A model generated the notes under the pieces. That model had not been told where the DNA came from. It ran no database searches and saw only the letters and a program-made list of their open reading frames with translations. DNA of 64,000 nucleotides from Tsukamurella ocularis (lineage in GTDB: Bacteria > Actinomycetota > Actinomycetes > Mycobacteriales > Mycobacteriaceae): NCBI RefSeq assembly GCF_024807615.1, contig NZ_JANUCJ010000003.1, forward strand, positions 186,001-250,000, given 5' to 3'. Made by a program: the position numbers and the translations under genes. Below, piece by piece: positions 1-64,000 of this stretch (its first letter is position 1; each line of letters starts with the position of its first letter).

Positions 1-384
1 GCCCGCCCCGAGGCCAAGACCGACATCCTCGTCGGCATCGGCGGTACGCCCGAGGGCATCATCGCCGCGGCCGCACTGCGCTGCATGGGCGGCGAGATCC
101 AGGGCACCCTGGCACCGTCGAACGACGTCGAGAAGCAGCGCCTCGCCGACCTGGGCATCGACCCGACGCAGGTGCTCGGCACCACCGACCTGGTGCGCGG
201 CGAGCACGTCTACTTCGCGGCGACCGGCGTCACCGACGGTGACCTGCTGCGCGGCGTCCGCTACCGCGCCGACGGCGCGACCACGCAGTCGATCGTGATG
301 CGCAGCAAGTCGGGCACCGTCCGCACCGTGGACGCGACGCACCGCCTGACCAAGCTGAAGACCTACGCGCAGATCTTCGACTGA
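1..384 (+). CDS. glpX: Fructose-1,6-bisphosphatase class II, 3' part
   Basis: This is the C-terminal 127 residues of a GlpX-type fructose-1,6-bisphosphatase, the gluconeogenic enzyme that removes the C1 phosphate from fructose 1,6-bisphosphate in the cytosol. The reading frame is open from the first base, so the start lies outside the window. The motif GIGGTPEGI near residues 17-25 is characteristic of the family, and the tail (TYAQIFD) resembles mycobacterial GlpX ends. It is followed after 14 nt by an intrinsic-terminator-like hairpin and then by fumC in the same direction, the order I recall for Rv1099c-Rv1098c. One copy of the iterated nonamer lies at 112-120, read as Ala-Pro-Ser. Confidence 0.93.
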
Positions 385-398
385 GAAGTGATCTTCTC

Positions 399-430
399 CT
401 CGGGCCCTGGGAACATTCCCGGGGCCCGAG
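399..430 (+). terminator. Terminator-like hairpin after glpX
   Basis: A G+C-rich stem pairs 399-413 with 416-430 (one G-T wobble); the apex must open to about 4 nt. It is followed by TAGGTTTCT, which is either a weak U-tract or the -10 hexamer of fumC (TAGGTT 431-436, 8 nt before the ATG). Confidence 0.6.
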
Positions 431-444
431 TAGGTTTCTAAGGT

Positions 445-1855
<1,411 letters not shown>

Positions 1856-1863
<8 letters not shown>

Positions 1864-2446
1864 GGCTCGCGGCGCCGATGGCGCCGTAGGGAGCCGGGGC
1901 GGGCGCGCACGTGCCGTCGGTCGCGAGAGCGGATACGGTGACCGAGCGGGCGCCGTCGAGCGCGATCGAGATGGTCCGCGGCGCGTCCTCGCGCGCGAGC
2001 ACGGAGGCCAGCTTCGTCGAGCCGTCGACGATGAAGGAGACGCGCACTCGCAAATCCCGCGGGGTGTGCGGCTGCAGTCCCAGGACTCCGGTGAGCTTCG
2101 CGAACTCACCTGCGAGCCGGTAGACGGCAGTCGAGGGGGTGCCCTCGCAGCCGATCCAGACGCCGGTCGCGCTACGATAGGTGGTGCCTGCGAGAGTGGC
2201 GGTCAGGGCCTGGCCCGTATCGCCGACGGTGCTGGACCTGGCCAGGCGGGTGTAGAGCGGCGTGCCCGTGGGCGTCGCGCCGATGTCACCCTGCGTGAAT
2301 GACGAGTCCCTCGCAGTCTTCGCCTCTACGCTGCGCGAACCCGGGTACGCGTCGTTCGGCGACGCGACCTGCAGTCCGCAGCCGACGATGGCGGACGTGG
2401 CCGCGGCCGCCATCGTCAGTGCTGTGAAACTTGTTCTCAATCTCAC
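1856..2446 (-). CDS. Putative secreted lipoprotein, unknown function
   Basis: A 196-aa protein of no family I recognise. I start it at the GTG at 2446 because this gives a compact signal peptide: Arg-rich N-terminus, hydrophobic stretch, and a lipobox-like IVGC at residues 21-24. A longer frame to 2518 exists, but its extra 24 residues would spoil the signal. The mature part has short beta-rich segments and two further Cys (in IGCEG and GTCAP) that could form a disulfide. It converges on fumC with an 8-bp overlap, so the two transcripts probably overlap. A copy of the nonamer lies at 2224-2232. Extracytoplasmic location is inferred; function is unknown. Confidence 0.6.
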
Positions 2447-2486
2447 GCGCTGAGGATAGCCCGCCGGCGTGCCCGGGCACGCGGGG

Positions 2487-2798
2487 TCAGCGACGATCGA
2501 CGAGCACGTAGGACGCACCGGCGGTCGCCGCCGCGACGGCGAGTACCGACGGCCACGCTCCGATCTTCTTCGCCAACGGATGGGATACGCCGAATCCGCC
2601 CAGGTAAACCGCCCCGAGCGCGGCCGCCGTCCCCGCTCCGGCCTTCGCGTACCAGCCCTGCGCGGCCGCAGCGCCCGCCGCCGCGAGCACGACGCCGCCG
2701 AGCGGGCGGATCCCCGTCTCCCGGGCCACGTAGTAGCCGCCCACGAGTCCCGCGGCGGCGATCGGAGCGGTGCCGATCCGGTCGATGATGTCGGTCAT
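2487..2798 (-). CDS. Small Ala/Gly-rich integral membrane protein
   Basis: A 103-aa protein with about three hydrophobic helices and no cysteines. The sequence is rich in Ala and Gly, with a short basic end (VDRR). I do not recognise a named family. The ATG at 2798 has the hexamer TAGTGT (minus strand, 2805-2810) 6 nt upstream, suggesting leaderless transcription. It is divergent from the methyltransferase gene, leaving about 60 bp for both promoters, and its stop is 40 bp before the lipoprotein gene start in the same direction. Confidence 0.65.
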   Translation of the reverse strand: MTDIIDRIGTAPIAAAGLVGGYYVARETGIRPLGGVVLAAAGAAAAQGWYAKAGAGTAAALGAVYLGGFGVSHPLAKKIGAWPSVLAVAAATAGASYVLVDRR

Positions 2799-2859
2799 TC
2801 CTCGACACTACCCACTACCGCGCGTAGTAGGACTGCGGCCCGCGGGTAACGTCGACCGC

Positions 2860-3441
2860 ATGAGCACACCGCGGTGGTTCACCGAGACCAAGGAAGGCCA
2901 CAGCGAGTGGTACATCGAGCGTTTCCGGACGATGGCGCGGGAGGGCGCGGACCTGGCTGGTGAGGCACGACTCGTGGACGCGATGGTGGGCCGCGGGTCG
3001 CGGATCCTGGACGCCGGCTGCGGGCCGGGCCGGATCGGCGGATACCTGCACTCGGTGGGTCACAACGTGACCGGAGTGGACGTGGATCCGAAGCTCATCG
3101 CCGCGGCTCAGGAGGATCATCCGGGTCCGCGGTGGCTCGTGCAGGACCTCGCGGAACTGGACCTCGACGGCACGTTCGACGCGATCGTCTGCGCGGGAAA
3201 CGTGTTGGTCTTCGTCGCCGAGGGCACGGAGACGCAGGTGCTCGCGAACTTCCGGAAGCACTTGACGCCCGAGGGATTCGCGGTCGTGGGCTTCCACACG
3301 GATCGCGGGCTCACACCGGATCGACTGGACGCCCACGCCGCCGAGGCAGGCCTGCGTACTGACCTGCGACTCGCGACGTGGGACGTCAAGCCCTGGCACG
3401 ACGGCGCCGACTTCGCCGTGACGATCCTGCGCCCGGACTGA
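2860..3441 (+). CDS. Class I SAM-dependent methyltransferase
   Basis: A 193-aa Rossmann-fold methyltransferase. Motif I is ILDAGCGPGRIGGYL (about residues 48-62), followed by the acidic motif II VTGVDVDP and the motif IV/V region FDAIVCAGNVL. The substrate cannot be read from the sequence; related proteins modify small molecules. Start choice: the ATG at 2860 has TAACGT at 2847-2852, 7 nt upstream, and no Shine-Dalgarno, as expected for a leaderless mRNA. An upstream in-frame ATG at 2770 would overlap the divergent gene. The gene ends 48 bp before the convergent class I fumarase, with a nonamer-built hairpin between them. Confidence 0.85.
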   Translation: MSTPRWFTETKEGHSEWYIERFRTMAREGADLAGEARLVDAMVGRGSRILDAGCGPGRIGGYLHSVGHNVTGVDVDPKLIAAAQEDHPGPRWLVQDLAELDLDGTFDAIVCAGNVLVFVAEGTETQVLANFRKHLTPEGFAVVGFHTDRGLTPDRLDAHAAEAGLRTDLRLATWDVKPWHDGADFAVTILRPD

Positions 3442-3451
3442 CGAGACGAGC

Positions 3452-3482
3452 GGCGCACCGTCGAACCCGATCACGGTGCGCC
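3452..3482. terminator. Bidirectional hairpin built from inverted nonamer copies
   Basis: A perfect 10-bp stem GGCGCACCGT (3452-3461) / ACGGTGCGCC (3473-3482) with an 11-nt loop lies between two convergent genes. The left arm contains a full GCACCGTCG and the right arm its partial inverse. There is no U-tract on either strand. Confidence 0.55.
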
Positions 3483-3489
3483 AGAAGGT

Positions 3490-5184
<1,695 letters not shown>

Positions 5185-5263
5185 GTAACGAGGGTATTCC
5201 CCGGCGGATCACCGGTCCGGGTTAGGTTGCCCTACCTGCGGGAACCCGGGCTCGACGGTGCCG

Positions 5264-5707
5264 TCAGCGCAGAGCCGGGATCGCGAGGCCCACGGCGGCC
5301 GCGACGCTGAGCCACAGACGCGCCAGGTTCCATACACCCCAGTTACGCGCGAACTCGGCCCATTCGACGGTGCCCGTCATGAGCCGCTGGTTCAGGGGGA
5401 CGTTCACCGCCACCGTGAGGACGAACGCCGCGATCGCACAGAGCGCCCCCAGTGCACCCGCGACCGTCCGGGCATCGAAACCGTCCGCGATCACCAGAGC
5501 GATGGCGGCCACGACCGGCAGCAGCGCCCCCAGCATGAAGAGCGCGAGGAACGGTGGCCGCTCGACCGCGTCGTTCATGCGGCGCATGGCCTCGGCACCG
5601 TCGGGGACGGCGCGCTGGGCTGTGATGACGGTGGCGTAGGCGAAGTAGAAGCCGGCCAAAACCCCGCTGAGCAGGGCGGCCGATCCGAGGAGGAATTTGA
5701 GTGTCAT
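5264..5707 (-). CDS. DUF1772 family membrane protein
   Basis: A 147-aa integral membrane protein with about four helices. The N-terminal segment GVLAGFYFAYA and the C-terminal WNLARLWLS are typical of the DUF1772 / anthrone-oxygenase-like family, whose bacterial function is not established. It is divergent from the AraC-type regulator at 5788, and an 8-bp inverted repeat (5706-5713 / 5736-5743) covers its start codon, so it is probably the target of that regulator (inference). Three nonamer copies lie at 5253, 5365 and 5595. Confidence 0.75.
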   Translation of the reverse strand: MTLKFLLGSAALLSGVLAGFYFAYATVITAQRAVPDGAEAMRRMNDAVERPPFLALFMLGALLPVVAAIALVIADGFDARTVAGALGALCAIAAFVLTVAVNVPLNQRLMTGTVEWAEFARNWGVWNLARLWLSVAAAVGLAIPALR

Positions 5708-5743
5708 GGATCAAGAATCGCCTCGGATCGTGGCGTGATCCAT
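5706..5743. promoter_or_regulatory. Inverted repeat ATGGATCA-N22-TGATCCAT
   Basis: Perfect 8-bp arms at 5706-5713 and 5736-5743 lie between the divergent DUF1772 and AraC genes; the left arm overlaps the DUF1772 start codon. It is a candidate binding site for the AraC protein. Confidence 0.4.
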
Positions 5744-5787
5744 AGTTCAGACCCCCCATTCCATACGCATTCGTCTAATCTGACGAC

Positions 5788-6717
5788 ATGGACCCGCTGT
5801 TCCGGATGGTGTCCGGTCTTCGCGCGCACGGCCTGTTCTCGCTTCGCATCTCGATGGTGCCGCCGTGGTCGGTGGACATCGACGACGGTGCGCCGCTGAG
5901 CGTGATCGCCGTCGACCGCGGCGCCGCGTGGATCTCCGGTGCGGACACCCGGATCCGGCTCGAGGCGGGTGCCGTCGCGCTGGTCGCGCACGGGCCGCAC
6001 TACGTCGTCGCGGATGAGCCCGAACGCCCGCCGACTGTGCGGATCGAGGAGGGCGGCGCGTGCATACCGCTCACCGAGTCGATGCGCTCGACCACCCACC
6101 GCGGCCTGCTCACCTGGGGCAACCACGACGAGGGCCCGGATCAGCTGTTGGTCGGCACGTACGCCTCGGCCTCCCAGGTGGGCCGGCACCTCGTCGAACA
6201 GCTCCCCGAGTTCACGGTGCTGCCGCCCGGCGAGGTCGACGACGCGCTGATCGGGCTGATACGGCGCGAGCTCGCGGATCCGCGCCCCGGGCACAGTTTC
6301 GTCATCGACCGGCTCCTCGACGTCGTGGTCTGCGTCGCGATCCGGTCGGCCGCGCGTACTGCCCCGACGGGCTGGCTGTCGGGCACCGTCGACGACGTGG
6401 TCGCGGGCGCGCTGGACCTGATCCACGAGTCGCCGGAGCGGCCGTGGACGGTCGCCTCCCTGGCCGGCGCGCTGCACGTCTCCCGGGCCGGCCTGGCGGC
6501 GCGGTTCCGCGCCGGCGTGGGCGAGCCGCCCGGCCGCTACCTCACGCTGTGGCGGCTCACCCTGGCGGCCGACGCACTGACCTCGTCGGACGACGGGCTC
6601 GACGCGATCGCCCGCCGCGTGGGTTACGGCTCCGCCTTCGCGCTCAGTGCCGCGTTCAAACGCCACCACGGAGCGAGCCCGTCCCAGTTCCGCGCCCGCG
6701 AGGCCGCCGTCAGCTGA
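5788..6717 (+). CDS. AraC family regulator with cupin sensor domain
   Basis: A 309-aa transcription factor. The N-terminal ~170 residues form an AraC-type cupin ligand domain (MDPLFRMVSGLRAHGLFS, then SVIAVDRGAAWI). The C-terminal ~100 residues hold two helix-turn-helices: WTVASLAGALHVSRAGLAAR and LDAIARRVGYGSAFALSAAF, ending in the usual HHGASPSQFR. Start ATG 5788 has TAATCT at 5776-5781, 6 nt upstream, and no Shine-Dalgarno. It is divergent from the DUF1772 membrane gene it likely controls, and it overlaps the convergent membrane gene by 8 bp. The inducer is unknown. Confidence 0.88.
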   Translation: MDPLFRMVSGLRAHGLFSLRISMVPPWSVDIDDGAPLSVIAVDRGAAWISGADTRIRLEAGAVALVAHGPHYVVADEPERPPTVRIEEGGACIPLTESMRSTTHRGLLTWGNHDEGPDQLLVGTYASASQVGRHLVEQLPEFTVLPPGEVDDALIGLIRRELADPRPGHSFVIDRLLDVVVCVAIRSAARTAPTGWLSGTVDDVVAGALDLIHESPERPWTVASLAGALHVSRAGLAARFRAGVGEPPGRYLTLWRLTLAADALTSSDDGLDAIARRVGYGSAFALSAAFKRHHGASPSQFRAREAAVS

Positions 6718-8035
6718 ATCCGAAGAGCGGCGGGAAGGCGAGGGCGACCACCGCGGCCCACGCCGCGTAGGCGGGCAGCGTGCTCGTCTGCCAGCGCTCG
6801 ATCGCGGCGAAGTCTCTTCTCCCCCGGACGAATCCGAGCCCCAGCCGGGCCGCGCCCGCGAGGATCACCAGCAGCACGAGGTTCAGCCCCAGTACCGCGG
6901 CCTTGTTCGGCGACGTGCCGAACTCGGCGGTGCGGGTGACCATCGCGACGAGCACCACGAGGTCGACGGCGATCGCCGCGACCACCAGCGCCACCTGCAG
7001 CCGGTCGAAGACGTCCGGCCGGCGCCGCGGGTCGCGGGCGGAGACCGCGTACAGCAGTAATCCGACGACGAGCACCAGAACCACCGTCATCAGCACCAGG
7101 AGGTCGCGGTCGGCCCCGATGAGGCCAGGCCGCGACGCGAAGGCGCCCAGCACCACGAGAAGCATGACCAGCGTGATCGGGGTGAAGATCCGCGTCAGCA
7201 CGGGCGCGATGTTCTCGATCACCTCCTGCTTGGCCTCCACGAGCCACGCGGCCACCAGCACCGCGCCGCCGACGCAGATCGGCAGCGCCCACTCGGTGAC
7301 CGGCGACTCCGCGTCCAGCCCGACGGAGCCCAGCGCCGCGATCGTCAGGCCCGTGATCGCGCCGCCGCCGAGGGCGATGAGCAGGAAGTAGATGACGAAC
7401 TCGCCCGTGAACCGCACGAAGTCCATCCGCCGGGGCGCCGAGCGCCACGCGCCGCCGGTGTAGGCGACGCCCACGCCGAACCACAGCACCAGCGGCGCGG
7501 CGACGACGGCGAGTACCTCGGTGGAGCCGCCGGACTCGAACGGATACGCGGCGAGGACGCCCGCCACCACCGCGAATCCGCCGAGCACCACCGCCGTCAA
7601 GCGCGCGGGCATCGCGCGCTTCCACGCGAAGTACCCGACGAGGAAGGGCGCGACCGCGAAGCCGACGAAGCGCGGCGCGGACTCGCCGAGAAGGTGCAGC
7701 ACCGCGAGTAGCGACAATCCGGCCGCCGCGCCGAGCGCGAGCACCACCGGCAGCTCGCCGCGCCGCGCGGATTCGCCGTCGGTGCTGCCCAGCACCAGCT
7801 GCTTCCAGAGCCGATCGGAGTGCTCGCGGGCGAACTCGTGCGCCACCGCGTCGGCAGCGCCCATCCGCTTGACCGCGACGAGGAAGGACTCGTCGCCGTC
7901 GAGGCCACGGGCCTCGAGGTCGGAGATCTGGTCCCGTAGGTGGGACTCGAGCTCGTCGACCTCCTCGGCCCGCATCCGGCGGCCTTCCAGGTAGCCGCGC
8001 CACTGCTGGATCTGCGCGTCAACGGGGCCGGTCAT
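6710..8035 (-). CDS. Multi-pass membrane protein with permease-prefix domain
   Basis: A 441-aa protein. Residues 1-80 are a soluble helical 'permease prefix' region (QQWRGYLEGRRMRAEEVDEL, then the DQISDLEARG/VAVKRMGAADAVAHEFA pattern), common in actinobacterial proteins encoded beside PadR regulators. The rest has roughly ten to eleven transmembrane helices and no ATPase motif, so it is not by itself an ABC system. The start ATG at 8035 overlaps the padR stop (ATGA), so the two form a translationally coupled operon controlled by PadR. The transported substrate or function is unknown. Confidence 0.75.
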   Translation of the reverse strand: MTGPVDAQIQQWRGYLEGRRMRAEEVDELESHLRDQISDLEARGLDGDESFLVAVKRMGAADAVAHEFAREHSDRLWKQLVLGSTDGESARRGELPVVLALGAAAGLSLLAVLHLLGESAPRFVGFAVAPFLVGYFAWKRAMPARLTAVVLGGFAVVAGVLAAYPFESGGSTEVLAVVAAPLVLWFGVGVAYTGGAWRSAPRRMDFVRFTGEFVIYFLLIALGGGAITGLTIAALGSVGLDAESPVTEWALPICVGGAVLVAAWLVEAKQEVIENIAPVLTRIFTPITLVMLLVVLGAFASRPGLIGADRDLLVLMTVVLVLVVGLLLYAVSARDPRRRPDVFDRLQVALVVAAIAVDLVVLVAMVTRTAEFGTSPNKAAVLGLNLVLLVILAGAARLGLGFVRGRRDFAAIERWQTSTLPAYAAWAAVVALAFPPLFGFS

Positions 8036-8382
8036 GCGAGCCCCGGGTGCGGCGCACCGTCGGACCAGAGACCGTCGAGGGCGGCACTGACGACCCGCCA
8101 CTGGTCCCGACGGTCCGCGAGCGCCTCCCGTCCGGCGGGCGTGATGGCGTAGTGCTTGCGCTTGCGGCCGGTGTCGGCCACGCCCCACCGCGATTCGACG
8201 TGCCCGAGGCGCTCGAGCCGGTGCAGCAGCGGATAGAGCATGCCGTCGGACCACTCCAGCCGCCCGCCGGAGAGCTCGCGGACGCGGGTGAGAATCGCGT
8301 ACCCGTAACTGTCGCCGCGGCTGAGGATGCTCAGCACCAGCGGGGTCGCCGACGCGGCAACCAGATCCTTATCGATGTGCAT
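8032..8382 (-). CDS. PadR family transcriptional repressor
   Basis: A 116-aa winged-helix regulator. SYGYAILTRV followed by GMLYPLLHRLERLGHVESRW is the canonical PadR helix-wing region, and HYAITPAGREAL closes the domain. The ATG at 8382 has a strong GGGGGAG Shine-Dalgarno 2-3 nt upstream; an in-frame extension exists but is unsupported. Immediately upstream are two palindromes of the same geometry (ATACCT-N9-AGGTAT), probably autoregulatory operators. It is first in an operon with the membrane protein at 6710-8035. The ligand is unknown. Confidence 0.88.
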   Translation of the reverse strand: MHIDKDLVAASATPLVLSILSRGDSYGYAILTRVRELSGGRLEWSDGMLYPLLHRLERLGHVESRWGVADTGRKRKHYAITPAGREALADRRDQWRVVSAALDGLWSDGAPHPGLA

Positions 8383-8391
8383 CGCTCCCCC

Positions 8392-8437
8392 ATACCTAGA
8401 ACCACTAGGTATACATATACCTTGCGGTGCTAGGTAT
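8392..8437. promoter_or_regulatory. Tandem PadR operators ATACCT-N9-AGGTAT
   Basis: Two inverted repeats with identical 6-bp arms and 9-bp spacers sit at 8392-8412 and 8417-8437, 25 bp apart start to start. In the first, the arms extend to ATACCTAG/CTAGGTAT. They lie in the padR promoter, 10 bp upstream of its start codon. Confidence 0.65.
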
Positions 8438-8503
8438 GACAAGCCTCTGATGCCGTTACGACACTGCGGTGGCGGGCATGCACATCCAGTACCCTGGACA
8501 GAC

Positions 8504-9673
8504 GTGACCGAAGTCCCCCACGTGGCCGCCCGGCCGGTGCCGCCCACTCTCCAGGGATCCCACGCGGGCGCCATCGCGTCCGTCTCCGGCGAGGGCGTGC
8601 CACTCCCCGAGCACGAATTCTTCGTCGAGGAGTTCCGAGGGATCACGATCGTGGTCGCGCTTCCGCTGATCAACGACGCGACTCTCGGGGCCGCCGGCAG
8701 CACGGTCGACGCCTTCAGGGCGGGGGACACGCGCTTCGTCTTCGTCGTTCCGGCCGACCACGTCGACGTGACCGCCGCCGCGATCGGGGGGCGAGTGGTG
8801 CACGGAGCGTCGGCCTGGAACGACGACTTCATCGCCGACCTCTGGCTCACCGTCACCGACGCGAAGCGGGTCGTCGTCGGGGCTGATCCCGCCGCCCTCG
8901 CGTGGACCGCGGGAGCCGTGTCCACGAGCGTACGCGCTTCGAAGATGGTGCTCACCGACCCGGGCGGGGGCTGGGGCACCCCGCCCCGCAGCTACGCCGA
9001 CATCGACCTCCACGGTGAGCAGCTCGCCGCCCATTTGGCCGAACGCGGGCTCCCCGACTACGCGCCCGCCGCGCAGGCGGCGCTCGTGGGCGGGGCGTAC
9101 AGCGTGAACCTCTGCCGCGCCGACGACCTCGCCTACGAGCTCCTCACGTTCGATGGACGCGGCACGGTGCTCACGCACGGCCGGTACCTCCACCTGACGC
9201 CGCTCCAGGTCGACGATTTCGCGCGGATCGAATCGCTGGTGGGCCAAGGCGTCCGGGAGGGGATCCTCAAACCTCGCAGCCGCGCCGAGATCGCCAGGAT
9301 GGCGGCCGGCGGCCTCGGCGCCCGGGTGCTCCGCACCGGTCACCTCGCGGGCGTGGTGGGACTGGAAGTCGACCGGTACGCCGGCACCGGCTACGGCGAG
9401 GTGTCGGGGCTGATCACCGTCGCCGAGTTCTCCGGTCTCGGCGCCGGAAGCCTCCTCATCGACGGATTGTTCGAGCTCTGCCGCACCCGGGGGTTGACGC
9501 ACGTCTTCGCCGTCACCGTCAGCGACAGCGCCGCCGACTTCTTCGCCCGGCGAGGCTTCCGGGAAGTCGGGCACCAGGACGTCCCGACAACGAAGTGGGA
9601 GGGCTACGACGCCGGCCGCCTCGAGGTCGCACGCTGCTTCCTCCGCGCGATCGAGGCCCGTCCCGCTGCGTAG
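8504..9673 (+). CDS. ArgA-like acetyltransferase: divergent kinase-fold domain plus GNAT
   Basis: A 389-aa protein. The C-terminal ~160 residues are a GNAT domain close to the C-terminal half of N-acetylglutamate synthase: YLHLTPLQVDDFARIESLV, EGILKPRSRAEI, VSGLITVAEFSGLGAGSLLI, then FFARRGFREV. The N-terminal ~200 residues look like a degraded amino-acid-kinase fold (VRASKMVLTDPGGGW resembles the family's KLVFLTD motif) and lack an obvious ATP-binding glycine loop. Probable reaction: N-acetylation of glutamate or another amino acid with acetyl-CoA. The GTG start at 8504 has TACCCT at 8490-8495 (leaderless). A larger frame to 8327 runs into the padR operators and is rejected. Domain call is firm for GNAT, tentative for the kinase fold. 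Confidence 0.65.
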   Translation: MTEVPHVAARPVPPTLQGSHAGAIASVSGEGVPLPEHEFFVEEFRGITIVVALPLINDATLGAAGSTVDAFRAGDTRFVFVVPADHVDVTAAAIGGRVVHGASAWNDDFIADLWLTVTDAKRVVVGADPAALAWTAGAVSTSVRASKMVLTDPGGGWGTPPRSYADIDLHGEQLAAHLAERGLPDYAPAAQAALVGGAYSVNLCRADDLAYELLTFDGRGTVLTHGRYLHLTPLQVDDFARIESLVGQGVREGILKPRSRAEIARMAAGGLGARVLRTGHLAGVVGLEVDRYAGTGYGEVSGLITVAEFSGLGAGSLLIDGLFELCRTRGLTHVFAVTVSDSAADFFARRGFREVGHQDVPTTKWEGYDAGRLEVARCFLRAIEARPAA

Positions 9674-9695
9674 TCGCCGACGCCGGCTGTCCCGT

Positions 9696-9766
9696 TCCGA
9701 AACCGGACTCCAGGGACCACGCGGCGAAGCATTTCCATCGTGGTCACGCTGGAGGCCGGTTTCGGA
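9696..9766. terminator. Long imperfect hairpin between convergent genes
   Basis: Outer arms TCCGAAACCGG (9696-9706) and CCGGTTTCGGA (9756-9766) pair perfectly. Inside them CTCCAG (9708-9713) pairs with CTGGAG (9749-9754) and ACCACG (9716-9721) with CGTGGT (9739-9744), leaving a 17-nt loop. It fills the gap between the acetyltransferase and phoH and probably ends both transcripts, although no T-tract is present. Confidence 0.5.
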
Positions 9767-9771
9767 TCGAG

Positions 9772-11079
9772 CTATGCGCCGGGGGCGAACTCCTCCAGCA
9801 TCTCGGTGACGAGGGCGGCGATCGGCGAGCGCTCGGAACGCGTGAGCGTGACGTGCGCGAACAGCGGGTGGCCCTTGAGCTTCTCGATCACCGCAGCCAC
9901 GCCGTCATGCCGGCCGACGCGCAGGTTGTCGCGCTGGGCGACGTCGTGCGTGAGCACCACCCGCGAACCCGAGCCGAGCCGCGAGAGCACCGTCAGCAGC
10001 ACGTTGCGCTCCAGGGACTGCGCCTCGTCGACGATGACGAAAGAGTCGTGCAGCGAGCGGCCGCGGATATGGGTGAGCGGCAGCACCTCCAGCATCCCGC
10101 GCGACATCACCTCGTCCATCACCTCGGGCGAGGCGAGCCCGTCGAGGGTGTCGTAGACGGCCTGCGCCCACGGCCCCATCTTCTCGTTCTCGGAGCCGGG
10201 CAGGTAGCCGAGGTCCTGGCCGCCGACGGCGTAGAGCGGGCGGAAGACGACGACCTTGCGCTGCGTCCGCTTCTCCAGCACGGCCTCCAGGCCGGCGCAG
10301 AGCGCCAGCGCCGACTTGCCGGTGCCGGCCTTGCCTCCGAGGGAGACGATGCCCACCGACTCGTCGAGCAGCAGGTCGAGGGCGACGCGCTGCTCTGCGC
10401 TGCGGCCGTGCAGCCCGAAGGCCTCGCGGTCGCCGCGCACGAGCTGCAGCTGCTTCTCCGCCGTCACGCGGCCCAGAGCACTCGACGTTCCTCCGAGCAG
10501 CCGCACGCCGGTGTTGCACGGGAGGTCCCGCGCGGCGTCGTGATCAACGACCCCGCCCGCGAACAGCGCGTCGATCACTTCGCGCGGAACCTCCAGCTCC
10601 TCCATACCGGTCCAGCCGGAGGTCACCACGTCCTGCGCCCGGTACTCGTCCGCGTCGAGACCCACCGCGCCGGCCTTGACCCGGAGCGGGATGTCCTTCG
10701 AGACCAGCACCACGTCGCGGCCCTCGGCGCGCAGGTTGAGCGCGCAGGCGAGGATGCGGGCGTCGTTGGTCTCCGTGCGGAAACCGACCGGCAGCACCGT
10801 CGGATCGATGTGGTTGAGCTCGACCTGGACCGTGCCCCCGCCCGGGGTGGGGATCGGCTGGTCGAGTCGGCCGTGCTCGAGCCGCAGGTCGTCGAGCATG
10901 CGCAGGGACTCGCGGGCGAACCAGCCGAGTTCGGCGTGGTGACGCTTGCCCTCGAGTTCGCTGATCACCACGAGCGGGAGCACGACATCGTGCTCGGCGA
11001 AACGGGTGATGGCCCAGGGATCGGACAGCAGGACGGAGGTGTCGAGCACGTATGTGCGGGGGGTCTCACGGAAAGACAC
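9772..11079 (-). CDS. phoH2: PIN-PhoH fusion (PhoH2-type RNA helicase/nuclease)
   Basis: A 435-aa cytosolic protein. The N-terminal PIN domain begins [16 protein letters not shown], with the conserved acidic residues of a PIN RNase. The C-terminal PhoH ATPase has Walker [14 protein letters not shown] and Walker [11 protein letters not shown]. Mycobacterial PhoH2 couples 5'-3' RNA unwinding with cleavage. The start is the GTG at 11079, preceded by AGGAG (11087-11091) at 7 nt; the frame is open to 11109 but without a better start. In mycobacteria an antitoxin gene (phoAT) precedes phoH2. Here I see only two very short overlapping frames (11158-11258). Convergent with the acetyltransferase across a long hairpin. 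Confidence 0.9.
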
Positions 11080-11157
11080 GGTGACGCTCCTAGCCTGCGC
11101 GGCGCCCACGCAAGCGTGTAGCTGCGGCCGGCCGGTCCAAACGTCTCGGTGCGTGGT

Positions 11158-11214
11158 CTACGCCCCGACGACGAGGACCGGGGCCGGCCCTCTCGCGACG
11201 ATGAGTGAAGTCAC
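11158..11214 (-). CDS. Possible 18-aa upstream peptide before phoH
   Basis: GTG at 11214 is preceded by GGGAGG (11223-11228) at 8 nt and encodes MTSLIVARGPAPVLVVGA, then TAG. Its start overlaps by 4 bp (GTGA) the stop of a second short frame at 11211-11258 (15 aa, beginning MTDCGEAV). The good ribosome site and overlap make translation plausible, but no conservation can be tested here. Confidence 0.3.
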   Translation of the reverse strand: MTSLIVARGPAPVLVVGA

Positions 11215-11273
11215 GGTTGGAACCTCCCGGGACGAACTGCTTCCCCGCAATCCGTCACCGCCAAACTAACGCC

Positions 11274-11311
11274 GAACGCGCCGCGCGGCACGGAGGCTGC
11301 GCGGCGCGTTC
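11274..11311 (-). terminator. Hairpin terminator after the desaturase-like gene
   Basis: Perfect 13-bp arms GAACGCGCCGCGC (11274-11286) and GCGCGGCGCGTTC (11299-11311) with a 12-nt loop lie 33 bp past the stop at 11344. Beyond it on the minus strand is a T-containing run (GTTAGTTT). Confidence 0.7.
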
Positions 11312-11343
11312 GTGAACACTTCGTTACGGGCCGGGGGCCGTTG

Positions 11344-12174
11344 TTACAGGGCGAGACCCCAGGTCGCGAGGAGGCCGTTCAGGATCTCGCGATCGCGCTC
11401 GGGCGAGCTGATGCCGGCCTCCGTGACGATACGGCGGGCCTCGTCCAGGCCGTCCGCGGTCTCGGCGCCGATGGGCGAGGCGAGGCGCGCCTGGGCAAGC
11501 AGTGCGTCCTTGACGTGCCCCTCGTTGACGTCGAGCGCGACGGTGAGCAGCTCGGTCCAGTACTGCTGCTGCACGCGGTCGTCGTTCGCGACCTTGCGCA
11601 GGGTGGTAGCCAGTCCGGGCGGCGTGCCCTGGGCGGTCTCGGCGTAATCGGCGAGGCGGTCGAAGTAGTCGGCGGAGAGCGCCTCGTGAACGATCACCAT
11701 GGCGATCTGTTCGGCGATGTGGATCTCCTCGCGGGTGCCCTCGTACTGCCGGTAGCCGCGGGTCACAGCCTCGAGGCGCCACATCTCCAGCTGCTCGACG
11801 TCGCAGGTGCGGCTCACCACGACGTGGTCGCGCAGCGCGATGCCGTGGCGGTTCTCCTCGGCGGTCCAGTGGCCGACGAACTTACCCCAGTCCGAATCGA
11901 TGAGGTGGTGCTGCGCCAGCAGGCGATGGAAGGACGGCAGGTGGTCCTTGGTCAGCAGGCCCAGGATGAGGCCGTTGCTGACCACCGCGTCGACCTTGAC
12001 GTCGGTAGGGACGAAGTCCTCACCGCCGAGGAAGGCGTAGTTGCGGCCGTCGTCCCACGGGATGTAGTCGTGCGGCTGCCAGGCGTCGCCGGCCTCGACG
12101 TAGGCCGCGCGGATGTCCGGCAGCGCCTTGTCGATGGCGAGCGTCAGGTCGTCCTCTGAAGTGCTGGAAGTCAC
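11344..12174 (-). CDS. desA2: DesA2-like acyl-ACP desaturase homologue with altered di-iron ligands
   Basis: A 276-aa member of the stromal-type acyl-ACP desaturase family, expected to introduce a double bond into ACP-bound fatty acids, possibly mycolate precursors. The first iron motif is intact (WTAEENRHG, Glu107 and His110), and Glu164 is kept. The second motif reads DDRVQ (Asp199, Gln202) where the family has E-x-x-H, and the first ligand position reads Asp77 instead of Glu. It may be inactive, or use metal differently. The GTG start at 12174 has TACAGT (12181-12186) 6 nt upstream, so it is probably leaderless. It lies between glyA and phoH, as Rv1094 does. Confidence 0.85.
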   Translation of the reverse strand: MTSSTSEDDLTLAIDKALPDIRAAYVEAGDAWQPHDYIPWDDGRNYAFLGGEDFVPTDVKVDAVVSNGLILGLLTKDHLPSFHRLLAQHHLIDSDWGKFVGHWTAEENRHGIALRDHVVVSRTCDVEQLEMWRLEAVTRGYRQYEGTREEIHIAEQIAMVIVHEALSADYFDRLADYAETAQGTPPGLATTLRKVANDDRVQQQYWTELLTVALDVNEGHVKDALLAQARLASPIGAETADGLDEARRIVTEAGISSPERDREILNGLLATWGLAL

Positions 12175-12317
12175 CCGGACACTGTAAGGCAGCGCCCACC
12201 CGGCCTTCAAACCACGGTGACGACGACCCGCGACCACCACGAGGCCGGGCGCGATCGCAGTCCGTTCGATGCAGCGGTCGTCTGGGTGATCCGGCAGCCG
12301 TCGGACGTCGACGGGGG

Positions 12318-13616
12318 TCAGCGCGAGAGCAGGCCCCAGTCCTCGAGGCCCTCGTACAGCGGGACCTCGAGCGCCAACGCGGAGACGCGGGCGCGCAGCG
12401 CTGCGGTGTCGGCGGCCTTGCCCTGCGCGAGGGCGGTGCCGATGATGTCGGCGACCTCGGTGAACTCCTTCTCACCGAAGCCACGGCTGGCCAGGGCGGC
12501 CGTGCCGATCCGCAGGCCCGAGGTGACCATCGGCGGGCGCGGGTCGAAGGGGACGGCGTTGCGGTTGACGGTGATGCCGACCTCGTGCAGGAGGTCCTCG
12601 GCCTGTTGACCGTCGAGGTCACTGTTGCGCAGGTCGACGAGCACGAGGTGCACGTCGGTGCCGCCGGTGAGCACGGTGATGCCGGCGTCAGCGACGTCCT
12701 TACCGTTCAGCCGCTCGGCGAGGATCTTGGCACCGTCGAGCGTGCGCTGCTGCTTCTCCCGGAACTCCTCCGTGCCCGCGACCTTGAGCGCAACAGCCTT
12801 AGCGGCGATCACGTGCATGAGCGGGCCGCCCTGCTGGCCGGGGAAGACAGCGGAGTTGAGCTTCTTGGCCCACTCCTGCTTCGCCAGGATGATGCCGGAG
12901 CGGGGCCCGCCCAGCGTCTTGTGCACGGTGGAGCTGACGACATCGGCGTGCGGAACGGGACTGGGGTGCAGGCCCGCGGCGACGAGGCCGGCGAAATGCG
13001 CCATGTCGACCCAGAGGTGCGCGCCCACCTCGTCGGCGATGGAGCGGAAGGCGGCGAAGTCGAGCTGCCGCGGGTACGCCGACCAACCGGCGACGATGAC
13101 CTTGGGCTGGGAATCGAGGGCGATCTTGCGCACCTCGTCCATATCGACCCGGTGGTCCTCCTTGGAGACGCCGTAGAAGACGTTCTCGTAGAGCTTGCCC
13201 GAGAAGTTCAGGCGCATGCCGTGGGTGAGGTGGCCGCCGTGCGCGAGGTCGAGGCCCATCAGGGTCTCGCCCGGCTCCATGAGGGCCTGCAGCACGGCCG
13301 CGTTCGCCTGTGCGCCGGAGTGCGGCTGGACGTTGGCGAAGTCGGCGCCGAACAGCTCCTTGGCACGGTTGCGGGCGAGGTCCTCCACCACGTCGACGTA
13401 CTCGCAGCCGCCGTAGTAGCGACGCCCCGGGTAGCCCTCGGCGTACTTGTTGGTGAGCACGGAGCCCTGCGCCTGCAGCACTGCGCGCGGCACGAAGTTC
13501 TCCGAGGCGATCATCTCCAGCGTGTCGCGCTGCCGCGCGAGCTCGCCGTTCATGGCGGCCGCGACCTCGGGATCGAGTTCGGCCAGGGACGCGGAGTTCA
13601 CGCTGGAATCGCTCAT
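12318..13616 (-). CDS. glyA: Serine hydroxymethyltransferase
   Basis: PLP enzyme (432 aa, usual length) that converts serine and tetrahydrofolate to glycine and 5,10-methylene-tetrahydrofolate, the main one-carbon source. The Schiff-base lysine is in [16 protein letters not shown] (near residue 230), and the N-terminal [17 protein letters not shown] is diagnostic. The ATG at 13616 is 9 bp after the stop of the DUF885 gene in the same direction. It has both AGGA at 7 nt and TAGGAT (13623-13628) at 6 nt, the latter inside the upstream stop region, so it may be co-transcribed and also have its own leaderless promoter. Confidence 0.97.
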
Positions 13617-13625
13617 GCGGTCATC

Positions 13626-14837
13626 CTAAGCCGCGAGCTCCCGCCGCAGCGCAGACGGGGTGAGGGGCTCGTCGAGCAGCCTGCCGAACCGGTCCAGCCG
13701 CGCGGGCCCGGAATCGGCGCGATCGAGCCAGGTGCCCAGCAACGCGTAGCCCTCAACGTAGGTGCTGATGTACGCCCGCCACAGCGGCGAGCCGACGAAG
13801 CGCAGCGACTGCCGCGCGCTGCGCTCGGCCATGAGACCCCAGCGCTGCAGGTAAGCGGCCACGTCGTCCTCGCTGGCGCCGCGGTCGTGCAGCAGCAGCG
13901 CGGCGTCCTGCCGCACGTGGAGCAGGCCCGACGAGGCCGCCGCCATCCGCTCGGCGAGCTCCCCGTCGAAGGACAGACCGAGGTCGGCGTAGATCTCCTG
14001 CGCCCAGCGGCCCCAGCCGGGGCCGATCGCGGCATCGAGCGCGTGGTCGGCCAGGCCCTCCGCCATGAGGCACTGCGGGGTGTTGACCAGGAAGATGGTC
14101 TGCTCGGGTTGGTTCTCCCGCGCGACCAGCAGCTGTTCCTTGCGGCAGTGCTCAGTGTGATGGCCCGGGTAGGCCTCGTGCGCGATGAGATGCGGCAGCG
14201 AGGAGAGGTACTGCGGTAGGTCACCGTTGACCGCGACCCGCGAGGTGTAGTCGCCCAGGTAGTAGTTGAAGCCGGACCAGGGCTTGTCGTGCTCGATCTC
14301 GAACCGCACGGTCTCCGCCTCGGGCAGCGGATAGCGCCCGCGCACGACGTCCCGCAACGCGCCGGCCAGCGCGTCCACCACCTCGGGCACGCGCTCGGCG
14401 GGCACCAGGAAGCGGTCGCGCTGGGCCTGCATGCGGGGCTGGAGCGAGCCCGCCCCGGGCAGGATCTCGTCGAGCGCGGCGTGCGCCGCCTCGTAGTCGG
14501 CGGTGTCTCCCATGGCGATGTCGACGTCGAAGTAGGCCTTCACCTCGTCGACGAAGCCGATCGGCGCACCGTCGAACTTGCGCGCCGAGCACTCGAGCGC
14601 GGCGACGTGCCCGGCCAGGAATTCGCGCCGCGGCGCGGTGAGCGCGGTGTCGGCGGCGACGTCGCGCAGCAGGGTGTGGGCCTCGGCGGCGAGGCGGGCG
14701 GGTTCGGGCGCGTCCTCGGCCTCCACCGCCCGACGGTGCGCCGGGTCGCCGAAGTAGGCGTCCACGAAACCGGATTCGATGCGGTCGAACCGCAGGCCCA
14801 GCCGCAGGTAACGGTCGGTGACGCTCAGCTCCTCCAT
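13626..14837 (-). CDS. DUF885 family putative zinc metallopeptidase
   Basis: A 403-aa protein with the HEAYPGHHTEH motif (around residue 215), the HExxH-like zinc site of DUF885 enzymes. No signal peptide is seen, so it is probably cytosolic. The substrate is unknown; the family is assigned to peptidases by structure. The ATG at 14837 has TAGTCT (14845-14850) 7 nt upstream, indicating leaderless transcription, and an in-frame extension to 15122 would run across coaA. It is the likely first gene of a unit with glyA, and is divergent from coaA. Confidence 0.8.
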   Translation of the reverse strand: MEELSVTDRYLRLGLRFDRIESGFVDAYFGDPAHRRAVEAEDAPEPARLAAEAHTLLRDVAADTALTAPRREFLAGHVAALECSARKFDGAPIGFVDEVKAYFDVDIAMGDTADYEAAHAALDEILPGAGSLQPRMQAQRDRFLVPAERVPEVVDALAGALRDVVRGRYPLPEAETVRFEIEHDKPWSGFNYYLGDYTSRVAVNGDLPQYLSSLPHLIAHEAYPGHHTEHCRKEQLLVARENQPEQTIFLVNTPQCLMAEGLADHALDAAIGPGWGRWAQEIYADLGLSFDGELAERMAAASSGLLHVRQDAALLLHDRGASEDDVAAYLQRWGLMAERSARQSLRFVGSPLWRAYISTYVEGYALLGTWLDRADSGPARLDRFGRLLDEPLTPSALRRELAA

Positions 14838-14870
14838 GCGTGCCAGACTAGAGGGCATGTCTGACGCGGG

Positions 14871-15806
14871 GTGCCTCGTCCGGTGAGCGAACCGAGCCCG
14901 TACATCGAGCTCGACCGCGCTCAGTGGCGCGAGCTCCGCCAGTCGACTCCGCTGTCGCTGACCGAAGCCGACCTGTCCGATCTCCGCGGCCTCGGCGAGC
15001 AGATCGACCTGGCCGAGGTCGCCGAGGTCTATCTCCCCGTCTCCCGCCTGATCCACCTGCAGGTGGCGGCGCGACAGCGGCTCTACGCCGCGACCGCGAC
15101 CTTCCTCGGCGAGCAGCGGCACAATGCGCAGGTCCCCTTCGTCATCGGCGTCGCCGGCTCGGTGGCGGTCGGCAAGTCGACGACGGCCCGCGTGCTACAG
15201 GCGCTGCTCGCGCGCTGGGACTCGCACCCCCGGGTCGACCTGGTGACCACCGACGGCTTCCTGCACCCCACCGCGGAGCTGGAGCGCCGCGGCATCATGC
15301 ACCGCAAGGGTTTCCCCGAGTCGTACGACCGCCGGGCCCTGCTGCGGTTCGTGACCACGGTGAAGTCGGGCGCGGAGGACGCGACGGCGCCCATGTACTC
15401 GCACCAGCTGTACGACATCGTCCCCGGCGAGTTCATCCACGTGCGCCGGCCCGACATCCTCATCGTGGAGGGCCTCAACGTGCTGCAGACCGGGCCGCGA
15501 CTCATGGTCTCGGACTTGTTCGACTTCTCCGTGTACGTCGACGCGCGGATCGAGGACATCGAGCGCTGGTACGTCGATCGGTTCCTGTCCATGCGGACCA
15601 CGTCGTTCGCGGACCCGGCCTCGCACTTCCACCACTACGCCGGACTCTCCGACACCGAGGCCCGCGACCGCGCCGAGGGCATCTGGGCGGGCATCAACCG
15701 CCCGAACCTGGTGCAGAACATCCTGCCCACCCGCCCGCGCGCGACGCTGGTGCTGCGCAAGGACTCCGATCATTCGATCAACCGGGTGCGGTTGCGCAAG
15801 CTCTGA
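14871..15806 (+). CDS. coaA: Pantothenate kinase type I
   Basis: A 311-aa bacterial type I pantothenate kinase that phosphorylates pantothenate in the first step of coenzyme A synthesis and is normally feedback-inhibited by CoA. The P-loop is [18 protein letters not shown], followed by VTTDGFLHP and [12 protein letters not shown]. The end RLRKL matches mycobacterial CoaA. The GTG at 14871 gives [19 protein letters not shown], close in length to the M. tuberculosis N-terminus; GTG 14883 is an alternative. Divergent from DUF885 by 33 bp. Confidence 0.96.
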
Positions 15807-15851
15807 CGGTCCGCGCCCGGCCACGCACCGTCGCGCCTACGATCGGTCACC

Positions 15852-16466
15852 ATGACCCGCCCCGGAGCCTCGCTGCCCGAACTCCTGCTGCAGGCGGGCG
15901 CGCGGGCGGACGTCGACGACGCCGACGCCGACGCGCACGTCTACCGCGCCGCGCTGCGCGTGCTGAGCCGCGAGGGCACGCGGCACACGACGGTGGAGAA
16001 GATCGCCGCCGAGGCGAAGATGAGCCGGATGACCCTGTTCCGGAGGTTCGGCTCCAAGGACGAGATCCTGGCCGCGGCTCTGGCGTGGACGCTGGGTCGA
16101 CTGTTCACACAGACCGCAGAGGTGGTCGCGACGACCCCCGACATCCCGACGCGGATCGAGGAGGTCTTCGTGCTGTGCTGCCGGGCGGGTCGGGGCCTCG
16201 TTCCCGCGGATCCGCGGGAACGCGCGGAGCTGTTCGCCGACGAGCGACTCGACACCGTCCGCCACGGCATCGGTTTCGTCCGAGCGATGATCGTGCAGGA
16301 GCAGGAGGCCGGGACGATGCCGGGGGACGCGACCGACGTCCGCGCCGACGCCCTGGTCCGCCTGACCACGGCGTGCTTCGCCGTCTCCCCCGCCCCGTTC
16401 GATCTGGAGGACGACGATGCCGCGCGCGCCTACGCGCGCACGGCGCTCGTCCCACTCGTGCAGTGA
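15852..16466 (+). CDS. TetR family regulator
   Basis: A 204-aa one-component repressor. The N-terminal HTH reads VLSREGTRHTTVEKIAAEAK then MSRMTLFRRFGSKDEIL; the C-terminal ligand domain is variable. The ATG at 15852 follows TACGAT (15838-15843) by 8 nt with no Shine-Dalgarno (leaderless). Its stop directly abuts the stop of the convergent MpaB-family gene, and a 28-bp palindrome precedes that gene's promoter, making MpaB the best candidate target (inference). A nonamer lies at 15825-15833 in its promoter region. Confidence 0.85.
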   Translation: MTRPGASLPELLLQAGARADVDDADADAHVYRAALRVLSREGTRHTTVEKIAAEAKMSRMTLFRRFGSKDEILAAALAWTLGRLFTQTAEVVATTPDIPTRIEEVFVLCCRAGRGLVPADPRERAELFADERLDTVRHGIGFVRAMIVQEQEAGTMPGDATDVRADALVRLTTACFAVSPAPFDLEDDDAARAYARTALVPLVQ

Positions 16467-17465
16467 TCAGCCGAACGGGCAGCCGGCGGAGGGCGACGTG
16501 GCGCGCTGCTCCGGCGTGCGCTCACGCTGGAAAGCGGTGAAGTCCGGCAGGTCCCGCCGCTTCATGGCGCGCAGGGCGCGCGCCTTCCCGCGGGCGTAGT
16601 ACGCGAGCGGCGTGTAGCCCACCCGCTCGGGGATCACCTTGTACGCCTGGCGGATCGCCGCGGTGACGGCGCGGTACGAGTACTCCTCGCGGCGCGTCCA
16701 CCCCACACCCAGGATCTCGCGCACCTCGGGCTGCAGCACCCCCACGGTGAGCAGGTAGACGGCGCGGTTGACCGAGACGCCGATCGGCTTGAGTGCCGGC
16801 TCGACCGCCCTGAGGAACGGTCCCGCCTCCGGCGGCAGCGGCGGGTTGCCGTGCGCGAAATCGTCGAGGAACTGCAGCGCACCCGGGTGGGCGACGAGCT
16901 TGGGCAGCATGTCCTCGTAGTAGCTCGCGAAGGCGAGGGGTTCCCAGGGCACGGCACCGTCAGGCACCTGGACGATCGCGGCGAGCTTGCGCGAGTCATC
17001 GAAGAGTTCGCGGATCTCCGCGTCGGAGAGCGGGCGGCCGAGGCTGCGCGGCAGCGAGTCGATTCCCGTGATCGTGCCGGTCGCGATCACCCAGCCGTAG
17101 GCCTCCGGGTTGAGGGCGCTGATGTGCTTCCCTTCGGCGTTGCGCATCTGCAGCGGCTGGTGCTGCGCACGCAGCCGGTAGCCCTCCTCGATCGCCGCGT
17201 CCTCGCCGAAGTACCAGCGCTGCACCGAGTCCATCGAGCGGATCGCGCGGCCGACAGGGTCGGTGTAGGCGACGCTGAACTCCCCCACGATGTCGCCGAT
17301 GACCGGGTGCATCAGCTGCATCACGAACGCGGCGCCGTTGATCGGCAAGAAGGACCACTGCCCCGCCACGGTCCCACCGATTCCCAGCGGGTCGATGAAG
17401 CGCGACTCCGGCCCGTACCGCTCGGGCGCGGTCGACACCGCCGGACGCTCTGCGAGTTCCGTCAT
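16467..17465 (-). CDS. Oxygenase MpaB family protein (DUF2236)
   Basis: A 332-aa protein of the MpaB/Lcp-like DUF2236 family, whose characterised members are heme-dependent oxygenases. Family segments: FLPINGAAFVMQLMHPVIGD (residues ~37-56, with the candidate heme-ligand His) and SMDSVQRWYFGEDAAI. There is no signal peptide. The ATG at 17465 has a strong GGAGGGTGGAGA ribosome site. Its promoter carries an 8-bp inverted repeat (17478-17505), so transcription is probably repressible, perhaps by the convergent TetR. Substrate unknown. Confidence 0.85.
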   Translation of the reverse strand: MTELAERPAVSTAPERYGPESRFIDPLGIGGTVAGQWSFLPINGAAFVMQLMHPVIGDIVGEFSVAYTDPVGRAIRSMDSVQRWYFGEDAAIEEGYRLRAQHQPLQMRNAEGKHISALNPEAYGWVIATGTITGIDSLPRSLGRPLSDAEIRELFDDSRKLAAIVQVPDGAVPWEPLAFASYYEDMLPKLVAHPGALQFLDDFAHGNPPLPPEAGPFLRAVEPALKPIGVSVNRAVYLLTVGVLQPEVREILGVGWTRREEYSYRAVTAAIRQAYKVIPERVGYTPLAYYARGKARALRAMKRRDLPDFTAFQRERTPEQRATSPSAGCPFG

Positions 17466-17477
17466 TCTCCACCCTCC

Positions 17478-17505
17478 TGTTACGACTGATAATTAAATCG
17501 TAACA
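17478..17505. promoter_or_regulatory. Operator palindrome TGTTACGA-N12-TCGTAACA
   Basis: Perfect 8-bp arms at 17478-17485 and 17498-17505 flank an AT-rich 12-bp centre in an otherwise G+C-rich region. It sits between the MpaB gene's Shine-Dalgarno and its upstream region, where a -10 (TAATTA on the minus strand) would fall. Confidence 0.6.
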
Positions 17506-17590
17506 GCGTGTGGCGCGCATCACCAGGAATTGGTGATAGAAATTTCTCGATCACCACTCACAAGAGCGGTCGACGCAGGTCAGATCGGCT

Positions 17591-18421
17591 CTACGCCCCG
17601 AACCGACGGTGCCGGGCGGCGTAGTCGCGCAGCGCACGCAGGAAGTCGACCCGTCGGAACTCCGGCCAGTAGGCCTCCGTGAACCAGATCTCGCTGTAAG
17701 CGCTCTGCCACAGCAGGAAGCCGGAGAGCCGCTGCTCGCCCGACGTGCGGATCACCAGGTCGGGATCGGGCTGCCCCTTGGTGTACAGGTGCTGATCGAT
17801 CCCCTCGACCGTGACCGCGTCCACGAGCTCCTGCCCCGACATCCCGTCGGCGAGCTCGCTGCGCAGCAGGGACTGCACGGCGTCGACGATCTCCTTGCGC
17901 CCCCCGTAGCCGACGGCCACGTTGACATGCGTGCCCGTGCGGCCCTTCGTCCCCTCAGCGGCGGCAGTGAGCCGGCGCGCGGCGTCGGGCGGCAGCAGGT
18001 CCATCGCGCCGACGATCTTCACGGACCAGTTCTTGTCCGGGCCGGAGATCTCCTCGACGACGTCGGTAATGATCTCCAGCAGCGCAGCGAGCTCGTCGGG
18101 ATCGCGCTGCAGGTTCTCGGTCGAGAGCAGGTAGATGGTGGCGAGCTCGATACCGGCCTCGTCGCACCACTCCAGCATCTCGGCGATCTTCTTCGCGCCC
18201 ATGCGGTAGCCGTGGCTCACGTCGCTGAACCCGGCCGCCCGGGCCCAGCGCCGGTTGCCGTCGCAGAGCACCGCCACATGGCGGGGCCGCTGCGCCCCAT
18301 CGCGATAGGCGTTGGTGAGCTCGTTCACCAGCCGACGCTCGTAGAGCGCGTAGGCCGGCGAGACGAGCTTGCGGGCCGCGTCCGTGGGCAGCGACACTGG
18401 CAGTTTGGGGGCACTCACCAC
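17591..18421 (-). CDS. Short-chain Z-prenyl diphosphate synthase (Z-FPP synthase type)
   Basis: A 276-aa cis-prenyltransferase of the UppS family. It has VLCDGNRRWARAAGFSDV (the CDGN variant of MDGNGRWA), LSTENLQRDPDEL, IRTSGEQRLSGFLLWQSAYS and the closing ARHRRFG. The match to M. tuberculosis Rv1086, which makes Z,E-farnesyl diphosphate for decaprenyl phosphate synthesis, is near full length as I recall it, so I favour that activity over decaprenyl synthase. The GTG at 18421 has TAGGGT (18428-18433) 6 nt upstream (leaderless). It acts at the membrane-cytosol interface in cell-wall lipid carrier synthesis. Confidence 0.9.
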   Translation of the reverse strand: MVSAPKLPVSLPTDAARKLVSPAYALYERRLVNELTNAYRDGAQRPRHVAVLCDGNRRWARAAGFSDVSHGYRMGAKKIAEMLEWCDEAGIELATIYLLSTENLQRDPDELAALLEIITDVVEEISGPDKNWSVKIVGAMDLLPPDAARRLTAAAEGTKGRTGTHVNVAVGYGGRKEIVDAVQSLLRSELADGMSGQELVDAVTVEGIDQHLYTKGQPDPDLVIRTSGEQRLSGFLLWQSAYSEIWFTEAYWPEFRRVDFLRALRDYAARHRRFGA

Positions 18422-18476
18422 GCTGCAACCCTACAACCGGAACCTGAGACCCAGCCTCATTCGTGCGCGGTCGGCG

Positions 18477-19262
18477 TCAGTCGTGCGCCGCGTAGATCGC
18501 CGCCGCCAGCTCGGTGCGCAGGGCCTGGAACTCCGCGGTCGCGGTGACGGACGGATCGCGCACGGTGTCCGGTCCGTCGCCCGGCAGCTCGACCTTGCGG
18601 TCGATCACCACGCGACCGGGGCGGGCGCTCATCACCAGCACCCGGGTGCTCAGGAACACCGCCTCCTCCACCGAGTGGGTGATGAAGACGATGGTCTTGC
18701 CCGCCTCCCGCCAGATCTTCAGCAGGTCCACCTGCAGCCGCTCGCGGGTCAGCGCGTCGAGCGCGCCGTAGGGCTCGTCCATGAGCACGATCGCGGGATC
18801 GTTGACCAGCACGCGGGCGATCTGCGCGCGCTGCTGCATGCCACCGGACAGCTCGTAGGGTCGCTTGTCGCCGAAGTCGCCGAGGCCCACGAGATCCAGC
18901 AGCTTCTGCGCCTGCTCGCGCCGCTCGGTCTTGCCCACGCCGCTCACCTTGGGCCCGAACTCCACATTGCCGCGCACCGTCAGCCAGGGGTACAGGGTGG
19001 GGGCCTGGAAGACCACGCCCCGGTCGGCCGACGGTGCGCTCACCCGCGCGCCGCCGACCTCGACGACGCCCTCGGTGGGGTCCTCGAAGCCGGCGACGAG
19101 CCGCAGGAGGGTCGTCTTGCCGCAGCCCGACGGGCCGACGATGGAGACGAACTCGCCCGGCTCGATCGTGAGATCCGTCGGCTGCAGCGCGATGGTCTGG
19201 CCGCTCGCGGTGTCGTAGGTCTTGCCGACCCCCGTCAACTCGACGCGTTCGGTCCCGGTCAC
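18477..19262 (-). CDS. tauB: Taurine/sulfonate ABC transporter ATP-binding protein
   Basis: A 261-aa ABC ATPase. Walker A is GPSGCGKTTLLRLVAG (residues ~43-58), the signature is YELSGGMQQRAQIARVL and Walker B is AIVLMDEPYGALD, followed by the switch His in FITHSVEEAV. It energises uptake by the TauA/TauC pair. The GTG start at 19262 overlaps the tauA stop by 4 bp (GTGA), so translation is coupled. The reading frame upstream of 19262 is open but lies antisense to nothing and inside tauA in another frame, so it is not used. Last gene of the unit. Confidence 0.9.
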   Translation of the reverse strand: MTGTERVELTGVGKTYDTASGQTIALQPTDLTIEPGEFVSIVGPSGCGKTTLLRLVAGFEDPTEGVVEVGGARVSAPSADRGVVFQAPTLYPWLTVRGNVEFGPKVSGVGKTERREQAQKLLDLVGLGDFGDKRPYELSGGMQQRAQIARVLVNDPAIVLMDEPYGALDALTRERLQVDLLKIWREAGKTIVFITHSVEEAVFLSTRVLVMSARPGRVVIDRKVELPGDGPDTVRDPSVTATAEFQALRTELAAAIYAAHD

Positions 19263-20317
19263 TTGGTAACCCCCTGTGCGGCTGCGGCGTAGACGCCGTC
19301 GGTGTAGTGCTGCGCCGGCGCGACGCCCTGGACCTGGCCCTGCTGGAGCAGGAATTCGGCGGTCCGGCGGATGTCGGCGCCGAGCTGCCCGCCGAGGTGG
19401 TCGGGGCCGCCCTGGGTCTTCGCGTCGAAGTAGGCGTAGCCCTTGATCTGCGTGAGGACCTGGTCCAGCGGCACGCCGAGCTGGCCGGCGATGTGCTCGG
19501 CGGCCTTGTTCGGGTCGGTGTTCAGCAGGTTCGCCGCCCAGCTCTGCGCGGCGGTCCAGGCCTTGAGGAAGGCCGGGTTGTTCTTCACGAAGTCGCCGCG
19601 CGCGCCCTCGAGGTCGTAGGTCGGCGCGCCCTGTTCGGCGACCTCGGCGCTCGTCGTGAGCACGGTGCCCTTGAGCTGGCTCAGCGTGGGCTCCCAGATG
19701 TAGGCCGCGTCGATCTGCCCACCACCCCACGCGCCGCGGATGGCGTCCGGCGCGAGGTTGATCACCTGCGCGTCGCTGACGCCGGCCTTGGCCAGCGCGG
19801 TCAGCAGGCTGTAGTGGGCGGTGGACGCGAAGGGCACCGCGATGCGCTTGCCCTTGAGATCGGCGACCGTCTTGATGCCGTCCCCGCGGGCGACGAGCGA
19901 CTCCGCGGCCCCGATCCGGTCCTGGATCCAGATGACCTTCACGTCGATGTTCAGCGGCGCGCTGAGCGCCTTCGCGGCGGGCGCGCTGCCGAGCAGGCCC
20001 ACGTCGAGGCTGTTGGCACCGAAGGCCTGGATCACATCGCCGCCGGAGGCGAACTTGCTCCACACGACGTTCACGTTGGGCAGACAGGTCGTGAGCAGGC
20101 CGGTGTCCTTGACGACGAGGTCGCCGTTCGGGATCTCCTGCCAGCCGATCCGGACGGTGCCCGTCACCGTCGGGTCCGGGTCGACCGGGCACGCCGTCGT
20201 CCCGCCGATGGAGCGGGACTGTTCGGCGCGGCCGGATTCGACGAGGCAGCCGGTCAGGGTGAGGCCGACGGTGCCGATCACGAGCGCCGTGCGCGCAAGA
20301 CGCTTCAGGCGGTTCAT
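19259..20317 (-). CDS. tauA: Taurine-type ABC transporter substrate-binding lipoprotein
   Basis: A 352-aa solute-binding protein. The signal peptide ends in lipobox LTGC (Cys near residue 22), so it is anchored outside the membrane. KGKRIAVPFASTAHYSLLTA is very close to the TauA substrate-domain segment, and IDAAYIWEPTLSQL is also typical. It delivers taurine or a similar aliphatic sulfonate to TauC/TauB as a sulfur source; the exact ligand is inferred. The ATG at 20317 overlaps the tauC stop by 4 bp. Order: permease, binding protein, ATPase. Confidence 0.88.
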   Translation of the reverse strand: MNRLKRLARTALVIGTVGLTLTGCLVESGRAEQSRSIGGTTACPVDPDPTVTGTVRIGWQEIPNGDLVVKDTGLLTTCLPNVNVVWSKFASGGDVIQAFGANSLDVGLLGSAPAAKALSAPLNIDVKVIWIQDRIGAAESLVARGDGIKTVADLKGKRIAVPFASTAHYSLLTALAKAGVSDAQVINLAPDAIRGAWGGGQIDAAYIWEPTLSQLKGTVLTTSAEVAEQGAPTYDLEGARGDFVKNNPAFLKAWTAAQSWAANLLNTDPNKAAEHIAGQLGVPLDQVLTQIKGYAYFDAKTQGGPDHLGGQLGADIRRTAEFLLQQGQVQGVAPAQHYTDGVYAAAAQGVTK

Positions 20318-21174
20318 GCCTTCCCCTTCCACGGGACGGCCAGCAGACCGATCCACTTGATGAGCGAGTCCAGCAACAGCGCGGTGACACCGATGACGAT
20401 GATGCAGGCGATGGTCAGAGGGGTGTTGAGCTGCTGGCCGGCGAGGTAGGCGAGGCCGCCGATGCCGGGGATGCCGTTGTTGAGCTCGGCCGCGACGACG
20501 GTGGTCCATGCGAAGCCGACGGCGATGCGGATGCCGTTGATGACCTCGGGCAGCGTGGCCGGGACGATGACGCCGCGGATGGTCTGCAGGCGGTTCGCGC
20601 CGAGCGCGCGGGCCGCGTTGATCTGGTCGATGCTCACGCCCTGCACGCCGTTGACGGTGGAGATGGCGATGGCCGGGAAGGCCGCGAGGAAGAGCAGCCA
20701 GATCTTGCTGGTGTCGCCGATGCCGAACCACACGATGAGCAGGCCGATGTAACCCAGCGGCGGCAGCGCGCGCAGGAAGTTCAGGTAGGGCTCGATGATC
20801 GTGTTGATCGTCTTCGACGTGCCCATGGCGAAGCCGAGCAGCGGGCCGATGATGATCGCCGCGCCGACACCGGCGAAGATCCGCTGCAGGCTGGCCACCA
20901 GGTGCTCCCAGAGGAAGTAGTTCTGCTCACCGAGGACCTCGCGCGGCACGCCAGGCGCCACCTGGTGCCAGGTGCTGGCGCGCACCGCGGCGTCCCACAC
21001 GGCCTTCGGCGTGGGCAGGAAGGTCTCGTCGATCAGCCGCAGCCCGCTCACCAGCCACCAGGCGGCGAGGAAGACGAGCAGCGCGACGATGCGCACGAGC
21101 CACGACCTGACCGCCAGCGGAAGCGGTTCGATGACGGCGTTCTTGACCCTCAGTAGCGGGGGCTCCCCGGCCAT
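20314..21174 (-). CDS. tauC: Taurine/sulfonate ABC transporter permease
   Basis: A 286-aa inner-membrane permease with about six helices. The EAA loop for docking the ATPase is AARALGANRLQTIRGVIVPA, and IRIAVGFAWTTVVAAELNNG is characteristic of TauC/SsuC proteins. The N-terminal 30 residues are cytosolic and basic. The ATG at 21174 has AGAGGAATTC immediately upstream as ribosome site. First gene of the tauCAB-like operon. I see no clear operator in the ~145 bp upstream. Confidence 0.9.
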   Translation of the reverse strand: MAGEPPLLRVKNAVIEPLPLAVRSWLVRIVALLVFLAAWWLVSGLRLIDETFLPTPKAVWDAAVRASTWHQVAPGVPREVLGEQNYFLWEHLVASLQRIFAGVGAAIIIGPLLGFAMGTSKTINTIIEPYLNFLRALPPLGYIGLLIVWFGIGDTSKIWLLFLAAFPAIAISTVNGVQGVSIDQINAARALGANRLQTIRGVIVPATLPEVINGIRIAVGFAWTTVVAAELNNGIPGIGGLAYLAGQQLNTPLTIACIIVIGVTALLLDSLIKWIGLLAVPWKGKA

Positions 21175-21320
21175 GAATTCCTCTCCGGCGCCCCAGTGGG
21201 CACACGAACAGGAAACTCTGTCAGGCGGCGGTTCGCATCGGAACCGTTCGAATCGCGGTGATCGTTAGGTGTGTCGGTGCACGGAGCGAGCGGCCACCCG
21301 TCGCGCGGCATAAGGGTGGC

Positions 21321-22076
21321 TCAGACGTTCCTCCGGTGCACGTTCCGAGCGGCAACCTGGTCTCGGGGCATGATCTGGATCGAGTCGATGTTGACATGCG
21401 GCGGGCGGGTGACGGTCCACGTCACGGCGTCGGCGATGTCGTCGGCGGTCAGGTTGTCTACGCCTTGATAGATCTTGTCGGCCGCGGCCTGATCCCCGCC
21501 GAGACGGACCACGGAGAATTCGGTCTCCACGAGGCCGGGATCGATCTCGATGACGCGGATCGGCTCACCCTTCAGCTCCAGGCGCAGCACGCGGGTCACC
21601 GCACGAGCGCCGTGCTTGGCGGCGTTGTAGCCGGCACCGGTCTCGTAGGCCTCCAGCGCGGCGACGGACCCGATGGTCACGACGCTCGCGGCCGGCGATG
21701 CCCGCAACTTGGGCAGCAGCGACTGGGTGACCCGCAGGATCGACAGCACGTTGATGTCGTACATGCGGGACCAGTCGGCCTCGTCGGCGGTCTCGATCCG
21801 ATCGACGCCGAGTGCGCCGCCGGCGTTGTTGACCAGCACGTCGACCTTCTCGATCGCGTCGGTGAAGGCCTGCACCGAGGCCACGTCGGAGACGTCAAGC
21901 GGCAATGCGGTGACGATCCGCTCGGGATACTCGGCCTCGAGCTGCCGCTTGAGGTCCTCCAACCGCTCCACGCGGCGAGCTCCGATCACCACGTCGAACC
22001 CCGCGCGCACCAGGTGCCGCGCGGTAGCGGCCCCGATCCCGCTGCTCGCTCCGGTGACGACGGCGATTTCAGCCAT
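21321..22076 (-). CDS. Short-chain dehydrogenase/reductase
   Basis: A 251-aa classical SDR. The NAD(P) motif is VVTGASSGIGAATA at the N-terminus, then VLVNNAGGALG, and the catalytic triad is Ser (TIGSVAALE), Tyr and Lys (YNAAKHG). It resembles the YdfG-type serine/3-hydroxy acid dehydrogenases (VIEIDPGLVETEF near the C-terminus), so oxidation of a small hydroxy acid is plausible. Start ATG 22076 has GGAG 7 nt upstream and overlaps the DinB gene's 3' end by 8 bp, so they are an operon. Confidence 0.88.
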   Translation of the reverse strand: MAEIAVVTGASSGIGAATARHLVRAGFDVVIGARRVERLEDLKRQLEAEYPERIVTALPLDVSDVASVQAFTDAIEKVDVLVNNAGGALGVDRIETADEADWSRMYDINVLSILRVTQSLLPKLRASPAASVVTIGSVAALEAYETGAGYNAAKHGARAVTRVLRLELKGEPIRVIEIDPGLVETEFSVVRLGGDQAAADKIYQGVDNLTADDIADAVTWTVTRPPHVNIDSIQIMPRDQVAARNVHRRNV

Positions 22077-22602
22077 ACGTGTTCTCCATTCCCACGTCGA
22101 TGCGGTGATGTTCCAGGTCGTGCAGGGCGTAGACGGCGAAGGAGTCGATCGTGAACGCGGAGCCGTTGGAGCGCAGGCCCGTCCGCGCCCAGTCATCATC
22201 GCCGACAGTGGCGTACGCCTGTGCGAAAGCGGCCGCCGCGTCCGCGAGCTCGTCGGCGACAGTGCTCGGGTCCTGCGCGTCGTACTCGTCCTCGACCGCG
22301 GTCACGTCCTGATCCCAATTCGCGAAGGTCGCGCCGTCGCGGGTGAGCATCAGGTTCAGCCGCTCCCGCATGATGAGGTGCACGTCGCGCAGGTGGCAGC
22401 CGTACTCGAGCACCGACCAGGTCCGCTCGTCGGGCCTGACGCGCGCATCGGGCCGCGCCAACGCGGCATCCCAGCCGATCGCCGACCGCGCGATGCGGTC
22501 GGCGACGTCCTCGCGACGGACCGTCGACGGGTCGAATCCGCAGGCCGGACACGCCCGCTCGATGACCCACGTCCAGTCTTTTGTGTCCGGTGTGATCGCC
22601 AC
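22069..22602 (-). CDS. DinB family protein
   Basis: A 177-aa four-helix-bundle protein of the DinB/YfiT-like superfamily, with the usual metal-binding pattern: His in LEYGCHLRDVHLIM and His-x-x-x-His in YALHDLEHHRIDVG. It also carries a CPACG motif near residue 16, which may bind zinc. Members include mycothiol-dependent enzymes, but the function here is unknown. The GTG at 22602 has TAGGTT (22610-22615) 7 nt upstream (leaderless). A longer frame to 22701 runs into the aroG stop. The SDR gene follows with overlap. Confidence 0.8.
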   Translation of the reverse strand: MAITPDTKDWTWVIERACPACGFDPSTVRREDVADRIARSAIGWDAALARPDARVRPDERTWSVLEYGCHLRDVHLIMRERLNLMLTRDGATFANWDQDVTAVEDEYDAQDPSTVADELADAAAAFAQAYATVGDDDWARTGLRSNGSAFTIDSFAVYALHDLEHHRIDVGMENTYG

Positions 22603-22702
22603 GGCGATCAACCTACTCCCCGTTTCGAAACTCCAGGATTTCGGCGGGCCACACCACGATCCTGCCGCCGACGGCCGCAGAACCCGATTTTCAGAACACA
22701 CC

Positions 22703-23761
22703 TCAGCGCAGCGCGGCCGCCAGGTCGTGCAGCACCGAGTCCGAGGTGCCGAAGTCCATGCACTTGTCCGTGACGGACTGTCCGTAGACCAGCGGGCCGG
22801 GGCCGGGCTGCTGCGCGCCGGCGACGAGGAAGGACTCGAGCATCACGCCGGAGATCCCCTTCTCCCCCGCGGCCAGGCGGGCCGCGATCTCGCGCGCGAC
22901 CTCGGCCTGGCGGACGTGGTCCTTGCCCGAGTTGGCGTGCGAGCAGTCGACCATGAGCGAGTCCGCCAGGCCTGCCGTGACCAGCTTGTCCACGGCCGCC
23001 GACACCGAGGCGGTGTCGAAGTTCGGCCCACCGCGGCCGCCGCGCAGAATGACGTGGCAGTTGTCGTTGCCGACGGTCTCGACCACGGCTGCGGCGCCGT
23101 CGTCGTCGGTGCCGAAGAAGACGTGCCGGGCCGCGGCGGCCTGCACCCCGTCGATCGCGACGGAGACGTTGCCGTCGGTCGCGTTCTTGAAGCCGATCGG
23201 CATCGACAGGCCGGAGGCGAGCTGGCGGTGCACCTGCGACTCCGTGGTGCGGGCGCCGATCGCGCCCCAGGCGACGGTGTCGGCGATGTACTGCGGGCTG
23301 GTCGGCTCCAGGAACTCGCAGCCCACGGGCAGGCCGATCTCCAGGATGTCGAGCAGCAGCTGCCGGGCGACACGCAGGCCGCGGGGCACGTCGTAGCTCT
23401 CGTCCATACCGGGGTCGTTGATGAGGCCCTTCCACCCGACGGTGGTGCGCGGCTTCTCGAAGTACACGCGCATCACGACGAGCAACTCGTCGGCCAGCTC
23501 GTCCGCGATCGGCTTGAGCCGACGGGCGTAGTCGAGCGCGGCCTCGGGGTCGTGCACGGAGCAGGGGCCCACGACCACGAGGAGCCGCTGGTCGCGGCCC
23601 GCGATGACATCGGCGACCGCGGCGCGGTCGGCCTCGACCTGCGCGGCCAGACGGGGCGCGAGCGGCAGCTCGTCACGCAACTGCGCGGGCGAGGGGATCG
23701 CGTGGAACGCCGAGACCCGACGGTTCGATGTCGACGCCGGTGTATCGAGTTCGATGGTCAT
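22703..23761 (-). CDS. aroG: Class I DAHP synthase
   Basis: A 352-aa 3-deoxy-D-arabino-heptulosonate 7-phosphate synthase (AroF/G/H type), the first shikimate-pathway step, condensing PEP and erythrose 4-phosphate. It has VVVGPCSVHDPEAALDYA, YFEKPRTTVGWKGLINDP, GARTTESQVHR and VDCSHANSGKDH. The ATG at 23761 has AGGAAGG upstream; the frame is open further but that region is the attenuator. An aromatic leader peptide (Tyr-Trp-Arg-Phe) and an intrinsic terminator precede it (23806-23930), so expression probably follows aromatic aminoacyl-tRNA charging. Confidence 0.95.
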   Translation of the reverse strand: MTIELDTPASTSNRRVSAFHAIPSPAQLRDELPLAPRLAAQVEADRAAVADVIAGRDQRLLVVVGPCSVHDPEAALDYARRLKPIADELADELLVVMRVYFEKPRTTVGWKGLINDPGMDESYDVPRGLRVARQLLLDILEIGLPVGCEFLEPTSPQYIADTVAWGAIGARTTESQVHRQLASGLSMPIGFKNATDGNVSVAIDGVQAAAARHVFFGTDDDGAAAVVETVGNDNCHVILRGGRGGPNFDTASVSAAVDKLVTAGLADSLMVDCSHANSGKDHVRQAEVAREIAARLAAGEKGISGVMLESFLVAGAQQPGPGPLVYGQSVTDKCMDFGTSDSVLHDLAAALR

Positions 23762-23780
23762 GAGAAACCTTCCTGGTGGC

Positions 23781-23803
23781 GGCACCAGATCCCTTCCGGT
23801 GCC
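23781..23803 (-). other. Small hairpin between attenuator and aroG start
   Basis: Arms GGCACC (23781-23786) and GGTGCC (23798-23803) with an 11-nt loop fold just upstream of the aroG ribosome site; they may insulate it from the terminator stem. Confidence 0.4.
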
Positions 23804-23805
23804 AT

Positions 23806-23836
23806 AGAAAAAGGCAGCGAGTGATCTCGCTGCCTT
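23806..23836 (-). terminator. Attenuator terminator ahead of aroG
   Basis: On the minus strand an 11-bp stem AAGGCAGCGAG / CTCGCTGCCTT (23826-23836 with 23811-23821), a 4-nt loop and the run TTTTTCT form a textbook intrinsic terminator, about 45 nt before the aroG start codon. Confidence 0.85.
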
Positions 23837-23861
23837 CGGCTCCGGGTTCGTACGGTCGGGA

Positions 23862-23930
23862 TTATCCGCGCATGCGCGCATCACCGCCGACTCCACCCGG
23901 AGCCTCGGTAAAGCGCCAATACGCGTTCAT
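23862..23930 (-). CDS. Aromatic leader peptide for aroG attenuation
   Basis: A 22-codon frame, ATG at 23930 and TAA at 23862, begins MNAYWRFTEAPGG: Tyr, Trp and Phe codons occur within four positions. A -10-like TAACGT lies at 23944-23949 on the minus strand. Just after the Phe codon, GGCTCCGGGT (23895-23904) is perfectly complementary to ACCCGGAGCC (23838-23847), which abuts the terminator. This is the architecture of ribosome-mediated attenuation; one is known before a DAHP synthase gene in Corynebacterium glutamicum. Which alternative hairpin acts as antiterminator I could not resolve. Confidence 0.75.
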   Translation of the reverse strand: MNAYWRFTEAPGGVGGDARMRG

Positions 23931-23957
23931 ACCCACGAGACAGACGTTAGCACATCC

Positions 23958-25943
23958 TTAGCGCGCCAATTCTGTGGCGAGCGTCTCACCGTCGGTGACC
24001 GGTAGGGAGCACACCGACCCGCGGCAGACATACGCGGCGGCGCGGCCATCGACGGGGCCGCGCCCCTCCAACAGCGGATGCGAATCCTTAGCTCCAGCAA
24101 TGACTACCGCGCCGCCGGGGGCGAGACGGCGCGCCTCCGCCACCAGCGCGGCGGCTCCCGTCCCGTCGGCGATCGCGATCTGCAGTCCCGCCGCGGCCTG
24201 TTCGGCGACGGCGAGGTGGTGCCCCGCCCCGCGGGGCACCCGGCGGATGAGTTCGCCCGAGCGCGCCCGGGTGGCCGCAGCAAGCGGGGCGTAGCGCTCC
24301 CCGAGCAAGGCCTCGGCGTAGGTCAGGGCCTCGGCGATGAGGCTGGCGCCGGCGGGGGTGGCGCCATCCGCGGAATCCCGCGGGCGGGTCAGGAGCGCCT
24401 CGCCGTCCGACGGTGCGTCGTACCAGCTCCCATCCGCCGCAGGGTCGAGGAAACGCACGATCGCAGCGTCGAGGATCGCGGCCGCCGCTGCGGCCCAGTC
24501 GGACTCGTCCGTCCCTGAGCCGCCCGCGTGCTGCGCCAGCGCAAGCAAGCCTGTGACGAGCGCGGCGTAATCCTCCAGCATGCCGTCGGCCTCGCCTACC
24601 ACGCCCCCGAGCGAGCTGCGGCGCAGTCGCGCACCATCCCAATGGGTTCCGAGCAGGTACCGCGCGACCGCCCCGGCTTCGCCGACCCGGCCGGCCTCCG
24701 CGAGAGCGGTGACCGCGAGGCCGTTCCAGACGGTGACCACCTTGTCATCGCGGCCGGGCTGCGGGCGCTGCGCACGCACGTCGTACAGCCGGCGACGCAC
24801 GTCGGCGAGGCGCACCGCATCGGGCTCGCCATGCAGTTGCAGTGTGGACGTGCCGTGCTCGAAGGTGCCGCCCGGTGTGACAGCGAAAACCTCGGCGGCC
24901 CAGGCCCCGTCGGCCTCTCCGAGCACCTCGACGAGCTGGGCCGGCGTCCACACGTACGTGGCGCCCTCCACGCCGCGCCCGTCGACGACGGTGTCCGCGT
25001 CGAGCGAGGAAGCGAGCCCGCCGCCGTCGACGCCGAGGTCGCGGATCAGGAAGTCGGCGGTCTCGTCGGCCACCCGCAGCGCCAGTGGCGAGCCGGTGCG
25101 GCGCCCCAGGTGGGCGTAGAACCGGAGCAGAAGGGCGTTGTCGTACAGCATCTTCTCGAAGTGCGGAACCACCCAGTCGGCGTCCACGGCGTAGCGGGCG
25201 AAGCCGCCGGCGAGCTGGTCGTAGATGCCGCCGCGGGCCATCGCCTCGGCGCAGCGCACGGCGACGCCGTAGGAGGCGGGGTCCCCGGTGCGCTCATGGT
25301 GCCGCAGCAGGGCCTCGACGGTGGCCGACGGAGGGAACTTCGGCGCGCGACCGAAACCGCCCGACGGGTCCTCGTCGGCGCAGATGACGCGGACCGCCCC
25401 GTTCAGGTCATCGGCGGAGGGCGCGGCACCGTCGGGCAGGCCGGCGGAGGCCTGCCGCAGGTGCGCGGCAACCTGCCCAGAGACGCGGCCGACCTCGTCG
25501 CGCCAGTCGCGCCAGGTGTCGGTGATGGCCTCGAGGAGCTGAGGGAAGCTGGCCTGACCGTTCCGCGGCTCCGGCGGGTAGTAGGTCCCGCAGTAGAAGG
25601 GCTCACCGGACGGGGTGAGGAAGCAGGTCATGGGCCAACCGCCCTGGCCGGTCATGGCGACGGTGGCGTTCATGTAGATCGCGTCGAGATCGGGGCGCTC
25701 CTCGCGGTCGACCTTGATGCAGACGAAGTCGGCATTCATCTGCGCCGCGATGGCCTCGTTCTCGAAGGACTCGTGCGCCATGACGTGGCACCAATGGCAC
25801 GCGGCGTAACCGATCGACAGCAGGATCGGCACGTCGCGCTCGGCGGCCTCCGCCAGCGCGGCCTCGCTCCACTCCTGCCAGTGCACCGGGTTGTCCGCGT
25901 GCTGGCGCAGGTACGGGCTGGTGGATGCGCCGAGACGGTTCAT
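23958..25943 (-). CDS. Thioredoxin-domain DUF255 protein (YyaL/spermatogenesis-associated 20 family)
   Basis: A 661-aa protein. The N-terminal thioredoxin-like domain carries NRLGASTSPYLRQHADNPV and the active-site-like AACHWCHVM (CxxC at about residues 49-52), followed by CIKVDREERPDLD. The remaining ~450 residues are an alpha/alpha six-barrel resembling glycosidase or epimerase folds (YDQLAGGFARYAVDADW). Proposed roles range from redox to sugar metabolism; none is established. Corresponds in position to Rv1084. The ATG at 25943 gives the family's standard N-terminus. The aroG leader promoter starts right after its stop. Confidence 0.88.
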   Translation of the reverse strand: MNRLGASTSPYLRQHADNPVHWQEWSEAALAEAAERDVPILLSIGYAACHWCHVMAHESFENEAIAAQMNADFVCIKVDREERPDLDAIYMNATVAMTGQGGWPMTCFLTPSGEPFYCGTYYPPEPRNGQASFPQLLEAITDTWRDWRDEVGRVSGQVAAHLRQASAGLPDGAAPSADDLNGAVRVICADEDPSGGFGRAPKFPPSATVEALLRHHERTGDPASYGVAVRCAEAMARGGIYDQLAGGFARYAVDADWVVPHFEKMLYDNALLLRFYAHLGRRTGSPLALRVADETADFLIRDLGVDGGGLASSLDADTVVDGRGVEGATYVWTPAQLVEVLGEADGAWAAEVFAVTPGGTFEHGTSTLQLHGEPDAVRLADVRRRLYDVRAQRPQPGRDDKVVTVWNGLAVTALAEAGRVGEAGAVARYLLGTHWDGARLRRSSLGGVVGEADGMLEDYAALVTGLLALAQHAGGSGTDESDWAAAAAAILDAAIVRFLDPAADGSWYDAPSDGEALLTRPRDSADGATPAGASLIAEALTYAEALLGERYAPLAAATRARSGELIRRVPRGAGHHLAVAEQAAAGLQIAIADGTGAAALVAEARRLAPGGAVVIAGAKDSHPLLEGRGPVDGRAAAYVCRGSVCSLPVTDGETLATELAR

Positions 25944-26012
25944 GTCCCCATCCTGCCTCAGACCGCCGACCCGGCGCGTGGTCGACGAGCGGCGACTATG
26001 CGTGAGCCCTCA

Positions 26013-27935
26013 CTACGTCACCAATGTGTAGACCGTCGCGCTCCCGACCTTCGTCGCGGTGAAGTTCTTCTCCACCCAGCTCTGGATCTCGGACTTCCCG
26101 CCGCCGGGGCGGAAGCCGCCGGAGGCAACGTAGTAGGAGATCTTCCCGTCCTTCACCCACTGCTGGAACTGCGCGAGCGTGGGCGCAGGGTCGGAGCCGC
26201 TGAACCCGCCGATCGCGATCACCGGCCGACCGGAGTTCAGCTGCAGCGAGCCCTGGCTCTGCGCACCGCTGACCGCGGCCGCCCACTGCGTCGTGGTGCC
26301 CTTGAGCAGCGCGACCAGCTCGGCATTCGATGCTTCGCCGCCGGGCCGGGCGCCCCCGTCGCGCGCACCGTCGGGCAGTTCGACTCCCGCCGGCAGCTCG
26401 ATCTGCGTCCCGCCGCCCGACGGTGCCCTCCCCTCGCGCCCGCCACCCGGCCCGCCGAACATGTCGCCGGACTTCGCGGTCTTGACTGCGGTCGGCACGC
26501 CGCCGCTGTGCGCGGTACCCGCTGTCGAGAACGAGAACGCCGCCGTCGCAACACCACCGGCGAGCAGCGCGAGCACCAACGCGGCCGCCGCCGCACGCAC
26601 GACCCGCTGTCGGGTCACGACCAGTGCGCCGATCGCCGCCACCACCAGGACGCCGACGACGATCCCCAACGCCGGCCAGGCGTATCCGGCCCGCCAGGCG
26701 CGAACAATGCCCCAGCCGCCGGCGGCCACTACCAGAGCGACCACGGCGAGCGTGCCCGACACCGTCGACCTGCGGCTCCACGCGACGGCCGCACCCCCGC
26801 CCACGAGCACCGCGATCGCCGGAACCAGAGCCACGGTGTAGTACGGGTGCACGGTGCCGCTCATGTACGAGAAGACCACGCCCGTCACCACCAGCCAGGT
26901 GCCGAAGACGGTGAGCCCCAGCGCGAGATCACGATCCAGGCGACGCCGCGCCACCAGCACAAGCCCGATCACCAGCACGAGCAGCGCCGCCGGCAGCAGC
27001 CACGAGATCTCGTTGCCGAACTCGTTGCTGAACAGTCGCGCGAGGCTGGGCGTGCCGCCGAAGGACGTGCCCGTGGCGCCGTTTCCGCCCGGCCCACCGC
27101 CGCCGAAGCCACCGGAACCGGAGCCGCCGCTGTTCCCGACGATCCGCGCCAGCCCGTTGTAGCCGAGCACCAGATCCATGAAGGTGCCGTCCTTCGAGCC
27201 GCCGATGTACGGCCGCGACGACGCGGGCCACAGCACCGTCAGCAGCACGTACCAGCCGGCCGAGACGACCACGGCGACGACACCCAGCGCCAGGTCCCGC
27301 GACCGTCGCAGCCACGAGGTCGGCGCGAACAGCAGGTACGCGAGCCCGAAGCCGGGCAGCACCAACAGGCCCTGCAGCATCTTGGTGAGGAAGGCGAAGC
27401 CGAGCAGCGCGCCGCACGCCACGAGCCACCGCCACGACGCTGCCTGGCACGCCCGCACGGTGCAGTAGGCGGCTGCGGTCATGAGGAGCACCAGCAGGGC
27501 GTCGGGGTTGTTGAACCGGAAGATGAGGACCGCCGCCGGGGTCAGGGCGCACACGGCGCCGGCCAGGAGCGCGCCGCCGGTCGCGACCCGATCCTCCAAC
27601 GAACCGAGAAGCCGCCGCGTCGTCAGGTACACCAGCCCGACGGTGCCCACGCCCATCAGGGCCTGCGGCAGCAAGATCGACCATGACGAGAGCCCGAAGA
27701 CGCGGACGAACAGGCCGGTCACCCACAGCGCCGCGGGCGGCTTGTCGACGGTGATCACGTTGCCCGGGTCGAGCGAGCCGAACAGCCAGGCCTTCCAGCT
27801 CAGCCCGCCGGCCTGCGCCGCGGCGGCGTAGAAGTCGTTGCCGTAGCCGCTGATCGAGAGGTTCCAGCAGTACAGCAGCGCCGTGGCGGCGAGCAGAGCG
27901 GTCACGGCACAGCGCCGCGGAGTCATGTACTTCAC
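26013..27935 (-). CDS. GT39-type membrane glycosyltransferase
   Basis: A polytopic protein of about 640 aa (ArnT/PMT superfamily, DUF2029/PF13231-like). The first extracytoplasmic loop has GYGNDFYAAAAQAGGLSWK and DPGNVITVDKPPAALWV, the acidic residues expected for a lipid-phosphate-sugar donor enzyme. About eleven to thirteen helices follow, interrupted by a Gly/Ser-rich loop, then a C-terminal ~170-residue extracytoplasmic domain. It probably transfers a sugar from polyprenyl-phosphate donor to an envelope acceptor. The GTG at 27935 (GAGGG at 8 nt) is preferred; GTG 27944 and ATG 27926 are alternatives. Confidence 0.82.
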   Translation of the reverse strand: MKYMTPRRCAVTALLAATALLYCWNLSISGYGNDFYAAAAQAGGLSWKAWLFGSLDPGNVITVDKPPAALWVTGLFVRVFGLSSWSILLPQALMGVGTVGLVYLTTRRLLGSLEDRVATGGALLAGAVCALTPAAVLIFRFNNPDALLVLLMTAAAYCTVRACQAASWRWLVACGALLGFAFLTKMLQGLLVLPGFGLAYLLFAPTSWLRRSRDLALGVVAVVVSAGWYVLLTVLWPASSRPYIGGSKDGTFMDLVLGYNGLARIVGNSGGSGSGGFGGGGPGGNGATGTSFGGTPSLARLFSNEFGNEISWLLPAALLVLVIGLVLVARRRLDRDLALGLTVFGTWLVVTGVVFSYMSGTVHPYYTVALVPAIAVLVGGGAAVAWSRRSTVSGTLAVVALVVAAGGWGIVRAWRAGYAWPALGIVVGVLVVAAIGALVVTRQRVVRAAAAALVLALLAGGVATAAFSFSTAGTAHSGGVPTAVKTAKSGDMFGGPGGGREGRAPSGGGTQIELPAGVELPDGARDGGARPGGEASNAELVALLKGTTTQWAAAVSGAQSQGSLQLNSGRPVIAIGGFSGSDPAPTLAQFQQWVKDGKISYYVASGGFRPGGGKSEIQSWVEKNFTATKVGSATVYTLVT

Positions 27936-28003
27936 GGAAGCCACCCTCGCGGACGGAACTGCGTGCCCCCGGCCCTGAGCCTGGGAGGTCGCTGTGAGGG
28001 CTC

Positions 28004-28330
28004 CTACCGGGGCGCGTCGCCCCGGGCACCGTCGGATCCGCCCGACGGTCCGCCGTCTCCCTTGGTGAGCGAGGCCCCGTCGGCCTCGATCCCCGCGTGG
28101 TCGGTGCCGCCGGCCTCGTCGCCCTCGCCGGGCGCCTCGTCGTCGAAGGACTCGGGGAGGTTCTTGACGTGCTTGTTCATCGAGCGGATGAGCAGGAAGG
28201 TCACCGCCAGCAGTGCAACGATCACGGCCAGGCCTAGCGGGCCCGACTTGCCGAACTCCGGCCCCTTGGGCTTCTGCGGGTCCTGGGCCAGGATCGCGAC
28301 GTCGGTGGCGAGCTGCAGTAGCGGTCCCAT
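28004..28330 (-). CDS. Small membrane protein coupled to mca
   Basis: A 108-aa protein: short N-terminal segment, KGPEFGKSGPLGLAVIVALL leading into one transmembrane helix, RSMNKHVKNLPESFD, then an acidic Gly/Asp/Glu-rich tail. It corresponds in position and pattern to the small protein encoded beside mycobacterial mca (Rv1083). Start ATG 28330 shares one base with the mca stop (TGATG), indicating coupled translation. Function unknown; the pairing hints at a role linked to Mca or membrane detoxification. Confidence 0.8.
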   Translation of the reverse strand: MGPLLQLATDVAILAQDPQKPKGPEFGKSGPLGLAVIVALLAVTFLLIRSMNKHVKNLPESFDDEAPGEGDEAGGTDHAGIEADGASLTKGDGGPSGGSDGARGDAPR

Positions 28331-29196
28331 CACTTCTCGATCCCGCTGAACAGGTCCTTCTCGGGCATCCTGCTGCTCACAGTGGTCTTCGCCAACTCGT
28401 ACTCCTCGGTCGGCCACAGGCGCTGCTGCCACTCCATCGGCACCGCGAAGAAGGGGCCGTTGGGGTCGATCTGGGTGGCGTGCGCGCGCAGCGCGTCGTC
28501 GCGCACGGGGAAGTACTCGCCGCACTCGACCTGCGTGGTCACGCGGGCCATCATGTCGTTCTTCTCGTCCTTCCACCGGGCGAGCCACTCGGTGTAGGGG
28601 TTCTCGAGGCCGTTCTTCTCGAACTCGTCGGCGAAGGCCTGGAACTTGCCGCGCAGGAAGCCGTGGCTGTAGTAGATCTTCGAGATCTGCCAGGGCTCGC
28701 CGGCGTCGGGGAACTGCGCGGGATCGGCCGCTGCCTCGTAGGCCGCCATCGAGACGGTGTGGGTCATGATGTGGTCCGGATGCGGGTAGCCGCCGTTCTC
28801 GTCGTACGTGATCATCACGTGCGGGCGGAACTCGCGGATCAGGCGCACCAGCGTCTCCGTCGGCACCTCCACCGGCTCCAGCGCGAAACAGCCGTCGGGG
28901 AGCGGCGGCAGCGGGTCGCCCTCGGGCAGCCCCGAGTCGACGAACCCGAGCCAGCGATGCTCGACGCCCAGGATGGTGGCGGCCTTGGCCATCTCCTCGC
29001 GGCGCACCTCGGGCAGGCGGTCCTTGACGCCCGCGACGTCCATCGCGGGGTTGAGGATGTCGCCCCGTTCGCCGCCCGTGAACGTCGCGACCAGCACGTC
29101 GTTCCCCTCGGCCGCGTACCGCGCCATGGTGGCGGCGCCCTTGCTCGACTCGTCGTCCGGGTGCGCGTGAACGGCAAGGAGGCGGTATCCGGTCAT
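28330..29196 (-). CDS. mca: Mycothiol S-conjugate amidase
   Basis: A 288-aa zinc amidase that cleaves mycothiol-S-conjugates to a mercapturic acid (AcCys-R) and GlcN-Ins during detoxification in the cytosol. The zinc motif is [12 protein letters not shown] at the N-terminus with a second motif [23 protein letters not shown] and [10 protein letters not shown] are typical of Mca rather than MshB. The ATG at 29196 gives the conserved start; the open extension to 29259 is not used. Divergent from the DUF4307 gene by about 60 bp. Presence of Mca implies a mycothiol-producing actinobacterium. Confidence 0.94.
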
Positions 29197-29257
29197 GACC
29201 CCCAGTGTTCCACGATCGGGCGCGGGCACGCCGCGCCGGGTGTGCTTCGATGGATGC

Positions 29258-29686
29258 ATGTCGACCGCCCCCGTCCGCCCCTCCGATCGCTATCCCGACG
29301 AGCGCGATCCCGCGCGCACCCGTCGCATCGGACTCATCGGGCTGGTGGTGGTCGTGATCCTCGGCGTGGGCCTCGCGTGGATGGGCTACCAGAAGTTCTC
29401 GCGGCAGCCCGTCACCGGCGAGACCGCGGGCTACGAGGTACTGTCCGATTCGGCGGTGGATGTGCAGGTCACCGTGACTCGTACCGACCCGCAGCAGGCG
29501 GTCAGCTGCATCGTCTACGCCAAGAACAAGGCGGGCGACGAGATCGGCCGCCGCGAGTTCTACGTCGCGCCGTCGCCGGACCCCGTCGTGGTGGTCAGCA
29601 GCGAGGTGCGCACCACCGAACCGCCCGCCGTCGGCGACGTCTTCGGTTGCGGAACGAACGTGCCCGCGTATCTTGACCGTGCGTGA
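29258..29686 (+). CDS. DUF4307 membrane-anchored protein
   Basis: A 142-aa protein with a basic cytosolic N-terminus ([14 protein letters not shown]), one transmembrane helix at about residues 24-44 and an extracytoplasmic domain with two cysteines (SCIVYAKN and FGCGT) that can form a disulfide. Family DUF4307 is widespread in Actinobacteria beside mca and greA (Rv1081c); function unknown. Its stop overlaps the GTG start of yhhQ by 4 bp. Confidence 0.85.
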
Positions 29687-30438
29687 GCACTGAAACCACT
29701 CCCGAGTCTGGGCGGCCGGCCCGCAACCGCGGTCCGGCCTTCGCCACAGTCAGCAGTTACTACTTCCCCATGCTCGTCGGCCTGTTCGTCGGCGTCATGA
29801 TCATCAGCAACATCACGGGCACCAAGGCCGTGCTGTTCGCGCCGTCGCTGCACGTCGAGATCCTCGGCCTGCAGATAGACGGCATCGCCACCGACGGCGC
29901 CTTCTACCTCTTCCCCCTCGCCTACGTCCTCGGTGACGTGATCTCCGAGGTCTACGGCTTCCGCGCCATGCGGCGCGTGATCGTCACGGGCTTCGCGATC
30001 CTCGCGCTCGCGGCACTCTGCTTCTGGGTCACCACGCTCCTGCCGCCCGCCCCTGGTTGGCCCAACGACGAGGCCTTCAAGACCGTCGCGGGCGTGGTCC
30101 CACGGTTCCTGATCGCCGGTCTCGCGGGCTACCTGGTGGGCGAATTCATGAACTCCTGGGTCCTGGTGCGGATGAAGGCCTGGACGGGCGAGAAGCACCT
30201 GTGGTCGCGCCTGCTCGGCTCCACCGTCGTCGGCGAGTTCTTCGACACCCTCGTCTTCTGTTCCATCGCCGCGCCCGCGCTCGGCTTCACCTCCCCGGGC
30301 CAGTTCCTCAACTACCTGATCCTGGGATTCGTGTGGAAGACGCTGGTCGAGATCCTCATCATGCCGCTGAGCTACGCGCTGTGCGGCTTCCTCAAGCGCC
30401 GGGAGCCCACCTACCAGCAGGCTCTGCAGGCCGCCTGA
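29683..30438 (+). CDS. yhhQ: Queuosine precursor transporter (VUT/YhhQ family)
   Basis: A 251-aa inner-membrane protein with about six helices. Family segments: ISNITGTKAVLF, FYLFPLAYVLGDVISEVYGF and LLGSTVVGEFFDTLVFCSIA. E. coli YhhQ imports the queuosine precursors preQ0 and preQ1; the same role here is inferred. The GTG at 29683 overlaps the DUF4307 stop (GTGA) but also has TATCTT at 29669-29674, 8 nt upstream, so it may have an additional promoter. Confidence 0.85.
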   Translation: MSTETTPESGRPARNRGPAFATVSSYYFPMLVGLFVGVMIISNITGTKAVLFAPSLHVEILGLQIDGIATDGAFYLFPLAYVLGDVISEVYGFRAMRRVIVTGFAILALAALCFWVTTLLPPAPGWPNDEAFKTVAGVVPRFLIAGLAGYLVGEFMNSWVLVRMKAWTGEKHLWSRLLGSTVVGEFFDTLVFCSIAAPALGFTSPGQFLNYLILGFVWKTLVEILIMPLSYALCGFLKRREPTYQQALQAA

Positions 30439-30466
30439 TCCGAATACCCGCTTCCGTTTCCCATGC

Positions 30467-30601
30467 TAGAATCAGCGGATACACGGTTCCGGATGGAGCC
30501 GTGTATTGCTGCATTTACGGGCCCCGGGTTCCGTTTCGGGGCCGGCCGGCTGTGGAATGTGATTCCGCAGCGGGCCGCCGACTACGAAGAAGGACGAAGA
30601 A
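30467..30601 (+). promoter_or_regulatory. greA promoter and structured 5' leader
   Basis: A -10 hexamer TAGAAT (30467-30472) is followed by about 120 nt of leader containing three hairpins: ATACACGG/CCGTGTAT (30479-30506), GGCCCC/GGGGCC (30520-30543) and a 10-bp stem with one wobble (30549-30571). Then come AGGA (30591-30594) and the ATG. None has a T-tract. Confidence 0.5.
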
Positions 30602-31096
30602 ATGACGGACACTCAGGTGACGTGGTTGACCCCCGAGTCCCACGAGCGCCTCAAGCACGAGTTGGACGCCTTGATCGCCAACCGCCCCGTCATCGCCGCC
30701 GAGATCAATGAGCGTCGCGAAGAGGGCGATCTCAAGGAGAACGGCGGCTACCACGCCGCGCGCGACGAGCAGGGCCAGCAGGAGGCGCGTATCCGCCAGC
30801 TGCAGGAACTCCTCAACAACGCGAAGGTCGGCGAGGCCCCGACGCAGTCCGGAGTAGCGCTCCCCGGCTCGGTCGTGAAGGTCTACTACGACGGCGACGA
30901 GAAGGACACCGAGACCTTCCTCATCGCAACGCGCGAGGAGGGCGGGGGCGACGGTGAGCTGGAGATCTACTCCCCCAACTCCCCGCTCGGCGCGGCCCTG
31001 ATCGACGCGAAGGTCGGCGAGACCCGCGAATACACGATCCCCAGCGGCGCGGTCGTCAAGGTCACCCTGGTCAGCGCGGAGCCCTACCACTCCTGA
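30602..31096 (+). CDS. greA: Transcription elongation factor GreA
   Basis: A 164-aa RNA polymerase secondary-channel factor that triggers cleavage of backtracked transcripts. The N-terminal coiled coil has [20 protein letters not shown] with the acidic tip residues; the C-terminal FKBP-like domain ends [23 protein letters not shown] 30602 has AGGA at 7 nt. It has its own promoter and an unusual three-hairpin leader. A strong terminator follows. Equivalent to Rv1080c. Confidence 0.95.
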
Positions 31097-31111
31097 GCTC
31101 CCCAGCACCGT

Positions 31112-31151
31112 CGAAAGCGGGCCCGCCCCAATGGGGACGGGCCCGCTTTCG
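31112..31151. terminator. Strong bidirectional terminator between greA and the NodB-fold gene
   Basis: Arms CGAAAGCGGGCCCG (31112-31125) and CGGGCCCGCTTTCG (31138-31151) pair over 14 bp and are extended inside by CCCC/GGGG. A nonamer copy (31105-31113) overlaps its left edge. Confidence 0.85.
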
Positions 31152-31169
31152 CGTATCGGGGGGCCGCTG

Positions 31170-32234
31170 CTATCCGGCGCGGCTGCTCTGGAGCTGGCTG
31201 ACGGTGACGAAGGCGAAGCCCTGGTCGCCGAGTTGCGTCATCATGCGGTCCATCGCCGCCGCCGACGAGACGAAGGTGTCGTGCAGCATCACGATCTGCC
31301 CTGGCTTCACCTTCAGCAGCACCTGCGTCAAGCCGTCGGGATCACCCTGGTAGTTGTAGTCCATCGAATCCAGGTCCCAGAGGACCTGCGTCAGCCCCAA
31401 CCGCTTGCCGGTCTCGACCACCGACGTCGACGTGTGCCCGCCCATCGGCCGGAACAGCGTGGGAACGCTGCCCACGGAGCTGCGGATCGCGTCGTTGGTC
31501 TGCTGCAACTGCGCGGTGCTGTCGGTCTCGGACAGCGTCGTCATGTCCGGCTGAGTCCACGTGCCGTTGGCGACCTCGTTCCCGGTGCCGGCGATCGCGG
31601 TCATGATGTCGGGGTTGAGGCCCACCTGCGCGCCGGTCACGAAGAACGTGCCCTTAGCGCCGTGATTGTCGAGGATCTGCAGGAACTGCCTGGTCGCGGG
31701 GCCGGGGCCGCCGGAGAAGGTCAGCGCGACGCACTTGCTCTTCGCGCAGTCGACGCTGCCGTCCGGCAGGTACACGGGCTTGGTCACGGGCTTTGCGGCC
31801 GCCTGCGGGGCGGGCGCGGGGGTCGACGTGCCGCCGCCCTGGCCCGACGGTCCGCCCTCGCCCCGATTCGCTGCGTCGCCGCCGGCCGCGGCGGGCGCAG
31901 GCGGGACCGCGGGGGCGGTCGGCCCGCCGACGGTGGGCTGGGGCTTCGCGGGCGCGTTCGGTGGCGGCACCACGACGGTCATCGTGGCCGGAGCCTGCGG
32001 CGACGGGGGCACGGTGGTCTGCCCGGGCGGTAGAGCCCCGGGGTTGATCCCGGCGCTGGGTTTCGCGGAGGCGCCCGACGGGGCCGACGGCAGCGGGTCG
32101 AAGGTGAGGCTCGAACCCAATCGGCTCGTATCGCCGCCGGTCACACCGCACCCGACCGCGACGGCAGCCGCGATCACGAGGGCACTCCCCGCGACCGCGT
32201 AGTTGCGGACCTTCCGGCTCTGCTTCGGCCTCAA
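31170..32234 (-). CDS. Polysaccharide deacetylase-fold lipoprotein, probably catalytically dead
   Basis: The C-terminal ~190 residues form a NodB-homology domain: motif 3 LFRPMGG, motif 4 WDLDSMDY and motif 5 IVMLHDTF are present. Motif 1 reads TFSGGPGP where active enzymes have TFDDGP, and motif 2 reads NGTWTQPDM instead of NHTWTHPDL, so the catalytic Asp, the metal Asp and both metal His are replaced. The N-terminal part is a signal with lipobox AVGC followed by a ~120-residue Pro/Ala/Gly linker. I prefer the TTG at 32234 (GGAG at 7 nt, good signal peptide); a GTG at 32279 gives 369 aa. Likely a wall-binding or scaffolding pseudo-enzyme (inference). Confidence 0.82.
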   Translation of the reverse strand: MRPKQSRKVRNYAVAGSALVIAAAVAVGCGVTGGDTSRLGSSLTFDPLPSAPSGASAKPSAGINPGALPPGQTTVPPSPQAPATMTVVVPPPNAPAKPQPTVGGPTAPAVPPAPAAAGGDAANRGEGGPSGQGGGTSTPAPAPQAAAKPVTKPVYLPDGSVDCAKSKCVALTFSGGPGPATRQFLQILDNHGAKGTFFVTGAQVGLNPDIMTAIAGTGNEVANGTWTQPDMTTLSETDSTAQLQQTNDAIRSSVGSVPTLFRPMGGHTSTSVVETGKRLGLTQVLWDLDSMDYNYQGDPDGLTQVLLKVKPGQIVMLHDTFVSSAAAMDRMMTQLGDQGFAFVTVSQLQSSRAG

Positions 32235-32371
32235 GAACTCACTCCAGCCACTTGTGTCACGTTTTACAACAATAGCCACTTTAGTCCCACGAACCCTGAA
32301 GGGGAAGTCGAAGGTTCAGATGGTGACCGAGTCGTTACTCCGGGCGGCCACCTGTGCGGTCGCGGAACGGA

Positions 32372-32433
32372 CATCTTTCGAAGCGTTCTGCGACGGATCG
32401 CGCCTCGAACATCGCAGAACGCCTCGAAAGATG
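32372..32433. repeat. 22-bp near-perfect inverted repeat, intergenic
   Basis: Arms 32372-32393 and 32412-32433 are reverse complements at 21 of 22 positions, with an 18-bp spacer. It lies in the 216-bp gap between two divergent genes. There is no T-tract, so it does not look like a normal terminator. Confidence 0.7.
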
Positions 32434-32495
32434 CGGCCACGCCTGCCTAAGGCGCGGACAAGGAGCCGACAAGGACGGCGACGGACCATCGTGCC

Positions 32496-32963
32496 GTGCA
32501 TCCGAACTACTTCGAGCCGTGGCACCGGCGCCACCCTGCCGCCTTCATCATCCTGACCGTGACGGCGATCGTGCTGGTCATCCTCACGCTGGGCGCCGGA
32601 CTACTCCTCGGACTGGGCGTGCTGTTCGTGCACGCGCTGTCCGACCCTGTGCCCGTCGACGCCCACGACGAGCGCACGGTGCGAACGCGGTTCAGCAGCT
32701 ACGCCGACGACGTCGACGCGTCGCGCGACGTGTCGGGCATGTGGTGCACCCGCCTGAAGAACGGCGCCGGGAGCACCCGTTGGTTCCCGCCCGGCCCCCG
32801 ATCCACCGGCGACGTCACCGTCGACGGCGACGCCGCCACGATCGGCGTGCACTACTACCCCCAGGGCGCCCCGACGGACCCCGACGAGGACCCCGTCCGG
32901 GCGAAGACGCTGGTGCAGTTCCGCTACGAGTCCGGATTGTGGCGGTACTGCGGGGTCAGCTGA
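32496..32963 (+). CDS. Hypothetical membrane-anchored protein
   Basis: A 155-aa protein: a short N-terminal segment (MHPNYFEPWHRRHPAAF), one strongly hydrophobic helix at about residues 16-48, then a ~100-residue outside domain with two Cys (MWCTRL and RYCGVS, the latter at the extreme C-terminus). No family recognised. Start GTG 32496 has no good ribosome site, so it is uncertain. It overlaps convergent metB by 8 bp. Confidence 0.6.
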   Translation: MHPNYFEPWHRRHPAAFIILTVTAIVLVILTLGAGLLLGLGVLFVHALSDPVPVDAHDERTVRTRFSSYADDVDASRDVSGMWCTRLKNGAGSTRWFPPGPRSTGDVTVDGDAATIGVHYYPQGAPTDPDEDPVRAKTLVQFRYESGLWRYCGVS

Positions 32964-34128
32964 ACGCGTTCTCCAGATCGGCGACGAGGTCGCCGATGTC
33001 CTCGATGCCGACGGACAGGCGCACCAGGTCCTCGGGGACCTCGAGCTGTGAGCCGGCGGTGGAGGCGTGGGTCATCGCGGCGGGGTGCTCGATGAGCGAC
33101 TCGATGCCGCCCAGCGACTCGGCGAGCGTGAAGATCTCGGTCCGCGCGCAGAAGCGCTGCGCCGCTTCGCGGCCGCCGGCGAGGCGAACGGAGATCATGC
33201 CGCCGAAGCGCTTCATCTGCTTCGTCGCGACGGCGTGGTTCGGGTGGCTCTCCAGGCCCGGATACAGCACCGTCGACACCTCGGGACGGCCGGAGAGGAA
33301 CTCGACGATCTTCTCCGCGTTGTCGCAGTGCCGGTCCATCCGGACGCCGAGCGTCTTGATGCCGCGCAGCGCGAGGTAGACGTCGAACGGGCCGGGCACC
33401 GCGCCCGCGCCGTTCTGCAGGAAGGCGAAGTCGGTGTCGAGCTGCTCGTCGTTGGTCACGAGCGCGCCGCCGACGGTGTCACTGTGCCCGCCGAGGTACT
33501 TGGTGACCGAATGGAGCACCACGTCGGCGCCGAGGGCCAGCGGTGTCTGCAGGTACGGGCTGGCGAAGGTGTTGTCCACCACCAGCTTCGCGTTCCCGGC
33601 GTGCGCCACCTCGGCGAGGGCCTCGATGTCGCCGATGTTGAGCAGCGGGTTGGTCGGAGTCTCGATCCACACCAGCTTGGTGTTGGGGCGGATCGCAGCG
33701 CGCACCGCGTCGACGTCGGTGATCGGCGCCGGGGTGTGCTCGATCCCCCACTGCGAGAAGACCTTGTCGATGAGACGGAAGGTCCCGCCGTAGGCGTCGT
33801 CGGGGATGATCAGGTGATCGCCCGGGCGCAGGGTGGCACGCAGCAGGCAGTCGGTGGCGGCCATGCCGGAGGCGAAGCCGCGGCCGAAAGTGCCCTCCTC
33901 GATCGCGGCGAGGTTGGCCTCGTACGCACGCCGGGTCGGGTTGCCGGTGCGGGCGTACTCGAAGCCGCCGCGCATGCCGCCGACGCCGTCCTGCGCAAAC
34001 GTGGAGCTGGCGTAGATCGGCACGTTGACGGCGCCCGTCAGCGGGTCGGGCTCGTAGCCGGCGTGGATCGCGCGGGTCGAGAAGCCCTGCGCCGCATGCT
34101 TGTCGATGGCGCTCTTCTGCTCACTCAT
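32956..34128 (-). CDS. metB: Cystathionine gamma-synthase
   Basis: A 390-aa Cys/Met-metabolism PLP enzyme joining O-acyl-homoserine and cysteine to cystathionine (methionine synthesis). The PLP lysine is in LHSVTKYLGGHSDTVGG, and the N-terminal FSTRAIHAGYEPDPLTGAV is typical. It could also act as a cystathionine gamma-lyase, since the two are hard to separate by sequence and it lies 13 bp downstream of cbs in one operon (reverse transsulfuration). ATG 34128. Corresponds to Rv1079. Confidence 0.93.
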   Translation of the reverse strand: MSEQKSAIDKHAAQGFSTRAIHAGYEPDPLTGAVNVPIYASSTFAQDGVGGMRGGFEYARTGNPTRRAYEANLAAIEEGTFGRGFASGMAATDCLLRATLRPGDHLIIPDDAYGGTFRLIDKVFSQWGIEHTPAPITDVDAVRAAIRPNTKLVWIETPTNPLLNIGDIEALAEVAHAGNAKLVVDNTFASPYLQTPLALGADVVLHSVTKYLGGHSDTVGGALVTNDEQLDTDFAFLQNGAGAVPGPFDVYLALRGIKTLGVRMDRHCDNAEKIVEFLSGRPEVSTVLYPGLESHPNHAVATKQMKRFGGMISVRLAGGREAAQRFCARTEIFTLAESLGGIESLIEHPAAMTHASTAGSQLEVPEDLVRLSVGIEDIGDLVADLENAFS

Positions 34129-34141
34129 GTCGCTGGCCCTT

Positions 34142-35524
34142 CTACTTGCCGTGGGAGAGGAAGTTCAGCACGTCGTGCCGGGTGATCACGCCGACGGGCT
34201 TGCCGTCGTCGATCACCATGAGGGCGTCGGACTCCCGCAGCGCGGTGTTGGCGGCCGAGATGGGCTCGCCCGCACCGATCAGGGGGAACGCCGGGCCCAT
34301 GTGCTTGCTCACCGGGTCGGCGAGGTTCGCGCGGCCCTCGAAGACGGCCGAGAGCAGCTCGCGCTCGGTGACGGCGCCCGCCACCTCGCCCGCCATGATG
34401 GGGGGCTCGGCGCCGACGACCGGCATCTGCGAGACGTTGTACTCGGCGAGGATTTCGATGGCGTCGCGGATGGTCTCCGACGGGTGCGTGTGCACCAGGT
34501 CGGGAAGCTCGCCCTTCTTGCCGCGCAGGATGTCGCCGACGAGGGACTCCTGCTCGTTGGGGTCGAGCGGGGCGCGCAGGAAGCCGTAGCTCGACATCCA
34601 CTTGTCGTTGAAGATCTTCGACAGGTAGCCGCGGCCACCGTCGGGCAGCAGCACGACGACGACGGCGTCGGGGTCGCGCTCGGCGACACGCAGCGCAGCG
34701 ACGACCGCCATGCCGCACGAGCCGCCGACGAGCAGGCCCTCCTCGCGGGCGAGGCGGCGGGTCATCTCGAAGGAGTCGGCGTCGGAGACGGCGATGATCT
34801 CGTCCGGGATGTCGGGGTCGTAGGCGGTGGGCCAGAAGTCCTCGCCCACGCCCTCGACGAGGTACGGGCGGCCGGTGCCGCCGGAGTAGACGGAGCCCTC
34901 GGGATCGGCGCCGACGACCTTCACAGTGCCGCCGGAGATCTCCTTGAGGTAACGGCCAGTACCGGTGATCGTGCCGCCCGTGCCGACGCCCGCCACGAAG
35001 TGGGTGATCTTGCCCTCGGTGTCGCGCCAGATCTCGGGGCCGGTGGTCTCGTAGTGCGAGGCCGGGCCGTTGGGGTTCGAGTACTGGTTCGGCTTCCAGG
35101 CGCCGGGGATCTCACGGGTGAGACGGTCGGAGACGTTGTAGTACGAGTCCGGATGCTCCGGCGCGACGGCGGTCGGGCAGACGACGACTTCGGCGCCGTA
35201 GGCCTTGAGGACGTTGCGCTTGTCCTCGCTGACCTTGTCCGGGCAGACGAAGACGCACTTGTAACCGCGCTGCTGCGCGACGATCGCCAGTCCCACGCCG
35301 GTGTTGCCGGACGTCGGCTCGACGATGGTGCCGCCGGGCTTGAGTTCGCCCGACTCCTCCGCGGCGTCGATCATCTTCACCGCGATCCGGTCCTTGCTGG
35401 ACCCGCCGGGGTTGAGGTACTCGATCTTGGCCGCGACCAGGCCCGATCCGGGCTTCACCACGGAGTTCAATCGAACCAGGGGGGTGTCGCCGATCAACTC
35501 ACTGACGTGTCCTGCGATACGCAT
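34142..35524 (-). CDS. cbs: Cystathionine beta-synthase
   Basis: A 460-aa PLP enzyme with two parts: an N-terminal fold-type II catalytic domain (PLP lysine in NPGGSSKDRIA, substrate loop EPTSGNTGVGLAI, phosphate loop GVGTGGTITGTGRYL) and a C-terminal pair of CBS domains (residues ~335-460) that usually bind an adenosyl ligand. Makes cystathionine from serine and homocysteine. Start ATG 35524. It forms an operon with metB. Divergent from the SGNH hydrolase gene with only 70 bp between. Confidence 0.94.
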   Translation of the reverse strand: MRIAGHVSELIGDTPLVRLNSVVKPGSGLVAAKIEYLNPGGSSKDRIAVKMIDAAEESGELKPGGTIVEPTSGNTGVGLAIVAQQRGYKCVFVCPDKVSEDKRNVLKAYGAEVVVCPTAVAPEHPDSYYNVSDRLTREIPGAWKPNQYSNPNGPASHYETTGPEIWRDTEGKITHFVAGVGTGGTITGTGRYLKEISGGTVKVVGADPEGSVYSGGTGRPYLVEGVGEDFWPTAYDPDIPDEIIAVSDADSFEMTRRLAREEGLLVGGSCGMAVVAALRVAERDPDAVVVVLLPDGGRGYLSKIFNDKWMSSYGFLRAPLDPNEQESLVGDILRGKKGELPDLVHTHPSETIRDAIEILAEYNVSQMPVVGAEPPIMAGEVAGAVTERELLSAVFEGRANLADPVSKHMGPAFPLIGAGEPISAANTALRESDALMVIDDGKPVGVITRHDVLNFLSHGK

Positions 35525-35594
35525 GCCTCCATGGTCCCATTCACGCCCCGCGGGGCGTGCGCCCGGTGCCCGCCTCGGTCGGTAGATTGGCGGC

Positions 35595-36512
35595 ATGGGG
35601 TACTCCCGGAGTCGGCTCACCCGTGACGCGCTGTACACCTCGGCCGCCGCCGTCAGCGGCGCCGGAGCCACCTGGGGCGCCTACGCGCTGCTCACCAAAC
35701 AGGCGCGCACGGCGCGCACCGTCATCCCCCATCGCACCGACAAGGCACCGTCGAAGGACGGTGTCTACGCCCCTGGCACCGCCGTCGTCGAGCGGCCCGG
35801 GCCGCATCATCCCGCCGACGTGAGCCTCATGGTCTTCGGCGACTCCACCGCTGCCGGGCTCGGGGTCGACGATGCCGAGCACACGCCCGGCGTGCTCCTC
35901 GCGCGCGGCCTCGTGGCGGAGACGGGCCGGACGGTGCGGCTCGCGGTGAAGGCGATCGTGGGCGCGACGTCGAAGGGGCTGGCTGCGCAGATCGAGGCGG
36001 CCTTCATCGCGAAGCAGATCCCGGACGTGGCGGTGATCATCGTCGGGGCGAACGACGTGACGGCGCTCAACGCGATCGAGCCGTCGGCGCGGCGCCTCGG
36101 CGCGGCAGTCGCTCAGTTGCGGGGTGCGGGCGCCGAAGTCGTGGTCGGTACCTGCCCGGACATCGGGGTGGTGCAGTCCATCCCGCAACCCCTGCGGTCG
36201 GTGATCCGGCGCTACGGGCTGCAGCTGGCGGCGCGGCAGCGGGCGCATGTGCTCGCCGCGGGCGGGCATCCCGTGCCCTTCGCCGACACCCTGACGCCGG
36301 AGTTCCTGGAGGCGCCGGAACGTATGTTCTCGCCGGACAACTTCCACCCCTCGGCCGCGGGTTACGAGCTGGCGGCGCGGCTGCTGCTCCCCGAGGTGCT
36401 CGCTGTGCTCGGCGAGTGGCACGGACCGCTCCCGTCGCCGCCGGAGGTCTCCGAGGCGGCGGACGCGAACCGCCTGACGGCGCGCCTGGGCCGCGCACTG
36501 CGCCGTGACTGA
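35595..36512 (+). CDS. SGNH/GDSL-family hydrolase
   Basis: A 305-aa esterase-like protein. Block I is MVFGDSTAAGLG (nucleophile Ser), block III is GANDVTAL, and block V is DNFHPSAAGYELAA with the catalytic Asp and His. The N-terminal 40 residues have a hydrophobic stretch (ALYTSAAAVSGAGATWGAYA), so membrane anchoring or export is likely. Position matches Rv1075c. ATG 35595 follows TAGATT (35583-35588) by 6 nt (leaderless). A terminator follows the stop. Confidence 0.9.
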   Translation: MGYSRSRLTRDALYTSAAAVSGAGATWGAYALLTKQARTARTVIPHRTDKAPSKDGVYAPGTAVVERPGPHHPADVSLMVFGDSTAAGLGVDDAEHTPGVLLARGLVAETGRTVRLAVKAIVGATSKGLAAQIEAAFIAKQIPDVAVIIVGANDVTALNAIEPSARRLGAAVAQLRGAGAEVVVGTCPDIGVVQSIPQPLRSVIRRYGLQLAARQRAHVLAAGGHPVPFADTLTPEFLEAPERMFSPDNFHPSAAGYELAARLLLPEVLAVLGEWHGPLPSPPEVSEAADANRLTARLGRALRRD

Positions 36513-36528
36513 CTGAGCCCGGAAACGC

Positions 36529-36562
36529 CGAACGCCCCGCAGCCGGGACTGCGGGGCGTTCG
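36529..36562. terminator. Terminator between SGNH hydrolase and Bax-inhibitor gene
   Basis: Arms CGAACGCCCCGCAG (36529-36542) and CTGCGGGGCGTTCG (36549-36562) form a 14-bp stem with a 6-nt loop between convergent stops. Confidence 0.85.
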
Positions 36563-36573
36563 GACTGTGGAGA

Positions 36574-37491
36574 CTAGTCGCTGCTGTAGAAGTAGCTCAG
36601 CAGGCGCAGGATCTCGACGTACAGCCAGACCAGCGTGACGGTCAGGCCCAGGGCCACGCCCCACGCCGCCTTCGAGGGTGCGCCGGCACGGATCAGCTGA
36701 TCCGCCTGGTCGAAGTCCAGCAGGAAGCTGAACGCCGCGATCGCGATGCACACCAGCGAGAAGATGATCGCGATGGTGCCGCCGCCGCGCAGCGGGTTCG
36801 AGTCGCCACCGGTCACGAGGGCGATCACCATGTTGCCGAGGGCGAGGACCAGCACGCCGATCATGGCTGCGAAGAGCATGCGGGTGAAGCGCGGGGTCAC
36901 GCGGATCGCGCCGGTCTTGTAGACCACGAGCATGCCGATGAAGACGCCGATGGAGGCGAGCACGGCCTGGCCGATGAGGGCACCGGCGCTGACGCCGCTG
37001 ACCATGTAGTTCGCGAAGACGAACGAGATGGAGCCGACGAACAGCCCCTCGAGGGCCGCGTACGACAGCACGATGGCCGGGTTGTCGCTCTTGCGGCCGA
37101 AGCTGGCAATCATCACCAGCACGAAGCCACCGATGCCGCCGATGAGGAGCAGCGGCATCGGGGAGACGATGCCGCCCGCGACGAGCGCGTACGCCGCGAC
37201 GGCGAAGGCGATGAGCACGCCGAGCGTGGCCGCAGTCTTGGTGACCACGTCGTCGATCGTCATGGTGCCGGAGCCCGTGCCCTGCTGGTACGGGGCCGGC
37301 GGCTGCTGATACTGCTGGAACTGCATGCCCTGGGCGGCGCCGGCGGCACCCATCCCCAGGTTCATGCCCTGCGGGTATCCCTGCTGCTGACCGTGGCCCT
37401 GCTGCGGGTAGCCCTGCTGGTAGCCGGCGGGCGCCTGCTGGCGGGTCTCCTTGGTCAGCCCGCGGAAGATCGGGTTGCTGCTTTCGCGCAC
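36574..37491 (-). CDS. Bax inhibitor-1/YccA family membrane protein
   Basis: A 305-aa protein with a Gln/Gly/Pro/Tyr-rich cytosolic N-terminus of ~75 residues and about seven transmembrane helices. The ending LVWLYVEILRLLSYFYSSD and VFANYMVSGVSAGALIGQAV are family features. E. coli YccA modulates FtsH; the actinobacterial role is unknown. The GTG at 37491 (AGGA 7 nt upstream) gives MRESSNPIFRGL, as in mycobacterial homologues. The open frame to 37518 is not used. Confidence 0.9.
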   Translation of the reverse strand: MRESSNPIFRGLTKETRQQAPAGYQQGYPQQGHGQQQGYPQGMNLGMGAAGAAQGMQFQQYQQPPAPYQQGTGSGTMTIDDVVTKTAATLGVLIAFAVAAYALVAGGIVSPMPLLLIGGIGGFVLVMIASFGRKSDNPAIVLSYAALEGLFVGSISFVFANYMVSGVSAGALIGQAVLASIGVFIGMLVVYKTGAIRVTPRFTRMLFAAMIGVLVLALGNMVIALVTGGDSNPLRGGGTIAIIFSLVCIAIAAFSFLLDFDQADQLIRAGAPSKAAWGVALGLTVTLVWLYVEILRLLSYFYSSD

Positions 37492-37619
37492 CGTGGGGTC
37501 CTTTCCCTGGTCGTGCACCTGTACGTACTGTTCAACGCTCGAGTCGGCGGTTGCGTTCCCGGTTTCGACGACGCTCTTTACGAACAGCTTAACCGTGTCG
37601 CGGCCGATGCGCAGGCACC

Positions 37620-38159
37620 CTACGCAGCCGGCCGGTCGAGCAGGTCGTACAACCGCCGCCGGAGCTCCTCACGGGGCACGACGGATTCCACCGCGGCCAC
37701 CGAGTCGCCATCGTCACTGCGCAACACTCCGAGCAGCATGTGGGCGCTCTCGATGCTCCGATCCTTGCGGTGCGCGGCCTCCCGCACCGCGAGTTGCAGC
37801 GCCTTCTTCGACGCGGGGTCGAAGGGGATGTGACCGGCCCGGAACTTCTTGCGGATGGGCCGCAGGATGTCGAAGCCGAAGCGCTTCTCGATCGCGTCGG
37901 CGACGGCACCCATGTCGATGCCGATACCGCGCAGCGCCTCGGCGTCTCGATCGGTGAGCACGCGGCCGGCGGCGGAGGCGCGCACCGCGTCGGGCGTGAG
38001 CCCCACGCCCGCCAGCTCGTGCTGCAGCGGACCGTCGACGGTGCCGAGCACGCCGAGCAGCAGGTGGGTGGGAGTGATCTTGTCGGCGCCGTTCTCGCGC
38101 GCCTCCTCTTGGGCGAGCACGACCGCGACGCGGGCGCTCTTGGTGAACCGTTCGAACAC
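37620..38159 (-). CDS. Stand-alone Clp N-domain protein
   Basis: A 179-aa protein with two Clp-N repeats: residues 1-75 (MFERFTKSARVAVVLAQEEA, ITPTHLLLGVLG) and ~95-175 (KKALQLAVREAA, SIESAHMLLGVLR). There is no AAA+ ATPase domain, so it cannot unfold proteins itself. It may act as an adaptor, decoy or substrate-binding unit for ClpC1. GTG start with AGGA 5 nt upstream. It follows the small HTH gene by 18 bp and shares its promoter with twin operators, suggesting stress-controlled expression (inference). Confidence 0.85.
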   Translation of the reverse strand: MFERFTKSARVAVVLAQEEARENGADKITPTHLLLGVLGTVDGPLQHELAGVGLTPDAVRASAAGRVLTDRDAEALRGIGIDMGAVADAIEKRFGFDILRPIRKKFRAGHIPFDPASKKALQLAVREAAHRKDRSIESAHMLLGVLRSDDGDSVAAVESVVPREELRRRLYDLLDRPAA

Positions 38160-38177
38160 AGCAGTCCTGTTCCCGGC

Positions 38178-38384
38178 TTACTTGCCGTACTTCTTGTGCA
38201 CCGCCTGGCGGCTGACCGCGAGGTGTTCCGCGATGTCCTGCCAGGACCAGCCGAGGCTCCTGGCGTTGGACACCTGGACGGCCTCGAGTTGGTCGGCCAG
38301 CTTCCGCAGTGCGACGACGGCGCGGAGCCCCTCCGCGGGGTCCTCCGACGCCGCAGATCCGACGAGGGTGGGTGGTGAGCTCAC
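38178..38384 (-). CDS. Small helix-turn-helix regulator
   Basis: A 68-aa protein whose C-terminal half is an HTH (SWQDIAEHLAVSRQAVHKKY), with a helical N-terminal part (RAVVALRKLADQLEAVQVSN) likely for dimerisation. GTG 38384 has TAGATT (38392-38397) 7 nt upstream and TTGACA 17 bp before that, a consensus promoter for a leaderless mRNA. Two identical palindromes overlap this promoter, so it is probably autoregulated, together with the Clp-N gene downstream. Confidence 0.8.
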   Translation of the reverse strand: MSSPPTLVGSAASEDPAEGLRAVVALRKLADQLEAVQVSNARSLGWSWQDIAEHLAVSRQAVHKKYGK

Positions 38385-38387
38385 GCC

Positions 38388-38432
38388 TGTCAATCTACGT
38401 TGACACAGCTGGGTTGTCAACACACATTGACA
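38388..38432 (-). promoter_or_regulatory. Consensus promoter covered by twin operators TGTCAA-N6-TTGACA
   Basis: Palindromes at 38388-38405 and 38415-38432 share arms TGTCAA/TTGACA and 6-bp spacers, 27 bp apart. On the minus strand the -35 TTGACA (38415-38420) and -10 TAGATT (38392-38397) have a 17-bp spacer. One operator covers the -10, the other the -35. Confidence 0.7.
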
Positions 38433-38470
38433 GGATTGCCGGCATGCCGCCGCGCTAGGCTTGCCCTCGC

Positions 38471-38544
38471 GCCCCTATAGCCCAATTGGCAGAGGCAGCG
38501 GACTTAAAATCCGCCGAGTGTCGGTTCGAGTCCGACTGGGGGCA
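38471..38544 (+). tRNA. tRNA-Leu (anticodon UAA), short variable loop
   Basis: Cloverleaf: acceptor GCCCCTA/TGGGGGC, 3-bp D stem (38480-38482 with 38494-38496), anticodon stem GCGGA/TCCGC with loop CTTAAAA (anticodon TAA at 38505-38507), variable loop CGAGT (5 nt), T stem GTCGG/CCGAC with TTCGAGT loop, discriminator A. CCA is not encoded. Leu tRNAs normally have a long variable arm; this one does not. A -10-like TAGGCT lies at 38456-38461. Confidence 0.9.
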
Positions 38545-38622
38545 CAGCGCACCCTCCGATCGCTGCCGCACGACAACGGCCCCGCCGCCCTCACGGGACG
38601 ACGAGGCCGCGTCACAACCGGA

Positions 38623-38919
38623 TTACATTCCGGGCATCGGCAGGAATTCGAGGACGTCGATCGTGCCGACCTGAAGGTGCGGGTGGCCGACGAGGAGTCC
38701 GTCGAGCGCCTCTCGGGTCTCGGCCTGCAGCACCGAATAGCCGCCGACGGTGCCGTCGCCTCCCGTCACGGGCGAGCCGCCGTCAACGATCGCCTCCCCC
38801 GCCGTGCCGAACCACTCCATCCAGGCGGCCATTCCGGCCTGCTGCTCCTCGGGCGACGCCTGTGCCATCTGCTCCGCCGCCGACTGATCGGCGCGATAGA
38901 GGACGAGGTACTTCGTCAT
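38623..38919 (-). CDS. YCII-related (DGPF) domain protein
   Basis: A 98-aa protein of the YCII/DGPF family: MTKYLVLYRADQSAAEQM, a central WMEWFGTAGEAIVDGGSPV and C-terminal LVGHPHLQVGTIDVLEFLP with the conserved His. Members are small dimeric alpha/beta-barrel proteins of unclear function, often near ECF sigma factors; none is seen here. ATG 38919 with AGGA 6 nt upstream. The AT-rich upstream region (38980-39005) probably holds its promoter. Confidence 0.82.
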   Translation of the reverse strand: MTKYLVLYRADQSAAEQMAQASPEEQQAGMAAWMEWFGTAGEAIVDGGSPVTGGDGTVGGYSVLQAETREALDGLLVGHPHLQVGTIDVLEFLPMPGM

Positions 38920-39039
38920 GATTTCCTGCTTCCATTGCCGGCTCCGTGTTGAACCGTTCGTATCGTCGGCAGGCACAACAATATTTGCAACCGTACATGT
39001 AAGAACTCGAACGTCCGGGGAGGTATCGGACCCTTCCCG

Positions 39040-39606
39040 TCAGCGCAGCACGCGGTAGTGCACGAAATCGACACCGCAGGCGAAGGATCGGCCGCCCACC
39101 CGCTCCAGCGTCGTGGTGGCTCCCCGCTGCGGGAAATACGGGATGCCGCCACCGACGAGCACGGGATAGACGCGCACCCGGTACTCGTCGATGAGTCCCA
39201 GTCGCGCTGCCTCGGCCGCGAGTCCCGCGCCGCCGACGCCGATGTTCCCCACGCCGGGTTCGGCGCGCAGCCGCGCGACCTCCTCGGACAGGTCACCCTC
39301 GGCGAGTCGGGTGTTGGCACCCTGCACCTCGGTGAGCGTGGTGGAGAAGACCACCTTGGGCAGGTCCTTCCACAGCGCTGCGAAGACGCGCTCGTCGGGG
39401 TCCAGAGGCTGGGTCTCCTCCGCGGTGTCCCAATAGAGCATCGTCTCGTAGAGCTTCCGCCCCATCAGGTGTACGTCCAGCCCGCGCACCTCGTCGGTGG
39501 CGAACCGGAACACCTCCTCGTCGGGCTGCGACCAGTCGAAGGCCCCGTCGGGCCCCACGATGTACCCGTCGGCCGACGTGCTCAGCGAGTAGGTGACGGC
39601 CCGCAT
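39040..39606 (-). CDS. Dihydrofolate reductase / RibD C-terminal family protein (1)
   Basis: A 188-aa protein with the RibD-C/DHFR fold: YSLSTSADGYIVGPDGAFDW at the start, LMGRKLYETMLYW, VVFSTTLTEV and a C-terminal PVLVGGGIPYFP. Probably an NADPH-dependent reductase; the substrate is unknown. ATG 39606 shares a base with the stop of the preceding paralogue (TGATG), so the two are coupled. Confidence 0.85.
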   Translation of the reverse strand: MRAVTYSLSTSADGYIVGPDGAFDWSQPDEEVFRFATDEVRGLDVHLMGRKLYETMLYWDTAEETQPLDPDERVFAALWKDLPKVVFSTTLTEVQGANTRLAEGDLSEEVARLRAEPGVGNIGVGGAGLAAEAARLGLIDEYRVRVYPVLVGGGIPYFPQRGATTTLERVGGRSFACGVDFVHYRVLR

Positions 39607-40181
39607 CAGCGGATCACGTCGTAGATCACCTTGAGCACGCCGTTCGGATACGCCTGCGATTCCCGCATCCGCAACGCAGTGGCGTCGCGGTCCTCGCGAC
39701 CGAAGATGCTCTTGCCCGCGCCGAGCAGGTACGGGAAGACCAGCAGGTTGTACCGGTCGATGAGGCCGGCGTCGGCGAGGTTGCGCGCGAGTTCGGGACT
39801 GCCGTGGATGAAGATCGCGCCGCCGTCGGCCCGCTTGAGCGCGGCGACGTCCTCCGCCGACCGCAGGATCGTGGTGCCGCCCCAGCCGTCGACGAGGTCG
39901 CCCTCGCCGATCGTGGTGGAGGCGACGTACTTCGGCAGATCGCGGTAGGCGGCGTGGTCCTCGGACTGCGGCCACACCGATCCGAAGGCCTCGTAGCTGC
40001 GACGCCCGAAGAGCAGCGCCGATGTCTCCCCCAATTCCTCACCCTTGAGCGAGAAGACCTCGGGGAGGAACTCGTGCCGCGCGACCCAGCCGCCGCTCCG
40101 ATGGCCTTCGACGGTCCCGCCGGGCGAGTCCGCCACCCCGTCGAGCGAGATGAATCCCGTGTACACCAGTTCGCGCGTCAT
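39606..40181 (-). CDS. Dihydrofolate reductase / RibD C-terminal family protein (2)
   Basis: A 191-aa paralogue of the next gene: GFISLDGVADSPGGTVEG, LLFGRRSYEAFGSVWP, IFIHGSPELARNLADAGLID and PYLLGAGKSIFG. Also likely an NAD(P)H-dependent reductase of unknown substrate. ATG 40181 has TAGGGT (40189-40194) 7 nt upstream (leaderless); a longer frame to 40286 overlaps the riboswitch region and is not used. First gene of the pair. Confidence 0.85.
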   Translation of the reverse strand: MTRELVYTGFISLDGVADSPGGTVEGHRSGGWVARHEFLPEVFSLKGEELGETSALLFGRRSYEAFGSVWPQSEDHAAYRDLPKYVASTTIGEGDLVDGWGGTTILRSAEDVAALKRADGGAIFIHGSPELARNLADAGLIDRYNLLVFPYLLGAGKSIFGREDRDATALRMRESQAYPNGVLKVIYDVIR

Positions 40182-40271
40182 GCCGCTCACCCTAGTGCGC
40201 GGGTCAGATTCGTCACCGGCACTTGACCATCGAACGCTGTCGAGTAGCCTTGGTGGCGTCGCAAAGGACAT

Positions 40272-40334
40272 CCGGACGAGGCGCACCGTACCCGGCGAGC
40301 GAAAAGACGGTGCGAACCCGAGGAGGTTCGCATC
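40272..40334 (+). promoter_or_regulatory. Guanidine-III riboswitch with ribosome-site-sequestering platform
   Basis: The 42-nt aptamer 40272-40313 matches the ykkC-III (guanidine-III) consensus as I know it: CCGGACGAGG opening, P1 CGCACCGT (40282-40289) with ACGGTGCG (40307-40314), and CCGG (40272-40275) with CCGG (40292-40295). Downstream, TGCGAACC (40311-40318) can pair with GGTTCGCA (40325-40332), hiding the AGGAGG at 40321-40326. The two folds share TGCG 40311-40314, so they exclude each other: guanidine binding should free the ribosome site. Confidence 0.88.
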
Positions 40335-40649
40335 ATGGCATGGATCGTTCTGGTCATTTCCGGTGTTCTCGAGGCAATCTGGGCCACCGCGCTCGGCAAG
40401 TCAGAGGGCTTCTCCAAACTCACCCCGTCGATCGTCTTCGGTATCGCGCTCGTCGCCAGCATGGCCGGCCTCGCCTATGCCATGCGCGACCTGCCCACCG
40501 GCACCGCCTACGCGGTCTGGGTAGGCATCGGCGCCACACTCACCGTGGTCTACGCGATGACCACTGGCGAGGAGACTGCGTCTCTCGTGAAGGTCGTTTG
40601 CATCATCGCGATCGTCGGCGGTGTCGTCGGGCTCAAGCTGGCCCACTAG
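40335..40649 (+). CDS. gdx: Guanidinium exporter, SMR family (Gdx)
   Basis: A 104-aa four-helix small multidrug resistance protein (SugE/Gdx clade). The membrane Glu of helix 1 is in VLEAIWATALGKSEGF, and the closing IAIVGGVVGLKLAH is typical. Gdx proteins export guanidinium by proton antiport as dual-topology dimers. The guanidine-III riboswitch immediately upstream independently supports this function over quaternary-ammonium export. ATG 40335 has AGGAGG 8 nt upstream. Confidence 0.93.
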   Translation: MAWIVLVISGVLEAIWATALGKSEGFSKLTPSIVFGIALVASMAGLAYAMRDLPTGTAYAVWVGIGATLTVVYAMTTGEETASLVKVVCIIAIVGGVVGLKLAH

Positions 40650-40695
40650 ATTGCAGCGTGGGCCGTCGGGCCGCATGCCCCGCCCGCCTCGAACA

Positions 40696-40977
40696 TCAGG
40701 CGGCGCGGGCCACCAGCCGGCCGGCCGGGTCGAGCACGGTGTCGACGGTGCCGTGGCGCGCCTCGGCGCGCTCGACGGCCGTCGCCCACTGCTCCGGATC
40801 GGCGAGATCCGCCACGAGCGCGTAGACGTCACCCGAGAGCACCGAGACCACGTCGCGGAAGTTGGTGCCCACCGCGGTCACCCGGTTCCCCGCCGCGGAG
40901 AGCTCAGCGACCAGTCGTGCCGTCGGTTCGGTGCCGTCCAGCACCACGATCACGCATTCGGTTGCCTTCGTCATCAT
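40696..40977 (-). CDS. Short Rossmann/SDR-like fragment
   Basis: A 93-aa protein resembling the N-terminal third of a short-chain dehydrogenase: VIVVLDGTEPTARLVAELSA where TGxxxGIG would be, ALVADLADPEQWATAVERAE and HGTVDTVLDPAGR (like HGxVDVLVNNAG). The glycine motif and the catalytic half are absent. It may be a decayed SDR or a small regulator. The ATG at 40977 has AGGA 6 nt upstream; the frame is open to 41028. Confidence 0.6.
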   Translation of the reverse strand: MMTKATECVIVVLDGTEPTARLVAELSAAGNRVTAVGTNFRDVVSVLSGDVYALVADLADPEQWATAVERAEARHGTVDTVLDPAGRLVARAA

Positions 40978-41064
40978 CGACTTCCTTTCGCCGTCTGGAG
41001 AAGACGTTAGGCTGCCAAACTGCTTCATGCACTGCCGAAAGGCTGTGAATTCGTCAACAATGCG

Positions 41065-42018
41065 TTAATTCCCGGGTTCGGCGAGCCCCATGGCGACGCC
41101 GTCGAGGATGTCGTGCTCGGACACGGTGAGCTCGGTCACGCCGACGGCGGCCAACCGCTCGGCCAGCCGCATCGCGACCAGTGCGCCGCCACCGATCACG
41201 TCCGCGCGACCGGGGTGCATCGGGCCCAGCGCCAGGCGTTCCGCCGAGGTCATCCCGACCAGCCGGCGGCACAGCACGACGAGATCGCCGAGCGGCACCC
41301 GCGAGCCGTGGATCAGTGCAGGGTCGTAGTCGGTGAGGCCGTGTGCCAGCGCGGCCAGCGTCGTGAAGGTCCCGGCCACGCCGATCCACGTACGGACGCC
41401 GCCCAGCGGCACGACGGCGGTCGCCTCATCGAGGGCGACGTCGATGTGGAAGGTGGCCTCCGCCACCTCGGCCGGGCTCGGCGGGTCGGATGGCAGGGCA
41501 CGCTCGGTGATCCTCACGCATCCGATGTCGGCCGAATAGGCGTGCGCGACGGTGCCTCCGGAGCCGACGACGAGCTCTGTCGAGCCGCCCCCGAGGTCGA
41601 CCACAAGGGCAGGGTCGTCGGCCGACAGCCCGGCGGTGGCGCCGAGGTAGGAGAGCTCGGCCTCTTCGGTGCCGGCGATCACCTCGGCGCGCGCACCGGG
41701 CGCGATCCGGCCCAGCGCGGCGGCAGTGAGGTCGAGGAAGGCGTCGCGGTTGGAGACGTCGCGCGCGGCGGAGGTGGCGACCATGCGCACCCGGGTCGCG
41801 CCCAGTTCCAGTGCCGTGGCGATGTAGTCGTCGAGCGCCACCCGGACGCGCTCGAGCGCCTCGGCGGCGAACTCGCCCGTGGCGTCCACGCCCTGGCCGA
41901 GCCGGACGATCCGCATGTCGCGGTGGAGCTCCACGAGTCCCTCATCCGAGGCTCGCGCGACGTACAGGCGGATGCTGTTGGTACCGCAGTCGATCGCCGC
42001 GACGATCAGGGGATTCAC
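41065..42018 (-). CDS. ppx2: Ppx/GppA exopolyphosphatase family protein
   Basis: A 317-aa ASKHA-fold phosphatase. The first phosphate loop is AAIDCGTNSIRLYV, the second is LVVDLGGGSTELVVG, and VATSAARDVSNRDAFL is typical. Members hydrolyse polyphosphate and/or pppGpp. Length and position (end of the eno cluster) match Rv1026. The GTG at 42018 overlaps the DUF501 stop by 4 bp. Confidence 0.92.
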   Translation of the reverse strand: MNPLIVAAIDCGTNSIRLYVARASDEGLVELHRDMRIVRLGQGVDATGEFAAEALERVRVALDDYIATALELGATRVRMVATSAARDVSNRDAFLDLTAAALGRIAPGARAEVIAGTEEAELSYLGATAGLSADDPALVVDLGGGSTELVVGSGGTVAHAYSADIGCVRITERALPSDPPSPAEVAEATFHIDVALDEATAVVPLGGVRTWIGVAGTFTTLAALAHGLTDYDPALIHGSRVPLGDLVVLCRRLVGMTSAERLALGPMHPGRADVIGGGALVAMRLAERLAAVGVTELTVSEHDILDGVAMGLAEPGN

Positions 42019-42539
42019 TCACCACCCCAGGGGAACCGGGGCTCCGGCCAGTCGGCCGGGATCGCGCTCCCCCGCAGGCCCGCTGCCGCCGCGAGCGCGA
42101 CGGCCTCGTCGCCCAGCCGGACGACCCCGGGGCCCTCGGCGAGCGCGTAGGCGATGAGCACGTGCAGGCACTTCACCCGGTCCGGCATGCCGCCGCCGGT
42201 GAAGTCGGTGCCCAGATCCTCCAGGGCGTTGCGGGATTCGAGGTAGTGCCGGTGCGCCGCGCGGTAGTTCTCGGCGATGGCCTCGTCGGAGGCGAGCAGC
42301 GCCTCCATCTCGCGCATGACGCCCGCGCTCTCCTGCCGGCTGGCCTCGGCGGTGAGCCGCGGGTCCGTGAGGTAGTAGAGCGTCGGGAAGGGCGTACCGT
42401 CGGGCAGCCGCGGTGCGGTCTTGACCACCGCGGGCTCGCCGTCCGGGGTGCGGTAAGCGATGGCGAGCACGCCGCGGGGCTCCCGGCCCAACTGCGCGGC
42501 GACCCGGTCCAGATCCTCCTGAGCTACTGCGTCACTCAT
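42015..42539 (-). CDS. DUF501 family protein
   Basis: A 174-aa cytosolic protein of DUF501, conserved in Actinobacteria between a divisome FtsB-like gene and ppx (Rv1025). Recognisable parts: LGREPRGVLAIAYR, FPTLYYLTDPRLTAEASR, DFTGGGMPDRVKCLHVLIAY. No catalytic motif can be assigned. Start ATG 42539 overlaps the preceding stop by 1 base (TGATG); end overlaps ppx. Confidence 0.88.
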   Translation of the reverse strand: MSDAVAQEDLDRVAAQLGREPRGVLAIAYRTPDGEPAVVKTAPRLPDGTPFPTLYYLTDPRLTAEASRQESAGVMREMEALLASDEAIAENYRAAHRHYLESRNALEDLGTDFTGGGMPDRVKCLHVLIAYALAEGPGVVRLGDEAVALAAAAGLRGSAIPADWPEPRFPWGGE

Positions 42540-42958
42540 CAGTGCGGCACCGCGATCGTGCGCCAGACATTGGTGTACCAGGGGTTCTGTTTCGCCTGCT
42601 CGGCCTCCACCTGCTCGGGGGTCGGCTTGGGCGCGCCGGGCACCTGCACGCGGTAGGGCGTCTCGCCGGGCATCACGTACTGCAGCCGGATCCGAGCCTG
42701 CGCCTTGACGTACTCCGGATCGTCCTGCAGGCGCTTCTGCTCCTCGAGCCGCGCGATGTCGGCGATCAGCTGAGCGTGCTCGGCCGCCACCTTCTCCTCG
42801 CGCGCCTGCTCGGACATGTACGTCCGGACGGGCACCGCGAGGGTGAGGGCGAGGACGCACAGCACGAGGAACAGCACGACGGTCCGCCCCGCGCTCCGTC
42901 CGTCCGCACGGGCATCGCCGCCCGACGGGCTGCGCACGAGGCGGGACCTGCTGCTCAC
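42539..42958 (-). CDS. FtsB/DivIC-like septum formation initiator
   Basis: A 139-aa bitopic protein: cytosolic basic N-terminus, one helix (TVVLFLVLCVLALTLAVPVR), then a periplasmic coiled coil (AAEHAQLIADIARLEEQKRL) and the family's DDPEYVKAQARIRLQYVMPG. It likely bridges FtsL/FtsQ in the divisome. GTG 42958 with AGGAG about 10 nt upstream. Second gene of the eno operon, as in Rv1024. Confidence 0.88.
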   Translation of the reverse strand: MSSRSRLVRSPSGGDARADGRSAGRTVVLFLVLCVLALTLAVPVRTYMSEQAREEKVAAEHAQLIADIARLEEQKRLQDDPEYVKAQARIRLQYVMPGETPYRVQVPGAPKPTPEQVEAEQAKQNPWYTNVWRTIAVPH

Positions 42959-42997
42959 TTCGGCTGTGCTCCTTCGACTCTCGGTGTGCTACGGCGA

Positions 42998-44290
<1,293 letters not shown>

Positions 44291-44432
44291 TTATGCACTG
44301 GCCGAGCTCGGGGGCAACTCAGCAGCCAGCCTAGTGCCCGGCACCCGCGACACGAAGCCCGGCGCGCACGAAGTCCCGATCACACTGATCGGATCCGCTC
44401 ATACCGGGAGCCGTCGGCGCTACCCTGCGGTC

Positions 44433-45407
44433 ATGTCCGTCCCGGTGCTCGACCTCGCCCTCCTCGACACCGACCCCGCGCAGTTCGACGGTGCCGTCCG
44501 CGCCGCCGCGCACGACGTCGGCTTCTTCTATCTGACGGGCCACGGCCTGCCGCCGGAGCGCATCGCCGAGGTGCTCGCCGTCGCCCGCGCCTTCTTCGCG
44601 CTGCCGCAGGCCGAGAAGGACGCGATCGCTATGACGAACTCGCCCCACTTCCGCGGGTACACCCGCCTGGGCGGCGAGTTCACCCGCGGCGCGGTCGACT
44701 GGCGGGAGCAGATCGACCTGGGCCGGGAGGATCCGGCACCGTCGGGCCCGGGGCCGGACTACCTGAACCTGCTCGGCCCGAACCAGTGGCCGGCGTCCCT
44801 GCCGGAACTGCGCGCGGTGATCGAGGGGTGGGACGCGGACCTGTCGCGGATCTCGCTCGCGCTGCTGCGGGCATGGGCGCGGTCGCTCGGCGCGGATCCG
44901 CACGTCTTCGACGAGGCCTTCGCCGACCAGCCCGCGACGCTGATCAAGATCGTCCGGTACCCCGCGGGGACGGCCTCCGAGCAGGGAGTGGGCGCCCACA
45001 AGGATTCGGGTGTGTTTACCCTGCTGTTGGCGGACCCGGCATCGCAGGGCCTGCAGGTGCTGCCGCCCGGCGCGACCGAATGGGTGGACGTGCCGCCGCT
45101 GCCCGGCGCCTTCATCGTCAACCTCGGCGAGATGCTGGAGGTGGGCACCGACGGCTACCTGCACGCCACCGAGCACCGGGTGCTGAACCGGAGCACCGGC
45201 GCCGACCGGATCTCGGTGCCCTACTTCTTCAACCCCTCCGTCACGGCGCGGATGCCGCATCTGCCACTCCCTGCGAACCTGCGGACGGGCGTCACCGTCG
45301 ACCCGGACAACCCGATCTTCGACACCTACGGCGCGAACGCCTGGAAGAGCCGCCTGCGGGCGCACCCGGACGTGGCCGCGCGGCACTACCCGCAAACCGC
45401 TTCGTAA
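44433..45407 (+). CDS. 2-oxoglutarate/Fe(II)-dependent dioxygenase (IPNS-like family)
   Basis: A 324-aa member of the isopenicillin-N-synthase-like family. The N-terminal DIOX_N part has AAHDVGFFYLTGHGLPPERI. The iron ligands are His and Asp in GVGAHKDSGVFTLLL and His in LHATEHRVLNR, and the 2OG-binding R-x-S is DRISVPYFFNP. Substrate unknown. ATG 44433 follows TACCCT (44421-44426) by 6 nt (leaderless); divergent from eno. Two nonamers, at 44486 and 44736. Confidence 0.9.
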   Translation: MSVPVLDLALLDTDPAQFDGAVRAAAHDVGFFYLTGHGLPPERIAEVLAVARAFFALPQAEKDAIAMTNSPHFRGYTRLGGEFTRGAVDWREQIDLGREDPAPSGPGPDYLNLLGPNQWPASLPELRAVIEGWDADLSRISLALLRAWARSLGADPHVFDEAFADQPATLIKIVRYPAGTASEQGVGAHKDSGVFTLLLADPASQGLQVLPPGATEWVDVPPLPGAFIVNLGEMLEVGTDGYLHATEHRVLNRSTGADRISVPYFFNPSVTARMPHLPLPANLRTGVTVDPDNPIFDTYGANAWKSRLRAHPDVAARHYPQTAS

Positions 45408-45435
45408 CCCGACCTGCGTCCCTATCGTGGGGACC

Positions 45436-45831
45436 ATGACCGGCGCAGCCCCGCTCGTCCTCGTCTACAGCTCCAACGCGCGGCACCGCGCGGAGATCAC
45501 CGCCGCCCTGGGCACGCGCCCGGCCCCGGACAGACCTCCGATATCGATCCTCGAGTCCGCGACCGCGCCGGCCGTCATCGCCCTGCTCGACGAGGGCGGG
45601 GTCGCCCTGGTCGTGCTCGACGGTGAATCGTCCCCTGCCGGCGGACTGGGCCTGGCCCGGCAGGTGCGCGACGAGATCGATCCTTGCCCGCCCCTGCTGG
45701 TCATCACAGCCCGCCGCGCCGACGGCTGGTTGGCACGGTGGTCCCAGGCGGACGACTGGGTGAGCCATCCGCTGGACCCGTTCGAGCTGGCGGGCGCCGC
45801 CGGACGGCTGCTCGCTACCGCAACGCTCTGA
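45436..45831 (+). CDS. Degenerate response-regulator receiver protein upstream of nuo
   Basis: A 131-aa single receiver-like domain. The phospho-acceptor Asp is kept (ALVVLDGESSPAGG), as is the Thr strand (LLVITARR). The acidic pair at the N-terminus is replaced (LVYSSNARH), and the conserved Lys is His in VSHPLDPFEL, so normal phosphorylation is doubtful. No output domain. Rv3143, just upstream of the M. tuberculosis nuo operon, has the same traits as I recall it. ATG 45436 follows TATCGT (45423-45428) by 7 nt. Confidence 0.75.
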   Translation: MTGAAPLVLVYSSNARHRAEITAALGTRPAPDRPPISILESATAPAVIALLDEGGVALVVLDGESSPAGGLGLARQVRDEIDPCPPLLVITARRADGWLARWSQADDWVSHPLDPFELAGAAGRLLATATL

Positions 45832-45885
45832 TAAACAGACACGCTCGCCCCAAAAGCCCACCCCGATCAAGCGTTGGACATATAG

Positions 45886-45903
45886 TTGTGATGTAGCTCA
45901 CAA
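45886..45903. promoter_or_regulatory. CRP-type site upstream of nuoA
   Basis: TTGTGATGTAGCTCACAA is a perfect palindrome except for its centre and contains the canonical TGTGA-N6-TCACA (45887-45902). It lies 70 bp upstream of the nuoA start, suitable for activation or repression by a CRP/Rv3676-like protein. Confidence 0.7.
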
Positions 45904-45972
45904 CTCCACTCAGGGGAGCCTAACCGGTTCTGCTGAATGGGATTTCGCATACACCGCGAAGGGAGCATCGCC

Positions 45973-46335
45973 GTGAACCTGTACGTGCCCATCCTGGTAC
46001 TCGGGGCGATCGCGGCCGCCTTCGCCGTGTTCTCCGTGGGTGTCGCCCGGTTCGTCGGACCGCGCCGGATCAATCGCGCGAAGCTCGAAGCCTACGAGTG
46101 CGGCATCGACCCCTCGCCCACGCCCGCCTCGGGCGGCGGCCGGTTCCCGGTGAAGTTCTACCTGACGGCCATGTTGTTCATCATCTTCGACATCGAGATC
46201 GTCTTCCTCTATCCGTGGGCGGTGCACTTCGACGTGCTGGGCACGTACGGCCTGCTCGCGATGGCGCTGTTCCTGGTGAACGTCACGGTCGCCTACGTCT
46301 ACGAGTGGCGTCGAGGGGGACTCCGTTGGGATTAG
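45973..46335 (+). CDS. nuoA: NADH-quinone oxidoreductase subunit A
   Basis: A 120-aa membrane subunit of Complex I with three helices. YECGIDPSP holds the conserved loop Cys, and [20 protein letters not shown] is diagnostic. I start at GTG 45973 (AAGGGAG at 7 nt), giving [17 protein letters not shown] as in mycobacteria; an ATG at 45937 lacks a ribosome site. First gene of the 14-gene nuo operon, downstream of the CRP-type site. Confidence 0.95.
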
Positions 46336-46880
46336 AAGACAAGGTGCCCGGCGGGTTCCTGCTGACGACGCTCGAGGGGGTGGCGGGCTACGCGCGGAAG
46401 GGATCACTGTGGCCGGCCACGTTCGGCCTGGCCTGCTGCGCCATCGAGATGATGGCCACCACCGGTCCCCGCTTCGACATCGCCCGGTTCGGCATGGAGG
46501 CCTTCCGCGCCTCGCCCCGGCAGGCCGACCTGATGATCGTCGCGGGCCGGGTCAGCCAGAAGATGGCGCCAGTGTTGCGGCAGGTGTACGACCAGATGGC
46601 GGAGCCGAAATGGGTCCTCGCCATGGGTGTCTGCGCCAGCTCGGGCGGGATGTTCAACAACTACGCTGTGGTGCAGGGCGTCGATCACGTGGTGCCCGTG
46701 GACATCTACCTCCCCGGCTGCCCGCCGCGCCCCGAGATGCTGCTCAACGCCCTGCTGGCCCTGCACGAGAAGGTCGCGGAGACGCCGATGGGTGTGAATC
46801 GCGAGGCCGCGCGCCGCGCCGCGGAGGAGGCCGCTCTCGCCGCGCGTCCCACCATCGAGTTCAAGGGCCTGCTGCGATGA
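46326..46880 (+). CDS. nuoB: NADH-quinone oxidoreductase subunit B
   Basis: A 184-aa peripheral-arm subunit that holds cluster N2. The cysteines are in [22 protein letters not shown] and [10 protein letters not shown]. The start is a rare TTG at 46326 ([10 protein letters not shown], matching mycobacterial NuoB), overlapping nuoA by 10 bp, with GAGGGGG about 6 nt upstream. No ATG or GTG gives the full conserved N-terminus. Confidence 0.95.
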
Positions 46881-47611
46881 CCGATTCCCCCGAGCTGCCC
46901 GAGCCCGGCCGGACCGACGAATCCAGCACCGTCGAACCCGCTGCGCCGCAGCCCGACGTCGTGCGCACGCGCACCGGCATGTTCAGCGGCGGCACGGGAG
47001 ACACGTCCGGCTACGGGCGGATCAGCCGCCCGGTCGCGATGCCCGGGCCGGGCGAGGAGCCCCTGCCCGCGGGCTACGACGGGGTCGTCGCGGTCCTGCG
47101 GTCGGCGCTGGACCGGTCCGACGGCGCGTCCTTCGAGGAGGCCGTCCGCGCGGTGGTCGTGTTCCGCGGCGAGGTCACGCTGAGGGTGCCGCGCGAGCAC
47201 GTGGTGGCGGTGGCGCGGCTGCTGCGCGACGATCCCGCGCTGCGGTTCGAGATGTGCCTGGGCACCTCGGGCGTGCACTTCCCCGAGGACGCCGGTGCGG
47301 AGCTGCGCGCGGTCACGCACCTGCAGTCGATCACGCACGGGCGCCGGCTGCGCCTCGAAACCTCCTGCCCCGATGCCGATCCGCACATCCCGTCCCTGTT
47401 CCCCGTCTACCCGACGACGGACTGGCACGAGCGGGAGACCTACGACTTCTTCGGCATCGTCTTCGACGGGCACCCCTCGCTCACCCGGATCGAGATGCCG
47501 GACGACTGGGAGGGGCACCCCCAGCGCAAGGACTACCCGTTGGGCGGGATCGGCGTCGAGTTCCACGGCGCCGAGGTCTCCGCACCCGACACCCGGAGGT
47601 CGTACTCGTGA
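46877..47611 (+). CDS. nuoC: NADH-quinone oxidoreductase subunit C
   Basis: A 244-aa hydrophilic connecting subunit (30-kDa family). The signature is [33 protein letters not shown], of which [10 protein letters not shown] and [10 protein letters not shown] are diagnostic. It has a ~70-residue Pro/Glu-rich N-terminal extension, as in other actinobacteria. ATG 46877 overlaps the nuoB stop (ATGA). Separate from nuoD. Confidence 0.94.
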
Positions 47612-48897
47612 CCACCGACTACACGGAGTTCACCGCCATGGGCTCCGACTGGGACGACATCGCCGCCGAGGCGATCGGCCAGGAACGGATCGTGGTCAAC
47701 ATGGGCCCGCAGCACCCGTCGACGCACGGCGTGCTGCGCCTGATCCTAGAGCTCGACGGGGAGACGGTGACGGAGGCCCGATGCGGGATCGGTTTCCTGC
47801 ACACCGGCATCGAGAAGAACCTCGAGTTCCGCACCTGGACGCAGGGCACCACCTTCGTCACCCGGATGGACTACCTGGCCCCGCTCTTCAACGAGACCGC
47901 CTACTGCCTGGCGGTCGAGAAGCTGCTCGGCATCACCGAGGAGATCCCCGAGCGCGCGACCGTGATCCGCGTGCTGCTGATGGAACTCAACCGCGTCACG
48001 AGCCACCTCGTAGCGCTGGCCACCGGCGGAATGGAACTGGGCGCGGTCTCCCCCATGCTGCGCGGCTTCGAGATCCGCGAACAGATCCTGGACGTCTTCG
48101 AGACCATCACCGGACTGCGGATGAACCACGCCTACATCCGTCCCGGCGGCGTCGCGGCCGACCTGCCGGACGAGGCGATCCCGCAGATCCGCGAACTGCT
48201 GCGGACGCTGCCGCCGCAGCTGGCGTCGATGGCGTCGATGCTCACCGAGAACCCCATCTGGATCGCGCGCACCAAGAGCATCGGCTACCTCGACCTCACC
48301 GGCTGCATGGCGCTGGGCATCACGGGCCCGGTGCTGCGGTCGACAGGCCTGCCGCACGACCTGCGCCGTAGCGAACCCTATTGCGGCTACGAGGACTACG
48401 AGTTCGACGTGATCACCGACAGCGGGTGCGACTGCTACGGCCGCTACCTGATCAGGGTGCTGGAGATGACCCAGTCGCTGCGCATCGTCGAGCAGTGCCT
48501 CGACAAGCTGACGCCCGGGCCGGTGATGGTCGAGGACGCCCGCCTCGGCTGGCCGGCGGACCTGAAGGTCGGCCCCGACGGCCTGGGCAACTCGCGCGCG
48601 CACATCGCAAAGATCATGGGCGAGTCCATGGAGTCGCTGATCCATCACTTCAAGCTGGTGACCGAGGGCTTCGCGGTTCCCCCCGGACAGGTGGCCGTCT
48701 CGGTCGAGGCGCCGCGCGGCGAGCTGCTGGTGCACGCCGTGAGCGACGGCGGCACCCGCCCGTACCGCGTCCATTTCCGCGATCCGTCGTTCACGAATCT
48801 GCAGGCTGTCGCGGCGATGTGCGAGGGCGGCATGGTCTCCGACGTCATCGCGGCAGTGGCCAGCATCGACCCGGTGATGGGAGGGGTGGACCGATGA
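47608..48897 (+). CDS. nuoD: NADH-quinone oxidoreductase subunit D
   Basis: A 429-aa 49-kDa-type subunit forming the quinone site with Nuo[21 protein letters not shown] carries the quinone-site His; [10 protein letters not shown] and [15 protein letters not shown] are also typical, and the C-terminus ends [12 protein letters not shown] 47608 has GGAGG 8 nt upstream and overlaps the nuoC stop. Confidence 0.96.
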
Positions 48898-49616
48898 GCG
48901 AGCCCGTCTTCCTCGAATTCGGCGCGCGGCCGCAGGAGAAGGTGCAGCTGTACCGGCCCGATGCCCCCACCGCGTACCCCGCGGCCGTCACGGAGCGCCT
49001 CGCGGCCGACGCCGCGCAACTCATCGCCCGCTACCCCGACAAGCGGTCGGCGCTGCTGCCCCTACTGCACCTGGTGCAGTCCGAGGACGGCTACATCACC
49101 CCCGCGGGCATCGAATTCTGCGCGGCCGCACTGGACCTCACCGCCGCCGAGGTGGTCTCCGTCGCCACCTTCTACTCGATGTACCGGCGCGGCCCCACCG
49201 GTGAGTACCTGGTCGGCGTCTGCACCACCACGTTGTGCGCCGTCCTCGGCGGCGACGCGATCCTCTCCTCCCTGTGCGAGCACCTCGGGATCGCCCCCGG
49301 CGGCACCACGCCCGACGGGCGGGTCACCGTCGAGCGGATCGAGTGCAACGCGGCGTGCGACTACGCCCCCGTCGTCATGGTCAACTGGGAGTTCTTCGAC
49401 GATCAGACGGTGGCGAGCGCCCGCGACCTCGTCGACGCGCTGCGCTCCGATCGACCGCCGTCGCCGACGCGGGGCGCACCGCTCGTCCCCTTCCGCGAGA
49501 CCGCCCGCCTGCTGGCCGGTTTCGACGACGTCCGGCCGGGCGCTGTGTCCGCCTCCGGTGCCGGCGGCGCCCCGACGATGGCCGGCCTGCAGGCCGTGCG
49601 GGAGGCGGAGTCATGA
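48894..49616 (+). CDS. nuoE: NADH-quinone oxidoreductase subunit E
   Basis: A 240-aa thioredoxin-fold subunit with the N1a [2Fe-2S] cluster: Cys pair in [10 protein letters not shown] (C-x4-C) and pair in [12 protein letters not shown] (C-x3-C). A ~60-residue C-terminal extension follows the core. ATG 48894 overlaps nuoD's stop; the end overlaps nuoF's ATG (ATGA). Confidence 0.95.
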
Positions 49617-50953
49617 CCGCGCACCTCACCCCCGTGCTCTCCGCCCGCTGGGGCGACCCCGAGCCCTGGACCCTCCATTCCTACCGCGCGGCGGGCGGAT
49701 ACGAGGGCCTCGACCGCGCGCTCACGATGACGCCCGACGAGGTGATCACCCTCGTCAAGGACTCGGGCCTGCGCGGCCGCGGCGGCGCCGGCTTCCCGAC
49801 GGGCCTGAAGTGGAGCTTCATCCCCCAGTTGCGCGACGGCGAGGCCCCCAAGCCCGGAGCCGACAAGCCGCACTACCTCGTGGTGAACGCCGACGAGTCC
49901 GAGCCCGGCACGTGCAAGGACATGCCGCTCATGTTCGCCACGCCGCACACCTTGATCGAGGGCGTCATCATCGCCTCGTACGCGATCCGAGCGAACACGG
50001 CTTTCATCTACGTCCGCGGCGAGGTCCTCGGCGTGCAGCGACGACTGCGCGCCGCCGTCGCCGAGGCCTACGCGGCGGGCTACCTCGGCAAGCCGATGGG
50101 CCCCAGCGGATTCAGCCTGGACCTCGTGGTCCACGGCGGCGCCGGCGCCTACATCTGCGGCGAGGAGACGGCGCTGCTGGACTCGCTGGAGGGCCGCCGC
50201 GGGCAGCCCCGACTGCGGCCGCCGTTCCCCGCCGTCGCGGGCCTCTACGCCTCGCCCACGTGCGTGAACAACGTCGAGTCGATCGCCAGCGTGCCAGCGA
50301 TCCTCGCCCGCGGCGCCGAGTGGTTCCGCACCATGGGCAGCGAGAAGTCGCCAGGGTTCACGCTGTACTCGGTCTCCGGACACGTGGTGCGGCCCGGCCA
50401 GTACGAGGCGGCACTCGGGGTCACGCTGCGCGACATGCTGGAGCTCGCCGGGGGCGTGCGCCCCGGACACGAACTGAAGTTCTGGACGCCCGGCGGATCG
50501 TCGACGCCCTTGCTCACGGCGGAGCACCTCGACGTGCCGCTCGACTACGAGGGCGTCGCCGGCGCCGGATCGATGCTGGGCACCAAAGCGCTGCAGATCT
50601 TCGACGACACGGTCTGCGTGGTCCGGGCGGTGCTGCGCTGGCTGGAGTTCTACGCGCACGAGTCGTGCGGAAAGTGCACGCCGTGCCGCGAGGGCACGTA
50701 CTGGTTGGTGCGGCTGTTACAGCGACTGGAGGAGGGCGAGGGACGCGCGGAGGATCTCGACACGCTCGCCGAGGTGGCCGACGGCGTGCTCGGCAAGGCG
50801 TTCTGCGCCTTGGGCGACGGCGCCGCCAGCCCCATCCAGAGCTCGCTGCAGCACTTCCGCGAGGAGTACGAGCGACACGTCGCCGAGGGCGGCTGCCCCT
50901 TCGACCCCGCGGCCTCGATGCGCGAGGCACCGGTCCCGGGAGGTGCGCGATGA
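49613..50953 (+). CDS. nuoF: NADH-quinone oxidoreductase subunit F
   Basis: A 446-aa NADH- and FMN-binding subunit. NADH site: [16 protein letters not shown] site: [16 protein letters not shown]3 [4Fe-4S] ligands: [15 protein letters not shown] and the later Cys in [13 protein letters not shown]. It is the electron-input subunit. ATG 49613 overlaps nuoE; the end overlaps nuoG. Confidence 0.97.
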
Positions 50954-53292
50954 CCGCCCCCGAGCCCGTCAAGGCCACCATCGACGGCATCGAGATCGAA
51001 GTCCCCCCGGGCACCCTCGTGATCCGCGCTGCCGAGGATCTGGGGATCGCGATCCCCCGGTTCTGCGATCACCCGCTGCTCGCCCCGGCGGGCGCGTGCC
51101 GGCAGTGCCTGGTGGACGTGGAGGGGCAGCGCAAGCCGCTGGCCTCCTGCACCACGACGGTGACCGACGGCATGGTCGTGCGCACGCAGGCCACCTCCGC
51201 CGCCGCGGCCGGCGCGCAGCGCAGCGTGATGGAGCTGCTGCTGGTGAACCACCCGCTGGACTGCCCGGTGTGCGACAAGGGCGGCGAGTGCCCGCTGCAG
51301 AACCAGGCGATGTCCGCTGGCCGTGCCACGTCGCGCTTCCCGGCCGCCGACAAGCGCACCTACCCCAAGCCGATCCCACTCTCGGCGGAGATCGTGCTCG
51401 ATCGCGAGCGCTGCGTGCTGTGCGCCCGGTGCACCCGCTTCTCCGACGAGATCGCGGGCGACGACTTCATCGAGCTCATGGATCGCGGTGCGCTGCAACA
51501 GGTGGGCGTCGCGGGCGATCAACCGCTCGACTCCTACTTCTCCGGTAACGCCGTGCAGATCTGCCCCGTCGGCGCGCTCACCAACACCGCCTACCGCTTC
51601 CGTGCCCGTCCCTTCGACCTCACCTCCACCCCGTCGGCGTGCGAGCACTGCGCCAGCGGCTGCAGCCTGCGGGTGGACCACCGTCGAGGCGAGGTCCTGC
51701 GCCGCCTCGCGGGCGACGACCCCGAGGTCAACGAGGAGTGGAGCTGCGACAAGGGCCGCTGGGCCTTCGCGTACGTCGCCGCGCCGGACCGCCTCACCAC
51801 GCCGCTCGTCCGCGGGGCCGACGGTGCCCTCGTCCCCGCGTCCTGGCCCGAGGCGATCGCGGCCGCCGCGCAGGGCCTGACCGGGCGCACCGCGGGCGTC
51901 CTCGCCGGCGGGCGCGGCACCGTCGAGGACCTCTACGCCTACTCCGCGTTCGCGCGCATCGCCCTGCGCACCAACGACATCGACTTCCGGATCCGGCCGC
52001 ACAGCGCGGAGGAGGCGGCGTTCCTGGCCTCCGGAGTGGTCGGCGGGGTGACCTACGCCGATCTCGAGGCGGCGCCGGTCGTGCTGCTCGCGGGCTTCGA
52101 ACCCGAGGAGGAGTCGCCCATCGTGCACCTCCGGCTGCGGAAGTCGGTGCGCGCCGGCGGCACCCGGGTGCTGTCCATCGCCCCGTTCGCCTCCCGCGGC
52201 CTGGGCCGCCTCGACGGCACCCTCCTCGCCTGCGCCCCCGGCGCCGAGCCCGCCGCCCTCGCCGACCCCGCGCTGGCGCAGCAACTCTCCGTGCCCGGCG
52301 CGGTGATCCTCGTCGGCGAGCGACTCGCCGAGACCCCCGAGGCCCTCGCCGCGGCGGCGGCGCTCGCGGCCACCAGCGGCGCCCGGCTGGCATGGATCCC
52401 GCGCCGCGCGGGCGAGCCCGGCGCGATCGCCGCAGGCGCGCTGGCCGGGATGCTGCCCGGCGGCCGCCTGACCGCCAACTACGCCCACCGCATGGAGGTC
52501 GAGGCGCTGTGGGGCGTCACGCTGCCCGACGGCCCCGGCCGCGACACCGCCGGCATCCTCGCCGCCGCCGCGTCGGGCGACCTCCCCGCCCTGGTGTGCG
52601 GCGCGGTCGACATCGGCGACCTGCCCGACCCCGAGGCCGCGCGCCGCGCCCTCGATGCCACGTTCGTGGTGAGCCTCGAGCAGCGGGAGTCCGAGGTCAC
52701 CGCCCGCGCCGACGTGGTGCTTCCCGTCGCCACCGTGACACAGCGCGCCGGCACGTTCCGGAACTGGGAGGGCCGCGACCGCTCCTTCGCCGCGGCGCTC
52801 CCCTCGCCCGGTGCGCTCTCCGACGCGCGGGTCCTCGCGGTACTCGCGCAGTCGATGCGCGCGGACCTCGGCTTCACCGACACCGACGGTGCCTCCGCCG
52901 CGCTGCGCACGCTGGGCTCGGTCCGACCGCCGCACCGCCCCATCTCCGGGCATCCCGCCGCCGTCGCCGCCCCGGGGGACGGGGAGGCGCTGCTCGCGAC
53001 GTGGCGGCAGCTGCTCGACCTTGGGCGTGGACAGGACGGGGAACGCGATCTGGCGGCGACCGCGCGACGGCCAGTCGCGCGGATGTCGGCGGCCACCGCG
53101 ACCGGGATCCTCGCCGCGGACGGCGACGACGTGTCGATCTCGACAGAGCGCGGCACGATCACCCTGCCGCTCCAGGTGACCGACATGCCCGACGGCGTGG
53201 TGTGGGTGCCCCGGAACTCGCCCGGCAGCACCGTCGGCGAGACACTGGGCGTCGGCTGGGGTGCAGTGGTCGGGATCGCGGTGGCCCGATGA
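50950..53292 (+). CDS. nuoG: NADH-quinone oxidoreductase subunit G
   Basis: A 780-aa iron-sulfur subunit. Ligands: N1b [2Fe-2S] Cys39, Cys50, Cys53, Cys67; the His101/Cys105/Cys108/Cys114 cluster; two further ferredoxin-like motifs ([19 protein letters not shown]); and the N7 motif CEHCASGC with a later Cys in WSCDKGRW. The C-terminal ~450 residues are a molybdopterin-oxidoreductase fold without its cofactor. Four nonamers lie within (51819, 51917, 52884, 53228). The minus strand is open for long stretches opposite, a composition artefact. Confidence 0.95.
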
Positions 53293-54605
53293 TGAGCGCC
53301 CTCGGACCGCACGCCCCTGTCGATCTCTCCGCGTTCGGCCGCGATCCCTGGTGGCTGATCCTGCTCAAGGCCGTCGCGGTCTTCGCCTTCCTGGTGCTGA
53401 CGGTGCTCGCCGCGATCCTCATCGAGCGTAAGGTCATGGCCCGAATGCAGCACCGGTACGGACCGAACCGACTGGGGCCCTTCGGCATCCTGCAGTCGCT
53501 CGCGGACGGCATCAAGCTGGCGCTCAAGGAGGGCATCACGCCCGCCGGGGTGGATAAGCCCGTCTACCTGCTCGCGCCGATCATCGCCACCATCCCCGCG
53601 TTCATGGCCTTCGCCGTGATCCCGTTCGGGCCGCAGGTGTCGGTGTTCGGGACGTGGACGCCGCTCCAGCTCACCGATCTTCCGGTGGCGGTGCTGTACG
53701 TCCTCGCGATCACCAGCATCGGCGTGTACGGCATCGTGCTGGCCGGCTGGTCCTCCGGCTCCACCTATCCGCTGCTCGGCGGCCTGCGCTCCACGGCCCA
53801 GGTGATCAGCTACGAGGTCGCGATGGGCCTGAGCTTCGCCGCCGTCTTCCTGTATGCGGGCACGATGGCCACGTCGGGCATCGTCGCCCGTCAGGAGGGC
53901 ACCTGGTACGTCTTCCTGCTGCTGCCCTCGTTCGTCGTGTACGTGGTCTCGATGGTCGGCGAGACGAACCGCGCGCCCTTCGACCTTCCCGAGGCCGAGG
54001 GCGAGCTGGTGGGCGGCTTCCACACCGAGTACAGCTCGTTGAAGTTCGCGATGTTCATGCTCGCGGAGTACGTCAACATGACCACCGTCTCCGCACTCGC
54101 CACCACGCTGTTCCTCGGCGGCTGGCACGCGCCGTGGCCGTTGAACATGTGGGAGGGCGCGAATTCCGGCTGGTGGCCGGTGGTCTGGTTCGTGGGCAAG
54201 GTGTGGTGCTTCCTGTTCGCCTTCATCTGGCTGCGCACCACGCTGCCGCGCCTGCGGTACGACCAGTTCATGCGGTTCGGCTGGCAGCTGCTGATCCCGA
54301 CCGCGCTGGCCTGGGTGTTGGTCGCCGGCGCGGTGCAGGCGTGGGCCCTCGCCGGGCATTCGACGACGGTGCTGGCCCCGGCGGTCTCGCTGCTCTTCAC
54401 GCTCGCGGTGCTCGCGGTCCTGGTGGCGCGGCACCGTCGGCAGAAGGCGCCCGAGCCCGGCCCGGATCCCGAGACCTTCTCGCTGCCCTTCGATCCGATG
54501 GCCGGCGGCTTCCCCGTGCCGCCCATGCCCGGCCAGTACCTGTCCGAGCCCGCCCGACGTGCCCTGCCGCGCGAGGCCGAAGCGAAGGAGGCGTCCCATG
54601 GCTGA
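53289..54605 (+). CDS. nuoH: NADH-quinone oxidoreductase subunit H
   Basis: A 438-aa membrane subunit of about nine helices at the quinone tunnel. [20 protein letters not shown] and [20 protein letters not shown] are the family signatures. It has a ~60-residue Pro-rich cytosolic C-terminal tail. ATG 53289 overlaps the nuoG stop; ATG 53292 is possible. Ends 5 bp past the nuoI start. Confidence 0.96.
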
Positions 54606-55101
54606 TCCCCTCGGCCTCGCCGGATTCGGCGTGACCCTACGGACCATGTTCACCAAGCCGGTCACCGAGAACTATCCGGAGGAGAAGGCCCCCACCGCCG
54701 GCCGGTATCACGGGCGGCACCAGCTGAACCGGTACGCCGACGGGCTGGAGAAGTGCATCGGCTGCGAGCTGTGCGCGTGGAGTTGCCCCGCGGATGCGAT
54801 CTACGTGGAGGGCGCCGACAACACCGACGAGGAGCGGTATTCCCCCGGCGAGCGCTACGGCCGGACGTATCAGATCAACTACCCGCGGTGCATCGGCTGC
54901 GGCCTGTGCGTGGAGGCCTGCCCGACGCGCGCGCTCACCATGACGAACGACTACGAGATGGCCGACCGCGATCGCGGCGCCCTGATCTACGACAAGGACG
55001 ATTTGCTCGCCCCGCTGCACGAGGGCGAGGTGCCGCCACCGCACGCGATGCGCGAAGGCCTCACTGCCACCGACTACTACAAGGGAGCGGTGGACGAATG
55101 A
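54598..55101 (+). CDS. nuoI: NADH-quinone oxidoreductase subunit I
   Basis: A 167-aa ferredoxin-like subunit carrying clusters N6a and N6b: [12 protein letters not shown] and [12 protein letters not shown]. Passes electrons to N2 in NuoB. ATG 54598 has AAGGAGG 6 nt upstream; the 13-codon upstream extension is not used. End overlaps nuoJ. Confidence 0.97.
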
Positions 55102-55889
55102 CCGGAGAGGAGTGGGCGTTCTGGATCGTCGCGGTGCCCGCGGTGGTCTTCGCCCTGGGCGTGGTCCTGGCCTCCAAGGCCGTGTACTCGGCGCTGTGCC
55201 TGGCCGCCACCATGATCCTGCTCGCGATCCTGTACATCTCGCAAGGCGCGACCTTCCTCGGCGTCGTCCAGATCGTGGTCTACACCGGCGCCGTGATGAT
55301 GCTCTTCCTGTTCGTGGTCATGCTCGTGGGCGTCGACTCCTCCGACTCGCTCGTCGAGACCCTGCGCGGGCACCGGATCGGGGCCGCCGTCGCGGGTCTC
55401 GCCTTCGGGATGCTGCTCATCGGACTCGTGGCCCGGGCCTCCCTGCGGGACGTCGGCGCCGGAACCGCACGGGGACCGGGATCGGGCGACTACCCGCCGA
55501 ACTCCGTGGAGGCCCTGGCCGACACCGTCTTCGTGCGCTACCTGTGGGCCTTCGAACTCACCGCCGCGCTGCTCATCACCGCCACGCTGGGCGCGATGAT
55601 CCTCGCGCACCGGGAGAAGCTGGCCACCGCGCTCAGTCAGCGTGAGCAGTCGATCCGCCGGTTCCGCGAGGGCCACCGCGCCACGCCGCTCCCCAACCCC
55701 GGCGTCTACGCGCTGGGCAACGCCGTCGACCTGCCGGCCCGGTTGCCCGACGGGACGCCCGCGCTCGACTCCGTCAACCACACACTCGCCCCGCGCGTGC
55801 CGGGCGAGCGGCGGGCGCTTCCCGACCGCGCACCGTCGCTCGACGACGAGGTTCCGCACGCGCTCCGCGACGAGGAGGTGTCGCCGTGA
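55098..55889 (+). CDS. nuoJ: NADH-quinone oxidoreductase subunit J
   Basis: A 263-aa membrane subunit: five helices in the first ~175 residues ([20 protein letters not shown] is the signature, part of the pi-bulge helix) and a ~90-residue hydrophilic, Pro-rich C-terminal tail, as in actinobacterial NuoJ. ATG 55098 overlaps nuoI. Confidence 0.95.
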
Positions 55890-56185
55890 ACCCGCATCTC
55901 TACCTGTACCTCGCCGCGCTGTTGTTCGCGATCGGCTCGGCCGGGGTGCTGCTGCGCCGCAACGCCATCGTGGTCTTCATGTGCGTGGAGCTGATGCTCA
56001 ACGCCGCGAACCTCGCGCTGGTCACCGCCGGCCGGATGCACGCCGTGCCGCACGGGCAGGTGCTCGCCTTCTTCACGATGGTCGTGGCCGCCGCCGAGGT
56101 GGTGGTGGGCCTGGCGATCATCATCGCGATCTTCCGGGTCCGCAAGTCCGTGTCCGTCGACGAGCCGCACCTGCTGAGGCGGTGA
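55886..56185 (+). CDS. nuoK: NADH-quinone oxidoreductase subunit K
   Basis: A 99-aa MrpC-like subunit with three helices. The two membrane Glu are in [14 protein letters not shown] and [17 protein letters not shown] 55886 follows GAGGAGG and overlaps the nuoJ stop. Confidence 0.96.
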
Positions 56186-56188
56186 CCG

Positions 56189-58066
56189 GTGACCGTACTC
56201 ATCGCGGCTCTGCCGCTGATCCCCCTCGCCGGAGCGGCGGTGCTGCTGCTCGGCGGACGCCGGACGAACGCCTGGGGGCACCTGTTCGGGACCGCGGTCG
56301 CGGCGCTGTCCTTCGTCGTCGCGGCCGTCGCCTTCGGCCTGCTCCTGGCCCGTGCCGGCGCGAACCGATCCGTGGGCACCGTCCTCTACCACTGGTTCTC
56401 GGGCGGTGACCTCGCGGTGGACCTCGCCTTCCGGCTGGATCAGCTGTCGGTGTGTTTCGCGCTGCTGATCACGGGCGTGGGCACGCTGATCCACGTCTAC
56501 TCGATCGGCTACATGGAGACCGATCCGGGCCGGCGACGGTTCTTCGGCTACCTCAACCTGTTCCTCGGCGCGATGCTGGTGCTGGTGCTCGCGGACGACC
56601 TCGTGGTGCTCTATCTCGGCTGGGAGGGCGTGGGACTCGCGTCCTACCTGCTCATCGGCTTCTGGCAGCACAAGCCCTCGGCCGCGACCGCCGCGCGGAA
56701 AGCCTTCATCGTCAACCGCGTCGGCGACATGGGCCTGGCGCTCGCGGTCGCGGTCACCCTCATGACCTTCGGCACCACCACCTTCGGCGAGTTCCTCCCC
56801 CGCGCCGATGAGGCAGGCGAGGGCGTGCTGACCTGGCTCGGGCTCCTCCTCCTGCTCGCCGCATGCGCCAAGTCCGCGCAGGTGCCGCTGCAGAGCTGGC
56901 TCGGCGACGCGATGGAAGGCCCCACGCCCGTCTCCGCCCTGATCCACGCCGCGACGATGGTCACCGCGGGCGTCTACCTGATCGTGCGCACCGGCCCCAT
57001 CTTCGAAGCGGCACCGGTGGCGCAGGGTTTCGTGCTCGCCGTCGGCGCGGTGACGCTGCTCTTCGGCGCCGTGATCGGCTGCGCGAAGGACGACATCAAG
57101 AAGGCTCTGGCCGCATCGACCATGAGCCAGATCGGCTACATGGTGCTCGCCGCCGGGCTCGGTCCCGCGGGTTACGCCCTGGCGATCGCACACCTGTTGG
57201 CGCACGGCTGCTTCAAGGCCGGCCTGTTCCTGGGCGCGGGCTCGGTGATGCACGGGATGAACGACGAGACGGACATGCGCAGGTACGGCGGCCTGGCGAA
57301 GATCATGCCGGTCACCGCGGTCACCTTCGGCCTGGGCTACCTGGCGATCATCGGCGTCCCGCCGCTGTCGGGCTTCTTCACCAAGGACGGGATCATCGAG
57401 GCCGCGCTGGGCCGCGGCGGATTCCAGGGCGTCGTGCTGGGCGGCGCGGCGATCCTCGGTGCCGGGATCACGGGCTTCTACATGACGCGGGTGATGGTGC
57501 TGACCTTCTTCGGCGCGCGCCGCTGGCGCGAGGGCACGCATCCGCACGAGTCGCCGCGGGTGATGACCGCGCCCATGGTCGTGCTGGCGCTCGGCAGCGT
57601 CGGCGCGGGCGCACTCCTGGTGATCGGCGGCACGCTGTCCGACTTCCTCGCCCCCGCAGTCGGATCCGCGCCCGAAACGCACCACGCCATCCCCGCCTGG
57701 GCGGTCACCCTGCTGGCCCTCGGCGCCGTCGCGATCGGCGTCGCGGTGGCGGTCCGCCTGACGCGGACGGTGCCCGTGGAGGCACCGTCGGCGGTGAGCG
57801 CCCTGACTCGGGCGGCCCGCCAGGACCTGTACGGCGACGCGCTCAACGAGGCAGTGCTCATGCGCCCCGGGCAGGCCGCCACCGAGGCGCTGCTCTTCGC
57901 CGAGCGCAAGGGCATCGACGGTGCGGTCGACGCGATCCCCGCGGGCGTGCACCTCGGCTCGCTCCTGCTGCGGCGCTCGCAGACCGGGTACGCGCGCAGC
58001 TACGCGCTGACCATGCTAGCCGGGACGGCGGTGCTCATCGGCGCCGCGGCGGCGTGGCTCTCATGA
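56189..58066 (+). CDS. nuoL: NADH-quinone oxidoreductase subunit L
   Basis: A 625-aa proton-pumping antiporter-like subunit with about 16 helices and the long lateral helix. [37 protein letters not shown] and [16 protein letters not shown] hold the conserved Glu, Lys and His. GTG 56189, 3 bp after nuoK. Confidence 0.96.
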
Positions 58067-59541
58067 GCGGGCCGTGGCTGACGCTGCTGTGGGCGGCGCC
58101 GGCGGTCGGCGCCGTCGCCGCCGCGGCCGTGCCCCGGGCGGCGCGGTGGATCGGGCTGGCGGCGGCGCTCGTCGCGCTGGTGATCGGCATCGGGCTGGCG
58201 TTCGCCTTCGACCCCGCGGGCGGCTTCCAGTTCATCGAATCGCATTCCTGGATACCGTCCTTCGGCGCGGGCTACCGGCTCGGACTCGACGGCACCGGGC
58301 TGGTGCTGGTGCTGCTCACCGCCGCCCTGCTGCCGGTCCTCCTCCTCGCCGCGTGGCGCGAGACCGCGCCCGAGAGCGCACGCGCCGGCACCTACGTCGC
58401 GCTCACGCTCGCTGTCGAGTCGATGGTGCTCGTCAGCTTCGTGACGACAGACGTGCTGCTGTTCTACCTGGTCTTCGAGGCCATGCTGATCCCGCTGTAC
58501 TTCCTCCTGGCCGGGTTCGGCGGCACGGGAAGCGATTCCGCGGTCCGCACGCACACGGCCGTGAAGTTCCTGCTCTACAACCTCGCCGGCGGGCTCATCA
58601 TGCTGGCCGCGGTCGTCGCACTGTACGCCGCGTCCGGCACCTTCGACCTGCGCGCCCTGCTCGATGGTGCGCGGCCCGGCCCCGGGATCGGGCAGGACCT
58701 GATGTTCCTGGGTTTCCTGTTCGCCTTCGCGGTGAAGGCGCCCCTATGGCCGCTGCACACCTGGCTGCCGGGCGCGGCGGTGCAGACGAATCCCCCGACG
58801 GCCGTGTTGATGATGGCGATCGTCGACAAGGTGGGCACCTTCGCGATGCTGCGCTACTGCCTCACGCTGTTCCCCGACGCGGCGGCCCGCTGCGCGCCGT
58901 GGGTCGCGGCGCTGGCGGTGATCGGCATCGTCTACGGCGCGATCCTCGCGATCGGGCAGTCGGACGTGATGTCGCTGATCGCGTACACGTCGATCAGCCA
59001 CTTCGGCTTCATCATCCTCGGAGTCTTCGCGCGCACCGGCGATTCGCAGGCCGGCTCGGTGCTCTACATGGTCAACCACGGCGTCGCGACGGCGGCGCTC
59101 TTCCTCACCGCCGGCGTCCTGGTGGCCCGCCGCGGAAGCCGCCAGATCGGCGACTTCGGCGGCGCCTGGTCCCGGGCGCCGAAGCTGGGCGCGATCTTCC
59201 TCATCGCGGGCCTGGCGACCCTCTCGCTGCCCGGCCTCGGCCCCTTCGTCTCCGAACTCCTGGTGGTGGTCGGCACCTACCCGCGGTGGGCGCTCGCCGC
59301 GATCGTCTCCGTGGTCGTCCTGGTGCTGTCGGCGATGTACGTGCTGTGGACCTACCAGCGGATGTTCACGGGTCCCGCGCCGGAGGACGTCGAGCGCACC
59401 GTCGACGATGCGCGGCCGCGGGAGCTGCTCGTGCTGGTGCCGCTGGTCGTCGCCCTGTTCCTGCTGGGCTTCTTCCCCTCTCCCGCGCTGGACGCGATCA
59501 ACCCGTCGGTCTCGCCCACGGTCGCGGAGGTCGCCCGATGA
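58063..59541 (+). CDS. nuoM: NADH-quinone oxidoreductase subunit M
   Basis: A 492-aa antiporter-like pump subunit. [16 protein letters not shown] and [17 protein letters not shown] carry the conserved Glu and Lys; [16 protein letters not shown] is typical. ATG 58063 overlaps the nuoL stop. End overlaps nuoN. Confidence 0.96.
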
Positions 59542-61019
59542 ATCCGCAACCGCTCGTCCCGCTTGCTGCGCTCCCGGCGCCGTCGATCGAGTACGCCCAG
59601 ATCGCGCCTGCGCTCATCGTCTTCGCGGCCGCGATCGTCGGCGTGGTGGTCGAGTCGTTCGCGCCTGCGGCGGTGCGCGCCCGGGTGCACGCGGTGCTCG
59701 GCGGGGGCGCCGTGCTGGCGGCGCTGATCGCCGTGGCGGTGCTCGCGGACACCGGCGAGCGCCCGCGCGCGGTGCTGGCCGGCTCCGTCGCCGACGACGG
59801 CCTCTCCCTCGCGCTGCAGGGGCTGCTCCTGATCTCGACGCTGCCGGCGCTCGCGCTCATGGTGGCGCGCTACGACTCGCTGACGCACACCGAGGCGGTG
59901 CCGCTGACACTGTTCGCGCTCGGCGGGATGCTGGCCTTCGTCTCGGCGCAGGACTGGCTGACGCTGTTCGTCGCGCTCGAGGTCTTCTCGCTGCCGCTGT
60001 ACCTGCTGTGCGCGTTGGCGAAACGGCGCGGGCTGCTCCCGCTCGAGGCGGCGCTGAAGTACTTCCTGCTGGGTGCGTTCAGCTCGGCGATCCTCCTGTT
60101 CGGCATCGCCCTGCGCTTCGCGGCGACGGGCTCCACGTCGATCGCGGCGGTCCCCCAGGACGCGGTGTTCGGCGCCCTCGGGGCGGCGCTGATCGGCGTG
60201 GGCCTGCTGTTCAAGGCCGGCGCCGTGCCCTTCCACTCGTGGGTGCCCGACGTCTACCAGGGCGCGCCGACGCCCGTGACCGCGTTCATGGCGGCGGCCA
60301 CGAAGATCGCGGCGTTCGGCGTGATCATGCGGCTCACCCTGGTCGCCTTCCGGGACGTGCCGTGGCGCCCGGTGATAGCGGCGGTCGCCGTGGTCACCGT
60401 CGTCGTCGGCTCGGTCATCGCGGTCACGCAGTCCGACGTCAAGCGCCTGCTCGCCTACTCGGCGATCGCGCACACGGGCTTCCTCCTCATCGGCGTCTTC
60501 GCGGGGACGGTCCGCGGGACGGGCGCGGTCTGCTTCTACCTCGCGGTCTACGGGCTCAGCACGGTCGGCGGGTTCGCGGTGGCCGCCGCCGTCCGCGAAA
60601 CGCGGACCGACGGCACGACCGCGGAGGTGGCCGACCTGGACCGGTGGGCCGGGCTGGGCCGGACCCGCCCGCTCCTCGCCGGTGCCATGGCCTTGTTCCT
60701 GCTCTCCTTCGCCGGAATCCCCCTGACCGGCGGTTTCGTGGGCAAGTTCGCGGTGTTCACTGCGGCCGCGCAGCGCGGCGGGGGGTGGCTGGTCGTGGTC
60801 GGCGTGCTCGCCAGCGCGCTTGCCGCAGTGTTCTACATCCGAGTCCTGATGACGATGTATTTCGCGCCCGCCCACGAGTTCGCACCCGATGTGCCGCGCG
60901 TGGATCCGCTGACCGGTGTCGCGATCGTCCTCGGTGTCGTGGCGGTCGTCGCGCTGGGTGTCTTCCCGCAGCCCCTGCTGGACCTGTTCGCCGATCTCAC
61001 GGTGTTCACCGGGCGGTAA
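59538..61019 (+). CDS. nuoN: NADH-quinone oxidoreductase subunit N
   Basis: A 493-aa antiporter-like pump subunit, last of the operon. VALEVFSLPLYLLCALAKR, FKAGAVPFHSWVPDVYQGAP and LLAYSAIAHTGFLLIG are characteristic. ATG 59538. No terminator is visible before the next gene, whose -10 lies 2 nt after the nuoN stop. Confidence 0.96.
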   Translation: MNPQPLVPLAALPAPSIEYAQIAPALIVFAAAIVGVVVESFAPAAVRARVHAVLGGGAVLAALIAVAVLADTGERPRAVLAGSVADDGLSLALQGLLLISTLPALALMVARYDSLTHTEAVPLTLFALGGMLAFVSAQDWLTLFVALEVFSLPLYLLCALAKRRGLLPLEAALKYFLLGAFSSAILLFGIALRFAATGSTSIAAVPQDAVFGALGAALIGVGLLFKAGAVPFHSWVPDVYQGAPTPVTAFMAAATKIAAFGVIMRLTLVAFRDVPWRPVIAAVAVVTVVVGSVIAVTQSDVKRLLAYSAIAHTGFLLIGVFAGTVRGTGAVCFYLAVYGLSTVGGFAVAAAVRETRTDGTTAEVADLDRWAGLGRTRPLLAGAMALFLLSFAGIPLTGGFVGKFAVFTAAAQRGGGWLVVVGVLASALAAVFYIRVLMTMYFAPAHEFAPDVPRVDPLTGVAIVLGVVAVVALGVFPQPLLDLFADLTVFTGR

Positions 61020-61034
61020 GTAGAATCGTCATTC

Positions 61035-61349
61035 ATGAGTGACAAGCCGCTTCCGTTCAGCAACGGCCTGCAGTTGAAGCCGATGGGTGCAGTCCTGCTG
61101 CTGGTGCTCGGCGTACTGATCTGGCGGCTGACCGACGCGACCACGACGACGGCGCGGGTGCTGTACATCGCGGCCATCATCTTCGAGCTGCTGTTCTTCG
61201 TCGGCCTGATCTTCGCCAGCCGGTTCATCAAGAAGCAGCACGACCGGGCGGAGGCCGCGTACCGGGCGCAGGTGGCCGCGCAGGCCGAGGCCGCGCGCAA
61301 GCCCGCCGACGGTGCCGCGCCCGAGGCCGGCCCGACGGACGCGCCGTGA
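61035..61349 (+). CDS. Small two-helix membrane protein
   Basis: A 104-aa protein: two transmembrane helices (AVLLLVLGVLIWRLTD and VLYIAAIIFELLFFVGLIF), then a charged, Ala/Pro-rich tail of about 35 residues. No named family recognised. ATG 61035 follows TAGAAT (61021-61026) by 8 nt (leaderless). Its stop overlaps the TetR GTG by 4 bp, so both are co-expressed, like the Rv1019 neighbourhood. Confidence 0.75.
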   Translation: MSDKPLPFSNGLQLKPMGAVLLLVLGVLIWRLTDATTTTARVLYIAAIIFELLFFVGLIFASRFIKKQHDRAEAAYRAQVAAQAEAARKPADGAAPEAGPTDAP

Positions 61350-62038
61350 CCTCCACCGCCAAGCCGAATCGCGCCGCCGGCGCACCGGCGCGGAAGCGGA
61401 TGCCCGCGGCCGAGCGCCGCAACCAGTTGGTCGACACCGCGCGCTCGGTGTTCGCCGACCGCGGCTACGAGGCGGCGACGATCGAGGAGGTCGCCTCGAA
61501 GGCCGGCGTCTCCAAGCCCGTGGTCTACGAGCACTTCGGCGGCAAGGAGGGCCTCTACGCCGTGGTCGTGGACCGCGAGATGGAGATGGTCCTCGAGGTC
61601 TTCTCCCGCGCCATGCTCGAGGACCGATCGAAAACCCGGATCGAGCAGATCGCGCTCGCGCTGCTCACGTACGTCGAGGAGCGGGCGGACGGCTTCCGGA
61701 TCCTCACCCGCAACAGCTCCGTCGAGCACTCGGGCGGCTACTCGACGCTGCTCAACGACCTCGTCGGGCAGGTCGAGAGCCACCTCGAGAGCGAGTTCCT
61801 GAACAAGCACCTCGACCCCGGCCTCGCGCCGCTGTACGCCCAGGCGCTGGTCGGCATGGTCGCCATGACCGCGCAGTGGTGGCTCGAGGTGCGCGACCCG
61901 CCTAAGGAGGCCGTCGCCGCGCACATCGTGAACCTCTCCTGGTACGGCCTCATCGGCCTCAAGGAGAATCCCGTCGCCATCGAGCCGAGCCAGTTGGGCG
62001 AGCTCGACGGCACCGTCGAGCCCGCCACCGGCGCCTGA
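61346..62038 (+). CDS. TetR family regulator (Rv1019-like)
   Basis: A 230-aa TetR protein. HTH: FADRGYEAATIEEVASKAGV followed by SKPVVYEHFGGKEGLYAVVV; C-terminal helical ligand domain with QALVGMVAMTAQWWLEVRDP. Its position close to mfd recalls Rv1019 beside Rv1020. The stop lies 1 bp from the convergent lipase stop, so read-through is likely. A palindrome in the lipase promoter is a possible target. Confidence 0.88.
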   Translation: MTSTAKPNRAAGAPARKRMPAAERRNQLVDTARSVFADRGYEAATIEEVASKAGVSKPVVYEHFGGKEGLYAVVVDREMEMVLEVFSRAMLEDRSKTRIEQIALALLTYVEERADGFRILTRNSSVEHSGGYSTLLNDLVGQVESHLESEFLNKHLDPGLAPLYAQALVGMVAMTAQWWLEVRDPPKEAVAAHIVNLSWYGLIGLKENPVAIEPSQLGELDGTVEPATGA

Positions 62039-62039
62039 C

Positions 62040-63470
62040 CTACCGGGGCCCGGCCCCGATCGGCGCGCCGACCAGCGAGGCGAGAACGGTACCGATCGCC
62101 TGGCCGAAGGTGCCGATCGCCGCGGGCTCGAGCCCGCTGCTGAAGACGTTGCGGATGTCGCAGCCCGACGGTGCCGGGCCGGTCGAGTCCATCCGCTGCT
62201 TGAGCCAGTTGAAGGCGCCGCCCGCGCCGGTCACCACGACGGTGCCGTGGGTGGTCATGAGCTGCTTGACCGGGTTCGGCGGGAACTCCTCGCGGCGGTA
62301 GGTCACGGACGCACCACCCTTGCAGTACGAGTCCACGAGCTTGTCTGTCCCCGTGATCGGGGCGACCTCCTCGGTGATGCCGTTGTAGACGTACGCGGGC
62401 ACCGTCGGGACCCGGCCGCTGACACCGCGCTCGCGGATCGTCTTGGCGATGATCGGGATCCGCAGTACCTCGTCGACCGGCTTCGTCAGCATCCGGTTGT
62501 AGTCGAACCACAGGTTGGCCACGACGTTCTGCGGCATGCAGTGCCGGCGGGTCTCGTTCACACGCGCACGCCCCTCGGGAGTGAGCACCTTGTCCAGGGC
62601 CGCGCGGAACTCCTCGGAGTCCTTGCCGAGCGACGACAGAGCGAGAGGAATGAGACCGGCGAGCAATGAGGTGTTCACGGCCTTGAGCGAGGCGGCGAGG
62701 TCGCGCTCCGGCGCGCCGAAGGCGGCGCCGCGGATGTTGAGTTCCGGCGCATAGGTCGGATGCTCCTCGATGGTCCAGCTGCTGGCGATCGCGCCGCCCG
62801 AGTAACCCCACAGCGTGACGGGAGTCTTCGCGCTCAGCCCGAGGCGGGAGAAGTTCTCCACCGCCCGGATGCCGTCCAGCACGGCCCAGCCCGGCTGGCG
62901 CGGGGTGAGGAAGCGGTCCTCGCCGCCGCCGTGGTCGGGCATCGCGACTGCCCAGCCCTCTTGCACGCCGAGGCCGGCGAACAGCAGCTCCGCGCCGGGC
63001 ATGCCGAAGGTGAGCGGCCCCTCCTTCGCCGCCAGGTCGATGGGGCCGCCCTTGGTCGTCGCGTACGAGGACTGGCAGATCCGCAGGGTCGAGTCCGCGG
63101 CCGCCTGGTAGGAGAGCAACTTCGTGGGCTTCTTGCCGCGCGGCACCATCACGGTGGTCACGCTGAGATCGGGCTCGCCGTTCATGCCCGTGGTCCGGTA
63201 GGCCAGCTGCCAGGCGTCCACGTTGAGCGGCATCACCTGCAGCGACCGGATCGACGTGCTGCGCGTGCGCACGATCTCGCCTGGCTTGAGCGCCGCAAGG
63301 TCCGCGGGCCGGTCGTAGAACCCGTCGGTGGGCGGCGCCGGTTCGACAAGGGGCGGCAGCGCCTGGGCGCTCGGGGCGGTCGCGATCCCCATCACGATCA
63401 CGAGGACGGCGCCGATCAGCGCCGCGAGGACACGCGATCCCATCCGGAACGCTGATGTTTCATTCACCAT
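62040..63470 (-). CDS. Secreted lipase of the fungal-type LIP family
   Basis: A 476-aa alpha/beta hydrolase of the secretory lipase family (PF03583-like). The nucleophile elbow is LWGYSGGAIASSW; YQAAADSTLRICQSSYA and AYVYNGITEEVAPI (with the catalytic Asp/His region following) are typical. The Sec signal is MGSRVLAALIGAVLVIVMGI and cleavage is likely after AQA. ATG 63470 has TAAGTT (63479-63484) 8 nt upstream; ATG 63443 would also keep the signal. An 18-bp palindrome abuts the -10. Target: esters or triacylglycerols outside the cell (inference). Confidence 0.88.
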   Translation of the reverse strand: MVNETSAFRMGSRVLAALIGAVLVIVMGIATAPSAQALPPLVEPAPPTDGFYDRPADLAALKPGEIVRTRSTSIRSLQVMPLNVDAWQLAYRTTGMNGEPDLSVTTVMVPRGKKPTKLLSYQAAADSTLRICQSSYATTKGGPIDLAAKEGPLTFGMPGAELLFAGLGVQEGWAVAMPDHGGGEDRFLTPRQPGWAVLDGIRAVENFSRLGLSAKTPVTLWGYSGGAIASSWTIEEHPTYAPELNIRGAAFGAPERDLAASLKAVNTSLLAGLIPLALSSLGKDSEEFRAALDKVLTPEGRARVNETRRHCMPQNVVANLWFDYNRMLTKPVDEVLRIPIIAKTIRERGVSGRVPTVPAYVYNGITEEVAPITGTDKLVDSYCKGGASVTYRREEFPPNPVKQLMTTHGTVVVTGAGGAFNWLKQRMDSTGPAPSGCDIRNVFSSGLEPAAIGTFGQAIGTVLASLVGAPIGAGPR

Positions 63471-63484
63471 AAGCAAGGAACTTA

Positions 63485-63502
63485 AGGTGACCCTCGTCAC
63501 CT
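63485..63502. promoter_or_regulatory. Palindrome AGGTGAC-N4-GTCACCT in the lipase promoter
   Basis: Perfect 7-bp arms directly upstream of the lipase -10 hexamer. A candidate operator, perhaps for the convergent TetR protein. Confidence 0.45.
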
Positions 63503-63651
63503 GTCAAGGCCCCGGCGATTCGGGTCACTGCACCGCCGAACACGCCGCCGCCGCGGACCGCCCTAGCGGGGCGGCCGCCTCCCCAGGTCCATGGACGCGG
63601 GGAATGCACGACGCGCCCGGGCGCTGCACACCCCGCTAGGGACGGCCGGGG
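63503..63651. other. Gap without recognised genes
   Basis: This is the clean part of the 424-bp stretch between the lipase start and mfd. Apart from G+C-rich sequence I see nothing in it: no tRNA, strong hairpin or conserved frame. Confidence 0.5.
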
Positions 63652-63740
63652 TCAGTAGAGAAGGCCCAGCGCGACGGCGATGAGCACGAGCTTGAGGAGC
63701 CAGTCGCCGGCGTGGATCGCCGCGGTCTGCCACGGCACGC
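63652..63740 (-). pseudogene. C-terminal remnant of a small membrane protein gene
   Basis: The minus-strand frame ends VPWQTAAIHAGDWLLKLVLI then AVALGLLY and stop, which looks like the last helix of a DUF1761-like membrane protein. Upstream the frame (to 63882) turns into Arg/Gly-rich sequence antisense to a TetR remnant, so only the tail seems genuine. Weak call. Confidence 0.3.
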
Positions 63741-63843
63741 GCTCCTCGACCGCGGCTTCGCGGCCACCACGATGGACGCCGTCGCCGACGAGGCGGTCGC
63801 CACCTTCCTGGCCCGCTACGCGCCGTCCGGCTCCGGAGACTGA
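63740..63843 (+). pseudogene. TetR regulator remnant with internal deletion
   Basis: In one frame the sequence reads ALLDRGFAATTMDAVADEA, the classic start of a TetR HTH, and passes directly into VATFLARYAPSGSGD and TGA, like a TetR C-terminus. The recognition helix and whole ligand domain are missing. No start codon with a ribosome site. Confidence 0.4.
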
Positions 63844-63894
63844 GCCGACTCGGGCCCGTCGGCGCGTGTCGGAGCGCGCCAATACACTGGATCG

Positions 63895-64000
63895 GTGCCT
63901 GACGCCGCCCCCTCCCCCGTCCCCGCCCTCGCCGGACTGACCAGGGCGGTCGCCGCCGATCCGGACATCACCACCTTCGCCGAGGCGGCGGGCAGGCCCG
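63895..64000 (+). CDS. mfd: Transcription-repair coupling factor, 5' end
   Basis: Only 35 codons are in the window. The visible LAGLTRAVAADPDITTFAEA then AGRP matches the N-terminal start of mycobacterial Mfd (IAGL...RAGGRP). Mfd removes stalled RNA polymerase at lesions and recruits UvrA. GTG 63895 follows TACACT (63883-63888) by 6 nt (leaderless). The neighbouring Rv1019-like TetR supports the call. Confidence 0.7.
   Translation, partial: MPDAAPSPVPALAGLTRAVAADPDITTFAEAAGRP

What the first reader, a model, noticed from the sequence alone, without database searches (positions are those of the whole stretch)
112..62407. Highly iterated nonamer GCACCGTCG across the whole window
I count at least 48 copies (25 in one orientation, 23 in the other), about one per 1.3 kb. 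A zero-order estimate at about 68% G+C predicts roughly two in 64 kb on both strands. Copies fall in all reading frames (for example Ala-Pro-Ser at 112 and 57782, Thr-Val at 51917 and 59396, His-Arg-Arg at 54431, Asp-Gly-Ala at 51819 and 52884) and use otherwise uncommon codons such as GCA and GGT. A shared protein motif therefore cannot explain them; selection or copying at the DNA level can. The next base is mostly a purine. The near-equal orientations argue against a strand-polar signal such as KOPS or Chi. Candidates: a DNA-uptake-like sequence, an iterated element like cyanobacterial HIP1, a methylation or nucleoid-protein site.
Basis: partly seen in the sequence, partly recalled or inferred. 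Interest (0 to 1): 0.88.

Follow-up and report, generated by a model that had tools for sequence, protein, structure and literature searches.

The report
Tsukamurella's genome-wide nine-base DNA mark
Bacteria of the genus Tsukamurella carry one nine-letter DNA word roughly eight hundred to four thousand times per genome, kept on both strands whatever protein the DNA encodes, which points to an undescribed machine that reads this word as a mark of the cell's own DNA.

Summary
The window holds 48 exact copies of GCACCGTCG (25 +, 23 -); shuffles give 3.4, a third-order Markov model 6.7. It is Tsukamurella DNA. Its own genome has 2,598 copies in 4.31 Mb; the 16 genus genomes have 827-4,002, and 45 others of the family or order 51-713. 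Of 296 class genomes only the two Tsukamurella exceed about 177 per Mb. The word is DNA-level: with proteins and codon usage fixed, 695 copies stand where 104 are expected, in all six frames, and it is enriched between genes; its synonymous codons are conserved between species. It is unpolarised and randomly spaced; prophage-like cores are poor in it. None of three methyltransferase families tested is in all 16 genomes. Some other actinobacterial genera have different iterated words. Chi-like, nucleoid-protein and repair-driven readings stay open. Two Tsukamurella phages enriched about fourfold count against a pure uptake role.

The parts
112..120 (+). copy of GCACCGTCG (Ala-Pro-Ser frame)
2224..2232 (-). 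copy
3455..3463 (+). copy
5253..5261 (-). copy
5365..5373 (-). copy
5595..5603 (+). copy
5883..5891 (-). copy
6383..6391 (+). copy
8054..8062 (+). copy
10794..10802 (+). copy
12730..12738 (+). copy
14566..14574 (+). copy
14731..14739 (-). copy
15825..15833 (+). copy
17604..17612 (-). copy
19029..19037 (-). copy
20266..20274 (-). copy
24408..24416 (-). copy
25426..25434 (+). copy
26365..26373 (+). copy
26418..26426 (-). copy
27638..27646 (-). copy
28026..28034 (+). copy
31105..31113 (+). copy
33267..33275 (+). copy
35745..35753 (+). copy
38036..38044 (-). copy
38745..38753 (-). copy
40743..40751 (-). copy
41547..41555 (-). copy
44486..44494 (-). copy
44736..44744 (+). copy
46926..46934 (+). copy
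51819..51827 (-). copy (Asp-Gly-Ala frame)
51917..51925 (+). copy (Thr-Val frame)
52884..52892 (-). copy (Asp-Gly-Ala frame)
53228..53236 (+). copy
54364..54372 (-). copy
54431..54439 (+). copy (His-Arg-Arg frame)
55830..55838 (+). copy
57782..57790 (+). copy (Ala-Pro-Ser frame)
57916..57924 (-). copy
59396..59404 (+). copy (Thr-Val frame)
61307..61315 (-). copy
62010..62018 (+). copy
62166..62174 (-). copy
62237..62245 (-). copy
62399..62407 (+). copy

Best explanation
SHOWN: GCACCGTCG (best extended form GGCACCGTCGR) is a genus-wide, orientation-neutral iterated DNA word of Tsukamurella, maintained at the DNA level independently of the encoded protein, and poor in the cores of prophage-like regions. 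INFERRED: it is a mark of own-lineage DNA, read by a sequence-specific protein of the cell during DNA exchange, and works like the DNA uptake sequences of Neisseriaceae and Pasteurellaceae. Fragments that carry the mark would be taken up or recombined more often, so copies accumulate and are re-fixed across the chromosome. The reader protein is not identified. ComEA and ComEC, the general uptake channel, look intact in this genome, but ComEC is also in relatives without the mark, so a separate reader would be needed.
For: Size, density and distribution resemble uptake sequences: 9-11 bp; 827-4,002 copies in 16 of 16 genus genomes, against 2,245-3,603 copies in four genomes quoted in the passages of PMC3630211 that I saw. 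Both orientations. All frames: 695 against 104 in coding DNA, 45 against 4.5 between genes. Random spacing (272 gaps, CV 1.05). Edge positions tolerate changes more than inner ones, as in the uptake-sequence passages. Synonymous conservation: GCA 0.63 inside against 0.09 outside, GGT 0.45 against 0.13. Prophage-like DNA is poor in it: 7 sites in 60 kb of cores centred on terminase genes against 37 in 60 kb of their flanks (six regions, a seventh of 5.6 kb left out). Strong expansion seen only in this genus within a class sample of 296 genomes. Some other genera have different words, reminiscent of dialects. comEA and comEC are present.
Against: Two Tsukamurella phages, lytic TPA2 (17 against 4.3) and temperate TPA4 (19 against 4.9), are enriched about fourfold (first 50 kb of each). 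Of four TPA2 relatives in Gordonia and Mycobacterium three are at expectation and one is mildly above (Mariokart 7 against 3.3, largest shuffle 6); relatives of TPA4 were not tested. A lytic phage should gain nothing from transformation (inference). The phage copies lack the chromosomal flank preference (T before: 6 of 36 against 14 of 695; purine after: 16 of 36 against 498 of 695) and follow the phages' own codon null there, so the phage signal may have another cause. ComEC is in 60 of 61 genomes with or without the mark. No transformation data for Tsukamurella were seen; no DNA-binding pilin was sought. Eleven stretches of other Mycobacteriales show a weak excess too (17 against 8.8, largest shuffle 15), so part of the ratio is a null-model artefact.
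Confidence: 0.35

Rival explanations
1. Chi-like regulator site: a helicase-nuclease (RecBCD, or the actinobacterial AdnAB) changes from degrading to recombining when it meets the word, so own DNA is spared and repaired.
For: A RecC domain is in 16 of 16 Tsukamurella genomes and recC, recB and recD stand side by side in this genome. Two phages that live in Tsukamurella carry the word above expectation. The word read as GACGGTGC shares GGTG with E. coli Chi GCTGGTGG (Chi as given). PMC8022716 says that true Chi motifs need not be polarised to be functional.
Against: No strand polarity, while polarity is one of the detection criteria for Chi in PMC8022716. RecC is also in 18 of 45 related genomes, of which the densest has 167 copies of the word per Mb (by hand), and in only 2 of 13 genomes chosen for the other words (12 of the 13 are of word-bearing groups), so RecBCD cannot explain the wider pattern. 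Phage copies lack the flank preference. AdnAB was not searched for.
Confidence: 0.2
2. Binding site of an abundant chromosome-organising (nucleoid) protein, needed about once per 1-2 kb.
For: Use of both strands, coding and non-coding DNA; random spacing; tolerant edges; separate contigs that may be plasmids carry it too.
Against: Two phages carry excess copies. No excess of sites outside genes (24 of 293 sites where 8.6 percent of the DNA is). I recall no nucleoid protein of this order with such a site.
Confidence: 0.2
3. Repair- or methylation-driven word without selected function, as proposed for cyanobacterial HIP1 (mismatch repair guided by methylated sites creates and keeps the word).
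For: Density near one per kb resembles HIP1 (PMC4390886, abstract and first part of section 3.4). Copies are also in excess in two phages.
Against: The word is not a palindrome. DNA_methylase PF00145 is missing in 2 of 16 genomes that are rich in the word (G011 3,261 and G015 2,136 copies), PF02384 in 4 of 16 and PF01555 in 12 of 16. Other methyltransferase families were not searched.
Confidence: 0.15
4. By-product of protein motifs, codon bias or codon-pair bias.
For: Other Mycobacteriales show a weak excess under the same null (17 against 8.8). Codon-pair bias was not modelled.
Against: Codon-preserving shuffles give 104 for 695 observed; all six frames are enriched, and so is non-coding DNA; it is the top 9-mer in both Tsukamurella samples; genus restriction of the strong excess.
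Confidence: 0.02

Closest known systems
DNA uptake sequences of Neisseriaceae (DUS) and Pasteurellaceae (USS)
   Same: Non-palindromic word of about 10 bp, thousands of copies, lineage-specific dialects (PMC3630211, passages; USS recalled); edges more tolerant than inner positions.
   Different: Actinobacterium; no reader of the ComP kind known; no transformation data; some phages enriched.
HIP1 and alternate HIPs of cyanobacteria
   Same: Iterated octamer at about one per kb, replaced by other words in some genomes (PMC4390886).
   Different: HIP1 is a palindrome linked to methyltransferases; this word is not a palindrome, and none of three tested methyltransferase families is in all 16 genomes.
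Chi of RecBCD (GCTGGTGG)
   Same: 8-9 nt word, overrepresented; RecBCD genes are present here.
   Different: No polarity; density higher than that of E. coli Chi (about one per 4-5 kb, recalled).
KOPS
   Same: Short iterated word.
   Different: KOPS is strongly strand-polar (recalled); this word is not.

Membership tests
DNA uptake sequence (DUS/USS) | about 10-bp word in about 1,000 or more copies on both strands | tested here: met
   (15 of 16 genomes above 1,000; G006 has 827)
DNA uptake sequence (DUS/USS) | DNA carrying it is taken up or transformed preferentially | not testable with these tools
   needs an uptake assay
DNA uptake sequence (DUS/USS) | cognate DNA-binding pilin or receptor such as ComP | not tested
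   ComEA (HHH_3) and ComEC were found; no pilin was sought
DNA uptake sequence (DUS/USS) | scarce in recently acquired DNA such as prophages | tested here: inconclusive
   prophage-like cores 7 against flanks 37; phages TPA2 and TPA4 enriched, TIN2 and TIN3 within their shuffles (3 against 1.3, 2 against 1.1)
HIP1-type iterated palindrome | palindromic word | tested here: not met
   GCACCGTCG differs from its complement CGACGGTGC
HIP1-type iterated palindrome | cognate methyltransferase in the genomes rich in the word | tested here: not met
   three Pfam families only: PF00145 in 14, PF02384 in 12, PF01555 in 4 of 16 genomes; others untested
Chi site | polarity along the leading strand | tested here: not met
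   no local polarity: 25/23 in the window; 101/117 over 20 stretches of G004; leading strand not assigned because GC skew is weak
Chi site | genome encodes RecBCD or AddAB/AdnAB | tested here: met
   RecC domain in 16 of 16; recC, recB, recD in G000
Chi site | word attenuates the nuclease and stimulates recombination | not testable with these tools
   needs biochemistry
KOPS | strong strand polarity | tested here: not met
Nucleoid-protein site | occupied by a chromosomal protein in vivo | not testable with these tools
   needs ChIP or pull-down

The most novel reading that the evidence does not exclude
Actinobacteria have an unrecognised class of lineage-specific self-DNA marks with dialects: Tsukamurella GGCACCGTCGR, Kribbella CGNCGTAC, Salinibacterium CGGCATCCG, Microbacterium sp. 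MPKO10 CAGCATCCG, Arsenicicoccus CGGCATAC. They would be orientation-neutral and read by one fast-evolving machine, either a competence receptor or the actinobacterial resection motor AdnAB, for which I recall no known Chi.
Probability: 0.35. Interest if true: 0.92.

Novelty: new variant of a known kind. Interest (0 to 1): 0.78.

Why it matters
Iterated DNA marks of proven function (uptake sequences, Chi) decide which DNA a bacterium accepts or repairs. A mark in thousands of copies in a genus of mycolic-acid bacteria, with different words in Kribbella, Microbacteriaceae and Arsenicicoccus, would open the question of how Actinobacteria tell own DNA from foreign DNA. The words could also serve as a substrate for testing whether AdnAB or actinobacterial RecBCD has a Chi.

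Tried and rejected
Protein-motif and codon explanations: rejected by codon-preserving shuffles and by frame, with the caveat that other Mycobacteriales show a weak excess under the same null (17 against 8.8). RNA-level signal: rejected, sense 144 and antisense 125. Hairpin or terminator pairs: rejected, 19 spacings under 100 bp where 18.6 are expected. A near-miss-depletion argument for repair drive: dropped, because the depleted neighbours (position 8, and C to G at position 5) contain words such as ACCGTGG and CACGGTC that are depleted generally. RecBCD as a common reader of all the words: rejected, RecC in only 2 of 13 genomes. A different word in the two low-count Tsukamurella genomes: not seen; the nonamer is the top listed 9-mer in a G006 sample (13 against 2.6) and high in G007 (35 against 9.4). 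Correlation of site density with G+C content of 20-kb stretches: significant in G000 only (rho 0.52, p 0.018), not in G001 or G004.

Literature: the motif as letters gave 6 papers (all listed) and 78 for the complement (20 listed); the listed titles and abstract starts are not about this word, and 58 of the 78 I did not see. Tsukamurella with motif terms (10 of 10,764 listed), actinobacterial uptake sequences (none), over-represented words and Chi (4) and iterated words (12 of 188 listed) showed nothing on it in the listings. The library is open-access PMC only, so a report elsewhere is possible. Papers: PMC4390886 abstract and first part of section 3.4; PMC8022716 abstract and first part of the Results; PMC3630211 and PMC4972346 passages only; all others as listings.
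Full report
WHERE IT IS. The window is bases 186001-250000 of contig 3 of a 4.31-Mb genome. The exopolyphosphatase-like gene at 41068-42018 (function recalled from its sequence) finds Tsukamurella sp. M9C at 95 percent identity and eight further Tsukamurella loci. So the window is Tsukamurella DNA, about 70 percent G+C.

IS IT REAL. There are 48 copies, 25 + and 23 -. Expected: 3.4 from dinucleotide shuffles, 6.7 from a third-order Markov model. The genome has 1,317 forward and 1,281 reverse copies; the word read backwards has 34 and 34. The 16 genomes of the genus have between 827 (G006, 5.0 Mb) and 4,002 (G001, 4.9 Mb); 45 other genomes of the family or order have 51 to 713. In a class sample of 296 genomes, 294 of them outside the genus, the densest outsider has about 177 per Mb (G118, 1,112 in 6.3 Mb) against 603 and 681 per Mb in the two Tsukamurella (densities by hand from rounded sizes). 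Overlap must be told: G006 has 165 per Mb, no denser than the best outsiders. In a sample of G006 (63 kb of coding DNA) the word is nonetheless the top listed word, 13 against 2.6.

DNA LEVEL. With proteins kept and synonymous codons permuted, pooled samples of three genomes (464, 319 and 400 kb) give 695 copies in coding DNA against 104. Every frame is enriched: sense 0 x51, sense 1 x3.6, sense 2 x9, antisense 1 x5.9, antisense 2 x9.9, antisense 0 4 copies against 0.2. Non-coding DNA has 45 against 4.5 by second-order Markov. Eleven stretches of other Mycobacteriales give 17 against 8.8 under the same null, so part of the ratio is null-model bias; a fair figure for the genus-specific excess is about three- to fourfold over relatives (my inference). 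Orientation to genes is balanced (144 sense, 125 antisense) and 24 of 293 copies lie outside genes, where 8.6 percent of the DNA is. Spacing is random (272 gaps, CV 1.05; 19 gaps under 100 bp against 18.6 expected). In the one-contig genome G004, 20 stretches give 101 forward and 117 reverse; by hand the heterogeneity chi-square is about 20 on 20 degrees of freedom, so there is no local polarity. GC skew is weak, so I do not assign the leading strand.

CONSERVATION. Two orthologous regions were aligned, 10 and 16 genomes (G006 is in the second with 4.4 kb only). Site by site, GCA inside the word is kept in 0.63 of the other species (6 sites) against 0.09 elsewhere (405 sites); GGT 0.45 (22) against 0.13 (642); GTC 0.85 (15) against 0.51 (1,071); ACG 0.76 (8) against 0.37 (582). 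Eight of nine codon tests have p below 0.01, uncorrected; ACC does not (0.72 against 0.61, p 0.066). Where the word is missing, the change is, by eye, often at position 3 (A to G or C).

SHAPE OF THE WORD. Preferred extension: G before (x7.8; T least, x2.8) and G or A after (x11.3, x6.8). Of the single-base variants, 10 of 12 at positions 1, 2, 4 and 9 are at x1.5 to x3.1. Position 7 gives x1.5 to x1.8, position 6 x1.2 to x1.5, position 3 x1.1 to x1.4, position 5 x0.6 to x1.8, and position 8 x0.5 to x0.7. The depletion is partly a general feature of the genome, and the variants TCACCGTCG and ACACCGTCG are also mildly raised in other Mycobacteriales (19 against 11.2, 16 against 8.2).

MOBILE DNA. 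Terminase (PF03354) genes were found in 5 of 16 genomes. Ten-kb cores around six of them hold 7 sites, their flanks (equal length) 37; that these are prophages is inferred from the terminase alone. Separate contigs that may be plasmids (not tested): G009 C2, 99.8 kb, 0.43 per kb, like its genome (1,911 in 4.5 Mb), with the word ranked first and G preferred before it; G013 C1 0.45 and G005 C1 0.33 per kb, somewhat below their genomes; two 13-kb contigs of G005 1.22 per kb. Phages, first 50 kb each: lytic TPA2 (lytic per a passage of PMC4972346) 17 against 4.3, temperate TPA4 19 against 4.9, TIN2 3 against 1.3, TIN3 2 against 1.1. Relatives of TPA2 in Gordonia and Mycobacterium have 7, 2, 5 and 2 against 3.3, 2.3, 3.0 and 2.5; the 7 lies above the largest of its 100 shuffles (6). 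The Gordonia relative of TIN2 has 0 against 0.7. The word ranks 6th of 1,860 9-mers in TPA2 and 1st of 1,589 in TPA4, but the phage copies lack the chromosomal flank preference. This is the main result against a pure uptake reading, and I do not explain it.

MACHINERY. RecC in 16 of 16 Tsukamurella and 18 of 45 relatives; recC, recB and recD stand together in this genome. ComEC in 60 of 61 genomes; ComEA (SLBB and HHH_3 domains) stands directly before the comEC frame. Methyltransferases: PF00145 in 14, PF02384 in 12 and PF01555 in 4 of 16 genomes; this genome has neither PF02384 nor PF01555. None of these tracks the word.

OTHER GENERA. Of 104 stretches offered, 75 could be tested with the codon null. 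Clear words: Kribbella CGNCGTAC, 911 against 184 in 16 loci, 544 forward and 522 reverse in 17 loci and in all six frames (the 17th, L035, is titled Streptomyces); Microbacterium sp. MPKO10 CAGCATCC, 23 against 1.6, 17 against 0.9 and 24 against 1.4 in three stretches; Salinibacterium CGGCATCC, 81 against 15 in seven loci, one of them titled marine actinobacterium PHSC20C1; Arsenicicoccus CGGCATAC, 16 against 1.3 in two loci and among the top words in all five stretches. The Kribbella and Salinibacterium pools are orthologous loci, so their counts are not independent. Single words reach z values up to about 7 in other loci as well (L124, for example), so recurrence across stretches, not one z value, carries the claim; Arsenicicoccus rests on it. 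Mumia (L053) shows a weaker form of the Kribbella word, 12 against 2.9. Other tested loci, Nocardiopsis among them, show by eye no recurrent word of this strength. The words look alike by eye, but whether they share a reader is speculation.

VERDICT. By anatomy the closest working model is a DNA uptake sequence; membership is not claimed, because no uptake or reader was tested and the phage result does not fit. HIP1 membership fails on palindromy and on the methyltransferases tested; Chi and KOPS fail on polarity, though a non-polar Chi-like role is open. Mechanism confidence is 0.35.

Noticed in passing
Kribbella loci among L013-L038; L039, L040, L042-L044, L051, L052 (Salinibacterium pool); L041, L181, L182 (Microbacterium); L065, L078, L183-L185 (Arsenicicoccus): Other actinobacterial genera have their own iterated words: CGNCGTAC, CGGCATCCG, CAGCATCCG and CGGCATAC.
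   Followed up: partly
L035: Contig titled Streptomyces sp. SID13031 carries the Kribbella word (CGGCGTAC 15 against 2.2) and sits among Kribbella hits; probably a misnamed Kribbella.
   Followed up: no
L009: Contig filed under an Acidobacteriaceae MAG encodes a homologue 69 percent identical to the Tsukamurella protein; probably a mis-binned actinobacterial contig.
   Followed up: no
L220, L221 (13-kb contigs of G005): 32 copies of the word in 26 kb, about twice the density of that genome.
   Followed up: no
G000 stretches L081-L100 and window: CCCGCTAGG/CCTAGCGGG occurs 12 times against 0.6 expected, a second, rarer repeated word containing CTAG.
   Followed up: no
coding sequences of G000, G001 and G004 samples: Runs of six G or C are strongly avoided in genes: CCCCCC/GGGGGG 76 observed against 1,106 by codon shuffle.
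   Followed up: no
L227:2030-7593: The only DNA_methylase (PF00145) match of this genome lies in a stretch that a host-trained gene caller does not call, so its codon use is atypical; perhaps an acquired island.
   Followed up: no
L076: AGTATTCA and TATTCACA occur 17 times each against 0.3 in 18 kb of a Micrococcaceae MAG; perhaps a local repeat array.
   Followed up: no
window 24001-28000 and 56001-60000: Strong AT skew, +0.144 and -0.255, in 4-kb windows.
   Followed up: no
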